DNA from: Cordylochernes scorpioides
Taxonomy: Eukaryota > Arthropoda > Arachnida > Pseudoscorpiones > Chernetidae
Direction: 5' to 3'
Length of the DNA: 64,000 nucleotides
NCBI GenBank assembly: GCA_030710605.1
Contig: CP092872.1
Coordinates: 5,657,947-5,721,946 of the forward strand
The notes beneath the pieces were generated by a model that did not search any database, had not been told where the DNA came from, and was given only the letters and a program-made list of their open reading frames with translations. Made by a program: the position numbers and the translations under genes. This document shows positions 1 through 64,000 of this stretch, piece after piece (position 1 is the first letter of the stretch; the number at the start of each line of letters is the position of its first letter).

Positions 1-1140
1 TTGGGACAATCCAACATACACAACACTAGCAAACCTCACAACAATGGACGCTACCTCACGGAGAAACCTAATTGTTGTTTGGAAGTTAGAATCCCAACTT
101 TGGGACAATCCAACATACACAACACTAGCAAACCTCACAACAATGGACGCTACCTCACGGAGAAACCTAATTGTTGTTTGGAAGTTAGAATCCCAACTTT
201 GTATCAATCCAACATACACAACACTAGGAAACCTCACAACAATGGATGCTATCTCACGGAGAAACCTAAATGTTGATTGGAAGTTAGAATCCCAACTTTG
301 GGACAATCCAACATACACCACTAGCAAACCTCACAACAATGGATACTATTTCACGGAGACACATTGTTGATTCGAAGTTAGAATCCCAACTTTGGAACAA
401 TCCAACATACACCACTAGCAAACCTCACAACAATGGATACTATTTCACGGAGACACATTGTTGATTCGAAGTTAGAATCCCAACTTTGGGACAATCCAAC
501 ATACACAACACTAGCAAACCTCACAACAATGGATACTATCTCACGGAGACACATTGTTGATTCGAAGTTAGAGTCACAACTTTGCGAAAACCCAGCATAC
601 ACCACTAGCAAACCTCACAACAATGGATACTATCTCACGGAGACACATTGTTGATTCGAAGTTAGAATCCCAACTTTGGAACAATCCAACATACACCACT
701 AGAAAACCTCACAACAATGGATACTATCTCACGGAGACACATTGTTGATTCGAAGTTAGAATCCCAACTTTGGAACAATCCAACATACACCACTAGCAAA
801 CCTCACAACAATGGATACTATTTCACGGAGACACATTGTTGATTCGAAGTTAAAGTCACAACTTTGCGAAAATCCAGCATACAAAACTCTAGCAAACCTC
901 ACAACAATTGGGAGCTACTTCACGGAGACATCCAAGTTTGGTACCACAGTTCGATCTCCAACTTTGGAAAATCTCTACAGGCATCAAACCTCACAACAAT
1001 GGTTGCTGCACCCAAGTTTTGTATCACAGTTCGATAGCTCCAACTTCGGCACAACTCTACCTATCAATCCTCACACCAAAGGGTGTTACGTTATACAGCC
1101 ACCTAGATGTTGTATCACAGTGTAACCTTGAAACAACCCA
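1..1140. repeat. 99-bp tandem array (contig A)
   Basis: Units of 99 bp (starts near 1, 100, 199, 298) pass into about 95-bp units from about 390, then decay after about 905. Each unit carries a CACAACAATGGA core and ends in a GAAGTTAGAATCCCAACTT block. Because 99 is divisible by 3, long open frames with repeating peptides appear on both strands; they are a by-product of the period and not evidence of a gene. A second copy of the array lies at 9175-10440. Confidence 0.9.
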
Positions 1141-1420
1141 ACACAACACAATCCCCTGAGGCACAAAGAGAGATGCCGGAATCATCCACGTGAGACCAAC
1201 CCCACCCGAGCCTTTCATACGCGGCTTCCAACCGCGCAGCTCTTCCGGACTCTGGAAGATAAAACCTTAATGGAGGTCCACCCTGGTATCCATCACCGAC
1301 GGCTATTCCTGATATATGGAAATAGAGAAGCCCCCTCAGCCTCCACTGGACACTCACAGGATAGCCTGGCCTTCTGTAGCCAAATGATTACCTTTAGAAG
1401 TCCTCGTGGCTTCATGAGAA
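1141..1420. repeat. Non-tandem module shared with 10560-10830
   Basis: This stretch follows the 99-bp array in both places where the array occurs and is closely similar there (a shared block around GAGGTCCACCCTGGTATCCA). It has no convincing coding content. It behaves as part of the larger repeated locus and not as an independent element. Confidence 0.7.
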
Positions 1421-2075
1421 GAAATAGAATAAATAACGGGTGTATATATTCACTCCCTTAGGTCCCAAACATCTAAGATCAGTGTATCAGCGTGTAGAAC
1501 CACCGTGGAATCCTCAGAGGAAGAAATAGAATAAATAACGGGTCTAAGATCGCCAAAAATCTAAGACATGTATTCCAGCGTGTAGACCCACCGTGGAATC
1601 CTCAGAGGAAGAAATAGAATAAAGAACGGGTCTAAGATCCCCAAACATCTAAGACCTATTTCCCAGCGTGTAGACCCACCCGTGGAATCCTCAGAGGAAG
1701 AAATAGAATAATGAACGGGTCTAAGATCCCCAAACATCTAAGACATGTATCCCATCATGTAGACCCACCCGTGGAATCCTCAGAGGAAGAAATAGAATAA
1801 TGAACGGGTCTAAGATCCCCAAACATCTAAGACCTATTTCCCAGCGTGTAGACCAACCGTGGAATCCTCAGTGGAAGAAATAGAATAAAGAACGGGGCTA
1901 AGATCCCCAAACATCTAAGACCTATTTCCCAGAATGTAGACCCACACGTGGAATCCTCATTGAAAGAAATAGAATACAGAACGGGTCTAAGATCCCCAAA
2001 CATCTAAGACATGTATCCCATCGTGTAGACCCACCGTGGAATCCTCAGAGGAAGAAATAGAATAAAGAAAGAACC
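1421..2075. repeat. 88-89-bp tandem array
   Basis: The marker GAAATAGAAT recurs at 1421, 1523, 1611, 1700, 1789, 1877, 1966 and 2054, giving 88-89-bp units after a first longer one. Each unit contains a CTAAGATCCCCAAACATCTA block. The matching place in contig B (10831-10940) holds about one unit, so the array differs in copy number between the two copies of the locus. Confidence 0.9.
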
Positions 2076-2570
2076 CGGACGTCGTGCAGAGGAAGGGACA
2101 AAGCTTCGTTACAGTCTGGCCTTTGTTCCTCACTGACCTGGACACTCCGGTCACTTCCTGGGACATCCTTGCCCACTTCTTCTATGCCCCAAGATGGTTC
2201 ATTCTTCAATGCCTCCTATCCGTTTCAGAATCTTCAATTTCTTCATCAATGGTTTGTATCGAAGTTTTCAAGAACTCAACAACTCGTGTGATCACGAGTT
2301 AATTACTTTGAAACTTTCTTTTCAAACCCAATCTCTTATTTTACATAGATCATCATTATCATTAATATAACAAACATGTGTAATAAAATTTGTAAAATAA
2401 ATTTACTGGCAATGTGTTTTTTTTTTTAAATAATATCATTAAATATTATCTCTGCAGACCTTACTACAATGATATAAATTATTAATGAGAATTTATATCA
2501 TTTCAGTAAAAGGTCTGTAGAGATAATATTCGATGATATTGCCACGTGGAGAATTAGGGAAGACCAACTT
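2076..2570. repeat. Shared module with a foldback hairpin
   Basis: The module matches B 10935-11449. It contains a hairpin with about 48-bp arms (2432-2480 and 2492-2539) around a short AT loop. The arms carry the sequence CAGACCTTACTACAATGA, related to the ends of the foldback MITEs at 24.8 and 41.2 kb (CTGTCCTTACTGCAATGG). The B copy of the hairpin is at 11306-11413. Confidence 0.75.
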
Positions 2571-4383
2571 ATTTATTTATTTATTTCATCTCAATTTGCA
2601 GGTGTTACATTCGAGCACAGCTCGCGAGTCACCTTGTCCAGATTATTTACACATGGCGAGTTGTAATGCTGGAGTGGCCCCCCGAACCTTATAGGAGGGC
2701 AGTTGTTGGGTGTTTGGCTGTCAGCTAGCCATTGGGTCCAGCTCGTCGGATTCGGTGGCAGAGGTCACCTTGATTTTGAACAATTTCTTGTATAGTTGGA
2801 TTTGATGATTTTTGAAATTGCGAGAATAGTCTTGTCGCAGAGTCTTGATAAATCTCTTCTATATTAGGCTGGTTGAGATCTTCTTTGAGAATTTTGTTTG
2901 AAAGATTGAATGGGGCTCCTATAGTGGTTCGTAAGCAAATCCTCATGAAGGCATCTATTCTTTTTTTATCCGTAGGTGTGATATATTTGCCCCAGACTGG
3001 TAGTGCGTACGTGATGATGGGTAGAATACAGGTTTTGTACAACGTGAATTTATGCTTTGTTGTTAAATTACTTTTGAAATTAAGCAGGCTTGATAGAGAT
3101 ATTTTGGCTATCTTTGCCTTTCTTATGGTGTTTTGGACATGTAGGTTAAATTTTAATTTCGAATCCAAAGTGACACCAAGATACTTGGCATGGTCGGCCC
3201 AACTAATAGTGCATGAGTTTACTGTCAAGTTGGTTTGTGGCATGAATTTTTTGTTATCTCTTGGGGAAAAAACTATTGCTTGAGTCTTAGTTGGGTTAAT
3301 GTCTAGTTTCCACTCATCGCACCATTTGATTATATCATTTAAGTAATTCTGAAGCTGAGTAACCAATAGGTTGACTGATTTAGAGTTAAATAAAATTGCT
3401 GTGTCATCTGCGAAGAGCTTAAGTTTACATTTAGAGTGCAGTGGGATGTCATTAATGTAAATATTGAAAGGGTAGGGTCCGAGGATAGAGCCTTGAGGTA
3501 CTCCAGTCTGGATTGGCTTTGGTTCAGTTATAAAATTTCCTTGCTTGACTGAAAATGTCCTGCCCTGTAGATAATTCTGCATAAATTTGATAATGTCACT
3601 TGGAAACTGGTGTTTTGTGAGTTTCTTTATAAGGCCATTATGCCAAACTTTATCAAATGCTTTCGCAAAATCTAGAAAGACAGCACCTACCACTTCCTTG
3701 TGGGATCTTCTTATCTGGATGTAGTCCAGAACTGCAATGAGTTGGTGAGTTGTTGAGTGCCCCCCTTCTAAATCCGAATTGCTGCGGGATGATGAAGTTA
3801 GAGTTGTCCAAGTACATCTGAAGTCTACGTAAAATAATTCTTTCGTAAATTTTGCCGATGGTGGGGAGGAGGCTGATAGGTCTTAGATCTTCAGGGGATT
3901 TAGCGGATTTTTTTGGAATTATGATAGCATGCTTCCAGACTTTGGAGTAGTAACACAAGTGCAGTGCGGCGTTGAATACTCCAGCTAGAAATACAATCCA
4001 TTTGATGGGAAGATTCTTGGCCATTTGCGGAGTGATATTGTCATGGCCAGGAGCTTTGTGGTTAGCTAAGTATTTAATCACTTCTTTGACTTCATTTGGT
4101 GTCGTCATTGTGAGCATTTTTTCTTGTTGGTGATTATAAGTTATATTTGGTTGGTCTTCTTCTTTTTCCTTGGAGAACTGGTTGGAGAAGTGTTCTGCAA
4201 GTTCATTTCCGATTTCTTTGTCGGTCAATAAGGTTTTGCCGTTCGTTACTAAACTGGAGATCCTTTCCGTTTTTTTTTTCCTGATGGGTTTTGTTTTTCT
4301 CCAGAAGTCCTTTGGGCTTGATTCAATCTTGTGTATGAATTGATTCCAGTTCTCGGTGGAGTCGGATTTGAGGGCTTTGTTAA
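2571..4383 (-). mobile_element. 5'-truncated Jockey-like non-LTR retrotransposon
   Basis: A minus-strand reverse-transcriptase element ends at 2571 with an (AAAT)n tail, seen as ATTT repeats on the plus strand. The 11-bp target duplication AAGACCAACTT flanks it at 2560-2570 and 4384-4394. Contig B has the empty site with a single copy (11439-11449), which confirms both boundaries. The 5' part is missing: the open frame already runs at the truncation point. The 3' UTR is about 150 bp. The insertion interrupts the CACGTGGAGAATTAGGGAAG repeat. Confidence 0.93.
2725..4383 (-). pseudogene. Jockey-clade reverse transcriptase, truncated and frameshifted
   Basis: The product is a non-LTR reverse transcriptase that would prime from nicked target DNA. 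The upstream frame (4383 to about 3690) carries early RT blocks: KAPGHDNITPQMAKNLP, PEDLRPISLLPTIGKIYERI and FIIPQQFGFRRG. After a single frameshift near 3690-3750 the second frame (to the stop at 2725) carries FLDFAKAFDKVWHNGL, GVPQGSILGP, the catalytic LFADDTAI box and KWCDEWKLDINPTKT. A thumb-like C-terminal part ends in HRIRRAGPNG. No endonuclease or ORF1 remains because of the 5' truncation. The motifs fit the Jockey clade. The frameshift makes it inactive. Confidence 0.93.
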
Positions 4384-4424
4384 AAGACCAACTTCGGGAT
4401 GAGACAACAATTTATTTCAGGCAA

Positions 4425-4524
4425 NNNNNNNNNNNNNNNNNNNNNNNNNNNNNNNNNNNNNNNNNNNNNNNNNNNNNNNNNNNNNNNNNNNNNNNNNNNN
4501 NNNNNNNNNNNNNNNNNNNNNNNN
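4425..4524. other. Assembly gap (100 N) between contigs A and B
   Basis: Exactly 100 N, the usual placeholder for a gap of unknown size. The left flank ends in CAGGCAA. In contig B the same sequence continues directly as GAACAAAC (from 11475), which is exactly how the reverse complement of contig C begins at 35773. Confidence 0.99.
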
Positions 4525-4554
4525 GTCACTTTTAATGTAAATCGCTTCGTACTA

Positions 4555-4965
4555 CAATTAAACCTGTCTATAGCGCCCCTTCTTGGGACTCACCAAAATA
4601 AGGTGCTATAAAGAGGGGGTGCTATAGATAGGTCACTTTTGTATGGTGTTATGCCTTGTTATAAATAAGGAAATACTCTTATCTTAAGTATTTATATCGC
4701 TTAGTTTTATTTATTTAACTATTTACAAGGCAACATTATCTAACAATCACAGCTATCCCGGAACTTCCGCCAGCCTAAGGTAAACAAAAACAGTAATAAT
4801 TTGATGATGATGATCACCTTACCGATAAATACGCCGGGTTGTCAGATGGTAACTTATTCTCAACACACTTTTAATGTAAATCGCATCGTACTACGTATTT
4901 AAAATCGGGCGCTATAGAGAGAGGAAGGCGCTATTTAGAGGGGGTGCTATAGACAGGTTTAACTG
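4555..4965. mobile_element. Pogo-like MITE with a CTGTCTATAGCGCC terminal repeat
   Basis: The ends are CAATTAAACCTGTCTATAGC on the left and its inverse at 4965, and the element is flanked by TA (4553-4554 and 4966-4967), as expected for Tc1/mariner/pogo elements. Internal copies of the GCGCTATAGAGAG motif repeat near both ends. No ORF is present. A shorter relative lies at 53638-53819. Confidence 0.8.
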
Positions 4966-5989
4966 TATAAATATACAAGATGTGGCGCTGAGTTTGTTGT
5001 TGACACACTTTAAAATTGGCGTTCAGCCAACTGAAATATTGGTAAAATAAATGATATTTTGATCCAATATATGTATTTTTTAATTAAAGATATATATAAT
5101 GTAACAACAGAGTAAAAGGTCATTGGTAAATAACAATAATTCTTATATTATTGTCACATTTAGAAATCTCTCTGAGAGAATTGTCATTTCAACAGTACCA
5201 CCCCTCTTCACCCCTCCCTGAAAAAATATATAATTTAATTTAAGAAAACTTATCAAATAAAATAAACCAATTTATATAGAATATATAGGCTAAATTAATT
5301 AAATATTTGAAAGTAACTATTATTTAATTAAAGAAACAGTTTCGTAGGCGACAAATACTCTTTTATTGCTTTAAAACACGAATAAAAGAATAAAACGCCT
5401 AGGTGGTCATCTTTCTATGTAATTATAAAAAAAAAAATTAAGATTAGTTAATATTTTTTCTTGTAGATGGCGCAAACCATCAGAAACATTCAGTTTCAAA
5501 ATTAGGAGATACTTTTCTTATTTCTCACTTTTATCATCTGATTCTGTACATTTTCTCCTTTTGTTCTATTTTCGTAGAACTAAAATTGTTTTTTATCATA
5601 TATTTCGGTTATTTAAAGCCATAAAAAGAAAAATCTCAAAGAAGTTGAATAAAAAGGGGTAAATAAGGAATGAGAAAATGTCTAAGATTTGTAGCCCAAC
5701 GTACCTTGGAGTTACTTTGTATAGAAGAAGATGAATAAAGGTGAAGTCGTAAAGTTTTACTGGAGGTCACTTGCAGTTATCATCATTATCATTTTTTACG
5801 AACCTCAGAGCTCATCTCTTTGCCATCTCCCAGAGTTTGTTTTCTAATGCCAGGGGTCTAATCCAAGGGATCGGCAAACATTTGATTCGGAAGAGTCAAA
5901 AATTACAATTTACAAAATTTTCAAAGAACCACAAAATGTTTTTAGTGCCAACAATAAATAGTATATCGATCTATTCTATATTCTTCTTA
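4966..5989. other. AT-rich stretch without a recognised gene
   Basis: I see no coding signal. Two fragments are recognisable: near 5020-5055 a piece (GCGTTCAGCCAACTGAAATA) related to the foldback at 27.6 kb, and at 5465 an AGATGGCG box followed by CAAACCATCAG, matching the family at 11.74 and 35.5 kb. Confidence 0.6.
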
Positions 5990-6464
5990 TCTATATATTT
6001 TTAAAACGAATGTATGTATGTGTGTGTGTGTGTCCTTTATGCCTGACCAAACCACTCATTGGAACGCCATGAAACTTTGGGAAGTTATTTAGTATAGTAC
6101 TGGGAAGGTTTCTAGCAAATAAAATTTTTGAAATAACTTTTCGCCTAAAAATAATCAAGATAAATATTCTAATTTATCTGTTATAATTCAACAATCTGCT
6201 CTAAATATTATCATGATGATTCGATGATTTTGTAATGTAGAAAATTAGGAAAGACCAAATTCAGGATGACACGGCAATTTATTTGAGACAAGAATAATGA
6301 TACAATTCCAAGGCAAGATACTATTCCTTTAACTTCCAATTACCGAGGGAACCAATTAATATTGATTTTATTCAACTTATCGAGTATTTTTCACTTTATC
6401 GAGAGATTCGTTAGACAAACCTTTACTCGGGTAAAACCCGGGCGAAGCCGGGTACATCCGCTAG
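5990..6464 (+). mobile_element. Non-autonomous Helitron
   Basis: It begins TCTATATATT after an A. It ends with a GC hairpin (CCCGGGCGAAGCCGGG), eight bases and CTAG followed by T. This is the standard Helitron 3' structure (hairpin plus CTRR, inserted between A and T). There is no Rep/helicase ORF. It is joined directly to the next Helitron at 6465. Confidence 0.8.
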
Positions 6465-6734
6465 TCTATATATATATATAAATGAATGTATGTGTGTGTG
6501 TGTCCTTTATGCCTGACCAAACCACTCATTGGAACGCCATGAAACTTTGGGAAGTTATTTAGTATAGTACTGGGAAAGTTTTTGAAAAATAATTTCTTGA
6601 ATATCTTGAATATCCTTAGAGTTATTTGCAGATTTGTAGATTTAACTCGAGAGCAGCGCCCCCATTGCGACAATGTTAACAAGTTTTTTTATCTATAAGT
6701 TTTATTATCACTTAGTTTATTATCTTAAAGATTA

Positions 6735-8058
6735 CGAGATGTGTTCAAAAAGTATCGCGACTTTTGTGTTTTTTCAAAAATTATTTATTTATTCATGAAT
6801 ACCTATCTTGTCCCCTTCAAATAATCCCCATGAGATATTATACACTTGTGCCAACGGTTTTTCCAAAAAGCACTTCAAAAAATCATTTTTTAAAATCTTT
6901 TTCAGCTTCTCCTTCGATGCCGTCTTTATCTCGTCAAGCGTAGCGTAACGTCGTCCTTTCATGGGCCTCTTCAGTTTAGGGAACAAGAAAAAGTCACAGG
7001 GGGCCAGATCTGGGAATACGGTGGCTGCGGCTTCATTAGTGTGTTGTTTTTGGCCAAAAGTCGCGCATAAGCAACGATGTGTGAGCAGGGGCGTTATCGT
7101 GGTGCAAAAGCCAATTTTTGTTCTTCCACAAATCCGGGCGTTTCTGGCGGATTGCTTCGCGAAAATTGCGCCTAACTTGCAGGTAATATTCCTTATTGAC
7201 CGTTCTACCCTGTGGCAAGAACTCATGATGCACCACGCCCCTGCAATCGAAGAAAACTGTCAGCAAAACTTTCACATTCGACCGAACTTGGCGCGCTTTT
7301 TTAGGTCTTGGTTCGTGCGGCAGCTTCCATTGAGATGATTGAGCTTTGGTTTTCACGTCATAACCATGAACCCACGCTTCGTCACCAGTTATGACCCTCT
7401 GGAGCAAATTTGGGTCGTCGCGGACAGAGTCCAACATCTCATTAGCAATGTTCACGCGATGCTGTTTTTTTTTTTTTTTTGTCACAATTGAGCAATTTTG
7501 GTACGAATTTCGCGGCGACTCGTCTCATGCCCAATTCATTGATAAAAATCGAATGGCAAGAGCCAATCGATATGTTTAGGTCCTCAGCAACTTCTCTAAC
7601 GGTGATTCGACGATTGGCCAATATCATTTTCTCCACTTCATTAATTTTTTCGTCTGTTGTTGAAGTGCTCGGGCGTCCGGCACGCTCTTTGTCGTTCACA
7701 TCTTCTCGGCCTTCTGAGAGCATTTTTTACCACCGATAAACGTTGCTTCGATCCAAGGTAGCTTCTCCGTATGCCACAGTCAACATTCGGAATGCATCCG
7801 CGCACTTAATTTCGTTTTTCACACAAAATTTGATACAGGTTCTTTGATCCATTTTTTTTAATAGGTAAAAATCGAAGACGATCCAAAACACCTGCAAGCA
7901 AAGCAGCTGTCAACAAATAAGTGAACATTCAAAATGGCCGAGCTTGTCGGCATAAGTGAGAGACATGAGTACCAACATAAAGCCACAAAAATATCGAAAT
8001 TCGAATACACGTAACCCGCGAAAATTCAAAAGTCGCGATACTTTTTGAACACACCTCG
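6735..8058 (-). mobile_element. Full-length mariner element (1324 bp)
   Basis: Inverted terminal repeats CGAGRTGTGTTCAAAAAGTA lie at both ends and are flanked by TA at 6733-6734 and 8059-8060. Length and ends are those of a complete mariner. A fragment of the same family lies at 42986-43268. Confidence 0.95.
6789..7852 (-). pseudogene. Mariner transposase, decayed
   Basis: A DD34D-type mariner transposase would excise and insert the element at TA. The start at 7852 (MDQRTCIKFCVKNEIK) opens the N-terminal helix-turn-helix region. An in-frame stop follows VYRW. A second HTH region (RRITVREVAEDLNISIGSCH) follows. A frameshift falls in a long A run near 7467-7480. The catalytic-domain motifs are then seen: VITGDEAWVHGYD (first Asp) and LLHHDNAPAHTS (second Asp). 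A second frameshift near 7040-7220 precedes FPDLAPCDFFLFP (third Asp). It ends at 6789. The defects make it inactive. Confidence 0.93.
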
Positions 8059-8704
8059 TATTTATCAAAAGTAAGATTTTCTACCTATTAATTGCGCACA
8101 AGTCAAAGTTAGTTTTATCATTTATCTACAACATATATATTGGGAGAATAGATAAAATGATGATTTTGTAATGTAGAAAATTAGGAAAGACAAAATTCAG
8201 GATGACACGGCAATTTATTTGAGACAAGAATAATGATACAATTTCAAGGCAAAGATACTATTCCTTTAACTTCCAATTACCGAGGGAACCAATTAATATT
8301 GATTTTAATCAACTTATCTAGTATTTTTCAAGGGACCGGGAAAAAATGTTCACTAGATAAAACGATGATTTTGTAATGTATAAAAAAAGGAAAGACAAAA
8401 TTCAGGATGACACGGCAATTTATTTGAGACAAGAATAATGATACAATTCCAAGGCAAAGATACTATTCCTTTAACTTCCAATTACCGAGGGAACCAATTA
8501 ATATTGATTTTATTCAACTTATCGAGTATTTTTCAAGGGACCGGGAAAAAATGTTCACTTTATCGAGAGATTCAAATTTACGAGTTTCAAATTATCAAAA
8601 TATATCTTTTTTTTTATAAGTTTATATAGAATTGTTTTAACAAATGTTCGTTAGACAAACCTTTACTCGGGTAAATCCCGGGCGAAGCCGGGTACGTCCG
8701 CTAG

Positions 8705-9174
8705 TACTTGCAAAAATAATATTTGCATATGGAACTATATAAAGAGCTTCACATCCGAAGAGCCGCATGTGGCTCGCGAGCCGCAGTTTGCAGACCTCTG
8801 GTCTAACGCCAAGTAGCGATGAAGAGATAGTAACATAGAAGATAAAACCATTTACGAATACTTTTTATTTTCAAATAAAACAAAAAACTCCCCTCTTACT
8901 ATCCTTACTACGATGAAAAATATTGGGAGGGGCCTGGCTCATCAATTATGAAGCTTCACAGTTGTATTGCCCGTTTGATCTAACATACCGCTTTTTAAAA
9001 CTTTATTACTGTTTTTTTTTTATTCAATTGGCTTTTATCGTTGAATTTGTAATAATTATTTTTGTCAATGTGTTTTGTTTCATATATCAAATATTCTTTC
9101 TACAGACCTTACTGCAATGATAAAAGTTATTGAATGAGAGGGCTTGGCTCATCTGTAGTGGCTCATCTCACCAA
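8705..9174. repeat. Foldback-MITE fragments in unassigned sequence
   Basis: Two pieces related to the 41.2-kb foldback family are visible: TATCCTTACTACGATGAAAA near 8898 followed by GGGCCTGGCTCATC, and ACCTTACTGCAATGATAAAA near 9107 followed by GGGCTTGGCTCATC. No gene is seen. Confidence 0.55.
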
Positions 9175-10440
9175 ATTGTTGATTCGAAGTTAGCCTCCCA
9201 ACTTTGGAACAATCCAACACAACACTAGGAAACCTCACAACAATGGACGCTACCTCACGGAGAAACCGATTGTTGATTGGAAGTTAGAATCCCAACTTTG
9301 GGACCATCCGACACACACAACACTAGCAAACCTCACAAAAATGGGCAATATATCACGGAGAAACCGATTGTTGATTGGAAGTGAGAATCCAAACTTTGGG
9401 ACAATCCAACATATACAACACTAGCAAACCTCACAACAATGGATTTCATCTAATGGAGAAACCTAATTGTTGATTGGAAGTTAGAATCCCAACTTTGGGA
9501 CAATCCAACATATACAACACTAGCAAACCTCACAACAATGGATTTCATATAATGGAGAAACCTAATTGTTGATTGGAAGTTAGAATCCCAACTTTGCGAT
9601 AATCCAACATACAAAACACTAGCAAACCTCACAACAATGGATATCATCTCACGGAGAAACATAATTGTTGGTTGGAAGTTAGCATCCCAACTTTGGAACA
9701 ATCCAACACAACACTAGGAAACCTCACAACAATGGATGCTACCTCACGGAGACAAATTGTTGATTCGAAGTTAGAGTCTCAACTTTGTATCAATCCAACA
9801 TACACAACACTAGGAAACCTCACAACAATGGATGCTATCTCACGGAGAAACCTAATTGTTAATTGGAAGTTAGAGTCTCAACTTTGTATCAATCCAACAT
9901 ACACAACACTAGCAAACCTCACAACAATGGACGCTAACTCACGGAGAAACCTAATTGTTGTTTGGAAGTTAGAATCCCAACTTTGTATGAATCCAACATA
10001 CACAACACTAGGAAACCTCACAACAATGGATGCTACCTCACGGAGACAAATTGTTGATTCGAAGTTAGAGTCTCAACTTTGTATCAATCCAACATACACA
10101 ACACTAGGAAACCTCACAACAATAGATGCTACCTCACGGAGAAACCTAATTGTTGATTGGAAGTTAGAATCCCAACTTTGGGAGAATCCAACATACACAA
10201 CACTAGAAACCTCACAACAATGGAGGCTACCTCACTGAGGCACTTAATTGATTATTGTAAGAGTTACAACTTTGGAACAATACAACACATACAACGCTAG
10301 CAAACCTCACAACAATGGGCGCTATATCACGGAGAAACCGATTGTTATTGGAAGTTAGAATCCCAAATTTGAGACAATCCAACACACAGCATCACAAACT
10401 TCACAACAATGGATGCTACCTCACAGAGACACCCAAGTTT
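9175..10440. repeat. 99-bp tandem array (contig B)
   Basis: This is the same family and orientation as positions 1-1140, with about twelve units including the GTTAGAATCCCAACTTTG block. The long open frames here are again an effect of the period. Confidence 0.9.
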
Positions 10441-11474
10441 TGTATCCCAGTTCGATAGCTCCAACTTCGGCACAACTCTACCTATCAATCCTCACACCAA
10501 TGGGTGTTACATTACACAGCCACCTAGGTGTTGTATCACAGTGTAACCTTGAAACAATCCAACACAATCCCCTGAGGCACAAAGAGAGATGCCGGAATCA
10601 GCCGTGTGAGACCAACCCCACCCGAGCCTTTCATACGCGGCTCCCAACCGCGCAGCTCTTCCGGACTCTGTAAGATAGAACCTTAATGGAGGTCCACCCT
10701 GGTATCCATCACCGACGGCTATCCATGATATATGGAAATACAGAAGCCCCCTCAGCCTTCACTGGACACTCACTGGATAGTCTGGCCTTCTGTAGCCAAA
10801 TGATTACCTTTAGGAGTCCTCGTGGCTTCATGAGAAGAAATAGAATAAAGAATGGGTCTAAGATCCCCAAACATCTAAGACATGTATCCCATCATGTAGA
10901 CCTACACGTGAAATCCTCAGAGGAAGAAATAGAATAAAGAAAGAACCCGGACGTCGTGCAGACGAAGGGACAAAGCTTCGTTACAGTCTGGCCTTTGTTC
11001 CTCACTGACCTGGACACTCCGGCCACTTCCTGGGACATCTTTGCCCACTTCTTCTATGTTCCAAGATGGTTCATTCTTCAATATCTCTTCTATCCTTTTC
11101 AGCATCTTCAATTTCTTCATCAATGGTTTGTATCGAAGCTTTCAATAACTCAATAACTCCTTTGATCACAAGTTAATTACTTTTTGAAACTTTCTTTTCA
11201 AACCCAATCTCTATTTTACATAGATCATCATTATCATTAATTCAACGAACATGTGTAATAAAATTTGTAACACATAAATTTAATGGGAATGTGTTTCTTT
11301 TCTGTAATATCATCAAATATTATCTCTACAGACCTTACTACAATGATATAAATTATTAATGAGAATTTATATCATTGCAGTAAAAGGTCTGTAGAGATAA
11401 TATTTGATGATAATGCCACGTGGAGAATTAGGGAAGACCAACTTCGGGATAAGACAACAATTTATTTCAGGCAA
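10441..11474. repeat. Module shared with contig A
   Basis: Collinear with A 1010-4424 apart from two differences: only about one 88-bp unit is present at 10831-10940, and the Jockey-like insertion is absent (empty site at 11439-11449). The hairpin copy is at 11306-11413. The shared sequence ends at the base matching the end of contig A. Confidence 0.85.
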
Positions 11475-12003
11475 GAACAAACTATGTGTGATAAACAAAA
11501 GATAAGCAAAGAGGGAAGTGTACAGAGTAACAAAATATAAGCATAAAAAAATACTCTGCTAATAAAATAATAAATACTTTGTTACAATATTATTGAAAAA
11601 GAAACACATTGCCAGTAAATGTATTTGTTACAAATTTTATTACATATATTTGTTAAATGATAATTATGATATATATAAATTAGAGCTCGGTTTGAAAAGA
11701 ACTATTTTTTTGTAACGAACTAGTCGTTTATTTATTCCGATAGGTGGCGCAAACCATCATTAACGTTCAATTTCATAATCAAGAGATGATTTTTTCTTAG
11801 TTTCCATGATTATATCCAGTGTTTCAAACAGGATCGTTGATACAATTAAAGACAAGAGAGAAAATAGAGGTAACCCGGTTTCCTGGAGCGTAAATCGCCA
11901 ACTACCCAGGCTGTACAGCTACAGTCTAGAAGAGAAGTCTAGTCATGGGGAGGGAGGGCAGATTACTGAGGTAAACCAGGTAGTTCCAGGGCGGCAGGGA
12001 GTC

Positions 12004-12192
12004 AGGAAGTAGGGACAGGACTGAAGTCTTGTACTCCAAGCAGTGTCTGTAGTCTGTATAGTATAAAAGCTGGACAGGAGAAGAGGAGGTGGTCCAGTCT
12101 GTGACTCTTCCCGGGCAATGAGGACATGTTGGATCTAGATCTCTATGCCAGAGATCTGCCAGAACGTGGCCCTGACCGGTAAGGATGGTAGT
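12004..12192 (-). pseudogene. Non-LTR retrotransposon C-terminal zinc-motif fragment
   Basis: Read on the minus strand, the sequence encodes TGQGHVLADLWHRD followed by DPTCPHC. This is the start of a Cys-x2-Cys...His-x4-Cys motif typical of the C-terminus of Jockey/I-type polyproteins. An extra C just after the second cysteine shifts the frame and destroys the rest, which is intact in the other copy (35065-35250). The SINE at 12193 interrupts its upstream side. Confidence 0.7.
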
Positions 12193-12375
12193 TTTTTTTT
12201 TGCTTATCCCTATTAAACGTGGTACAGGCCATGATAATCATGGTGGGATGGTGGGTAGTTAGCGACTGCTTTTTTTTACTGTAAGTGCACCACATGTCTA
12301 CACATGTGAAAGCAGTTCGACTTTGCACTTACAAATGTGCCAGAGCCCCGTTTGGTTACTTACACTCGCTGGTGG
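12193..12375 (-). mobile_element. SINE-like retroposon (183 bp) with target duplication
   Basis: The minus-strand element starts CCACCAGCGAGTG and ends GGATAAGC plus an A-run. The target duplication ACTACCATCCTACC / ACTACCATCCTTACC lies at 12376-12389 and 12178-12192. Internally it carries the near-palindrome ACATGTGTAGACATGT. The same insertion is present in copy 2 (34883-35064), so it predates the separation of the two copies. No clear pol III box B is seen. Confidence 0.8.
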
Positions 12376-12389
12376 GGTAGGATGGTAGT

Positions 12390-13261
12390 GGTGGCCATCA
12401 GTGGTGACAAATTATCCCTAGCTGAAGAGAGATGACCAACTAACACAGTTGTTCTGTTGTACAGACATCCTGTAACACACAGAAAGTATGTAAATACAGG
12501 GGATGTATGTTGACGGAAGAATGAACTCTGGGAACAATAGCTGTTTACACAACTCCCTTTTCAGAGCTTCCTGAACAAATAACTTCCTTTCCTCGGCAGC
12601 TGAGAAAAACTTGAGCCATATAAACTATTTTTTAAAACAACCACAAATTCTCTTACAATTTCTTTACAATATCTTAATGAAGGAATATTTTTCAACATTA
12701 TTTCTATATTAATATAAAAGAAATTTCTACACAATTAGTTAATTTATCTTAAGACTCCTATATAAGCGAGGGATGGTCATGAACAATGTCGTGCTTGAGG
12801 TCCTGTACCCCCAATCTTAGGGAGAATCTCCTCGCGAGACTCTCGCCTGAACACAAGATTATTCTTGTCAAATTCCTTAACACAGTCACCGAGCATGCTG
12901 GGAACAAAGATTCCATAACCCACAACGGCCTGTCTGAACTCAAGACGATTCTAAGCTCCTGATAGGATTCAGACGTCTCTTCAGTGAAGGCCTCGTCTGG
13001 TGTATATATTTATATATGTGTATATATACTGTTCTAAACTTTTAAAATCTTTTTGACCGTTGACTAGATGTCAATAAACTGATTTTAATTGTCAATTGTC
13101 ACAATTAGTGAACTATAGATGAAAATATTTGAGATGAGACCCACTGATGATTGATAAACCAAAAACTTCAGTTTACTAATTTTAGCAATTCGACTTATAT
13201 GGCTATAAGAAAGATCACTAAATGGTTACATCCGTAAAATGACAATGTTTATTTCAATGGC
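12390..13261. other. Shared sequence without a recognised gene
   Basis: Present in both copies (C 33900-34868). Near 12490-12610, read on the minus strand, about 50 codons starting MAQVF are open in copy 2 but shifted by one extra T here. I do not recognise the peptide. The rest is AT-rich. Confidence 0.5.
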
Positions 13262-13273
13262 ATCAACTGAAGA

Positions 13274-13652
13274 TTTCTTGAAAATAAAGATACTTCGGCC
13301 AGTAAATCTTTTTATTACCTCGACGTTTCGACAAAAATCTTTTGTCCTCGTCAGGAGCAAACAAAAATTAAACATTTAGCAAGGCGTTAAAAATCTTTCT
13401 AAAGTTCAAAGGGCGTTCTCACGCGATATTTAATTTTTTTTTTGCACAACATCTAAAGCACGAGTCAAAATAAATATTTAACTCACAAAAGACTATGATC
13501 TTTGAAATAAATTATAATATACATATATATAATGAGAAATTATATAAACAAAAATAAATATAAAAAAAATAATAATATTCACAAAGATTTTCCAATAGTA
13601 TATATAAATCGATATCTATTACTTACAATTTATACAATATATATTTACGATG
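13274..13652 (-). mobile_element. Hammerhead-bearing retroelement insertion (379 bp)
   Basis: The 12-bp target duplication ATCAACTGAAGA flanks it at 13262-13273 and 13653-13664. The empty site with one copy is in contig C near 33765, so the insertion is specific to copy 1. It contains a hammerhead ribozyme core near one end and no ORF. Size, target duplication and ribozyme resemble fragments of Penelope-like elements or retrozymes. Confidence 0.75.
13322..13354 (-). ncRNA. Hammerhead ribozyme, intact core
   Basis: On the minus strand the order is CTGACGA, a stem II of seven pairs (GACAAAA with TTTTGTC), GAAAC, then the cleavage triplet GTC. After cleavage GAG can pair with CTC just before CTGACGA (stem I), and AAAAA with TTTTT further out. 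Stem III has no loop (GAAACGTC), so self-cleavage would need a dimer, as described for short-stem-III hammerheads. The core residues match the consensus. Confidence 0.8.
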
Positions 13653-14020
13653 ATCAACTGAAGAGTCTATTTTGGAGCTGTCAACGCTTTTATAATTGAC
13701 CTTCTAAGCTTATCTTTTGGTATTTTTAATATTTCAAGTCTTTTACAGTTTTCTATTGTTTGGTATGTAAGTTCTATAAACATGTCTATAAACCCAAATA
13801 CAATAATATAAAGTAAAAAAGCTTCTTTTCTTTTATATAACGAGGTTATACATTTAATATTATCCTAAAACTTCTTGCTGAAAACACATGAAAAGGTCTA
13901 TGTCGCCGTTCTTTATTTTTTTGAAGGAGACATGACAAATTTTGTTCACACTTGGTTATCTCGTGTGTCTTCAATAAAGATCACTGTAATATCTTTCAGA
14001 GTTATTGCCTGAAACCCAGC

Positions 14021-14045
14021 GTTTCGCGCTGTTGGCGCTCGTCAT
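14021..14045 (-). ncRNA. Hammerhead-like motif, degenerate
   Basis: The minus strand reads ATGACGA (consensus CTGANGA), stem GCGC, CAACA loop, GCGC, GAAAC. The first core base is changed. It faces the motif at 14069 across a short spacer, so the two form a large hairpin. Confidence 0.5.
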
Positions 14046-14068
14046 ATCGTGGTACAGCCTACTCCACG

Positions 14069-14093
14069 CCGACGAGCGCCAACAGCGCGAAAC
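14069..14093 (+). ncRNA. Hammerhead-like motif, one core change
   Basis: The plus strand reads CCGACGA (consensus CTGANGA, U changed to C), stem II GCGC-CAACA-GCGC, GAAAC, then GCGTT as the likely cleavage side. The next bases CATGGA can pair with TCCACG upstream, giving stem I with one mismatch. Downstream follow a TTCTTGATTTATCAAGAA hairpin and an AGATGGCG box at 14191, the same order as in the 28.4-kb copy. Confidence 0.6.
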
Positions 14094-14749
14094 GCGTTCA
14101 TGGATGGCTTTTCTTGATTTATCAAGAAATTGAGTTGGCCAAATATCAGGGAACGGGTTAAATCAATAAATAGTTGATTTCTGTTCCACCAGATGGCGCT
14201 CTGCCTTCTGAAAAGCACATGTGCTCCTGGTCAGGATATGCCTTTTTTATTTTTATATTGTTTTCATATATATATATATATGCATGATACTATGTGCAAT
14301 TCATATGGCGCCACTGCCACTGCGAATGTTTTGAAGAAAGCCAGGATGGAGAGTTATCGGTAGATACAGATTGAAAAGATATGGTAGAATTTCATTGTTT
14401 CAGAACATTGTTGAACTAAATACAATCTTATCAGTTATGATTGATTGTTGCTTGTATAATGCCCCCCTCATTGTTATACTCTGAACTTGCAACCTAATTG
14501 TTTATAAGGCACAATAACGTAACATCTATATATATAATAAATGAATGCATAAAATCAGAAATGTTTCTTTTACACATAAAAACAAAAGATAAAGCACAAT
14601 TTTGGATTATAAATTATAATAAAAGAAAATAAGACCTAATCCAAATAATTTATTAGTGTGTGACTTTTGGGCAACAACATTGTCACAAGACAATGATAGC
14701 AGTACTACTTAAGAACTTGCTGTAATATTTTTCTCATTAATTATTTTGT

Positions 14750-14783
14750 CTGATGTGGTGACAATGTTGTTGCCGAAACGTTA
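14750..14783 (+). ncRNA. Degenerate hammerhead-like motif
   Basis: CTGATGT (consensus CTGATGA, last base changed) is followed by an eight-pair imperfect stem (GGTGACAA with TTGTTGCC), GAAAC and GTTA. An inverted relative of the stem lies at about 14670-14700. This is a decayed candidate only. Confidence 0.4.
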
Positions 14784-14926
14784 TGTTTATTGTTTAAACA
14801 GGATAACAGTACTATTTAAGAACTTGCTGTAATTTTTTTTCTAAAAATACCCATTCCAAGAGTCTAGCATCAGTAACACTATAAAATGAAGTTCGAAAAA
14901 TGCAATATAACAGCGGTATGGTAGAT

Positions 14927-15095
14927 TAAACTGGCGAAACCGCTGGGAGGATTCACCACTGATGAGCCAGGCCCTCCCATTAATTTTTCCATTGCAGTAA
15001 GGGCAGTAGAAATTGTTTATTTTTAAAAAGAATCATACGCGTCTATAATAGTTTCGAAACTTCTACTATCCTTACTGCGATGAAAATTGTGCTAT
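14927..15095. mobile_element. Foldback MITE, partial
   Basis: Contains the spacer CTGGCGAAACCGCTGGGAGG, the arm CCATTGCAGTAAGGGCAGTA and the outer block CATACGCGTCTATAATAGTT of the family that is complete at 24806 and 41173. The left arm is missing or rearranged. Confidence 0.65.
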
Positions 15096-15299
15096 AAAAC
15101 GGCTGGTACAAAAGCGAAATGTTAGAAAGCTGTTACTGTATAAGGAAAAAACATCGGGGAAAACACCTTGTTATCAATTCTCTTGAATAAAATCTAATGG
15201 AAAGATTGGAAGTTTAACGAAGCTTGTTGAAGGTCATCAGGTAAAAAAATTCAGAAGAATTAGTTGGAATATGTATTAAAATAAATATAATTATTCCTA

Positions 15300-15470
15300 C
15301 ACATGGTACAGGCCATAATAATCATGGTGGTTATACCCAGCGACTGCTTTTACTGTAAGTACACCACATGTCTACATATGCGAAAAGCAGTTCGACTTTT
15401 ATACTTACAAATTTGCAAGAGCCCATTTTGGCTACTTGCAATCGCTGGTGGGGTTGAATTTTTGCATCAA
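15300..15470 (-). repeat. SINE-like repeat, single copy
   Basis: Related to the element at 12193: it contains the CACATGTCTACATATG near-palindrome, GTACAGGCCATAATAATCAT and the GCAATCGCTGGTGGGG end. In the other copy of the locus this stretch is present as three tandem units (30911-31530). Confidence 0.75.
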
Positions 15471-15524
15471 TCGGGGGCTATTAAAGCATTTTTTAAAATT
15501 ATTATTATTTAAAAAGTGCTTAAT

Positions 15525-15592
15525 GCAGGAATCGATCCCGGGTCGTCGTAGCGGTCGAAAACCAACAGTTTTGACCACCGACTCCCATTAAA
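15525..15592 (-). repeat. tRNA-like SINE head
   Basis: The minus strand carries GGAGTCGGTGGTCAAAACTG and ends in GGGATCGATTCC, close to the pol III box B (GGTTCGANNCC). It cannot fold into a convincing functional tRNA. The other copy (30757-30832) has the better box B GGCTCGAATCCC. Confidence 0.6.
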
Positions 15593-15753
15593 AGAAATAA
15601 AATGATGAAGACATTCTGGAGAGTAAAATGAATGGAAAGTATTGTGTAAACTTCTCTCACTGGTTCAAATCACATAAATAGGTACCGCTCAGCAAGAGCA
15701 ACCTAGTTCATGATAATTGAAACAATGAATAATATGTGAAGGTTATTCACATA

Positions 15754-15801
15754 CTAGCCGAATGACCCGGGCAACGCCCGTGTTTTACCCGATTGAATGT
15801 T
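15754..15801 (-). mobile_element. Helitron 3' end, second family
   Basis: The minus strand reads ACGGGCGTTGCCCGGGT (hairpin), TCATTCGG, then CTAG followed by T. This differs from the 6.4-kb family in the hairpin loop. The 5' end was not located. The equivalent end in copy 2 is at 30546-30592. Confidence 0.7.
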
Positions 15802-16235
15802 TTTATTCAAATACTATTTGTTACAATTATAAATTGCCACCTTATATAAATGCATATATTAGTAGAGTATATAGTATTATATCTACATTTATTTAGATGT
15901 GACATATATATCCCTAATGATAATAGTACTTACATATGTACATAAGTATGTGTATATATATACACCTTAATAGTACAAAAGCTACATACCTATACTTTCG
16001 ATATTTGCGGACCTATAATGAGGTATTGTTAACAATAGATTATTTAAGGAGCGACCCGCTCCTACACAATAGTTACAAAAACCAAAAAGCGAGTGGGGGG
16101 GGGGGCAAAGGTGGCGTGATCGTAGCCAACCAATAGGAGAGCGCCATTCCAAAAAAAAAGCAAACGGTGACAGAGATGAAGAATTATTAAGAACGCATGA
16201 CGCTCGTAACTCTATATAGAATTAAACAAATTTTA

Positions 16236-16304
16236 ACGCGGGATTCAATCCCGGTTCATGACTGTCGGGAATCGAGCATGTTGCCCTCTCATCCACCGAC
16301 TTGT
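16236..16304 (-). repeat. tRNA-like SINE head, second type
   Basis: The minus strand reads GTCGGTGGATGAGAGGG (box A-like), CTCGATTCCCGACAGT and then GGGATTGAATCCCGC (box B-like). The counterpart in copy 2 is at 30014-30082 and a related one is at 43930-44004. The surrounding sequence is AT-rich and non-coding. Confidence 0.65.
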
Positions 16305-16758
16305 TATTTGTGTAAACTTGGTGCTACACTTTTCCACATTTTTATTAAGAAAAAAAGACATCTTCTAATTCCAATACTATTTCAATTTAGTACTATTATC
16401 CACATTTTAGTTTTCAAAATCTTCTTTATAAAAAAAAACATCACAGTAATTCTAAAGAATAAATTAAGACCTTTCAGTCTTATACAGATTCTCTGAGTAT
16501 AGAAATGTAGGATACATACAAGAAAAACAGTAATAATACCAGTAATAAAAATATTGTTATTATTATAATTTTTAAAGCTAATCACATAAAGGTAATACCA
16601 AATTTATATACAGGAAAACTTAATTAAGACAATCAAGTTAATAAATAGATTAATCTGGGTAAATTTGATGAAAAGAAATTACTTATATCTGGATTTACCA
16701 TGGAGTCTCTGTGAGTGGAAAAAAAAGTAAAAGCTAATCATATATTTAATATTAATAG

Positions 16759-17442
16759 TTGACATGGACCCAGAACAGCAGCTTTACACACCCAAGATAG
16801 TGGATATTGCTGTAACAGAGATGCATGAAGACATCTGAGACTCTTCTTTGGACACAACAACAACAACAGAAAATTTGACATGGACCCAGAACAGCAGCTT
16901 TACACACCCAAGATAGTGGACATTGCTGTGATAGAGATGTATGGAGACATCTGAGACTCTTCATTGGACACGACAACAACAACAGGAAAATTGACATGGA
17001 CCCAGAACAGCAGCTTTACACACCCAAGATAATGGATATTGCTGTGATAGAGATGTATGGAGACATCTGAGACTCTTCTTTGGACACAACAACAACAACA
17101 GAAAATTGACATGGACCCAGAATAGCAGCTTTACACACCCAAGATAATGGATATTGCTGTGATAGAGATGTATGGAGACATCTGAGAATCTTCTTTGGAC
17201 ACGACAACAACAACAGAAAATTAGCATGGACCCAGAACAGCAGCTTTACACACCCAAGATAGAGAACATTGCTGTGATAGAGATGCATGGAGACATCTGA
17301 GACTCTTCATTGGACACAACAACAACAGAAAATTGACATGGACCCAGAACAGCAGCTTTACACACCCAAGATAGAGAACATTGCTGTGATAGAGATGTAT
17401 GGAGACATCTGAGGCTCTTCTTTGGACACGACAACAACAACA
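16759..17442 (-). repeat. 116-bp tandem array made from a retroelement 3' end
   Basis: Six units start at 16759, 16875, 16991, 17106, 17221 and 17333. On the plus strand each unit encodes a short peptide (MDPEQQLYTPKIV...IEMHGDI) followed by TGA, a GGACACGACAACAACAACA-type tail and then the next unit. The peptide and tail are the C-terminus and 3' end of the element seen in longer form at 44252-44500. The other copy has four units. Minus-strand open frames are by-products. Confidence 0.85.
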
Positions 17443-17524
17443 ATTCTAATAGTGAAATTTATAAACACAAGAACAACCTAATTAAAACAATTGAGCTCAT
17501 AAACAGATTGGTTCCAAAAACTAA

Positions 17525-17800
17525 ATATGTCACAAGTGTCTAAAAGCCAGGTACTTTTCATAAAGGGCCCTGTTGCAGGTCTTGCATTCCTCAATATGGT
17601 GCGCCTTGAGGACATGAACTTTCGCCCTTTTTGCGTATTTTGAGCCGATTTTTTCCTGATAACACGGTTAACTGTAGAAAGTTGTACGTTGGTTATTGTG
17701 AAAATGTTCCTTTGAGAAGGTGGATTCTCTCTGACAACCATTTCCTTTATTTTTCTTCCGTTTGGAGTTAAAGGTTTTTTCAGGCACCTTTTTTTTCAAA
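17525..17800 (-). pseudogene. Tc1/mariner-type transposase N-terminal fragment
   Basis: The minus strand encodes KKRCLKKPLTPNGRKIKEMV, then NVQLSTVNRVIRKKSAQNTQK. This resembles a helix-turn-helix domain with a serine/threonine turn. In the alternative frame after a shift it reads KVHVLKAHHIEECKTCNRAL, which fits the linker of Tc1-like transposases. No catalytic aspartates are seen. The copy at 28735-28985 has the same frame and an extra stop. Family assignment is by motif resemblance only. Confidence 0.5.
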
Positions 17801-18074
17801 GGAATTTTTTCGATTAACTTCATAGATATCAAAATTTTCTTTGGTTTCCTTTATTAGTTGACTGATTTGTATACTTAGTAAGATCAATATTCTTTTCTCT
17901 ACACAAATTTAATTATTTATGAAAAAGGCATCTCCTTATCGTGCAACTGAAAGTTGCTGATGGCTTGCGTCATCTATCGGAATAAAATATCAACTACTAT
18001 CGTTGATTTTTAATTATTACAGAATTAGCCAAATACCCATTCTTGATTAATCAAGAAAAGCTAACCACAGCCGT

Positions 18075-18099
18075 GTTTCGGGCTGTTGGCCCTCATCAG
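18075..18099 (-). ncRNA. Hammerhead ribozyme motif, core intact, cleavage triplet lost
   Basis: The minus strand reads CTGATGA, stem II GGGC-CAACA-GCCC, GAAAC. Stem I pairs GTGGT with ACCAC. The position of the cleavage triplet reads GGC where NUH is required, so it should not self-cleave. The other copy of the locus (28439) keeps GTA but has lost the G of GAAAC. Confidence 0.7.
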
Positions 18100-18858
18100 C
18101 GTGGTACAAGCTGTACCTCAACGACCAAAAAAACTGGTCATTCAGGCATCCTGAAAAATCATGAAACGGGTAGTTAAGGCCAGAATTGCGTGAGACCGCG
18201 ACACAATGTGAAAAAATAGTACATGTGATATTGTACTGGGATAAGGTGCATAAATTATGAAAAAGAAAAAGACATTTGATAATTTAGTTAAACGAGTATT
18301 TCTCATCGGAAAGTCTGAAAACGTAACCTTTTTACAAAATCATAATTTTAGACAATTATAATATTTAGAAACCGTATTTTCATGAAATATAAATCAATGC
18401 TTGTTCCTTTGAATCAATAAAACATCATTCAAATCGCGCACTTCTTTCGCGAACTACTGCATTGCAAAATCATTCTTTTAACAATGGAATACATCCTCTG
18501 TAAGAGAACTATAGGAAAAAGTTTAAGAATTGAATCGATGGACCAAATGGGAAAGAATAAGTGCTATAGATAGAAAAGTAGGCGCAACAAGAAACCAGTA
18601 CCTGAGCAAACTGTAGAAGAGAAACCTAAATCGTGACAGAAAATACTTTTTTGTGTGAAAAGGAAAGAAAGCTAGCTATAAAAAAAAAGCTTGCTCTAGT
18701 AAAAAAACACATAAATTCTCCGTGCACGCCATCTATACAATTGTCCTGTGTAACTTATTGAAAAAACCTATTGATGATCTGAGAAGAGAGGGAAAATAAA
18801 ACACGAAGAGAAAGTTATGGACAATAAATAAGAAATTAACATAAATAATGAAAGATAT

Positions 18859-18948
18859 TGTTGCACCAGGCTGCGGTTTGGCAGATTCTTCAGTCTTGAT
18901 TTTCTCCTCAGGCGCGTCTTGCATCTTTCCAGAACGTGTCTCAACCAT
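18859..18948 (-). pseudogene. Gag-like N-terminal reading frame inside the LTR
   Basis: From ATG at 18948 the frame reads MVETRSGKMQD and then KPQPGAT up to the LTR end. The LTR at 41976-42066 has the same 30-codon frame with many synonymous differences, which indicates past selection on the peptide. METRSG-type starts are common in LTR-retrotransposon Gag proteins, and some elements start Gag inside the 5' LTR. Both copies have TTGTAG just upstream, possibly a splice acceptor. The Gag identity is inference. Confidence 0.45.
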
Positions 18949-19210
18949 TCTACAAGGTTAAACCAGTCAATAATAAGACAACTATATATTTAGGTAGCAC
19001 CTAGAATATCTCTTTATTTATCACATCCAAGTTTAAAGCAGGTGGGGTATTTAGTGTATAAAAATACAAATGTTTTATAGTACATAATATTTTATAGTAA
19101 TAATCTGTGTGTTTTATAAAAATATATAAATATATAATTTAAATTTTAAATATATTAAAAATAATATTATAAATATTTTTTTAAATACGCGCATTAATCA
19201 TGATGCAACA
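18859..19210 (-). mobile_element. Solo LTR (352 bp) with 4-bp target duplication
   Basis: On the minus strand it starts TGTTGCATCATG and ends GGTGCAACA, the TG...CA form with short inverted ends. ATAT is duplicated at 18855-18858 and 19211-19214, and contig C has a single ATAT at the empty site (about 26806). An AATAAA signal lies in the middle. A second member, interrupted, is at 41001-42066. Confidence 0.82.
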
Positions 19211-19214
19211 ATAT

Positions 19215-20570
19215 TTGCATATTGCTTAAAAAGAGGGAGGGAGAAGCATTGTAGAAAGAATGTGCTGAACCGAAAAATTCCATTCCAAAATAGGACGGTC
19301 CGTTAGCAAATTTGCATACTTCTATATCCAGCGGTGGTATTGCTCCATATACCGGAACAAACCTTGCTACAAATTGGCATTGACCAATCCCCTTCATCGT
19401 CGCCTTAACCAATCACCACGGCTATCGGACATTGCGACAAGAAGTTGGCACAAGTCCTCTCTAATGAGGACCTTGGGAAAACTTGTCAACCTGGAATGGC
19501 TCCATGCAGATTACCTGGTGGTGGAAAGTACGGAGTGACATCCTAGCTTCTTATGTAGTGATGGTATATGTTGTTGCTTCTTATCCCTCTGTGCAAAGAT
19601 TATACGAATTCCATGAATCCATGTTCCTCGAGAAATAGCATATATCCCTAGTACACGCATAGGTACCATCCCCAGGCAAATAGAGTTTCCATTAACCCAA
19701 CAAGGCTATCAGATTTTGGCACGTGCCAAGCTCCCTGGATAAATCAAGGCTACATTACTCTAATGAGGGCCATCGTTGCCAATCAGACGGACATACATTC
19801 CGTGCAGCCACGCCTGGAAGCTTACACCTTCTTAAAAGGAAGAAGAGAACTTGCACAAGTGCCAACCATGGTGTTTGGCCTTGGTTAGCACATCCCGCCA
19901 CTGCCGCCATTGTTGGACCGGCCATGGGAAAAGGTTATGACTTGACCGTGAGATGACCATTGTCCACCCTCGTTAGGCCCTCAACTGGGTTAGCTGGATT
20001 CTTTTTTGAGGTCCCGGTGACCTGGTAGTCATCATGAGAACTATAATTGTCCTAGAGAGTCTGGGGTATTTTCAACATTTTACAGCTTCGTACTACTATG
20101 GGTCGTGTTCATAGATGAACTGAAGCTATGAAAACTAGGTCACGATAGTGTATTAAACCGCGATGTAAAAAGACTGTCAAAGCATCAAGTTTAAGATTCC
20201 GTTTCTAAATAGTAGACAATTAACAATTAAAACAATTATATTGATTCTTCTAATCAATTATTACAAAGGTGGGGAAATATATAATAAAATAGTAAATAAA
20301 GGGTAGATAAAATGTAGGGGAATATATATAGTTGTGTATGTGTACAAATTTCTCCAACAAGGAAGGCTTCCCCACCTTGAGAGAGTTCTCCTCCAGCAAG
20401 GTCTTAACTCCTCAGTTCCACACCGAGGAAGTACCTATAGATGGGTGTCTTGGTAGACGTCAGGATGGTCAGGACGTCATCGTCTAGGCCATGCCTGAAG
20501 ACCTGCAGGTCAGGGGGCCATAAATGGTTATTTAGTGCAATTTTAATATTCTTTTACTTATTCTAAGAAT
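19215..20570. other. Shared sequence, no gene recognised
   Basis: Matches contig C 25500-26800 in reverse. Open frames of 77 and about 84 codons occur near 19723-19956 and in the matching part of C. They use non-ATG starts or are open in only one copy, and I recognise no domain. Composition around 19.4-20.1 kb is less AT-rich than the neighbours. Confidence 0.5.
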
Positions 20571-20574
20571 ACAC

Positions 20575-20700
20575 GTGGTACAATCCATGATAAGCATGTT
20601 AGGTAGTTAGCGACTGCCTTTTACTGTATGTTACACAGCATGTCTATGCAGGTAGAAGAAATTCGACTTTGCTCTTACAATATGTCAAAGCATTCCGTTA
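20575..20700 (-). repeat. SINE-like repeat, diverged
   Basis: A shorter relative of the 12193 element: it contains TACACAGCATGTCTATGCAG, the TTACTGTA block and GTAGTTAGCGACTGCC. The copy-2 counterpart is at 25310-25440. Confidence 0.6.
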
Positions 20701-20767
20701 CTTGTGCACTTACTAGTAGAGTTAGACTTGTACAAGAAGTGGGGGCATTGAAGCAGAAAAAAAGATG

Positions 20768-20850
20768 TGTTCAATGCGAGATTCGCTCCCGGGTCGTGAT
20801 TATCGACGGGGCGAACCACTCCTTCACCGATCACCCAAATCTCAATCCCT
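20768..20850 (-). repeat. tRNA-like SINE head, third type
   Basis: The minus strand carries GATCGGTGAAGGAGTGGTTC and ends GGGAGCGAATCTCGC, tRNA-like in the box A and box B positions. The counterpart is at 25160-25250 in copy 2. It is adjacent to the SINE-like repeat at 20575, so the two may belong to one composite SINE. Confidence 0.5.
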
Positions 20851-20982
20851 ACACGAGACTATTCTAAAATAGAAAGTTAAATTCGAAGACTTCTGATAAC
20901 TGGATAACAGCAAAACAACTCTCATGTGCATAACATTTATAAACTTGTCATATACAGCTAGAATATAAATAATGTATAGTGT

Positions 20983-21765
20983 GATGTTAGCAACAGTTGC
21001 TCGGACCTTGAATCCGACCGTTATAAAGGATGTGTAGTGATGTTAGCAACAGTTGCTCGGACCTTGAATCCGACCGTTATAAAGGATGTGTAGTGATGTT
21101 AGCAACAGTTGCTCGGACCTTGAATCCGACCGTTATAAAGGATGTGTAGTGTGATGTTAGCAACAGTTGCTCGGACCTTGAATCCGACCGTTATAAAGGA
21201 TGTGTAGTGATGTTAGCAACAGTTGCTCGGACCTTGAATCCGACCGTTATAAAGGATGTGTAGTGATGTTAGCAACAGTTGCTCGGACCTTGAATCCGAC
21301 CGTTATAAAGGATGTGTAGTGATGTTAGCAACAGTTGCTCGGACCTTGAATACGACCGTTATAAAGAATGTGTAGTGTGATGTTGGCAACAGTTGCTCGG
21401 ACCTTGAATCCGACCGTTATAAATAATGTATAGTGTGATGTTAGCAACAGTTGCTCGGACCTTGAATACGACCGTTATAAAGGATGTGTAGTGTGATGTT
21501 AGCAACAGTTGCTCGGACCTTAAATCCGACCGTTATAAAGGATGTGTAGTGTGATGTTAGCAACAGTTGCTCGGACCTTGAATCCGACCGTTATAAAGGA
21601 TGTGTAGTGTGATGTTAGCAACAGTTGCTCGGACCTTGAATCCGACCGTTATAAAGGATGTGTAGTGTGATGTTAGCAACAGTTGCTCGGACCTTGAATC
21701 CGACCGTTATAAAGGATGTGTAATGATGTTAGCAACAGTTGCTCGGACCTTGAATCCGACCGTTC
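20983..21765. repeat. 56/58-bp minisatellite, about 14 units
   Basis: Units begin GATGTTAGCAACAGTTGCTC, include the palindrome AGCAACAGTTGCT, and alternate between 56 and 58 bp depending on a GT duplication. Contig C has one unit (24727-24772) at the equivalent place, so this is a recent expansion in one copy. Confidence 0.95.
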
Positions 21766-22390
21766 TGTCCTAGGCCGTCAACCAGAGGTACCACCTGCTC
21801 AACACACCTGCCGCTACTGTCGGAATGACGGCAGCCATCTTGAATTGAGATCAAGGCCATAAATCAGTAGTCAGAAACTCACAAATCACTGTATATACGT
21901 TGTGTTTACAAATCCATAAATACACAATGTTGGAAACCATATGGATAAGTGGAAATATAAGAAAAAGAAGAGGATGATAGTGATAAATGGCAATGATTCT
22001 GCAATTATCAAGAGTGACACAAATAATATTTTGGGTAAATAGCATTAGAAATCTTGTCAATTTGCATGCCTCATTGTGACACATTGTCATTCTATTTATT
22101 GTATAAACCCAAAAATGGGAAATTTTATTCATTCAGGGAGGTGACCCTGAGCAGGACAGTATGTCTGGAGTCTTGTACTATTGGTACCCTAGACACGAAA
22201 GCTGTCCTACTAAGTCCAGCTAAATGTCAACAGTCATATTCCCACCTTTGTATACCTCAGATGTTCCCATCAACAGAAAACACACAATTACTCTGTTTGA
22301 TAAAGAAATAATCATCACCACAGTATCAACGAGAACAAAAAATTCAAAACAATTTGATGAGGTTTTATTTACTACAATACAATTCCTATT
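21766..22390. other. Shared unique-looking sequence
   Basis: An 85-codon frame (22054-22311 here, 24186-24443 on the minus strand in C) is open in both copies but starts with TTG and differs at about seven residues. I recognise no domain and give it no call. Confidence 0.4.
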
Positions 22391-22394
22391 AATG

Positions 22395-22757
22395 TAACGA
22401 TATTACACAAAATATTTTAAACGCGCAAAATTCGTTTTCAAATTAAACAATTTCTATTGCCCTTACTGCGATGGAAAGATTATGGGAGGGCCTGGCTCAT
22501 CAGTGGTGAACCCTCCCAGCGGTTTCGCCAGTTTAAAGAATTTTACGCGTTTAAAATAGTTTCGAATTTATACCTCACAATCTTTACATAGGGGCTACAT
22601 TTCATCAAAATCGGCATAGAACTAACCGTATTCAAGATGGCCGTACTACTTTTCCAATATTTAGCGGTATAAAGAGTTGGGAGGGTTTACCACTGATAGC
22701 CAAGCCCTCTCAATATATTTTTCATTGCATTAAAGACAGTAGAAGTGTGTTTTATGT
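22395..22757. mobile_element. Composite of foldback MITE copies
   Basis: Two related pieces are joined: one with the arm ATTGCCCTTACTGCGATGGA and the spacer CAGCGGTTTCGCCAGTTTAA, and a second with GGGAGGGTTTACCACTGATA and the outer arm CATTAAAGACAGTAGAAG. Between them is about 120 bp of unrelated sequence. The same composite is present in reverse at 23745-24085. Confidence 0.65.
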
Positions 22758-22761
22758 TTAA

Positions 22762-22822
22762 CACTTTCGACCCAAGCGATGCGAATTCGCATCCTTTCCG
22801 ATTTTGCATCAAGCCCGAAGTA
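22762..22822 (+). mobile_element. piggyBac-like MITE, left half
   Basis: After TTAA (22758-22761) the end reads CACTTTCGACCCAAGCGATG followed by GCGAATTCGC. At the TA of 22821-22822 it is interrupted by a pogo-like element. The matching right half, continuing from the same TA, lies at 35982-36173 in contig D. Confidence 0.75.
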
Positions 22823-22888
22823 CACCTATCCCCCGATTTACACGGTAGATACGTTCCTGAGAAAAACGTGTAAATCGAGGGATAGGTG
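22823..22888. mobile_element. Pogo-like hairpin element, 66 bp
   Basis: The arms CACCTATCCCCCGATTTACA and their inverse are separated by about 20 bp, with TA on both sides. The internal bases match one end (the GTAGATACG side) of the 269-bp element at 23176. The opposite end type is found at 35874-35979. Confidence 0.75.
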
Positions 22889-22980
22889 TATATTAAACTG
22901 TCAAATCTGAATAGGTGTTCGCCCCCTCATGAATCAGAGCCTCCCAATATTCTTTTCAACATAGATAGTATAGAGTAGAA

Positions 22981-23080
22981 NNNNNNNNNNNNNNNNNNNN
23001 NNNNNNNNNNNNNNNNNNNNNNNNNNNNNNNNNNNNNNNNNNNNNNNNNNNNNNNNNNNNNNNNNNNNNNNNNNNNNNNN
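22981..23080. other. Assembly gap (100 N) between contigs B and C
   Basis: Exactly 100 N. It lies at the centre of the apparent palindrome. The right flank (GTTTCTCGCC) is the reverse complement of contig D at about 36294-36303, so C ends inside sequence homologous to D. Confidence 0.99.
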
Positions 23081-23175
23081 GTTTCTCGCCTTCCTAGAAT
23101 TTTGATATTTCAGTTGTAGACATTTCTACATTTTACTCATTATTAATTATAGGGCAATAACACGCCATCTATATA

Positions 23176-23444
23176 CACCTATCCCCCGATTTACACGGTA
23201 CTTGTTTTATACGTTTTCGCTTTTACACGGTTTTCCAAATAAGTTTTTTTTATCCCACTATACTAAATGCTACTGTGATTGAACTCATGCGCTGTGTACA
23301 CATCTCACGAGGAATCCCGAGCTTATGTGCTGACTTGCTGCACACGCACACTGTGTCTGTATTTCTAATTTTTAAAAATTTTAATTTTCGATTTACACGT
23401 TTTTCTCAGGAACGTATCTACCGTGTAAATCGGGGGATAGGTGT
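23176..23444. mobile_element. Pogo-like MITE, 269 bp
   Basis: The terminal inverted repeats CACCTATCCCCCGATTTACA lie at both ends and are flanked by TA (23174-23175, 23445-23446). It has no transposase. It is the full-length form of the family whose pieces occur at 22823 and 35874. Confidence 0.85.
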
Positions 23445-23486
23445 ATATGAAAAGAAAACATTTAAACTTATGCAAGTTTCTTTTAA

Positions 23487-23738
23487 CACTTTCGACCCGA
23501 AAGACGCGAATTCGCGTCCTTGCCGACGTTTCACATGTACATTAGATTATCTGACATCCCCCCAACCCACTGATAGTTAGACAAGAAGGTATGGGACAAG
23601 ATCCTGGTGGACGCGAATTTGTGTCGTCCGAAGACGATTTTATATTTAATTTTGAAAATCGAGGACGCGAATTCGCGTACTTCAGGCTTGATGCAAAATC
23701 GAAAAAGACGCTAATTCGCATCGATCCGGTCGAAAGTG
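23487..23738. mobile_element. piggyBac-like MITE, 252 bp
   Basis: The ends are CACTTTCGACCCG and its inverse CGGTCGAAAGTG, flanked by TTAA at 23483-23486 and 23739-23742. Sub-terminal GACGCGAATTCGCGTC palindromes occur inside. The TTAA target and end sequence fit piggyBac-type non-autonomous elements. No ORF of its own is credible. Confidence 0.82.
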
Positions 23739-23744
23739 TTAAAC

Positions 23745-24085
23745 ATAAAACACACTTCTACTGTCCTTACTACGATGAAAAATATATTGAGATGGCTTGG
23801 CTCATCAGTGGTAAACCCTCCCAAACTCTTTATACCGCTAAATATTGGAAAGGTAATGCGGCCATCTTGAATACGGTTATAGATTTTGATGAAACGTAGC
23901 TCCTATGTAAAGATTGTGAGGTATGAAAATTCGAAACTATTTTAAACGCGTAAAATTCTTTAAACAGGCGAAACCGCTGGGAGGGTTCACCACTGATTAG
24001 CCAGGCCCTCCCATTAATCTTTCCATCGCAGTAAGGGCAATATAAATTGTTTAATTTGAAAAAGAATTTTACGCGTTTAAAATAT
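23745..24085. mobile_element. Composite foldback MITE copies (copy 2)
   Basis: The reverse counterpart of 22395-22757, including CTGTCCTTACTACGATGAAA and CAGGCGAAACCGCTGGGAGG. It gives no information beyond showing that the composite predates the separation of the copies. Confidence 0.6.
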
Positions 24086-24726
24086 TTTGTGGAATATCGT
24101 TACATTAATAGGAATTGTACTGTAGTAAATAAAACATCATCAAACTCTTTTGAATTTTTTGTTCTCACTGATACTGTGGTGATGATTATTTCTTTATCAT
24201 ACAGAGTAATTGTGTGTTTTCTGTTGATGGGAATATCTGAGGTATACCAAGGTGGGAATATGACTGTTGACATTTAGCTGGACTTATTAGGACAGCCTTC
24301 ATGTCTAGGGTACCAGTAGTACAAGACTCCAGACATACTGTTCTGCCCAGGGTCACCTCCCTGAATGAATAAAATTTCCCATTTTTGGGTTTATACAATA
24401 AATAGAATGACAATGTGTCACAATGAGGCATGCAAATTGACAAGATTTCTAATGCTATTTACTCAAAAGATTACAATTGTGTCACTCTTGATACTTGCAG
24501 AATCATTGCCATTTATCAATATCACCCTCTTCTTTTGCTTATCCATATGGTTTCCAACATTGTGTATGTATGGATTTGTAAACTCGCAACGTATATACAG
24601 TGATTTGTGATTTTTGACAACTGATTTATGGCCTTGATCTCAATTCAAGATGGCTGCCGTCATTCCGACAGTAGCGGCAGGTGGGTTGAGCAGGTGGTAC
24701 CTCTGGTTGACGGCCTAGGACAGAAC
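24086..24726. other. Shared sequence without a recognised gene
   Basis: Reverse counterpart of 21780-22380. Nothing beyond the weak open frame already described. Confidence 0.5.
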
Positions 24727-24772
24727 GGTCGGATTCAAGGTCCGAGCAACTGTTGCTAACATCACACTATAC
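24727..24772 (-). repeat. Single unit of the 56/58-bp minisatellite
   Basis: One unit (CGGTCGGATTCAAGGTCCGA and on) stands where contig B has about fourteen. It marks the likely ancestral state. Confidence 0.9.
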
Positions 24773-24805
24773 ATTATTTATATTCTATCTGTATATAACA
24801 AGTTT

Positions 24806-25063
24806 CAAAATCAAAATACAAAACTATTTTAGACGCGTATGATTCTTTTTAAAATAAAACAATTTCTACTGTCCTTACTGCAATGGAAAAATTAATGGGA
24901 GGACCCCTGGCTCATCAGTGATGAACCCTCCCAGCGGTTTCGCCAGTTTAATTTTTCCATTGCAGTAAGGGCAGTAGAAAATGTTTTATTTTAAAAAGAA
25001 TCATACGCGTCTAAAATAGTTTTGTATTTTGATAACAGATGGCGCGCTAGTGCATCGTAATAT
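24806..25063 (-). mobile_element. Foldback MITE, complete (258 bp)
   Basis: Two arms of about 80 bp (GTCCTTACTGCAATGG-type inner ends, GACGCGTATGATTC outer block) enclose a 60-bp spacer. One end has an additional about 25-bp extension with GATGGCGCGCTAGTGCATCG. AAGTTT is duplicated at 24800-24805 and 25064-25069, and B has the empty site near 20933. The insertion is copy-specific. Confidence 0.85.
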
Positions 25064-25159
25064 AAGTTTAAAAATGTTATGCACATGAGAGTTGTTTTGC
25101 TGTTATCCAATTAGCAGAAGTCTTCACATGTGTAGCGTTCTAATTTATAGTAATATCGT

Positions 25160-25250
25160 GTAGGGATTGAGATTTGGGTGATCGCGGTGAAGGAATGGTT
25201 GGCCCTGTCGACAATCAAGACCCGGGATCAAATCTCGCATTGAACACATC
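25160..25250 (+). repeat. tRNA-like SINE head (copy 2)
   Basis: Counterpart of 20768-20850, with GATCGCGGTGAAGGAATGG and GGGATCAAATCTCGC in the box A and box B positions. Confidence 0.5.
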
Positions 25251-25309
25251 TTTTTTTCTGCTTCAATGTCCCCCACTTCTTGTACAAGTCCAACTCTACT
25301 AGTAATTTC

Positions 25310-25440
25310 ACAAGTAACGGTATGCTTTGGCATCTTGTAAGTGTAAAGTCGAATTTCTTTCTATATCTATAGACATGCTGTGTAACATACAGTAAAATGC
25401 AGTTACTAACTACCTACCATGATTATTATGGATAATGCCA
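25310..25440 (+). repeat. SINE-like repeat, diverged (copy 2)
   Basis: Counterpart of 20575-20700, with TATAGACATGCTGTGTAACA and the TACAGTAAAATGCAGT block. Confidence 0.55.
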
Positions 25441-25449
25441 CGTGTATTC

Positions 25450-26815
25450 TTAGAATAAATAAAAGAATATAAAAATTGCACTAAATAACCATTTATGGCC
25501 CCCTGACCTGATGGTCTTCGGGCATGGCCTAGACGATGACGTCCTGGCCATCCTGGCGTCTACCAAGACACACATCTATAAGTACTTCCTCGGTGTGGAA
25601 CTGAGGAGTGAAGACCTTGTCTGAACTCTCTCAAGGTGGGGAAGTCTTCCTTGCTGAAGAAATTTGTACACATACACAACTATATATATTCCCCTACATT
25701 TTATCTACCCTTTATTTACTATTTTATTATATATTTTTTCCACCTTTGTAACAATTGATTAGAAGAATCAATAGAATTCTTTAAATTGTCAATTTTCTAC
25801 TATTTAGAAACGGAATCTTAAACTTGATGCTTTGACAGCCTTTTTACATCGTAGTTTAATACACTATCGTGACCTAGTTTTCATAGCTTTAGTTCACCTA
25901 TGAACAGGACGCATAGTAGCACGAAGCTGTAAAATGTTGAAAATACCCCAGACTCGCTAGGACAATTATAGTTCTCATGATGACTACCAGGTCACCGGGA
26001 CCTCAAAAAAGAATCCAGCTAACCCAGTTGGGGGCCTAACGAGGGTGGACAATGGTCATCTCACGGTCAAGTCATAACCTTTTCCCATGGCCGGTCCAAC
26101 AATGGCGGCAGTGGCGGGATGTGCTAACCAAGGCCAAACACCATGGTTGGCACTTGTGCAAGTTCTCTTCTTCCTTTTAAGAAGGTGTAAGCTTCCAGGC
26201 GTGGCTGCACGGAATGTGTCTCCTTCTGATTGGCAACGATGGCCCTCATTAGAGTAATGTAGCCTTGATTTATCCAGGGAGCCTGGCACGTGCCAAAATC
26301 TGATAGCCTTGTTGCGTTAGTGGAAACTCCATATGCCCGGGGGATGGTACCTATGCGTGTACTAGGGATATATACCATCTCTCGAGGAACATGGATTCAT
26401 GGAATTCGTATAATCTTTGCACAGAGGGATAAGAAACAACAACATATACCATCACTACATAAGAAGCTAGAATGTCACTCCGTACTTTCCACCACCAGGT
26501 AATCTGCATGGAGCCATTCCAGGTTGACAAGTTTTCCCAAGGTCCTCATTAGAGAGGACTTGTGCCAACTTCTTGTCGCAATGTCCGATAGCCGTGGTGA
26601 TTGGTTAAGGCGACGATGAAGGGGATTGGTCAATGTCAATTTGTAGCAAGGTTTGTTCCGGTATATGGAGCAATACCACCGCTGGATATAGAAGTATGCA
26701 AATTTGCTAACGGACCGCCCTATTTTGGAATGGAATTTTTCGGTTCAGCACATTCTTTCTACAATGCTTCTCCCTCTCTCTTTTTAAGCAATATGCAAAT
26801 ATTTTTCATTATTTT
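25450..26815. other. Shared sequence, no gene recognised (copy 2)
   Basis: Reverse counterpart of 19215-20560. Open frames of 77-84 codons on the minus strand have no recognised domain and are not conserved as frames in copy 1 throughout. Confidence 0.45.
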
Positions 26816-26879
26816 ATGTTAATATCTTATTTATTGTCCATAACTTTCTCTTTCTGTTTTATTTTATCTCTCTTCTCAG

Positions 26880-27580
26880 AGATAATGTATATAAAACAAT
26901 TATATACATGAATATATTACCAAATTAAACAAAAAAAAAACATATTATAACATCTTTGATTTGCATATTTGCAGCCATAATGAACTATCTCTTTTTCATT
27001 TCAGCACATAAAATTAAATATGCAAATAGAATAAATCCAAATGTTTTCGCCTTATATTTAATGTTACATGTAGAGATGAAGAAGAGAAACTTCGAAAGTT
27101 TTATTCCTATATGCAAATAAAACTCGGAAATAATCTATTCGATTGAAATTTTTCGTTTATATCTATATGCAAATAAAGAGAAATTGTTGAGATATATATT
27201 GTTTGTTTATTTTAGTAATTTGTGAAACAGGAGAAGACATCCTCATGTATATAAAAATAGAAGGCTATATGTTTGTTAATCTTATTCGACAAAACTACAG
27301 AAACAACCACTTGGAAATTTTACATATTGGTATAGCTGAAGACAAGATTGACATATAGATGAATCGATGTCTACAAATTAGTCCAATAAAAACACTTATT
27401 TGCATATTGTTGCATCATTTTTAATAAGCCCTACAATTATTACAAATATTCTATGATATTTTATTTAAAACAGATTATATACAAGGGTATCATTCCTTTT
27501 TATAGTTTCATTCCTTTCGTAAAATTGTACGTATGTACATATATGTATGTATTTGAAAATAGAGCAACCCATATTTAATT
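26880..27580. other. AT-rich, ATGCAAAT-rich stretch
   Basis: Many ATATGCAAATA-type octamers recur between about 26795 and 27400. A fragment starting TGTTGCATCATTTTTAATAA near 27407 resembles the 5' end of the LTR family at 18859 and 41001. No gene is seen. The stretch is absent from copy 1. Confidence 0.45.
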
Positions 27581-27586
27581 CATTAG

Positions 27587-27713
27587 ATAATAAAAAGGCA
27601 TATATTGGATTTAATAAAAGAGTTATTTTGCCAATATTTAAGCGTTCAGCCAGCCGAATTATTGGCAAAATAAATCTTTTATTAAATCCAGTATATGCCT
27701 TTTTATTATTATA
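27587..27713. mobile_element. Foldback element with about 50-bp arms
   Basis: The left arm (AATAAAAAGGCATATATTGG, then a block ending GCCAATAT) and its inverse (ATTGGCAAAATAAATC... to GCCTTTTTATT) surround a 20-bp spacer GCGTTCAGCCAGCC. A piece of the same family is at about 5020. The 131-codon open frame crossing it on the minus strand is not a credible gene. Confidence 0.75.
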
Positions 27714-28438
27714 TGTGTGTATGTAAACTGAATTTTCATCAATAGATTTTCTCAAAAAGTTACACAAGACAATTGTATAGATGGCGTGCACGAAGAATTT
27801 ATGTGTTTTTACTAGAGCAAGCTTTTTTTTTCTAGATAGCTTTCTTTCCTTTTCACACAAAAAAGTTATTTTCTGTCACGATTTAGGTTTCTCTTCTTCA
27901 GTTTGCTCAGGTACTGGTTTCTTGTTGCGCCTACTTTTCTATCTATAGCATTTATTTCTTTCTCATTTGGTCCATCGATTCAATTCTTATACTTTTTCCT
28001 ATAGTTCTCTTTGCCAGAAAAATATATGCAGACGATGTTCCATTGTTAAAAGAATGATTTTGCAATGCAGTAGTTCGCGAAAGAAGTGCGCGATTCGAAT
28101 GATGTTTTTATTTATTCAAAAGAACAAGCATTGATTTATATTTCATGAAAAAACGATTTTTAAATATTATAATTGTATAAAATTATGATTGTGTAATTTT
28201 GTAAAAAGGTTACGTTTTCAGACTTTCCAATGAGAAATACTCATTTAACTAAATTATTAAATGGCCTTTTCTTTTTCATAATTTATGCACCTTATCCCAA
28301 TACAATATCACATTTATACTATTTTTTCACATTGTGTCGCAGTGTCACGCAATTCTGGCCTTAACTACCCGTTTCATGATTTTTTCAGGATTCCTGAATG
28401 ACCTGTTTTTTGGTCGTTGAGGTACAGCTTGCACCACG

Positions 28439-28463
28439 CTGATGAGGGCCAACAGCCCAAAAC
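28439..28463 (+). ncRNA. Hammerhead ribozyme motif, one catalytic-core change
   Basis: CTGATGA, stem II GGGC-CAACA-GCCC, then AAAAC where GAAAC is expected, then GCGTA with a usable GTA triplet. Stem I pairs GTGGT (after cleavage) with ACCAC. The G-to-A change at the GAAA box should abolish activity. It is followed by a TTCTTGATTAATCAAGAA hairpin and an AGATGGCG box near 28562. Confidence 0.7.
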
Positions 28464-28734
28464 GCGTAAGTGGTTAGATTTTCTTGATTAATCAAGAATG
28501 GGTATTTGGCTAATTCTGTAATAATTAAAAATCAACGAGAATAGTTGATATTTATTCCGATAGATGGCGTAAGCAATCAGCAACTTTCAGTTGCACGATA
28601 AGGAGATGCCTTTTTCATGAATTATTTAAATTATGAAATAAAAGAATATTGCTATTACCAAGCGTACAAATCAGTCAAATAATAAAGGAAACCAAAGAAA
28701 AAATTGATATCTATGAAGTTAATCGAAAAAATTC

Positions 28735-28985
28735 CTCTGAAAAAAAGGTGCCTAAAGAAACCTTTAACTCCAACCGAAAGAAAGATAAAGGAAATGGTTG
28801 TTAGAGAGAATCCACTTTCTTAAAGGAACATTTTCACAATAACCAACGTACAACTTTCTACAGTTAACCGTGCTATTAGGAAAAAATCGGCTCAAAATAC
28901 GCAAAAAGGCGAAAGTTCATCTCCTCAAGCAGCACCATATTGAGGAATACAAGACCTGCAGCAGTGCTCTTTATGAAAAGTACCT
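28735..28985 (+). pseudogene. Tc1/mariner-type transposase fragment (copy 2)
   Basis: Encodes KKRCLKKPLTPTERKIKEMV, then RNIFTITNVQLSTVNRAIRK, with an in-frame TAA between the two blocks and a frameshift after QNTQK. It matches 17525-17800. The helix-turn-helix reading is by resemblance; no catalytic domain follows. Confidence 0.5.
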
Positions 28986-29087
28986 GGCTTTTAGACACTT
29001 GTGACATATTTAGTTTTTGGAACTGATCTGTTTATGAGCTTAATTGTTTTAATTAGGTTGTTCTTGTGTATATAAATTTCACTATTA

Positions 29088-29552
29088 ATATTGTTGTTGT
29101 TGTCGTGTCCAAAGAAGAACCTCAGATGTCTCCATGCATCTCTATTACAGCAATATCCACTATCTTGGGTGTGTAAAGCTGCTGTTCTGGGTCTATGTCA
29201 ATTTTCTGTTGTTGTTGTTGTGTCCAAAGAAGAGTCTCAGATATCTCCATACATCTCTATCACAGCAATATCCACTATCTTGGGTGTGTAAAGCTGCTGT
29301 TCTGGGTCCATGTCAATTTTCTGTTGTTGTTGTTGTGTCCAATGAAGAGTCTAAGATATATCCATACATCTCTATCACAGCAATGTTCTCTAACTTGGGT
29401 GTGTAAAGCTGCTGTTCTGGGTCCATGTCAATTTTCTGTTGTTGTTGTGTCCAATGAAGAGCCTCAGATGTCTCCATACATCTCTATCACAGCAGCAGCA
29501 ATGTCCACTATCTTGGGTGCGTAAAGCTGCTGCTCTGGGTCTAAGTCAACTA
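29088..29552 (-). repeat. 116-bp retroelement-end array, four units (copy 2)
   Basis: Reverse-oriented counterpart of 16759-17442. The sense strand of the peptide (MDPEQQLYTPK...HGDI, stop) is the minus strand here. It has four units against six in copy 1. Confidence 0.85.
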
Positions 29553-30013
29553 TTAATATTAAATATATGATTAGCTTTTACTTTTTCCTCTTTTCCACTC
29601 ACAGAGACTCCGGGGTAAATCCATATATAAGGAATTTATTTTCCTCCAATTTACCCAGATTAATCTATTTATTAACTTGATTGTCTTAATTAAATTTTCC
29701 TGTATATAAATTTGATATTACCTTTATGTGATTAGCTTTAAAAATTATAATAATAACAATGTTTTTATTACTGGTATTATTACTGTTATTCCTACATGTA
29801 CCTTACATTTCTACTTGGCGAATCTATATAAGATTAAAAGGTCTTAATTTATTTTCTAGAATTACTGTGATGTTTTTTTTTTTTATAAAGAAGATTTTGA
29901 AAACTAAAATGTGGATAAAAATACTAAATTGAAATAGTACTGGGATCAGAAGATGCCTTTTTTTCTTAATAAAAATGTAGAAAAGTGTAGCACCAAGTTT
30001 ACACAAATAAATA

Positions 30014-30082
30014 GTCGGTGGATGAGAGGGTAACACGCTCGATTCCCGACAGTTATGAACCGGGATTGAATCCCGCGTTAAA
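30014..30082 (+). repeat. tRNA-like SINE head, second type (copy 2)
   Basis: Reads GTCGGTGGATGAGAGGGTAA, CGATTCCCGACAGT, GGGATTGAATCCCGC, the best tRNA-like match in the window. The poor acceptor stem and AT-rich flanks argue against a working tRNA gene. Confidence 0.65.
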
Positions 30083-30545
30083 ATTTGTTTAATTCTATAT
30101 ACAGTTACGAGCGTCATGCGTTCTTAATAATTCTTCATCTCTGTCACCGTTTGCTTTTTTTTTTGGAATTGCGCTCTCCTATTGGTTGGCTACGATCACG
30201 CCACCTTTGCCCCCCCCCCCCCCTCAATCGCTTTTTGGTTTTTGTAACTATTGTGTTGGAGCGGGTCGCTCCTTAAATAATCTATTGTTAACAATACCTC
30301 ATTATAGGTCCGCAAATATCGAAAGTATAGGTATGTAGCTTTTGTACTATTAAGGTGTATATATATATACACATACTTATGTATATATATATACACATAC
30401 TTATGTACATATGTAAGTACTATTATCATTAGGGATATATATGTCACATCTACATAAATGTAGATATAATACTATATACTCTACTAATATATGCATTTAT
30501 ATAAGGCGCCAATTTATAATTGTAACAAATAGTATTTGAATAAAA

Positions 30546-30592
30546 ACATTCAATCGGGTAAAACACGGGCGTTGCCCGGGTCATTCGGCTAG
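30546..30592 (+). mobile_element. Helitron 3' end, second family (copy 2)
   Basis: ACGGGCGTTGCCCGGGT hairpin, TCATTCGG, CTAG followed by T. It matches 15754-15801. Confidence 0.7.
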
Positions 30593-30756
30593 TATGTGAA
30601 TAACCTTCATATATTATTGATTGTTTCAATTATTATGAACTAGGTTGCTCTTGCTGAGCGGTACCTATTAATGTGATTTGAACCAGAGAGAGAAGTTTAC
30701 ACATTAGTTTCCATTCATTTTACTCTCCAGAATGTCTTCATCCTTTTATTTCATTT

Positions 30757-30832
30757 AATGGGAGTCGGTGGTCTAAACTGTTGGTTTTCGATCGTTACGA
30801 CGACCCGGGCTCGAATCCCGAATTGGGCACTA
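30757..30832 (+). repeat. tRNA-like SINE head (copy 2)
   Basis: GGGAGTCGGTGGTCTAAACT through GGCTCGAATCCCG; the box B is a near-consensus match. Confidence 0.6.
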
Positions 30833-30910
30833 TTTTTATAATGATAATAATTTTAAAAAATGCTTCAATGGCCCCCGATTCATGCAAAAATACAACCCCA
30901 CCAGCGATTA

Positions 30911-31530
30911 CAAGTAGTCAAAATGGGCTCTTGCAAATTTGTAAGTATAAAAGTCGAACTGATTTTCACATGTGTAGACATGTGGTTCACTTACAGTAAA
31001 AGCAGTCGCTAACTACCCACCATGATTACCATGGCCTGTACCACGTGTACTAGGGATAATAATATTTCTTTTAATACATATTCCAACTAATTCTTCTTCA
31101 TTTTGCTCTAGCCGAGTGCAAGTAGACAAAAAGGGCTCTTGCAAATTTGTAAGTGCAAAAGTCGAACTGATTTTCACATGTGTATGTGGTACACTTACAG
31201 TAAAAACAGTCGCTGGGTATAATCACCAAGATTATTATGGCCTGTACCATGTGTACTAGGGATAATAATATTTATTTTAATACATATTCCAACTAATTCT
31301 TCTGAATTTTGCTCTAGCCGAGTGCAAGTAGCCAAAATGGGCTCTTACAAATTTGTAAGTACAAAAGTCGAACTGATTTTCACATGTGTAGTCATGTGGT
31401 ACACTTACAATAAAAGCAGTCGCTGGGTATAACCACCATGATTATTATGGCTTGTACCATGTGTACTAGGAATAATAATATTTATTTTAATACATATTCC
31501 AACTAATTCTTCTGCATTTTTTTTTTACCT
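30911..31530 (+). repeat. Tandem triplication of the SINE-like repeat (about 207-bp unit)
   Basis: Units begin CAAGTAG at 30911, 31119 and 31325 and run through CACATGTGTAGACATGTG, GGCCTGTACCACGTGTACTA and TACATATTCCAACTAATTC. The other copy of the locus has a single unit (15245-15470). Confidence 0.85.
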
Positions 31531-34150
31531 GATGACCTTCAACATGCTTCGTTCCACTTCCAATCCTTCCTTTAGATTTTATTCAAGAGAATTGATAATA
31601 AGGTGGTTTCTCCGATGTTTTTTTCTTGTACAGTAACAACTTTCTAACATTTCGCTTCTGTAACAGCCGTTTTCTAGCACAATTTTCATCGCAGTAAGGA
31701 TAGTAGAAGTTTTTTTAATGTGTAAAAGAAACATTCATGGTTTCATGTATTCCTTTCATATATATAGATGTTACGTTATTGTGCCTTATAAACAATTAGG
31801 TTACAAGTTCAGTATAACAATGAGAGGGCATTATACAAGCAACAATCAATCATAACTGATAAGATTGTATTTAGTTCAACAATGTTCTAAAACAATGAAA
31901 TTCTACCATATCTTTTCAATCTGTATCTACCCAGAACTCTCAACTCTGGCATTCTTCAAAACATTCGCAGTGGCAGAGGCGCCATATTCATTGTACATAG
32001 TATCATGCATATATATATATGTTATATAAAAATATTATTTTATTTTAAAATATATAATTTCATAGATTCAAATACTCTGTTAAATCGAACGCCAGAGGTC
32101 ACGCTTACCCTATAAAACTCATTGTTGTTGTATCCCGATGGCCGGCTCAAAACTTTTAAGCTAGGCAGTACTTTAATCAAATTATGTTTTTTTAATATAT
32201 ATTCCATAAGTTCAATTAAAGCAATATCTGATCAAGACTATTATTTTTATGATTATAGTTTCAAGAATTTTAACCACACTGCAAAACAATATCGTAACAT
32301 ACTCATGATCTAAATTCAAGCCGGAAATCTCATTCATCTTTATTCTATTTATAATATATATATAATTAAAAATAAAAGAGGCATATCCTGACCAGGCTCA
32401 GAGTATGACCACATTCAGTAGAATAGAAAATCTACTTGTAGATGTGAAGAATTCTAAAGAAATTTGGAGCACTGTAGTATATATATGATCACATAAAATA
32501 TTCCAGAAAACTTTGAAAAATCTGATTTTTCAGGATATGACGTCTTTCTTTCAATGGCCATCAGTATCTTAATGAAGGAATATTTTTCAACATTATTTCT
32601 ATTAATCATATAAAAAAAAATTCCGCACAATTTATTTATCACCAGTTGCAAACAAGACACGCTATATCCGATCTGGATAATTGCGCGTGAAACTATTTAC
32701 AATAATTGTAGTAGAGTAGGTAACAGAATTGTCAAAAAGAAAATAAACAATTAAGAGCATTGAATAAACATATACATTAAACAAATAAGCAACAAAATAA
32801 GCACAATTAGTGGTCTATAGATATAAATCTGATGATTGATCACTGATGAATGATGCGCCAAAATTTTCAGTTTACTAATTATAGCAATTCGACTTATATC
32901 TATAAGAAAGATCGCTGAATGGTTACATTCTTAAAATGACAATGTTCTTTCAATGGCATCAACTGAAGAGTCTATTTGGAGCTGTCAACGCTTTTATAAT
33001 TGACCTTCTCATCTTTTGGTATTTTTAATATTTCAAGTTTTTTACAGTGTGTGTTATATATTAATTATATTTAATAAAGATTTACGGCTTGATTTTTTAT
33101 CATCTTGAGTATTATGCTATGGTAATGCAGTCGTGGTTAAAATCTTGAAAGTATAATAATAATAAAAACAGTTTTGATCAGAGATTGCTTTAATTGAACA
33201 CATGGAATATATATTTTAAAAAACAATTTGATAAAAGTACTGCCTGGCTTAAGGCGTAAGAATAGAAAAATGAAATACTTATTTACATTGTAATCTTTTG
33301 TTTTCCTTGTTCTACTCGCCTTAAGCATAATCCTCAAGATGATCAAAAATCAGGCCGAAAACTTTATTAAATATAATATAAATAATATTTTTTTGGGGTT
33401 TCAGACAATAACTCTGAAAGATATTACAGTGATTTTTATTGAAGACATACGAGATAACCAAGTGTAAACAGCCTCTGTCTACTTGAAAAAAAAAAAAAAA
33501 AAAAGAAGAAGAACGGTGACATAGACCTTTTCATGTGTTTTCAGCAAGAAGTTTTAGGATAATATTAAATGTATAACCTCGTTATATAAAAAGAAAAGAA
33601 GCTTTATTACTTAATATGTTATTGTATTTGGGTTGATAGACATGCTTATAGAACCTACACACCAAACAATAGAAAACTGTAGAAAACTTGAAATATTAAA
33701 AATACCAAAAGTTGAGAAGGTCAATTATAAAAACGTTGACAGCTCCAAATAGACTCTTCAGTTGATGCCATTGAAAGAACATTGTCATTTTACGGATGTA
33801 ACCATTTAGTGATCTTTATTATAGTCATATAAGTCGAAATTCTATAATTAGTAAACTGAAGTTTTTGGCTTATCAATCATCAGTGGGTCTCATCTCAAAT
33901 ATTTTCACCTATAGTTCACTAATTGTGACAATTTGACAATTAAAAACAGTTTATTGACATCTAGTCAACGGTCAAAAAAGATTTACAAAGTTTAGAACAG
34001 TATAGGAAATATATACACCTGACGAGGCCTTCACTGAAGGTACGTCTGGATCCTATCAGGAGCTTAGAATCGTCTTGAGTTCGGACAGTCCGTTGTGGGT
34101 TATGGAATCCTTGTCCCGAGCATGCTCGGTTACAGTGTTAAGGAATTTGA
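31530..34150. other. AT-rich shared sequence with copy-specific insertion
   Basis: Mostly counterpart to 13.0-15.2 kb, with about 1 kb (32400-33400) that copy 1 lacks. Within it, blocks near 32780-33060 are repeated in inverted form at 33620-33900. A Tc1-MITE internal fragment (CAATAACTCTGAAAGATATT) is at 33408. No gene is recognised. Confidence 0.5.
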
Positions 34151-34163
34151 CAAGAATAATCTT

Positions 34164-34402
34164 CTAAAGAGACAAGGGTCGCCTCTCCCGTCAAAATAGA
34201 CGTCTAAACCAGACGCCATCTATTGACCGTCGCCGCAACTAGCGGCCTCGGGTTGGTGACAAAGCCACAACACCAGCTTTTGGCAAACTGAAAAGCGTCC
34301 ACCTAGAGACTATGGTTTCGGGCTAATGGCCCTCGTCAGTCTATTTTGACGGGAGAGGCGACCCCTTGTCTCTTTAGATCAATTTCCTCCCGGCAAAATC
34401 TT
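34164..34402 (-). mobile_element. Hammerhead-bearing insertion (239 bp) with 13-bp target duplication
   Basis: CAAGAATAATMTT is duplicated at 34151-34163 and 34403-34415; copy 1 has the empty site near 12866. Inverted arms of about 40 bp (CTAAAGAGACAAGG outward, GTCAAAATAGAC inward) lie near both ends. It contains a hammerhead motif and an AGATGGCG box (34215, minus strand). No ORF. The layout resembles small retrozyme or Penelope-derived units. Confidence 0.78.
34308..34339 (-). ncRNA. Hammerhead ribozyme, intact core and cleavage site
   Basis: The minus strand reads CTGACGA, stem II GGGC-CATTA-GCCC, GAAAC, loop CATA, GTC. Stem I pairs TCTA (after the cleavage site) with TAGA just before CTGACGA. 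Stem III is minimal: A-U and C-G around the CATA loop. All consensus core residues are present. It is a type I arrangement, with stem I open to the flanks. Confidence 0.85.
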
Positions 34403-34882
34403 CAAGAATAATATTGTGTTCAGCCGAGAGTTGCGCGAGGAGATTGTCCCTAAGATTGGGGTACAGGACCACAAGCACGACATTGTCCAAGACCATCCCT
34501 CGCTTATATAAAGGCCTCAAGATAAACTCACTAATTGTGTAGAAATTTATTTCATATAAATATAGAAATAATGTTGAATTCATTAAGATATTGTAAATAA
34601 ATTGTGAGAGAATTTGTGGTTGTTTTAAAAAAATAGTTTAGATGGCTCAAGTTTTCTCAGCTGCCGAGGAAAGGAAATTATTTGTTCAGGAAGCTCTGAA
34701 AAGGGAGTTGTGTAAACAGCTATTGTTCCCAGAGTTCATTCTTCCGTCAACATACATCCCCTGTATTTACATATGCTCTGTGTTACAGGATGTCTGTACA
34801 ACAGAACAACTGTGTTAGTTGGTCATCTCTCTTGAGCTAGGGATAATTTGTCACCACTGATGGCCACCACTACCATCCTACC

Positions 34883-35064
34883 CCACCAGCGAGTGCAAGT
34901 AACCAAACGGGGCTCTGGCACATTTGTAAGTGCAAAGTCGAACTGCTTTCACATGTGTAGACATGTGGTGCACTTACAGTAAAAAAAAAAGCAGTCGCTA
35001 ACTACCCAACATGATTATCATGGCCTGTACCACGTGTAATAGGGATAAGCAAAAAAAAAAAAAA
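34883..35064 (+). mobile_element. SINE-like retroposon (182 bp), copy 2
   Basis: Target duplications ACTACCATCCTACC (34869-34882) and ACTACCATCCTTACC (35065-35079). It starts CCACCAGCGAGTGC and ends in a 14-A run. It is inserted into the coding sequence of a non-LTR element whose C-terminal part follows. Confidence 0.85.
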
Positions 35065-35250
35065 ACTACCATCCTTACCGGTCACGGCCAAGTTCTGGCA
35101 GATCTCTGCCATAGAGATCCAACATGTCCTCACTGCCGGGAAGAGTCACAGACTGTGGATCACCTCCTTTTCTCCTGTCCAGCTTTTATGTTACACAGAC
35201 TACAGACACTGCTTGGAGTACAAGACTTCAGTCCTGTCCCTACTTCCTGA
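35065..35250 (+). pseudogene. Non-LTR retrotransposon C-terminal fragment
   Basis: The frame reads TILTGHGQVLADLCHRD, then TCPHCREESQTVDHLLFSCP, ending in a stop at 35250. The Cys-x2-Cys...His-x4-Cys arrangement after a TGHG motif is the usual C-terminal end of Jockey/I-type polyproteins, downstream of RT. The upstream part is replaced by the SINE. The B copy is frameshifted at the zinc motif. Confidence 0.75.
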
Positions 35251-35773
35251 CTCCCTGCCGCCCTGGAACTACCTGGTTTACCGCGGCAATCTGCCCTCCC
35301 TCCCCATGACTGGACTTCTCTTCTAGACTGTACCTGTACAACCCGGGTAGTTGGCGATTTACGTTCCAGGGGCCTGGGTTATCTCTATTTTCTCTCTTGT
35401 CTTTAATTGCATCAACGATCCTGTTTGGAATCCTGGATATAATCATGGAAACTAAGAAAAAGCATATCTTGATTGTGAAATTGAACGTTAATGATGGTTT
35501 GCGCCACCTATCGGAATAAATAAATGACTAGTTCGTTATAAAAAACTAGTTCTTTTCAAACCGAGCTCTAATTTATATATATTATGATTTAACAAATATG
35601 TGTAATAAAATTTGTGACATAAATTTACTGGCAATGTGTTTCTTTTTCAATAATATTGTAACAAAGTATTTATTATTTTATTAACAGAGTATTATTTTTT
35701 ATGTTTATATTTTGCTATACTCTGTACACTTCCCTCTTTTGCTTATCTTTTGTTTATCACTCATAGTTTGTTC

Positions 35774-35873
35774 NNNNNNNNNNNNNNNNNNNNNNNNNNN
35801 NNNNNNNNNNNNNNNNNNNNNNNNNNNNNNNNNNNNNNNNNNNNNNNNNNNNNNNNNNNNNNNNNNNNNNNNN
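35774..35873. other. Assembly gap (100 N) between contigs C and D
   Basis: Exactly 100 N. The left flank, read in reverse, continues the end of contig A without a missing base. The right flank is the inside of a pogo-like element whose other end type is at 22823 in contig B. Confidence 0.99.
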
Positions 35874-35979
35874 TATCGCATTTTAGTATAGTGCGATAAA
35901 AAAAAAAAAAACTTATTTGGAAAACCGTGTAAAAGCCAAAACGTGTAAAACAAGTACCGTGTAAATCGGGGAATAGGTG
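35874..35979. mobile_element. Pogo-like element, right part
   Basis: Carries AACTTATTTGGAAAACCGTG, a block unique to one side of the 23176 element, and ends CGGGGAATAGGTG before TA (35980-35981). With the left end at 22823 it would make one element interrupted only by contig C and gaps. Confidence 0.75.
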
Positions 35980-35981
35980 TA

Positions 35982-36173
35982 CGCGAATTCGCGTCCTCGA
36001 TTTCCAAAATTAAATAGAAAATCACCGGCGGCCGACACGAATTCACATCCACCAGGATCTTGTCCCAAACCTTCTTTGGTATCTATCAGTGGGTTGGTGA
36101 GAATCTCAGCTGACCTAATGTACCTGTGAAACGTGGGCAAGAACGCGAATTCGCGTCTCTCGGGTCGAAAATG
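35982..36173. mobile_element. piggyBac-like MITE, right half
   Basis: Continues from the TA with CGCGAATTCGCGTCCTCG and ends GGGTCGAAAATG before TTAA (36174-36177). It is homologous to the right part of the complete element at 23487 and complements the left half at 22762. Confidence 0.75.
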
Positions 36174-36461
36174 TTAAAAGAAACTTTCATACTTAAATGT
36201 TTTTTTTTTCACATATATAGATGGCGTGTTATATTGCCCTATAATTAATAAAGAATAAAATGTAGAAATGTCTACAACTGAAATATCAAAATTCTGGAAG
36301 GGCGAGAAACTTACAACTGGAGAGGAAAGGACAAAAGTCTTTTTTATATATATTTTCCCTCAAGGAGAAAGGTGGAACGAAAAATTCTGGTAACTATAGG
36401 GACCCCCAACAATTATCTTTTCTTTAAAACCAAACATTTAAAAAATATATTTTAATATATA

Positions 36462-37269
36462 CACTCATGGACAAAACTTAAGGAAGTTGTACCTTTTAGC
36501 ATGTATATCGGGATTGAGACAATAACTCTGAAAGATATTACAGTGACCTTTATTGAAGACACACGAGATAACCAATATACACTCATGGACAAAACTTAAG
36601 GAAGTTGTACCTTTTAGCATGTATATCGGGATTGAGACAATAACTCTGAAAGATATTACAGTGACCTTTATTGAAGACACACGAGATAACCAATATACAC
36701 TCATGGACAAAACTTAAGGAAGTTGTACCTTTTAGTATGTATATCGGGATTTAGACAATAACTCTGAAAGATATTACAGTGACCTTTATTGAAGACACAC
36801 GAGATAACCAATATACACTCATGGACAAAACTTAAGGAAGTTGTACCTTTTAGCATGTATATCGGGATTGAGACAATAACTCTGAAAGATATTACAGTGA
36901 CCTTTATTGAAGACACACGAGATAACCAATATACACTCATAGACAAAACTTAAGGAAGTTGTACCTTTTAGCATGTATATCGGGATTCAGACAATAACTC
37001 TGAAAGATATTACAGTGACCTTTATTGAAGATACACGAGATAACCAATATACACTCATGGACGAAATTTAAGGAAGTTGTACCTTTTATCATGTATAACG
37101 GGATTCAGAGAATAACTCTTAAAGATATTTTGATACACGGTGTGATCTTTATTCAAGACACACGAGATAGCCAAGTGTAACCAGCCTCTGTTTCCTTCAA
37201 AAAAAAAAAAAAAACCGACGACTGTCGACATCAAAGATTTTTCACTTCCTTAAGTTTTATCCATGAGTG
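36462..37269. mobile_element. Tc1-like MITE with six tandem 5' ends
   Basis: Begins CACTCATGGACAAAACTTAA after TA and ends CCATGAGTG before TA (37270-37271). The left end and the sub-terminal sequence through CACACGAGATAACCAA are repeated with a 118-bp period; units start with ACACTCATGG (fifth copy ACACTCATAG) at 36461, 36579, 36697, 36815, 36933 and 37051. The 3' part appears once. Open frames on the minus strand come from the repetition. Confidence 0.88.
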
Positions 37270-37271
37270 TA

Positions 37272-37762
37272 AATCCTATATAATAAATCGAGAGAGAAGA
37301 CATGTGACGTATAGGTCACTTTAAGATTCGCGTCACATAATCCCATAACCATATTCCTGTTCAGGTCATCAATAGATAAAACAGAAGGAAACACGGAGGA
37401 GCTTGACTCCATAAACTCTGGCTCTAAGGCAGAAGGAACATTAAGGTCAGGAAGCATGTTAATTAAATGACCCCGGTATAGGAAGCCATAGAGGGCCAAG
37501 TGACCTTTAGGAAAATTATAGCCGTGGGACAACGAAGAATGAAAAATTGCCTTTTTGTTGTATCATAGACAGTTAGGGTTTAATTTGCTCTGTTTATCCA
37601 CTGATTGGGCAGATTATAGTAATACCTTTGATTTGGTAGTTTGAGGATTAGACTTTCAGCGGTTTCACCAGTTTAATCTACAATATTGTCTTTTTAGACT
37701 TCGACTACCATATTATACGATTCTGATTATATATCTGACGCTGTAGGATGGAATCTTATGTA
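37272..37762. other. No gene seen
   Basis: A 91-codon minus-strand frame (37257-37532) has no recognised motif. A piece of the foldback spacer (TCAGCGGTTTCACCAGTTTA) lies near 37657. Confidence 0.5.
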
Positions 37763-37958
37763 CACTCATGAAGGGAAAGTCTTTTATATCGACGGTCGAC
37801 TGTTATTTTGAAGGAGACAGAGGAAATTTTGTTCACACTTGGTTATCTTGTGTGTCTTCAATCAAAGTCACTGTGTATCAAATATATTTCAAATTTATTG
37901 TCTGAATTCCGATATACATGCTAAAAGATACAACTTACTTATGTTTTGTCCATGAGTG
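37763..37958. mobile_element. Tc1-like MITE, 196 bp
   Basis: Ends CACTCATGAAGG and CCATGAGTG with TA on both sides (37761-37762, 37959-37960). The internal CACTTGGTTATCTTGTGTGT block matches the 36462 family in reverse. It has single ends, so it shows the unamplified form. Confidence 0.82.
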
Positions 37959-38305
37959 TATGAAGAATTTAGACTACAGAGAAGATCATAAAATATTTGA
38001 GTAGATTCTTAAAATGAGCTTTAAAATATGTTAGCTCTTTTGACTATTTGTATACTCTTACCTTTATATCAATTCGATGATTTGATGATTTTCATCACCA
38101 ATCGTGATTGATATCTTTGATACGGTGGTCAATGCCATCATGGATTCTCACCATTCTGAGCAATTCTCTTCATTTCTTCTCTTCATTCTATGAGATAATC
38201 GAACCAAGCCTCTCTCAGCCACATCATCTTCCTCTGATTTGAAAGTATACCTAGAGAGGCGCCTCTCTCTTTAATTATACATCAGAACAAGGCATCGTGA
38301 TACTC

Positions 38306-38331
38306 CTGTGGAAGGACTGACAGGTCCGAAA
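38306..38331 (+). ncRNA. Degenerate hammerhead-like motif
   Basis: CTGTGGA (consensus CTGANGA), stem II GGAC-TGACAG-GTCC, then GAAAG where GAAAC is expected. The architecture matches but two core positions are changed. Kept as a decayed member only. Confidence 0.3.
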
Positions 38332-38434
38332 GCTAGAGAATAAAAATTTGAGCAAGAAACTTAGCCCTGGAGACTTTATTTACCTTATTATGCATTATGT
38401 ACATCACCCCTTGTAAATAATCTTTACTAGTGAT

Positions 38435-38497
38435 GATTAAAAATGAACCACAACACCAGTTTTTGCCAATTTAGACAAAAAGCCAACAACCTGTATA
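38435..38497 (-). mobile_element. Hammerhead element, part distal to the TIR insertion
   Basis: Minus-strand sequence TTGGCAAAAACTGGTGTTGT matches the stretch that follows the ribozyme in the intact 34164 element. It is separated from its ribozyme part (40598 onward) by the 2.1-kb TIR element. Confidence 0.65.
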
Positions 38498-40595
38498 CAC
38501 CCATACCTCGCTTTGCGTCGGGGTTACGTTCCAAAAATTCACGACGCAAATTGAAACGACGCAAAGTGAAAATATGTGAAGGCGCAATCAAAAACAAAGG
38601 TGTTGCCATATTTTAGGAAAAAAAAAATTAAAGACTCGAATTCAAAACAATGCAACTTCGAAAATCTAACGACGCACAGTGAAAATCAGTAAAAAACAAT
38701 GGTTGCCTGTAAAGTCGGTTTTACGGGCGAAGATTTTACGTGACAACGGTAGAATATTTATTGATATGAATATAATTAAATTGCACAATAGGAACAAGGA
38801 ATTGAATGAAAATAAGAATTGCACAAATTTTAACTATAGAAATATATTTTGTTTACTAAAACATTGTACATGTAAACTTAAACTTAACTAATTCCTATTT
38901 GAGTGATTTTGTTGAGGATAGGACGATGATAGGAGAAATATGAAATGAAAGGAAGTGTTTCTGCTGTAATGTGTCTTGCGAAAGTCAAGTCGATAGTTGT
39001 TCCTTTTAACGTAGTTGACTTAGAAACGTTTGATACGCAATCAAGATTATACGTATTTTTCATGAAATTAAGAAACGAGTTGTCAGGCTTTACGTTTTTG
39101 TTAAAATCACCACACAGAAGAATCGGTATACTAGAATCAATTTGCACGAACGGTGGCACGTACTGGCTGTTGTGAATGTACGGACCGAGTCCTTGCCATA
39201 GTAACATTCCAATATCCTGCATACTAGCTCCTGGATGAATATATACAGCACCGAGTATAAACTTGAAGCTAGTATTAGCGGCGAAGCAAGTAACTTCAGT
39301 CATGCACATGTCACCCTTGGTTTTAATGACACGAGTTACGTCTGTAATCGCAACTTGGAACACTTCCGCCGTAGATGCCGATGATAATTTACGATAGATC
39401 GCCACTCCACCAGCCGCGTTGGTATCTGAGTTAGGTCGATTATTTTCCCTGGATACGCACTCATAACCCTTGATTGGAGTTGGTTCACAAGTGTCGCGCA
39501 TCCACGTTTCAGTCAATACTAAATAGTCTGATCGTGGTATCACTGTATCTGTTTCAATGTCCGCGGCATGGGCACTTAAACTTTGACAGTTGATGTTCGT
39601 TACAATAAGTTGTCCAGCGTCGGTTGCGTCGTCACAGAATTTTACGGCTTGTTTGGTAATTGTGTCTAGAGTGTGTCCACGAAGTCGTAAGTATTCATTG
39701 CGAATATCTCGAGTAGTCTGTGAGTCGTTTCCATCTCGGCCATGTTTGAAAACCAATGGAGAGTCCTCAGTTTATTCAGATCGAAGGTTCAAATTTTTGC
39801 TAAATAAATTTGAAATTAAATAAAATTTGTAATTGTAAATGATGAAGTTGAAAATTAAAACATTTACTTATATTAGATGTTAAAATTCTTGCTCAACACA
39901 GTTTAAATAAAGTTTTCTTATATCTGCCACTTTTTCTTAATATTTGTAATTTTAAATAATCAATTCGAAAATCAAAACATTTATTCAGATCGAAGGTTCA
40001 AATTTTTGCTAAATAAATTTGAAACTATTTAAAATTTGTAAAATAATAATTAATTAATTAATTAATTTTAAACTAATAATTTACTTAACACTATCAACAT
40101 TTATCAATAGTATGACATAACCTATAAACTCAGTTTCTCAACTTTTGTGTCAATCTAACAATTAATCAATCAATCATAGTTTACGATAATGAAATATCAG
40201 TGTACAATTATTTACCTTTATTGTTGTAGTTGTTGTAAATGACGAATCTAAGCACTCCACATTTTCACTACAGACACAGCTGACGATACTTTAACCACAC
40301 GTGTGAACTTGTATTATGACGCTTTCTTGTTTTTCCAACGCCAAGAACGTTCGAGAAAGACAAAGACAGAGACAAGCATGCGCCGATTCAATGCGCCTAA
40401 TTCTCTAGCGCTGCGCGCGCAGCTGCGCGCGCAGCACTCTCGTTCGGTGACTCATCGTAACGTTACCGGGCGTTACACTTTTTCATAAGTGACTCCCAGC
40501 CGCAACCTAATTTAAGACGTTGTCACGTCAAAATTAAGCAGCGACGCAACTTCGAAAAAACGCAAAACGAAACGACGCAAAGCGAGGTATTGGTG
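38498..40595. mobile_element. Pogo/Tigger-like TIR element (2098 bp) carrying an EEP ORF
   Basis: The ends are CACCCATACCTCGCTTTGCG and the inverse of CACCAATACCTCGC, with TA at 38496-38497 and 40596-40597. The flanks rejoin into a hammerhead element homologous to 34164-34402, which confirms the boundaries. A 262-bp internal-deletion form lies at 55251. Inside is an EEP-domain ORF and no recognisable DDE transposase. A 60-bp stretch (ATTCAGATCGAAGGTTCAAA and on) is repeated at 39774 and 39977, and a CG-rich palindromic run is at 40409-40436. Confidence 0.85.
38884..39771 (-). CDS. Endonuclease/exonuclease/phosphatase-domain protein, partial
   Basis: The open frame runs from a stop upstream of 39771 to the stop at 38884 (about 295 codons); no early ATG fits, so it is probably a 3' fragment. 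After a 50-residue leader (KHGRDGNDSQTTRDIRNEYL) the EEP fold is visible: LIVTNINCQSLSAHAADI, DYLVLTETWM with the catalytic Glu, GGVAIYRK, LGAVYIHPGAS, LLCGDFNKNV with Asp and Asn, and a C-terminal SYHRP where SDHRP/SYHDP is usual. Such domains nick DNA in non-LTR retrotransposons and at the C-terminus of Helentron helicases. The leader resembles the region between a PIF1-like helicase and its EEP domain, so a Helentron origin is my best guess. No RT follows. The frame is intact over the domain. Confidence 0.75.
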   Translation of the reverse strand, partial: TEDSPLVFKHGRDGNDSQTTRDIRNEYLRLRGHTLDTITKQAVKFCDDATDAGQLIVTNINCQSLSAHAADIETDTVIPRSDYLVLTETWMRDTCEPTPIKGYECVSRENNRPNSDTNAAGGVAIYRKLSSASTAEVFQVAITDVTRVIKTKGDMCMTEVTCFAANTSFKFILGAVYIHPGASMQDIGMLLWQGLGPYIHNSQYVPPFVQIDSSIPILLCGDFNKNVKPDNSFLNFMKNTYNLDCVSNVSKSTTLKGTTIDLTFARHITAETLPFISYFSYHRPILNKITQIGIS

Positions 40596-40597
40596 TA

Positions 40598-40700
40598 CCA
40601 TGGTTTAGGGCTATGACCCTCATCAGTAGAGGGACGGCTTCGATTCCATAACATTCTACGGGAGGGATTATGGAATCAGTCAAATTTACCAAACAGGTGA
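40598..40700 (-). mobile_element. Hammerhead element, ribozyme-side part
   Basis: The minus strand carries CTGATGA (40620-40626), stem II GGGTCATAGCCC, and TAAAC where GAAAC is expected, then CATGGTA; the TIR element inserted at this TA. The loss of the G makes it inactive. An inverted relative of its outer arm (CCATAACATTCTACGGGAGG) follows. Confidence 0.6.
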
Positions 40701-41172
40701 AGTGACAAGAACCAATTTTCAAGCTATAATATAAGTTTGTCCCAAAAGTTTGTAAACACATTGCTGTTGGAATATTACACAGAGTAACAATGGCTATAGA
40801 TGAGCTCGTGTTTGAAAAGGAACTTGTATGTATATAATAATTATTGTTTTTGTTGTTTTCATGTATAGACAAATATACCAAAATTTGTTTTGTATATTTA
40901 CTATTAATAATAAATAATATGTGAAGTTAAATTGGTTACGTCCTTCTTACTTACTTTAATTACATAACAATTGCAACAAATTCTAAATATATATCCATAT
41001 TGTTGCATCATGGCTAATGAACCTATTTTATTTTAATTTGTAATATTATTTTTCATATATTTTAAATTTTATATTTATTTATTTTTTAAACAGAATTTAT
41101 TTATTTATTTAACAATTGGGAGAGACACGCCATATCCACAATTTGGATAATTGCGTGTATATTTTAAATTAT

Positions 41173-41417
41173 GTTACGATGCACTAGCGCGCCATCTGTT
41201 ATCAAATTACAAAACTATTTTAGAGGCGTAATATTCTTTTTAAAATAAAACAATTTCTACTGCCCTTACTGCAATGGAAAAACTTAAACTGGCGAAACCG
41301 CTGGGAGGGTTCACCACTGATGAGCCAGGCCCTCCCTTTAATTTTTCCATTGCAGTAAGGACAGTAGAAATTGTTTTATTTTAAAAAGAATATTACGCCT
41401 CTAAAATAGTTTTGTAA
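41173..41417 (+). mobile_element. Foldback MITE, complete (245 bp)
   Basis: Same family as 24806. The 11-bp duplication TTTTAAATTAT lies at 41162-41172 and 41418-41428. The one-sided extension (TTACGATGCACTAGCGCGCC) is at the left end. The spacer has the same orientation relative to the extension as in the 24.8-kb copy. The 61.2-kb relative of the host retroelement shows the empty site. Confidence 0.88.
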
Positions 41418-41543
41418 TTTTAAATTATATACAATTAATACAATTGAACATTGGAAATCATTAAAATTAAACGTTCGATGTCAAATTTTGCATATAGTAA
41501 TTATAAATAGTAGCTTGAAATATGTACAGTCAACACTTTCGAC

Positions 41544-41820
41544 TCAAAATATACATCCTGCAGAATCTATTAAACTTGATGTATTGGTCTTTATTGCGCA
41601 AGCAGCTTGTTTTGTATTAGTCAGGTAAAGTTGGTTTTCTTCCCTTAGATCAGAAGTTAATGGACAGTTTATCAGAAGGTGTTCAGGGGTTTGTTGTTCG
41701 TTTCCACAAGTGCATGCAGGTGAACCAATTTTGCCAATTCTAAACAAATATGTGTTGAAGTCACCATGTCCAGTAAAAAATTGAACGTTATAGAAGTTGG
41801 GTTGAACATAGTTAGGAATT
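41544..41820 (-). pseudogene. Non-LTR retrotransposon C-terminal fragment
   Basis: Reads NFYNVQFFTGHGDFNTYLFR, then ACTCGNEQQTPEHLLINCPL and ends at a stop at 41544. The FTGHG...CxCG...HxxxxC pattern is the C-terminal region after the RT/RNase H part of Jockey- or R1-like elements. It is cut off upstream by the 5' truncation. Confidence 0.8.
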
Positions 41821-42139
41821 CTATATGTATTATAAACAGAATATATGTATTATAGAATCATCATTTGTATTTAGGTACACGTGTGACTTCACTGATCTCT
41901 TTGATGTGAGAAATAAATAAATGATTCTGGAGGCTAATTAAAGTTATCTCATTATTCCCTTATATAAATTTGTAGGATGGGCGAAACACGCTCTGGTAAG
42001 ATACAAGACCCGGCACAGGAGAGGATCAAGGTTGAAGAGTCTGCCAAGCCGCAACCTGGTGCAACATTATAATATCCAAATTCAAGTGTTTACGAACTTT
42101 TGGGATAACCTTATACATCATAAAGTTGCGGAAGGATGA

Positions 42140-42490
42140 TATTCATATATCATAATAGCCTTCATAGCACGGACTAGAATTACTTCAACTCTAGAAAGAG
42201 AAAGTCATATTCTCATCATCAAAAAGGAAAATATTCACTGCAGGATATGTGGAAATATGATATCTGATGATATCTCCCACTATATCATATAATGCAAATA
42301 TTTAGGTGAAGAAAGAGAAAAAACTCTTAAAAACACCTTCTGGAGACTTAGCAACCCACTGAAGACGCTGAAAACCTTTTCAGAAAATAAAAATATAGCA
42401 ATAGAACTCTATAACTTCTACAGATCAATTTTAAATAGATTCATACACAAAAGAGGTAGTGAGGAAAGTTTTAGAACAGATGCCTAAATA
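42140..42490 (+). pseudogene. Non-LTR retrotransposon C-terminal fragment, second family
   Basis: The frame encodes ESHILIIKKENIHCRICGNM, then DISHYII, a TAA in place of the expected acidic residue, CKYLGEE, and runs to a stop after SFRTDA at about 42487. The CRIC...H...C motif marks a retroelement C-terminus. A 3' UTR with AATAAA and a (TTG)n tail ends at about 42632. It is adjacent to the LTR at 42066 with no clear target duplication. Confidence 0.65.
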
Positions 42491-42985
42491 AATCCCTTTT
42501 CAAACAAAGACTCGCGTGCACAAGGGGAAACGGAGAGGAATTGCTGTATTGTTTTGTTGTTTGTATGGCGAATCCATACAGGGCAATGGGCCCTAATAAA
42601 AGCCTTTTGTTGTTGTTGTTGATATTCATGTATCTAGAGAAGAATCTCTCCTTTTAATTTATATAGGTTCTATTAATGAATTATACAAAAATTCCCATTA
42701 AATGTTAAAGAATGATCTGGCTTAGATCCAAACGCATATGTAAAAAAAAAAAAAACGTAACGGATCAAGGTAATAAAAATGTGGGAAAAAAAGTTCGCGC
42801 AGCTGGATGTTTTTCAACCATCGACAACACCAAGAACAGAAGGACGTGGTGGCCGGGGTTGGATTACTGTCTTTGCATCTCGAAACTTCAAACGCAAGCA
42901 ATTTCAGCTGAAAGGCCTTTCTCCTGTTAACAATGAAAAGTTGGCTTAAATTTAAATTAAGTTAATAATGCTATATATACACTCT
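42490..42985. other. Retroelement 3' UTR and unassigned sequence
   Basis: Up to about 42632 this is the 3' UTR and (TTG)n tail (GGGCCCTAATAAAAGCCTTT). Beyond that nothing is recognised; a 72-codon frame at 42712 has no motif. Confidence 0.5.
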
Positions 42986-43268
42986 CGAGGTGTGTTTAAA
43001 AAGTATCGCGACTTTTGAATTTTCGCGGGTTACGTATATTCGAATTTCGATCTTTTTGTGGCTTTATGTTCGTACTCATGTCTCTCACTTATGCCGACAA
43101 GCTCGGCCATTTTGAATGTTCACTTAATTGTTAACAGCTGCTTTGCTTGTAGGTGTTTTGGATCGTCTTCGATTTTTACCTATTAAAAAAAAATGGATCA
43201 AAGAACCTGTATCAAATTTTGTGTGAAAAACGAAATTAAGTGCGCGGATGCATTCCGAATGTTGACTC
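42986..43268 (+). mobile_element. Mariner 5' fragment
   Basis: Starts CGAGGTGTGTTTAAAAAGTA, the mariner end, and runs through the transposase ATG (43192, MDQRTCIKFCVKN) to about codon 25. There it joins Helitron sequence. It lacks TA on the left, so both sides have been altered. Confidence 0.88.
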
Positions 43269-43686
43269 TGCCAATTAATATTGATTTTATTCAACTTATC
43301 GAGTATTTTTCAAGGGACCGGAAAAAATGTTCACTAGATAAAACGATGATTTTGTAATGTAGAAAATTAGGAAAGACAAAATTAAGGATGACACGGCAAT
43401 TTATTTGAGACAAGAATAATGATACAATTCCAAGGCAAGATACTATTCCTTTAACTTCCAATTACCGAGGGAACCAATTAATATTGATTTTATCAACTTA
43501 TCAAGTATTTTTCAAGGGACCGGGAAAAAATGTTCACTTTATCGAGATATTCAAATTTACGAGTTTAAATTATCAAAATATATCTTCTTTTTTTTATATA
43601 AGTTTATAGAGAATTGTTTTAACAAATGTTCGTTAGACAAACCTTTACTCGGGTAAAACCCGGGCGAAGCCGGGTGCATCCGCTAG
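43269..43686 (+). mobile_element. Helitron 3' part
   Basis: Contains the AGGATGACACGGCAATTTAT block and ends with the CCCGGGCGAAGCCGGG hairpin and CTAG followed by T. It matches 8280-8704. The 5' part is missing. Confidence 0.8.
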
Positions 43687-43690
43687 TATA

Positions 43691-43870
43691 CACTACTGGA
43701 CAAAACTTTAGGAAGTTGTACCTTTTAGCATGTATATCGGGATTTATACAATAACTCTCAAAGCTATTTGATACAGAATGACCTTTATTGAAGAAACACG
43801 AGATAACCAAGTGTAAACAAAATCGTCTCTGTCTCCTTAAAAAAATAGACGACTGGTGACAATAAAGACT
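43691..43870. mobile_element. Tc1-like MITE, 3'-truncated
   Basis: Starts CACTACTGGACAAAACTTTA directly after the Helitron end and TA. It has the CATGTATATCGGGATT and ACACGAGATAACCAAG blocks. The right terminal repeat is missing. Confidence 0.75.
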
Positions 43871-43929
43871 TGTTGTTGTTTATTGTTTCGTCATAATTCG
43901 TTTAGTTTTGTATAATTTTTAACTATATT

Positions 43930-44004
43930 CGAAAGAGTCGATGGACGAGTGGGTAACACCCTCGATTCCCGACAGCCATGAACTGGTATCGAATCCCGCG
44001 TTAA
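43930..44004 (+). repeat. tRNA-like SINE head
   Basis: GTCGATGGACGAGTGGGTAA, CGATTCCCGACAGCC and GGTATCGAATCCCGC in order. Same type as 30014. Confidence 0.6.
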
Positions 44005-44251
44005 CCTTTTATTTAATATGGGAATAACCTTCATATATTATTCATTGTTGCAAATATCATAAACTAGGTTGATCTTTTTGAGCGGTACCTAATAAAGTGA
44101 TTTTGAAACAAGGATTTTAACTATGGGGTTTATATTTTGCTTAGTTTTAATTTGAAAGGCTGAGTTAGTAAAAAAGTATATTGTGAATATCAATCATCTG
44201 TTGTGATTTGGTCTTTTTTATGTTTGATCATTGAATAGATGACAATTTCTA

Positions 44252-44500
44252 TCGACAGACTATAAATTCATCAACGGGATTCATCACTACAAAGGAATAA
44301 CAATACATCCAGATGGCATAATAACCTATAGGACATGCAGCAACTGCCTTGGTGTGGAACTAACACCTACTCACATATTCTCATGTCCAGCAATGGCTGC
44401 AGCCTTGCAGAAAATTGACATGGACCCAGAGAAGCAGCTTTACACACCCAAGATAGTGAACATTGCTGCTTATGTGATAGAGATGCATGGAGACATCTGA
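44252..44500 (+). pseudogene. Non-LTR retrotransposon C-terminal fragment, third family
   Basis: The frame reads GIHHYKGITIHPDG, TCSNCLGVELTPTHIFSCPA, then KIDMDPEKQLYTPKIVNIAA and MHGDI before TGA at 44498. The CSNC...H...C motif and position are those of a retroelement C-terminus. The last 25 codons plus the tail are the unit of the following tandem array and of the arrays at 16759 and 29088. RT itself is not present upstream. Confidence 0.8.
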
Positions 44501-45215
44501 GGCTTTTCATTGGACACGACAACAACAACATAAAATTGACATAGACTCAGAGCAGCAGCTTCACACACCCAAGATAGTGGACATTGCTGCTGCTGTGATA
44601 GAGATGCATGGAGACAACTGAGGCTTTTCATTGGACACGACAACAACAGAAAATTGGCATAGACCCAGAGCAGCAGCTTTACACATCCAAGATAGTGGAC
44701 ATTGCTGCTGTTGTGATAGAGATGCATGGAGACAACTGAGGCTTTTCATTGGACACGACAACAACAACAGAAAATTGACATGGACCCAGAACTTTACACA
44801 CCCAAGATAGAGAACAATGCTGTAATAGAGATGAATGGAGACATCTGAGGCTCTTTATTGGACACGACAACAACAGAAAATTGACATGGACCCAGAACTT
44901 TACACACCCAAGATAGAGAACATTGCTGTGATAGAGATGTATGGAGACATCTGAGGCTCTCCATTGGACACGACAACAACAACATAAAACTAACATGGGC
45001 CCAGAGCAGCAGCTTTACACACCCAAGATAGAGAACATCGCTGTGATAGAGATGTATGGAGACATCTGAGGCTCTTCATTGGACACGACAACAACAACAT
45101 AAAACTAACATGGGCCCAGAGCAGCAGCTTTACACACCCAAGATAGAGAACATTGCTGTGATAGAGATGTATGGAGACATCTGAGGCTCTCCATTGGACA
45201 CCACAACAAAAACAG
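44417..45215 (+). repeat. Retroelement-end tandem array, about eight units
   Basis: The first unit is continuous with the coding fragment at 44252. Later units repeat from the GACATGGACCCAGA region through TGA and the GACACGACAACAACAACA-type tail. Some units lack the CAGCAG triplets. The array extends only downstream of the 3' end. Confidence 0.88.
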
Positions 45216-46030
45216 GATTCATATTTTGATTCGTTTTAGTTTGAAATGCTGAGTTGCAAATAAACAAAAATGATTATACTATTATTGTGCCTTCTACATG
45301 CTTCGGTAAGCATTTTAAGGCATAACTCATAGTTAGGTGTCTCCGAGCAACCCGCCGCAAAGGAGGGCCAAGGAGAGGGCTGGAGAGGCGACGGCGAGGC
45401 CGTGGGCGCCCCAGGGGAGAGGAGGGCTAGTGCACGCCGTTTTGAGGGAACCAAGGCAGCGCCAAGCACAACTAAAGCGCTGCAGGCTTCAAAAATAGTC
45501 AAGAGTTCATTTCAGGGATCGAGACCGGAGATCAAGACCCAGAGCTCAAGAGGTCTGGTTTTTATCGTCTGGCTTTTATCCTTAACAAAAATGATTGGGA
45601 ACATATAATATCTGCTGTGATCTTTTTTTATGTTTGATCATTTAATATATTACAATTTCTATCAACAGATTTCAAACGAATATACTTCTTTTAAATCAAT
45701 TATTTATAAACATAGCATTTTTGCATACCAACCCCTGTACATATATATCAATTATAATGCATTAGCGTGCCATCTGTTATCAAAATACGAAACTATTTTA
45801 GACGCTTATATATCAACTTGCATACTAATTCTTGTACATATTTAAAATATTTTTCTTTTCTTTCAAAATTTTGTTTACCTTTAAAGTGCAAGTGTCCCTA
45901 GAGAGAAACATAGCGCTTCAAGTCGAAATAAAGAAAAAGAAACAGAATTATTTGGGAGAAATTCTAAGAAATTTTAAAAATATTTTAGTATAGTTAGTAC
46001 GATTTATCTCCAAACATTATTTCTTTGAAA
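45216..46030. other. Unassigned; includes a GC-rich block and a MITE fragment
   Basis: A block at about 45345-45530 is markedly GC-rich (GGCGACGGCGAGGCCGTGGG and on) against AT-rich surroundings, with open frames on both strands but no motif I recognise. At 45755-45810 is a truncated end of the foldback MITE family (TTAGCGTGCCATCTGTTATC). Confidence 0.5.
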
Positions 46031-46070
46031 GGAACAAGAACTAGAAAGGAGGGTTTGTATAAAAGTTTGA

Positions 46071-46184
46071 GACTGGAGAGTTGGAGTTTCTAGCTGTCAT
46101 TGTGGCAACGAATTCCTGGACTCGAGACATCTACTGCTGGAATGCCCACTCTTCTTTATCGCTAGAACACAGACAATGTTGTAG
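46071..46184 (+). pseudogene. Non-LTR retrotransposon C-terminal fragment, fourth family
   Basis: Encodes DWRVGVSSCHCGNEFLDSRH and LLLECPLFFIARTQTML, then TAG. The CxCG...H-x4-C motif is diagnostic of the retroelement C-terminus. The following 250 bp are its 3' UTR. A second copy is on the minus strand at 52303-52430. Confidence 0.75.
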
Positions 46185-46824
46185 ATCTATATCAATTTGT
46201 AAATAGCAGAGAGAATCATCATAGATTTAACTATTTTTGTAAATATATTTATGATTATCTTTCTAACCTGAAAGGTTCATGTTCCTGATATATATTATTG
46301 TTTCTCTCTTTTTTATTTTTGATTACTTTTTCTTGTATAATATGTTTAGAACTGTTTCTGTTTTAAAAAATGTAAATCGACGCAATTATCCCTAGCCGGG
46401 ATATCGCGTTTTGTGTGTTGAAAAAAATATAAAAGTTGGAAATATCGGCATTAGATAATCTTTTCTAAAAGATACCTGCTGATTCTAAAGAAGAACGACA
46501 AAGAACTATTCAGAAGTGTCTTTCAAAGAAATTCTGCCGGCATTTATAAGAACGAGAATAAAAAAGCTAAAGAAGAAGTGATTAAAATGAAAGGTATCAG
46601 TATGTCGGAATGATCTGTGGCCAAAGAGATGACGTGTTCTAGAAAAGAAGATTGAGAAGTTGGTTGAAAGCACATTATTGACACAGATTGATGATGGGTG
46701 GGAATTGTGGGAGTTTCCGGATGGGAGGGGGCATTCTTTATTTCGTCTGTCAACATCTTGACGGACAATTGTCCCTGCGTTGGCACCTAGCTCTTTACAA
46801 TCCATGTTGTCCATAACTTCCTGA
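46185..46824. other. Retroelement 3' UTR, then unassigned
   Basis: To about 46430 this matches the reverse of 51940-52300. From there to the minisatellite nothing is recognised; overlapping minus-strand frames have no motifs. Confidence 0.5.
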
Positions 46825-48990
46825 CTACAACTGTCTCCACGCTGGCACCTAGCTCCACATCCATGTTGTCCATAACTTCCTGACTACAACTGTCCCCACG
46901 CTGGCACCTAGCTTCACATCCATGTTGTCCATAACTTCCTGACTACAACTGTCCCCACGCTGGCACCTAGCTTCACATCCATGTTGTCCATAACTTCCTG
47001 ACTACAACTGTCCCCGCGTTGGCACCTAGCTTCACATTCATGTTGTCCATAACTCCTGACTACAACTGTCCCCGCGTTGGCACCTAGCTTCACATCCATG
47101 TTGTCCATAACTTCCTGACTACAACTGTCCCCGCGTTGGCACCTAGCTTCACATTCATGTTGTCCATAACTCCTGACTACAACTGTCCCCACGCTGGCAC
47201 CTAGCTCCACATCCATGTTGTCCATAACTTCCTGACTACAACTGTCCCCACACTGGCACCTAGCTTCACATCCATGTTGTCCATAACTTCCTGACTACAA
47301 CTGTCCCCACGCTGGCACCTAGCTCTACATCCATGTTGTCCATAACTTCCTGACTACAACTGTCCCCACGCTGGCACCTAGCTTCACATCCATGTTGTCC
47401 ATAACTTCCTGACTACAACTGTCCCCACGCTGGCACCTAGCTTCACATCCATGTTGTCCATAACTTCCTGACTACAACTGTCCCCACGCTGGTAGCTGGC
47501 ACCTAGCTTCACATCCATGTTGTCCATAACTTCCTGACTACAACTGTCCCCACACTGGCACCAAGCTTCACATCCATGTTGTCCATAACTTCCTGACTAC
47601 AACTGTCCCCACACTGGCACCTAGCTTCACATCCATGTTGTCCATAACTTCCTGACTACAACTGTCCCCACGCTGGCACCTAGCTCTACATCCATGTTGT
47701 CCATAACTTCCTGACTACAACTGTCCCCGCGTTGGCACCTAGCTTCACATCCATGTTGTCCATAACTTCCTGACTACAACTGTCCCCACACTGGCACCTA
47801 GCTTCACATCCATGTTGTCCATAACTTCCTGACTACAACTGTCCCCACGCTGGCACCTAGCTTCACATCCATGTTGTCCATAACTTCCTGACTACAACTG
47901 TCCCCACACTGGCACCTAGCTTCACATCCATGTTGTCCATAACTTCCTGACTACAACTGTCCCCACACTGGCACCTAGCTTCACATCCATGTTGTCCATA
48001 ACTTCCTGACTACAACTGTCCCCACGCTGGCACCTAGCTTCACATCCATGTTGTCCATAACTTCCTGACTACAACTGTCCCCACACTGGCACCTAGCTTC
48101 ACATCCATGTTGTCCATAACTTCCTGACTACAACTGTCCCCACGCTGGCACCTAGCTTCACATCCATGTTGTCCATAACTTCCTGACTACAACTGTCCCC
48201 ACGCTGGCACCTAGCTTCACATCCATGTTGTCCATAACTTCCTGACTACAACTGTCCCCGCGTTGGCACCTAGCTTCACATCCATGTTGTCCATAACTTC
48301 CTGACTACAACTGTCCCCACGCTGGCACCTAGCTCTACATCCATGTTGTCCATAACTTCCTGACTACAACTGTCCCCACACTGGCACCTAGCTTCACATC
48401 CATGTTGTCCATAACTTCCTGACTACAACTGTCCCCACGCTGGTAGCTGGCACCTAGCTCTACATCCATGTTGTCCATAACTTCCTGACTACAACTGTCC
48501 CCACGCTGGCACCTAGCTTCACATCCATGTTGTCCATAACTTCCTGACTACAACTGTCCCCACGCTGGCACCTAGCTTCACATCCATGTTGTCCATAACT
48601 TCCTGACTACAACTGTCCCCACGCTGGCACCTAGCTTCACATCCATGTTGTCCATAACTTCCTGACTACAACTGTCCCCACGCTGGCACCTAGCTTCACA
48701 TCCATGTTGTCCATAACTTCCTGACTACAACTGTCCCCACGATGGTAACGGGGCTTGGCTCTACATCCATGTTGTCCATAACTTCCTGACTACAACTGTC
48801 CCCACGCTGGCACCTAGCTTCACATCCATGTTGTCCATAACTTCCTGACTATAACTGTCCCCACGATGGTAACGGGGCTTGGCTCTACATCCATGTTGTC
48901 CATAACTTCCTGACTACAACTGTCCCTACGCTGGCACCTAGCTTCACATCCATGTTGTCCATAACTCCTGACTACAACTCTCCCACTCTC
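46825..48990. repeat. 59-bp minisatellite, about 36 units
   Basis: Units of 59 bp contain CATCCATGTTGTCCATAACT and ACAACTGTCCCCACGCTGGC. A few units carry a GGTAGCT insertion or a GGTAACGGGGCTTGG variant near the right end. Because 59 is not a multiple of 3, frames cycle through the unit. Confidence 0.97.
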
Positions 48991-50119
48991 CCCATGCCGG
49001 TAACGGGGCTTGGCTCCACAGTCATGTCCATTGTTCATCAGAGTTGCTTGATTAAAATAACGGCCTTCCTTCCTTTGAATCATGAAGAGAACAACCCGAC
49101 AACTTCAAGGCTACGTAGCCTTACTCCCACTTCTAACGAATTACAATAAGATCCTTGGAACACGTTGTACCATGTAAGAAATATTCTAAAAGAAACTCCA
49201 CAGTTTGATATAGGTCATCTAGGAACCTCAAACCTACTGTAATACCGGGGGCAGAGATTAGATACGGCGTCCATTTTACTCACTGAACCAAATCCTTTCA
49301 GAACGGATTCTCACTAAAGAGAATTTTCACACAATTCGAAGCAAATTAGATGTCATCATGTGAATTATTTCATCAAATACCATGTTAACTTCCCTACAGG
49401 TGGTAGTTTCCAATCCTCCAATCTTCTATAATAGTGAGGGACGACGACCTGCGCAGGGGTACAACGCTTACGTTGAATTTGCATAGCTCAGAGTACAACT
49501 TTGCATAGGTGGTGGTGGTACTTATCTCCATGGTTAAACCAATTCCTGAAGTCCACTCCTCTCCAATTTTGCGATGGTAGTTATAGGCCTGGAAAATAGG
49601 TCCTCTATTGTCAGTTCTGAGCATGATGTGTTCCGGAAGAAGCTTCTGCACTATTGCATTTCAAGCAGTTATTGAAGGTTTTTTGTCCATTTTTGAAATT
49701 TTAAGGGTTTTATATGGCCACTTCTTAGTCTTGATAAAGCTGTTTGTTGATTTCTATTGAGGTTTTGAAGTTCTTCTAATTGTTTCAATGGTTTGTACCA
49801 GTGATGATTTGAATAAGCTGTCAGTTTTGATTTATTTTCTTTTTTTATATATAACAATGCTTAGGTACTAAGGCTAATGTATTAGGAAATGTAGTGTAGA
49901 AATGAGGATGCATGCACCGATCTGATCTGCTTCATGGACAAGATACCACCACTGTAGAAATGTAAGTTAGTATAACGAGAAGCGAACTGTACTGTAGAAA
50001 AACTATGTATGGAAGAGATGACGTAAGTCGGCCTTAACTATAGCTGCCTTGCCGAGAAACTGATGATTTAAAAAACTTCTCTGTATTTAAATAATGGCAT
50101 ATGCCATATCACCGACATT
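48991..50119. other. No gene recognised
   Basis: Several 60-85-codon frames occur without motifs. Nothing else can be supported. Confidence 0.5.
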
Positions 50120-50410
50120 ATGTTTGAATTTTATATGTTAAGTTTGTAATTATTCTTATTTTTTTTAATTCATAGAAGCATTTTTCTGGCAGACATATTC
50201 TATTTTTTTTATCATCATCATTTTTTGGTTCTTTTTTTCTTAGTTAGTTATCAAATCATTTGCAATATTGTAGTTTATTTTTTGTTTTGTTGTGTTCTTT
50301 TTTAAGCAATAAAATATATAGAACTAAGGTATTCGATTCAAGCATATGGAACCAAAATCGATTCATTTTTAAAACAAAGCAAAATCATAAGCTTATATAA
50401 CTTTCACTTT
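50120..50410 (+). repeat. Dispersed repeat also at 53900-54215
   Basis: Both copies run through CATAGAAGCATTTTTCTGGC, CAGACATATTC and AAGCAAAATCATAAGCTTAT in the same orientation. The type is unknown. Confidence 0.75.
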
Positions 50411-50427
50411 TTCATACACACTATAGC

Positions 50428-50990
50428 AAACAGGAACCTGTCGTAAATCATAGAATTATAAACGTACACTTAGAATACAGCGTGAAACACGTCCAATACC
50501 TATCACAGCAAAAACATTGAAGACATTATGCAAATCAATAATCGCCTAACTCCAGGTTGACACAGGGTGATACTGTATTTATATAATGGCATATGCCAGA
50601 TTTTGGCGTCAGTATAGCTTCTTCTGATAGATCCCCGACACCAAACAGAAACCTATCGTCAATCGTAGAATTGTAAACGTACACACAGAATGTCACGTGA
50701 AACACGTCCAATACATATCACAGCAAAAACATCGAAGACATTATGCAAATCAATAATCGCTTAACTCCACGTTGAGACACATAATGGCATAAGCCAGATG
50801 GGGGCGTCAGTATAGCTTCTTCTGATAGATCACCGACACCAAACAGAAATCTATGATAAATCATAGAATTGTAAACGTACACTTAGAATACAGCGCGTGA
50901 AACACGTCCAATACATATCACAACAAAAACATCGAAGACATTATACAAATCAAGACTACATCAACTCCAGGTTAAGACAGGATGATACTA
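50428..50990 (+). repeat. Three tandem copies of an about 200-bp unit
   Basis: AACAGGAACCTGTCGTAAAT-type starts lie near 50428, 50642 and 50835, each followed by GAAACACGTCCAATAC and ACATTATGCAAATCAA blocks. The third unit is shorter. The type is unknown. Confidence 0.8.
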
Positions 50991-51939
50991 TATTACATAT
51001 CCCCTCCTATTTTACATAAACCCAACCATAAAAGCGAGAACAAGTTATCTGTTATGACTACTAGAGTAGTCAACTTTATTTTTATGTAAATATATTTGTA
51101 ATTTAAAAACTAAGAGGAAAAAGTATATAGATTTCTTTTAATGTATAAATTATTATGTAAATTTCTTTTAATGTATAAATTGACCGTGTTTTTCAATAAA
51201 AGTCAGTTCTGGATAAGTTTTGGATGGTTGATAGTCGTCCTTAGAGCCTCTTCCTTGGAATTACCGAGCTGATCAAGTAGCTGGACTAACACTAGGTTGT
51301 CTCTCAAGGTAAAGAGAGACAGCTTCTATATTGAGAACCCCTCAATACTATCAAACAAGATGTGTCAAATTGTAATCCAAAGTCGAAATGATATGCTGAA
51401 ATATTCAGTACACTTATTGTCCAAGAAAACAAAACTTTCACAAATAATTACCTGGGATAGTAAGATATTATACATGAATCTACTTGTTTGACGAACAAAT
51501 CTAGAACTACAGCTAGTTTTTAACCTATTTTTTTAAAATCATATTATCACGTAGAAAATTAGGAAAGACAAACTTCAGAATGACACGGCAATTTATTTAA
51601 GGCCAAAAGCAAAATCAAGATACAAGTTAAGCAATGGGGGAAATTCTCAGATATTAGTAAAATATAAATTTCAAAGACAATTAATAAATACTTAATAAAT
51701 ACTTTGCTACAATATTGTGATGATTTGTATATATCATATTTTTATCATTGTATATTTATTCACTTTTATTTTATTTCTATCATCATTACTAAGTTTATAT
51801 TCTGTAAGTTCCTTTCAACATGTGTGCTAAAATTTTAACATGATCTTTCTATACAACTTGGTAATGTTCTATTCAAAGCTGCATCTAGCTAAGCAGATAG
51901 AGAATTCCTTACAAAATAGATTCACGAACATTCATTTAT
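50991..51939. other. Unassigned AT-rich sequence
   Basis: At 51548-51640 is a fragment of the GTAGAAAATTAGGAAAGAC repeat also seen at 6240, 8160 and 43360. Otherwise nothing is recognised. Confidence 0.5.
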
Positions 51940-52430
51940 TTCAACACACAAAACGTGATATCCCGACTAGGGATAATTGCGTCGATTTACATTTTTTTTT
52001 AAAAACAGAAACAGTTATAAACATATTATACAAGAAAAAGTAATTAAAAATAAAAAAGAGAGAAACAATAATATATATTAGGAACCTGAACCTTTCAGGT
52101 TAGAAATATAATCATAAATATATCTACAAAAATAGTTAAATCTATGATAATTCTCTCTGCTATTTACAAATTCATATACTGCTTTTCACATGTGTAGACA
52201 TGTGGTGCACTTACAGTAAAAGCAGTCGCCTACTTCTACCCACCATGATTATCATGGCCTGTGCCACGTGTACTAGGGATAAGAAAAAAAATTGATATAG
52301 ATCTACAACATTGCCTGTTGTCTAGCGGTAAAGAAGAGTGGACATTCCAGCAGTAGGTGTCTCGAGTCCTGGAATTCGTTGCCACAATGACAGCTAGAGT
52401 CTTCAACCTTTCCAAAGATACAAAGATATC
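51940..52430 (-). mobile_element. Non-LTR 3' end, inverted copy of 46071-46430
   Basis: The minus strand encodes SSCHCGNEFQDSRHLLLECP ending at TAG (52303), followed by a 3' UTR matching 46185-46430. It is interrupted at 52179 by a SINE-like insertion. The frame before the motif is open to about 52430. Confidence 0.75.
52179..52288 (+). mobile_element. SINE-like retroposon, 5'-truncated (110 bp)
   Basis: Flanked by AAATTCATATA (52168-52178) and AAATTGATATA (52289-52299). It starts inside the family at CTGCTTTTCACATG and ends GGATAAG plus A. The 46.2-kb copy of the host element shows the empty site. Confidence 0.85.
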
Positions 52431-53262
52431 AATAGATGATACCTAGTTGATAGATTATACATTTGGGAGAAAGTACTCTATTCATGATAATATTGTGAAA
52501 AATTCCCTTTTTTTTTTTGAAATATTTCTTTTAGGATATAGTCAATGTTTTATTAAACCCGTTGAAGAGCGATTATCACTTGAAAGCTAGCGTTTTGAAG
52601 CAAAAAGAAACTCATTGTGAGAAAATATTTTGTAATTTTAAAAAGTACACTATGTCAGTAAAATCTATGGCTACAATAAGTTTTATAATACGAAGTTTTC
52701 AGTCTTTGGGGTAGGTTTTGACGATGTTTTGGTTTCTTTCTTAATATTTGTGATCAATTTCGTTCTATACCAGAATGTATTAATATCCTTGTAAGCCAAT
52801 ACAAGAATGTCACCTCACTTGTCAGGATAAACGGTATTTCGTCATATCTCAGCAGTTTCTGCAATCTAGAAGATTCGGGTCGGCAAACTTGCCTTCCAAC
52901 CACTTTGGAAAATTCGGAAATTTTGGCCTTCCTCCCAGCAAAATTTCTCGATCTATTCTTTCTTTTTTTTTTCAGCATTTTCGAATTTTCTTTTGTTTTT
53001 ATCTCCTAGATTTTTTTCTTTTATCGGATTAGTGAGAAAGTGTGTCAGCAAATGGCCTAAATACGGTTGAGGTCATGTTTAACCTCAAACATTCTCCTGG
53101 TAGTTTGTGGAAATTCGTTGGTGAAATCTGATCACAGAGATTTGCACATATCTGCATTCGTCTTATCTCCCGACCTGCCCATTCTGTGAGAAATAACTCT
53201 TGCAGTCCATCGATGGCGGATTCTTTCCCGCGATGGGCGAACCAATGATGACATTGTATATA
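52431..53262. other. No gene recognised
   Basis: A 74-codon minus-strand frame (52754-52978) has no motif. No repeats are recognised. Confidence 0.5.
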
Positions 53263-53622
53263 TCTATATATATATAAATCAATGTTTGTATGTCTGTTTG
53301 TTTGTATGTCCGGTATACAAATTCGCAGTAGTTCACTAATTCAAACCAAAATTTCCATACATAGGTAAAAAAATACGGGGAAGACGATAGGCTATTTTAA
53401 AAAATATATATAAATCAATTATTAAAACTATATATTCAAATTATTCTACTTAGCTCACGAACAGCGCCCTCTATCAAAGATTAGATTAAATTATGCTGAT
53501 GCAAACAAATAGATAATGCTAATAACAAACAATTATAAAAAAAAATCTTATCTAAATATATATCACTCGGGTAGATATGCGCACGGGTCAATCCCGGGGC
53601 GAAGCCCGGGTCACCCGTCTAG
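53263..53622 (+). mobile_element. Non-autonomous Helitron, complete (360 bp)
   Basis: Starts TCTATATATATATAAATC after A. Ends with the CCCGGGGCGAAGCCCGGG hairpin, TCACCCGT, CTAG and T. It shares the CAGCGCCC internal block with the 6465 element. Confidence 0.85.
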
Positions 53623-53637
53623 TTTTATATATATATA

Positions 53638-53819
53638 CAGTTAAACCTGTCTATAGCGCCCCCTTTTGGGACTCACCAAAATAGGGTGCTATAGACAGGT
53701 TGCTTAATATTAATATAAATCGCATCGTACTACGTATTTAAAATCGGGCGCTATAGAGAGGAAGGCGCTATAGAGAGGAAGGCACTATTTAGAGTGAGCG
53801 CTATAGACAGGTTTAACTG
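53638..53819. mobile_element. Pogo-like MITE, 182 bp
   Basis: CAGTTAAACCTGTCTATAGC and its inverse, flanked by TA (53636-53637, 53820-53821). A short form of the 4555 element. Confidence 0.88.
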
Positions 53820-53899
53820 TATTCACATTTATTAATATATTTATCTTTATTTGATCTTATTTATTTATTTATTTTTATATTTAACCTTATATAACATTA

Positions 53900-54215
53900 T
53901 AAGAACGATGTTTGAAGTTTATATCTTAATTTTGTAATTATTCTTATTTTTTAATTCATAGAAGCATTTTTCTGGCAGACATATTCAAAATTTTATCATC
54001 ATCATTTTGGATTTTTTTTTCTTAGTTAGAGTTATCAAATCATTTTGCATTTGTAGTTTTTTCTTCGTTTTGTTGTGTTCCTTTTTAAGTAATAAAATAT
54101 ATAGAACTAAATTGTAATATTCAATTCAAGCATATGGAACCAACATCGATTCATTTTTAAAACAAAGCAAAATCATAAGCTTATACAACTTTCACTTTTT
54201 CATACAAACGATACA
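53900..54215 (+). repeat. Dispersed repeat, second copy of 50120-50410
   Basis: Same order and orientation, including CATAGAAGCATTTTTCTGGC and AAGCAAAATCATAAGCTTAT. Confidence 0.75.
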
Positions 54216-54540
54216 ATAAAGAAGTTTCAAACTCAATCTCTCTCTCTCTTCCGAGAACTCTTAGCTATCTTCTAATGCACTCCAGATAATCTCTAAACCA
54301 AAATGATGGACCAATCACAGCCTTTGTATTATCTGGTACTGATTGTCGTATCATTAATATCAGCAGTTAGAAAAGCGAAGGTTCTTCTTGCAAATGGATA
54401 CATACAACCTTGAGGTGTATTATTTGCAAATGGCACATCTCCAATTACATGAATGTAAATGGTTATGGCTTTTTTTTTTGTCTTAAAACAAATTGCCCTT
54501 TGTCATATTAGTGAAGTTAGCTTTAAACTCATGTGGACAA
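54216..54540. other. No feature recognised
   Basis: No coding signal and no repeat match were seen. Confidence 0.5.
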
Positions 54541-55107
54541 ACTTTTTGGCATGTATATCGGAATTCAGACAATAACTCTGAAAGATACACTCATGGACAA
54601 AACTTAAGGAAGTTGTACCTTTTAGCATGTATATCGGAATTCAGACAATAACTCTGAAAGATACACTCATGGACAAAACTTAAGGAAGTTGTACCTTTTA
54701 GCATGTATATCGGAATTCAGACAATAACTCTGAAAGATACACTCATGGACAAAACTTAAGGAAGTTGTACCATTTAGCATGTATATCGGAATTCAGACAA
54801 TAACTCTGAAAGATACACTCATGGACAAAACTTAAGGAAGTTGTACCTTTTAGCATGTATATCGGAATTCAGACAATAACTCTGAAAGATACACTCATGG
54901 ACAAAACTTAAGGAAGTTGTACCTTTTAGCATGTATATCGGAATTCAGACAATAACTCTGAAAGATATTTGATACATCGTGACCTTTATTGAAGACACAC
55001 GAGATAACAAAATGTAAACAAAATTGCCTCTATCTCCTTAAAAAAAAAAAAAAATAGACAACCGGTGATATCAAGGACTTAAGTTATTTAAGTTTTGTCC
55101 ATGAGTG
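54541..55107. mobile_element. Tc1-like MITE with 76-bp amplified ends
   Basis: Five copies of the left end start at 54584, 54660, 54736, 54812 and 54888 (GATACACTCATGG), each running to CAATAACTCTGAAA. A partial unit precedes them. The single 3' part ends CCATGAGTG before TA (55108-55109). The unit is shorter than the 118-bp unit at 36462, so amplification used different breakpoints. Confidence 0.88.
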
Positions 55108-55250
55108 TAAGACATAAAATGGATATCTTGTGTATATAAAAATTTAAAAATAAGATGCATATTGACACAGTTGGTTATCTCGTTGTATAAACAATTTCGA
55201 TTTATAAAATACTAACAACACAATAACGACAAATGTTTGTTGTTAATATA

Positions 55251-55512
55251 CACCCATACCTCGCTTTGCGTCGGGGTTACGTTCCAAAAAATCACGACGC
55301 AAATTGAAACGACGCAAAGTGAAAATAAAATTTTGATGGCATGGCGCAATCAAAAACAAAGGTGTTGCCATATTTTAGGAAAAAAATTCAAAAATAATTT
55401 AAAGACTCAATCCAAAAAAACGCAACTTCGAAATTCTAACGACGCACAGTGAAATCAGTAAAAATTAAGCAGCGACGCAACTTCGAAAAAAACGCAAAGC
55501 GAGGTATTGGTG
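55251..55512. mobile_element. Pogo/Tigger-like MITE (262 bp), deletion form of 38498
   Basis: Both ends and TA flanks (55249-55250, 55513-55514) match the 2.1-kb element. The first about 190 bp and last about 65 bp are collinear with it, with a junction near GTGAAATCAGTAAAA. The EEP ORF is absent. Confidence 0.9.
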
Positions 55513-55514
55513 TA

Positions 55515-56932
55515 TTGTCACGTGGAAAATTAGGAAGATCAACCTCAAAGAAATCCATGATAATTTATTTTATATTTCCAAAACAAATTAAAACTTATAA
55601 AATACCCAAAAATGCAAAAAGAGAACTATATAGCGAAATTCTACTATCAAAATTATTCATCTTTTCATAAAATGCACTCATAGACAAAAATTAAGGAAGT
55701 TGTGTATCTTTTAGGAAGTTGAAGCTTTTTTGTATTTTGTTACAATATTTTATTATTATTATTTCAATTGATGATCTAAAAAAAGAAGAAAAGTTTTTTT
55801 AGGGAAGATTTTGTTGGCCATATTGGAATCAATCGAGAATTTCCTTATTGTTATAAAAATAAGACCGTTCATTACACACGCCCTTTGTTGATCGTCCATT
55901 GTGCCAGGAAAAATACAACAAAGCCCATCATTGTTTGCTTCTTTATTGCTTCTTTCCCGGGAATGGTAGACTTGTTCCTTATGGACTACAGCACGACGTC
56001 GTGACACGCCGGAACAAACGGTGTCGGCTGCTGCTATTTCAGCTCCCCCTGGGTCGAGGAGGACTTGACCTCAGGTGGGGCGGTACTTCAGCTGGGGCAG
56101 CTAGGATGGCTTGTAGCAGCTAGCGTGGCTTGTAACAGCTAGCATGGCTTGTAGCTGCTAGGGTTGACTAGTGGAAGCTAGGGTGTCTTGTAGCATCTAG
56201 GACAGCTTGTAGCAGCTAGGATGGTTTGTGGCTTGTAGCTGTTAGGGTAGCTATTAACTGCACAATAGAGAATTATTAGACAATTAACATAATTTTATTT
56301 TGACATCAATACATACAAACGTATATAATACTATATAGAAGGTGTATGTACATGGCGTCTCTACCACCGCTGCAGAGTTTGGTGGAGAATCACCAGAAGA
56401 TCTCCAGCGACACCACGTATTTGGCGATCTACAAAGAAAAGGTAGATCGCGTGATTCGCTACTGAGGAGATGGTGATAGCGTGGTCCTTGAGAACAACCA
56501 GAAAGATCCAGGACTGCAGGTCCGTTGACCGCCTGACGATGGAGAACACCTCTCGGATAAGAGAATGATGATTATAAGATCGTGTCTTGTAGGAACATGG
56601 ATCACTAGACGTTCGTATTTTGGGAATACAAAGATGTTTAGGAAGTTGTGCCTTGAAAGAGCATGGATGATTTCAGGTTCTTGTGATGTAGTAACAAGAA
56701 TAGCTATAGTTTTTTTTTGTCTTGTTGAAGCAAGGGTAGTTTAAAAAATTCGTGCCTTTAATCAGCAAGATGTGGTTAGAACTTTGTTTCCCGCAGCAGC
56801 AAGACTGTTTAGAGGTTCCAGTCTTGGAACATCGCGTGGGTATCTCCTTACAATACCAAGAATGGTCAGAAGTTCGTATTTTTGGACAGTAAGGATAGCT
56901 AAATATTCCTGCTTTTGGAGACAGAAATTTTT
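55515..56932. other. Unassigned; includes a degenerate about 20-bp repeat
   Basis: GTCACGTGGAAAATTAGGAA at 55517 starts a fragment of the family at 60356. At 56085-56260 GGCTTGTAGCAGCTAGG-type words repeat irregularly. Frames of 60-80 codons show no motifs. Confidence 0.5.
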
Positions 56933-57000
56933 ATACAACAACAACAACAAAGCCTTTATTTAGGGCCTCTCGCCTTATACAGGATTCGCCAGTTCACAAG
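56933..57000 (-). mobile_element. Retroelement 3' tail
   Basis: The minus strand reads GGCGAATCCTGTATAAGG, CCTAAATAAAGGCT and (TTG)n, matching the tail at about 42570-42632 and 60303-60345. Coding sequence is not recognised upstream. Confidence 0.6.
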
Positions 57001-57707
57001 GGATGGGGAGAACACTGTGTGGCCTTTTTCCGGGTTATGGACATTTTTATATATAAAGAATTTTTTCATAAAAAGAATTTTAAAGTTCATTTTGATTTGT
57101 TCGTCGATATTTCTTACTTCCATATTTGAAGCTGCCTTTATCGGAGCCTCTTCTTCATAGAAATTTCGAATCGCAGGTCGCTTTTCTCAAATCGAACATC
57201 ATGCAAGTAGATAGTCCTAACTTAAGGTGTATGGGAGAAAACCAATGATGTAAGAGCAGCACAAAAGCGTTAACACACACGCCTTAATGCTTTCATTCAG
57301 GAAATTCCAAAACATAAATGTTTGATTCACTATTGAAATTATCTATTAAATCACTGACTCATAAAAGAAATAAAAGAATAGAACGCTGTTGCCAAAAGAT
57401 TGCGAGGAAGATGTCTTTATCATGAAGAAAGAAGGAGTCAGACGATGGGCGTATGACCTTCTGCAATGGCCGGTTGGAGATCTGCTGACCAATTAGACAA
57501 CCGGAAGCAGGTATCAAGGCCACCAAGCGATTTCCTGTTCAGGCGTCACCTTTCTTTGACATCATCCCATAACTGGTTCCTAGGCGCCATTATCAAAGCT
57601 AGATGGCACAGTTCCGTACAGCGCGGAGAAAATATGAGAGAGATTTTATACTTTTTCTGAAAATATACTTTTCTCTTATAACTATATATTGATAAAATAA
57701 TAGATAA

Positions 57708-57745
57708 TAAAGACTTTCCACTTCCTTAAGTTTTATGCATGAATG
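57708..57745. mobile_element. Tc1-like MITE right-end fragment
   Basis: CACTTCCTTAAGTTTTATGC and ATGAATGT match the right end of the 36462 family. It abuts the (GGT)n edge of the next array, as if the retroelement inserted here. Confidence 0.6.
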
Positions 57746-59478
57746 TGGTGTTGGTGGTGGTGGTGTCTTGTCCGTGGAGCAGATCAGATCGGTCCATGCA
57801 TCCTGATCACAATACCTGCCAACTGAGGTGGTGGTGGTGTCTTGTCCGTGGAGAATACGAGATCGGTCCATGCACCCTGATCACAATACCTGCCAACTGA
57901 GGTGGTGGTGGTGTCTTGTCCATGGAGCAGATCAGATCGGTCCATGCACCCTGATCACAATACCTGCCAACTGAGGTGGTGGTGGTGTCTTGTCCGTGGA
58001 GAATACGAGATCGGTCCATGCACCCTGATCACAATACCTGCCAACTGAGGTGGTGGTGGTGTCTTGTCCATGGAGCAGATCAGATCGGTCCATGCACCCT
58101 GATCACAATACCTGCCAACTGAGGTGGTGGTGGTGTCTTGTCCGTGGAGCAGATCAGATCGGTCCATGCACCCTGATCACAATACCTGCCAACTGAGGTG
58201 GTGGTGGTGTCTTGTCCGTGGAGAATACGAGATCGGTCCATGCACCCTGATCACAATACCTGCCAACTGAGGTGGTGGTGGTGTCTTGTCCATGGAGCAG
58301 ATCAGATCGGTCCATGCACCCTGATCACAATACCTGCCAACTGAGGTGGTGGTGGTGTCTTGTCCGTGGAGAATACGAGATCGGTCCATGCACCCTGATC
58401 ACAATACCTGCCAACTGAGGTGGTGGTGGTGTCTTGTCCGTGGAGCAGATCAGATCGGTCCATGCACCCTGATCACAATACCTGCCAACTGAGGTGGTGG
58501 TGGTGTCTTGTCCGTGGAGAATACGAGATCGGTCCATGCACCCTGATCACAATACCGGCCAACTGAGGTGGTGGTGTCTTGTTCATGGAGTAGATCAGAT
58601 CGGTCCATGCACCCTGATCACAATACCTGCCAACTGAGGTGGTGGTGGTGTCTTGTCCGTGGAGAATACGAGATCGGTCCATGCACCCTGATCACAATAC
58701 CGGCCAACTGAGGTGGTGGTGGTGTCTTGTTCATGGAGCAGATCAGATCGGTCCATGCACCCTGATCACAATACCTGCCAACTGAGGTGGTGGTGGTGTC
58801 TTGTCCGTGGAGAATACGAGATCGGTCCATGCACCCTGATCACAATACCGGCCAACTGAGGTGGTGGTGGTGTCTTGTTCATGGAGCAGATCAGATCGGT
58901 CCATGCACCCTGATCACAATACCGGCCAACTGAGGTGGTGGTGGTGGTGTCTTGTTCATGGAGCAGATCAGATCGGTCCGTGCACCCTGATCACAATACC
59001 GACCAACTGAGGTGGTGGTGGTGTCTTGTCCATGGAGCAGATAAGATCGGTCCGTGCACCCTGATCACAATACCAGCCAACTGAGGTGTCTTGTTCATGG
59101 AGCAGATCAGATCGGTCCATGCACCCTGATCACAATACCGGTCTACTGAGGTGTCTTGTTCATGGAGCAGATCAGATCGGTCCATGCACCCTGATCACAA
59201 TACCGGTCTACTGAGGTGTCTTGTCCATGGAGCAGATCAGATCGGTCCGTGCACCCTGATCACAATACCATCCAACTGAGGTGTCTTGTTCATGGAGCAG
59301 ATCAGATCGGTCCATACACCCTGATCACAATACCAGCCAACTGAGGTGTCTTGTTCATGGAGCAGATCAGATCGGTCCATACACCCTGATCACAATACCA
59401 GCCAACTGAGGTGTCTTGTTCATGGAGCAGATCAGATCGGTCCATGCACCCTGATCACAATACCGGTCTACTGAGGTG
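57746..59478 (-). repeat. 74-bp tandem array made from a retroelement 3' end
   Basis: About 23 units of 74 bp, shorter (about 62 bp) at the right where the GGTGGTGGT run is lost. Read on the minus strand each encodes QLAGIVIRVHGPI, TGA and a (CCA)n tail. Two variants (GGAGAATACGAG and GGAGCAGATCAG) alternate, giving a 148-bp higher-order period in much of the array. It joins the coding fragment at 59468 without a break. Confidence 0.9.
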
Positions 59479-59590
59479 CCGTATGTATGTCCTCTTCTGG
59501 ATTGATGTCTGCTATATAGAGGGCTGCAAGGATGGCAGGGCAATTGTATATGTGGTCTGGTATGAGTTGGGTATGCATGAGTGTAAATAT
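59468..59590 (-). pseudogene. Non-LTR retrotransposon C-terminal fragment, fifth family
   Basis: The minus strand reads PDHIYNCPAILAALYIADIN, EEDIHTAPQ, then TAG where array units have TTG, then TGIVIRVHGPI and TGA. It aligns by eye with the 44252 fragment (PTHIFSCPAMAAAL...). The frame continues upstream to 59779 without recognisable motifs. The premature TAG makes it a pseudogene. Confidence 0.75.
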
Positions 59591-59760
59591 AAGATATATA
59601 CTGTAGATATCAGCCAAGGAGACTTTCCTACCGACAAAGAATCCAGTCGTCCCCTTAATTTGGAACTCAAGAAGAACTTGTAGATGCAGACATTGGGAGA
59701 CGAGACGATGGACAGAGCGTTGTCTACTATGCTCGTTCGAAGATCCAGTCCTGCAGAGCA

Positions 59761-60056
59761 CGCTTGTTCGGCGGTACAACTATTACAATAAGAACGATAC
59801 AGAGAAGATTAGCATGGTCCCTGAGATACCAGTTCGGCGGTACAACTACTACAATAGGAAGGATACAGAAAAGATTAGCATGGTCCCTGAGATACCAGTT
59901 CGGCGGTACAACTACTAAAATAGGAACGATACAGAGAAGATTAGCATGGCCCCTGAGATACCAGTTCGGCGGTACAACAACTACAATAGGAAGGATACAG
60001 AGAAGATTAGCATGGCCCCTGCGCAAGGATGACACGCAAAATCGTGAAGCGTTTCA
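59761..60056 (+). pseudogene. U6 snRNA-like sequence with four-fold repeated 5' half
   Basis: U6 pairs with U2 and the 5' splice site in the spliceosome. Four 66-bp units start with GTTCGGCGG at 59766, 59832, 59898 and 59964, each with the U6-like GATACAGAGAAGATTAGCAT box. Only the last continues into GCGCAAGGATGACACGCAAA and TCGTGAAGCGTTT, the U6 3' half. The 5' stem is altered (CTTCGGCAGCAC expected, TTCGGCGGTACAAC found) and there is no terminal T run. It is a pseudogene; the AAAATCGTGAAGCG spelling is the one I recall from insects. Confidence 0.9.
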
Positions 60057-60355
60057 GATCTGCAAGGACACTATGGCTCTGCAAATTGTTGTTGTCCTTT
60101 ACAGAGAGGTAGTTCTACTGTATTTCAATTTTTTTTTTGTATATTTGGTAATTATTCCTATATGAGAAGTGAGTCATGGAATTCGGATGATGCATCACCA
60201 GGTTGAAAGGTCAATAACCTGGTTGAACGCTTCATGATATTGTGCAGAAGTCATGTTGATTTTTCTTGCATCTCCCATTGGCGAGAGAACTGAGCATTTT
60301 TAACAACAAAAAGCCTTTATTAGAGACACTCACCCCATACAGGATTATTTCATAT
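60057..60355. other. Unassigned, ending in a retroelement tail
   Basis: At 60303-60345 the tail CAACAAAAAGCCTTTATTAG and CATACAGGATT (minus orientation) matches 56933. Otherwise nothing is recognised. Confidence 0.5.
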
Positions 60356-60563
60356 TGCCACGTGGAAAATTAGGGAAGACAAAAACTTCAGGAGGAAACA
60401 AAATTTATTTCAGGGAAGGACAAACTAAGAACGGTAAACAAAAGATAAGCCACGAGGGAAATTTACAGAGTCGCAAGATATAAAATAAAAATGACCACTC
60501 TGTTAAATAAAAAATAATAAAATTAAGAAATACTATGTTACATGAATTAAATTAATACATACT
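60356..60563 (+). repeat. 207-bp direct repeat, left copy
   Basis: Starts GCCACGTGGAAAATTAGGGA and ends near AAATTAAATTAATACAT. It is almost identical to 60902-61108 and related to the repeats at 2541 and 11416. Confidence 0.9.
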
Positions 60564-60582
60564 ATGTTTCATAGCTTCTTCC

Positions 60583-60843
60583 CTATGGGAGCTGTGACCC
60601 ACAGCTAGCAATTATTGTAGATACTGACATGGATCTGACGTGCTTCTGCCAAAGATTCCATCGAAGTCTTGGAACTTTGTCCCTAGTACCTTTGCGTCTA
60701 TTTTCTTTCGGCGTGTAGAGCGGCTTTGTCGTCGTATCGTCTATAGGGACATCGTCATCTTCGAGGGAAGTCTTGGCTTTAGCACGGCGGTGGAATCCTG
60801 ATGTCAGTCTCCGAAAATGTAGATCATAGCACCCATTGCTTCA
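60583..60843 (-). other. Open, coding-like stretch between the direct repeats
   Basis: The minus strand is open for about 86 codons to TAG at 60583, reading SLEDDDVPIDDTTTKPLYTP, then VPRLRWNLWQKHVRSMSVST. It has no upstream ATG and is richer in CG than its surroundings. I recognise no domain. It could be an exon or a captured gene piece. It is also the unique sequence enclosed by the 207-bp repeats. Confidence 0.35.
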
Positions 60844-60901
60844 AGGTCTTCTCGGCGATCTTCAGTTTGTCTTCCCTAACTTACCCAGCATCTCCACCAA
60901 A

Positions 60902-61108
60902 ATGCCACGTGGAAAATTAGGGAAGACAAAAACTTCAGGAGGAAACAAAATTTATTTCAGGGAAGGACAAACTAAGAACGGTAAACAAAAGATAAGCCAC
61001 GAGGGAAATTTACAGAGTCGCAAGATATAAAATAAAAATGACCACTCTGTTAAATAAAAAATAATAAAATTAAGAAATACTATGTTACATAAATTAAATT
61101 AATACATG
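60902..61108 (+). repeat. 207-bp direct repeat, right copy
   Basis: Same as 60356-60563 with about one mismatch seen by eye. The two could be long terminal repeats or a tandem duplication; no TG...CA ends are visible. Confidence 0.9.
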
Positions 61109-61139
61109 CTAGGTTTCAATATAATTTTGTGTGTATTTG

Positions 61140-61520
61140 GTAATTCGACCTATATTTATTTATTTAACAGTTGCAAAGACACGCCATATCCACAATTAGG
61201 ATAATTTCGTGTAAATCTGAAATTATATACAAATCATCGTGAAATTAATATAATTAAACATTGGAAAGTACGCAAATTACACATTCGATGTCAAATTTCT
61301 GCATATAATGATTAGAAATCGAAGCTTGAAATATGTATACCATATAATAATGAAATATGTACACTAAATTTCCATTTACAACAATTGGAACAACGTGTAG
61401 ACTAAGTCACATCCAATGATTACATCAGAACGAGTCAGTGGTCAACAGTCAATACTTTCGTCTTAAAATATACAGCCTGCAGAATCTATTAAACTTGATT
61501 TATCGGTCTTCGATCTATAT
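61140..61520 (-). mobile_element. Jockey-like 3' end (relative of 41097)
   Basis: Begins with the ATTT-repeat tail, then AGACACGCCATATCCACAAT, and reaches TACAGCCTGCAGAATCTATT, the last codons of the ORF. It lacks the foldback MITE, so it gives the empty site for that insertion. The coding part stops at about 61520. Confidence 0.75.
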
Positions 61521-61564
61521 GAGAAGTCGTAAAGATAGAGGCTGCCTGGCCGGCACTCATATAT

Positions 61565-61805
61565 CTTCAAATAAAAGATACTTCAGCCAGTAAATCTTTT
61601 TATTGTCTCGACGTTTCGACAAAAATCGTTTGTCCTCGTCAGGAGCGAACAAAAATTAAAACATTAGGCAAAGCGTTTCTATTCTAGAATAATTTCTAAC
61701 GCTTTACCAATTGTTTTAATTTTTGTTCGCTCCTGACGAGGACAAAAGATTTTTGTCGAGACAATAAAAAGATTTACTGGCCGAAGTGTCTTTTATTTGA
61801 AGATA
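61565..61805. mobile_element. Foldback element of two hammerhead-bearing arms
   Basis: Arms of about 105 bp (ATAAAAGATACTTCAGCCAG on the left, CTGGCCGAAGTGTCTTTTAT on the right) face each other around a 30-bp centre. Each arm holds a hammerhead region; the left one is intact (minus strand) and the right one (plus strand, from about 61729) has lost its core by a short deletion. It is homologous to part of the 13274 insertion. Confidence 0.82.
61610..61642 (-). ncRNA. Hammerhead ribozyme, intact core
   Basis: The minus strand reads CTGACGA, stem II with GACAAA/TTTGTC pairs, GAAAC and GTC. GAG after the cleavage site pairs with CTC before CTGACGA. Stem III lacks a loop, as at 13322. Confidence 0.8.
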
Positions 61806-62685
61806 TATGAGAAATGTAGTAGTCAGATGGAAGCCATGCGGTCAAGTCAAACTTCCTCATATCGCGACGTGATGTAAGCTGGTTTATCGAATATCAGCAA
61901 TGGCTGTGACCTTGACCCCCCCCCCCCAAGATGGGGGAGGGGGAGATAGTGTGAAGGATTCCAGAAACTTGTGCGGTTTGTTCTCGCCATTACGTACCTA
62001 ATGGTACCGTGGACTCGTTGTGGCTGTAGGACCTTGGACAAAGACCTTCGCCCTAAATTGCGTTTCACACAAAGAAGCCGTTTTGACACCTCAGACCCTT
62101 ATTTGAGACAAACATTTATTGGTTTGTCAAGAGGGTAAATTTAGACAAGACAAACACTTGGGGAATTTCACTCGTCTTGGCTTTCCTGTCATGTTAGGCC
62201 GGAACTACGACCAGACCTACCCAGGAGTTGACAATATCATCATAGATGTAAGCCTTTCAAATCTTTGAAAGATCTTGTCGATCTGAATAGATAGTAAGAT
62301 CCATAATCCATCAAAATTCTACTTTTCCTTCTTTTATTGAATCCAAACACATTGTCTGAATAAAAGGGCGTAACTGGATCTGTAAAGAAAAAAACTGCAT
62401 TGAAATAAACTGCAAATAAATTGATAAAAGGGAAATCTCTCGAAATATTTTGAGAAAAAAATTTTTTTTCCTCTACAGATATAGGTACGCCTTTTTATTT
62501 AAACTTATTTAATAGATCGCCTTTTGACTCAAACATTGTGTGAAGTTATTATAAAGATATGTTATCTCAGTTTACTTATTCTAAGTTTCAAAGTTGCAGT
62601 AATTTTTCTTTAATACGGTGTAAAAATCTAGTGAAGCAGCTAGTGCCTATTTGTGTGTGATAAACCAGACATTTTTTTAGTTTTA
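61806..62685. other. No gene recognised
   Basis: A run of C (61917-61928) faces GGGGGAGGGGGAG. An 80-codon minus-strand frame over it has no motif. Confidence 0.5.
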
Positions 62686-62689
62686 ACTA

Positions 62690-62940
62690 GCGCTGTGAAT
62701 TTTTCGAGAAAGGGATTTTGCAGAATGTCCATGCTGAAATAGATTAAAATTATCATAGTTAAGTGGTCTTGCTAAAATATATGAAAATTCACTGATTGGT
62801 TACACTAATATAGATGAGAAAATCGCTAGATGATCAAACTAAAATAAATAAAATTCGCTAGATGGTCAAAATGATATAGATTAAAATTCGCTGAATTTGC
62901 GTTAAAATAGGTGAAAATTCGCGGAGTGGTCGCGCCATGA
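62690..62940. repeat. Degenerate tandem repeat of about 41 bp
   Basis: Words such as AAAATTCGCTAGATGGTCAA and AAAATTCACTGATTGGTTAC recur about every 40 bp with many changes, suggesting an old array. Confidence 0.55.
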
Positions 62941-62974
62941 AGGCAATGTCGTTAACACTTAGTTTTTGCGAGTA

Positions 62975-63118
62975 CAGTAAAACCTCCCTGTAAAGGACAC
63001 CTAATTGCAGGGCAAAGTGTCCTTTTACCGTAGAGTTGATAAATAGTAAAAATTACAATTTTTCAAATGAAAACTGTTCTTTATAGAGAGGTGTCCTCTC
63101 ATGGAGGTTGTTCTACTG
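62975..63118. mobile_element. Pogo-like MITE, 144 bp, third end type
   Basis: CAGTAAAACCTCCCTGTAAA on the left faces GGAGGTTGTTCTACTG on the right, and TA flanks both (62973-62974, 63119-63120). GTGTCCTTT/GAGGTGTCC motifs lie inside. No ORF. Confidence 0.82.
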
Positions 63119-64000
63119 TATAGTCCGTTTTAGGATGACTGTTCAGCAAATGCCAAGATCCTTTCTCTGAATCATTTATCACAGTCCTTAATAGCATAAA
63201 TATAAATAGTATTTGCATTGGTATAAATATATTTTTACACAAATTCTTGGGAAATCCATTAGTAGAACAAAGAAACTGTCCAATGAGAAACGTTTTCCAA
63301 TCAAGCCGCTAACAAAGAAACGATTGCGCATGCTCCATACATCTCACTATAAATCAACTCCACTGATTGGCTGGCGGTCCAGGGTGGCAGAACGTTGTGT
63401 GCGGCCCACAAAGAAGACAGATGACGTAACAGATGACCTCCTTCTTTTCACAGGCAGCAGATCTTGCTGAGATTGAAGCGATGGTCAGCTGCCCCTAGAG
63501 GTCATCTACATGCCATGCCGTTAGCTGGCACTGCATGCCAGTTATCTGGCCGCTTTGTTTCATTGATACATCTTCGGAATGTAAGATTCTGCTAAGGATC
63601 CCACTTCTGACACCAGTTTTTTTTTCAATTCTTTATATTGTTACTCTACTACACTGTTAATTGTTAGCTTTGCGCAGAGGCGATATCATAGCCAGTGAGG
63701 AACTTCCGAGGCGCGATTATTACTAGTTTTATACTGTTACTATTAGAGTATCGCGTTATCTTGCTGTTTTACACAAGGAATAGACACATCGGCGATTTCT
63801 AAATCGAAAAATTGAATGTATATACCTACACGAACATCCTTTATATAAATAAAAGGTATTTGTCAAATCATAAATTGCTTTGCCACTTGGTAAAATAAAT
63901 ACAAACACATCACACACACAGGAGAGAAGCCTTAATGCATATATTTTAAAGAGATTTTAGTTTTGCACAAACATACATGCATAAAACCATCCTTAATATT
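63119..64000. other. No feature recognised
   Basis: An 85-codon plus-strand frame (63213-63470) has no motif I know. The end of the window is AT-rich. Confidence 0.5.

Follow-up and report, generated by a model that had tools for sequence, protein, structure and literature searches.

An apparent 24-kb palindrome in a Cordylochernes scorpioides scaffold is probably two versions of one locus interleaved by scaffolding

Introduction

A stretch of 64,000 nucleotides from a scaffold of the chernetid pseudoscorpion Cordylochernes scorpioides, referred to here as the window, appears to contain a 24-kb palindrome. When the window is aligned to itself, positions 11475 to 22823 match positions 23677 to 35773 in inverted orientation. 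Symmetry of this kind could belong to the genome or to its assembly, and the structure of the window bears on the choice. The window (GC content, 37%) consists of four contigs, which we call A (1 to 4424), B (4525 to 22980), C (23081 to 35773), and D (35874 to 64000); the start of the window cuts contig A, and its end cuts contig D. The three gaps between the contigs (4425 to 4524, 22981 to 23080, and 35774 to 35873) are each exactly 100 N, and they make up all three joins, A/B, B/C, and C/D.

A preliminary description of this DNA had proposed that A followed by the reverse complement of C forms one coherent path, that B followed by D forms another, and that C, an alternative haplotype or else a segmental copy, had been put in the wrong position and orientation. 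Further analysis of the window makes it quite probable that the palindrome is a scaffolding artefact in which two versions of one locus, following the paths A plus reversed C and B plus D, were placed in the order A-B-C-D. Contig A (plus strand) would then be the left part of copy 1 and contig C, which is 12.7 kb long and reversed in the scaffold (minus strand), its right part. Contig B (plus strand) would make up the left part and the centre of copy 2, which contig D (plus strand) continues.

Results and Discussion

With tandem arrays masked, the inverted match between B and C resolves into eight collinear blocks of 334 to 1749 bp with 87 to 94% identity, which is far beyond chance. The match is not seamless. 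About one-fifth of the unmasked overlap lacks a partner of at least 250 bp (1,920 of 9,863 unmasked bases in B 11475 to 22822 and 2,561 of 11,029 in C 23677 to 35773). Aligning B and C globally paired unrelated private segments and gave 84% identity, so this alignment was replaced by a collinear chain and six hand-chosen blocks. The chain retained 25 of 46 matches; its 8,660 aligned columns are an overcount, because one unit in C was counted repeatedly against a 14-copy array in B, and this figure was not used.

The reverse complement of C is collinear with B 11475 to 22822 and then with D 35980 to 36310 (plus strand), the homologue of C 23081 to 23680, which holds the right part of a transposable element described below and its right flank. 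Reversed C had been described as running along B to about 22820 and on into a D homologue ending at 36303, within a few bases of the limits found here. A direct match joins A to B around B 9170 to 11474, with A 1 to 1538 corresponding to B 9396 to 10941 and A 1957 to 2570 to B 10828 to 11444.

The ends of A and C meet at one point on the map of B. The last 40 bases of A (4385 to 4424) and B 11435 to 11474 differ at a single base. Read from 35773, reversed C takes up the match to B at 11475, with zero overlap and zero missing bases. The shared map point is therefore B 11474 to 11475, and the earlier claim that A stops at the equivalent of the first of these bases and reversed C begins at that of the second was confirmed to the base. 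The last 42 bases of A sit in a dispersed repeat. The end of A can nevertheless be placed at B 11474 because its identity to B 11434 to 11474 is 97.6%, compared with 78.6 to 83.3% for the five other listed copies of the repeat, and because A 2070 to 2570, immediately to the left of a retrotransposon in A, matches B 10942 to 11444. For two independent contig ends, the chance of meeting so exactly would be on the order of one in ten thousand, since B and C share approximately 11 kb of sequence.

A second junction involves the end of B and the start of D. Contig C contains an uninterrupted 260-bp element (23483 to 23742, minus strand) with TTAA at both ends and inverted terminal repeats, TTAACACTTTCGACC on both strands; it is too short for a piggyBac transposase and is piggyBac-like in its ends. 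The left part of this putatively non-autonomous element lies at B 22758 to 22822 (plus strand), where it stops at the TA of another insertion, and the right part lies in D. Together, the B and D parts align to C continuously with a single TA, and the uninterrupted element in C is thus the empty site of that insertion.

The insertion belongs to a type with a TA target duplication and inverted terminal repeats, of which C has a 272-bp copy elsewhere. The type is pogo-like in its ends, and these features are common to Tc1/mariner elements at large. The left end of the insertion is B 22821 to 22980 (plus strand), with a terminal repeat at 22823 to 22845. The right end is D 35874 to 35981 (plus strand), which has a terminal repeat at 35957 to 35979 (minus strand) and matches C over D 35882 to 35981 (C 23267 to 23174). 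The two ends of C's TA-flanked element are distinct, one continuing GGTAGATACG and the other GGTACTTGTT. Contig B has the GGTAGATACG end and contig D the GGTACTTGTT end, oriented as one insertion, like C's own copy. Because opposite ends occur at one target site in the orientation expected of one insertion, a single TA-flanked insertion appears to be split between the end of B and the start of D at a site that is empty in C.

The preliminary description had B stop and D start inside the same piggyBac-like and pogo-like elements. Opposite ends were indeed found, and the target sites (TTAA and TA) and the inverted ends agree with the two labels; B, however, leaves the C copy beyond 22878. Up to that base, from 22821, B is identical to one end of C's TA-flanked element, and the last approximately 90 bases of B match nothing else within the window. 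The insertion in B is not a plain copy of the element in C, and the join from B to D crosses a gap. A second, inverted terminal repeat is present at B 22866 to 22888, about 20 bp past the first.

These two junctions bear on the possibility that C is truly inverted in copy 1. In such a polymorphic inversion between highly diverged haplotypes, B alone would be out of place, and the breakpoints would fall at the equivalent of B 11474/11475 and near D 36310, with a small inverted overlap at the right end. A clean breakpoint would likewise leave A and reversed C abutting with zero bases between them, and the scaffold does show C in the inverted orientation. However, contigs from an inverted haplotype should read through the breakpoints, not end exactly on both sides of one, and D would follow C, yet the shared insertion ties D to B, and D overlaps C by about 330 bp. 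Proximity-ligation scaffolds also tend to orientation errors, according to PMC4772016. We therefore consider an inversion very unlikely.

Each path also carries insertions that the other lacks. Contig A has a private jockey-like non-LTR retrotransposon of 1813 bp (2571 to 4383, minus strand) for which B has the empty site at 11434 to 11444. The target-site duplication, AAGACCAACTT, is at 2560 to 2570 and 4384 to 4394. The element, which lies antisense and has an (ATTT)n tail, is apparently truncated and its reading frame is broken; at the cut-offs used, nothing else in the window matched it. RVT_1 was detected in two overlapping open reading frames (ORFs) in different frames, with E-values of 6e-31 and 1.3e-6, the latter just below the cut-off, and the reverse transcriptase ORF at 2725 to 3882 (minus strand) matches a C. 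scorpioides protein at 97% identity over 90% of the ORF. Conversely, the 272-bp TA-flanked insertion of C (23174 to 23445, minus strand, both TA counted) is private to C, with an empty site in D. A further private insertion in C, of about 240 bp (34164 to 34402, minus strand), lies between 13-bp flanks that agree at 12 of 13 bases; its empty site is in B near 12855 to 12867. The exact abutment of A and C, the opposite insertion ends in B and D, and these reciprocal private insertions with empty sites together indicate that A plus reversed C and B plus D are two collinear versions of one locus.

Tandem arrays differ markedly between the two copies as well. A 58-bp unit is present in 14 copies in B (20964 to 21764) and as a single unit in C (24724 to 24811). 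An 89-bp unit is present in about seven copies in A (1464 to 2069) and singly in B (10834 to 10941), flanked there by a direct repeat of roughly 20 bp. To judge from their sequences, these differences look like the birth or loss of minisatellites between versions that are otherwise about 95% identical.

Divergence was estimated from substitutions in aligned blocks. In six hand-chosen blocks, B and C differ at 376 of 7115 positions (5.3%; range, 4.8 to 6.3%), with 206 transitions, 170 transversions (ratio, 1.21), and 71 indels. A and B differ at 28 of 497 positions (5.6%) in one block. The value for C and D is 32 of 326 (9.8%), above that for B and C (376/7115; Fisher p 0.001), and the excess sits in the TTAA-flanked element, with the flank at 3.9%. 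Relative to C, the part of this element in B differs at 8 of 65 positions (12.3%) and the part in D at 26 of 197 (13.2%), compared with 16 of 349 (4.6%) and 5 of 127 (3.9%) in the outer flanks. The similarly raised divergence of the B and D parts suggests that they are parts of one element copy.

The TTAA-flanked element as a whole (22758 to 22822 and 35980 to 36177; C 23483 to 23742) is about 13% diverged between the copies, with flanks at about 4%. This excess could reflect mutation at a raised rate, gene conversion by another copy, or loss of the element by excision and its re-insertion at the same TTAA.

The divergence, the gaps, and the A/C abutment led us to reject a true large palindrome, an inverted duplication with a short spacer, as scarcely credible. 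It would explain the 24-kb inverted match, and large palindromes with a short spacer do occur on some sex chromosomes. Like them, the window shows an inverted repeat with a short spacer. Unlike them, it has arms that are 5% diverged and carry private insertions, three gaps, and a third partial copy that abuts exactly. The arms of conversion-maintained palindromes are kept near-identical, and those in the window differ by 5.3% substitutions and the 71 indels of the six blocks. There is no contiguous centre of symmetry; the centre is a 100-N gap at which both B and C enter non-matching sequence. A true palindrome would require that the third partial copy, A, stop by coincidence at the base at which C stops, it would have to accommodate gaps at all three junctions, and the insertion ends in B and D would need a separate explanation.

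A chimeric fold-back read, in which a missed sequencing adapter makes an inverted copy, was rejected on the same divergence, gaps, and abutment and is an equally implausible source. False chimeric palindromic PacBio sequence is among the causes of false duplication reported in PMC9516828. However, a fold-back copy should be nearly identical to its template, and here the arms differ by 5.3%, with a transition/transversion ratio of 1.21, private insertions, and a gap between them.

The number of copies was assessed over bases 1 to 36310 from matches of at least 85% identity and at least 250 bp, with 13 mainly tandem-array stretches masked; the stretches were chosen by hand, and the first (1 to 2069) also includes some non-array sequence. 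Under these settings, 17,428 bases have a match in one other place, 263 in two, 12 in three, and 12,010 in none. Among the 17,703 bases with a partner, therefore, all but 275 have it in one place only. The unmatched bases include 3,947 in B to the left of the overlap with A, the partner of which would lie outside the window, 1,813 that are the retrotransposon (LINE) of A, and the 1,920 and 2,561 inside the overlap of B and C. When the length threshold was lowered to at least 60 bp, multi-place matches within the overlap covered 665 of the 9,863 unmasked bases in B and 1,000 of the 11,029 in C, as dispersed repeats would be expected to give. The window thus presents two collinear paths in which hardly any base occurs more than twice.

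A second duplicated segment in D was considered. Besides a shared 115-bp tandem array, candidate sequence there, such as 41 to 45 kb against B, gave short hits in mixed orientation that we read as dispersed repeats, and the candidate was rejected.

Interleaving of two copies is thus supported by the A/C abutment, the insertion shared by B and D, the similar divergence of A from B (5.6%) and of C from B (5.3%), and the single partner of most bases. The same observations bear out the earlier proposal that each of the two paths is coherent. The further proposal that C is the contig out of place is upheld with respect to two interleaved copies; its choice of C is symmetric with a choice of B, because B interrupts the path from A to C just as C interrupts the one from B to D.

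Such an arrangement would arise if both diverged versions of a heterozygous locus were retained as contigs. We infer that A and reversed C probably started as a single contig, which a proximity-ligation scaffolder that corrects misjoins divided at one base, and that the pieces would then have been placed again with 100-N gaps, the 12.7-kb contig C in the wrong orientation. A scaffolder of this type fits because the gaps are 100 N, the abutment is zero-base, and a short contig is flipped. Gaps of 100 N are also written by other scaffolders. HiRise is an example only, one whose known behaviour the window resembles in its exact 100-N gaps, lossless cut, and flipped short contig (PMC4772016 and PMC5982815). 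According to PMC5982815, HiRise gaps are arbitrarily set to 100 Ns. According to PMC4772016, HiRise cuts a contig in the middle of a segment with low support, or at either end of that segment if it exceeds 1000 bp, and orientation errors are more frequent in Chicago HiRise scaffolds. For C. scorpioides itself, a long-read, proximity-ligation assembly is announced in PMC8136511.

False duplication between diverged haplotypes is well documented in PMC9516828 and PMC8081667, and the former states that false duplications mostly have an assembly gap between the copies. In the window, the duplicated pieces lie on one scaffold with gaps between them (4425 to 4524, 22981 to 23080, and 35774 to 35873). 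The heterotype false duplications described by the Vertebrate Genomes Project (PMC8081667 and PMC9516828) are alike in that two diverged versions lie on one scaffold with gaps between. The locus in the window, which is judged here from its sequence, differs from them in that the pieces are interleaved as A-B-C-D and one is inverted, an arrangement that imitates a palindrome.

The two versions are most likely the haplotypes of a heterozygous diploid. A divergence of 5.3% in substitutions is a high value for two alleles carried by a single animal. Together with the many private insertions, it would be easier to understand if the copies were paralogous loci. On that reading, a segmental duplication at about 5% divergence would have been interleaved by the same scaffolding error. 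The use of inbred animals for an earlier C. scorpioides draft genome, as stated in PMC8136511, points in the same direction. However, interleaving at one position in a scaffold suggests that the copies had similar contacts, which is most easily explained if they are allelic or very local, and for 17,428 of the 17,703 bases that match elsewhere in the window over at least 250 bp, the partner is a single one. On balance paralogy seems unlikely, though it carries appreciable weight. The two-haplotype reading requires no real palindrome, and the apparent one is most likely an ordinary assembly artefact and not a biological feature.

In a search for host genes, the Pfam scan covered 7 of the 11 ORFs with a length of 130 amino acids or more; three had transposon domains reaching or near the cut-off, and the other four had no match reaching or nearing it. 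No tRNA was found in the window with ARAGORN. Remains of a mariner-type transposase, probably frame-broken, lie at 6789 to 7524 (minus strand), where two ORFs overlap and one of them contains Transposase_1 (6e-18).

An ORF in D (38884 to 39771, minus strand) is without a Pfam match of its own and resembles transposon proteins. Two C. scorpioides proteins match it at 98% and 99% identity, over 74% and 70% of its length, respectively, and the match with the best E-value is an unnamed protein that is 77% identical over 99%. With the reverse transcriptase match in A, these identities point to C. scorpioides or a close relative as the host. Its relatives combine the end of a UvrD-like helicase with an endonuclease/exonuclease/phosphatase domain, and we take the element to be Helentron-like. 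Because the ORF is also similar to a protein of the moth Tuta absoluta (83% over 73%) and to proteins of the leafhopper Homalodisca vitripennis (90 to 92% over 44 to 46%), the element is a candidate for horizontal transfer.

Many tandem arrays with periods of 58 to 118 bp are present in the window, including long minisatellites at 46765 to 48984 (59 bp, 37 copies) and 57753 to 59478 (74 bp, 24 copies). A 66-bp array at 59758 to 60063 is composed of truncated U6 snRNA, with three units covering model positions 1 to 63 or 1 to 59, and its last unit is a single U6-like match of full length that lacks a T run at its end. By its sequence, this array would be a U6-derived minisatellite. A U4 snRNA match at 63666 to 63815 scored 59.2 bits against an Rfam gathering score of 46.

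Implications

Left uncorrected, the scaffold would imply two things that do not exist, duplicated sequence and a palindrome of 24 kb. The locus also illustrates that interleaved contigs can be assigned to their paths without reads, by means of private transposon insertions and the matching empty sites. If the two versions are alleles, then haplotypes of C. scorpioides would differ by about 5% at this locus, with frequent differences in transposons and tandem arrays, and more false duplications would be expected in the same assembly.
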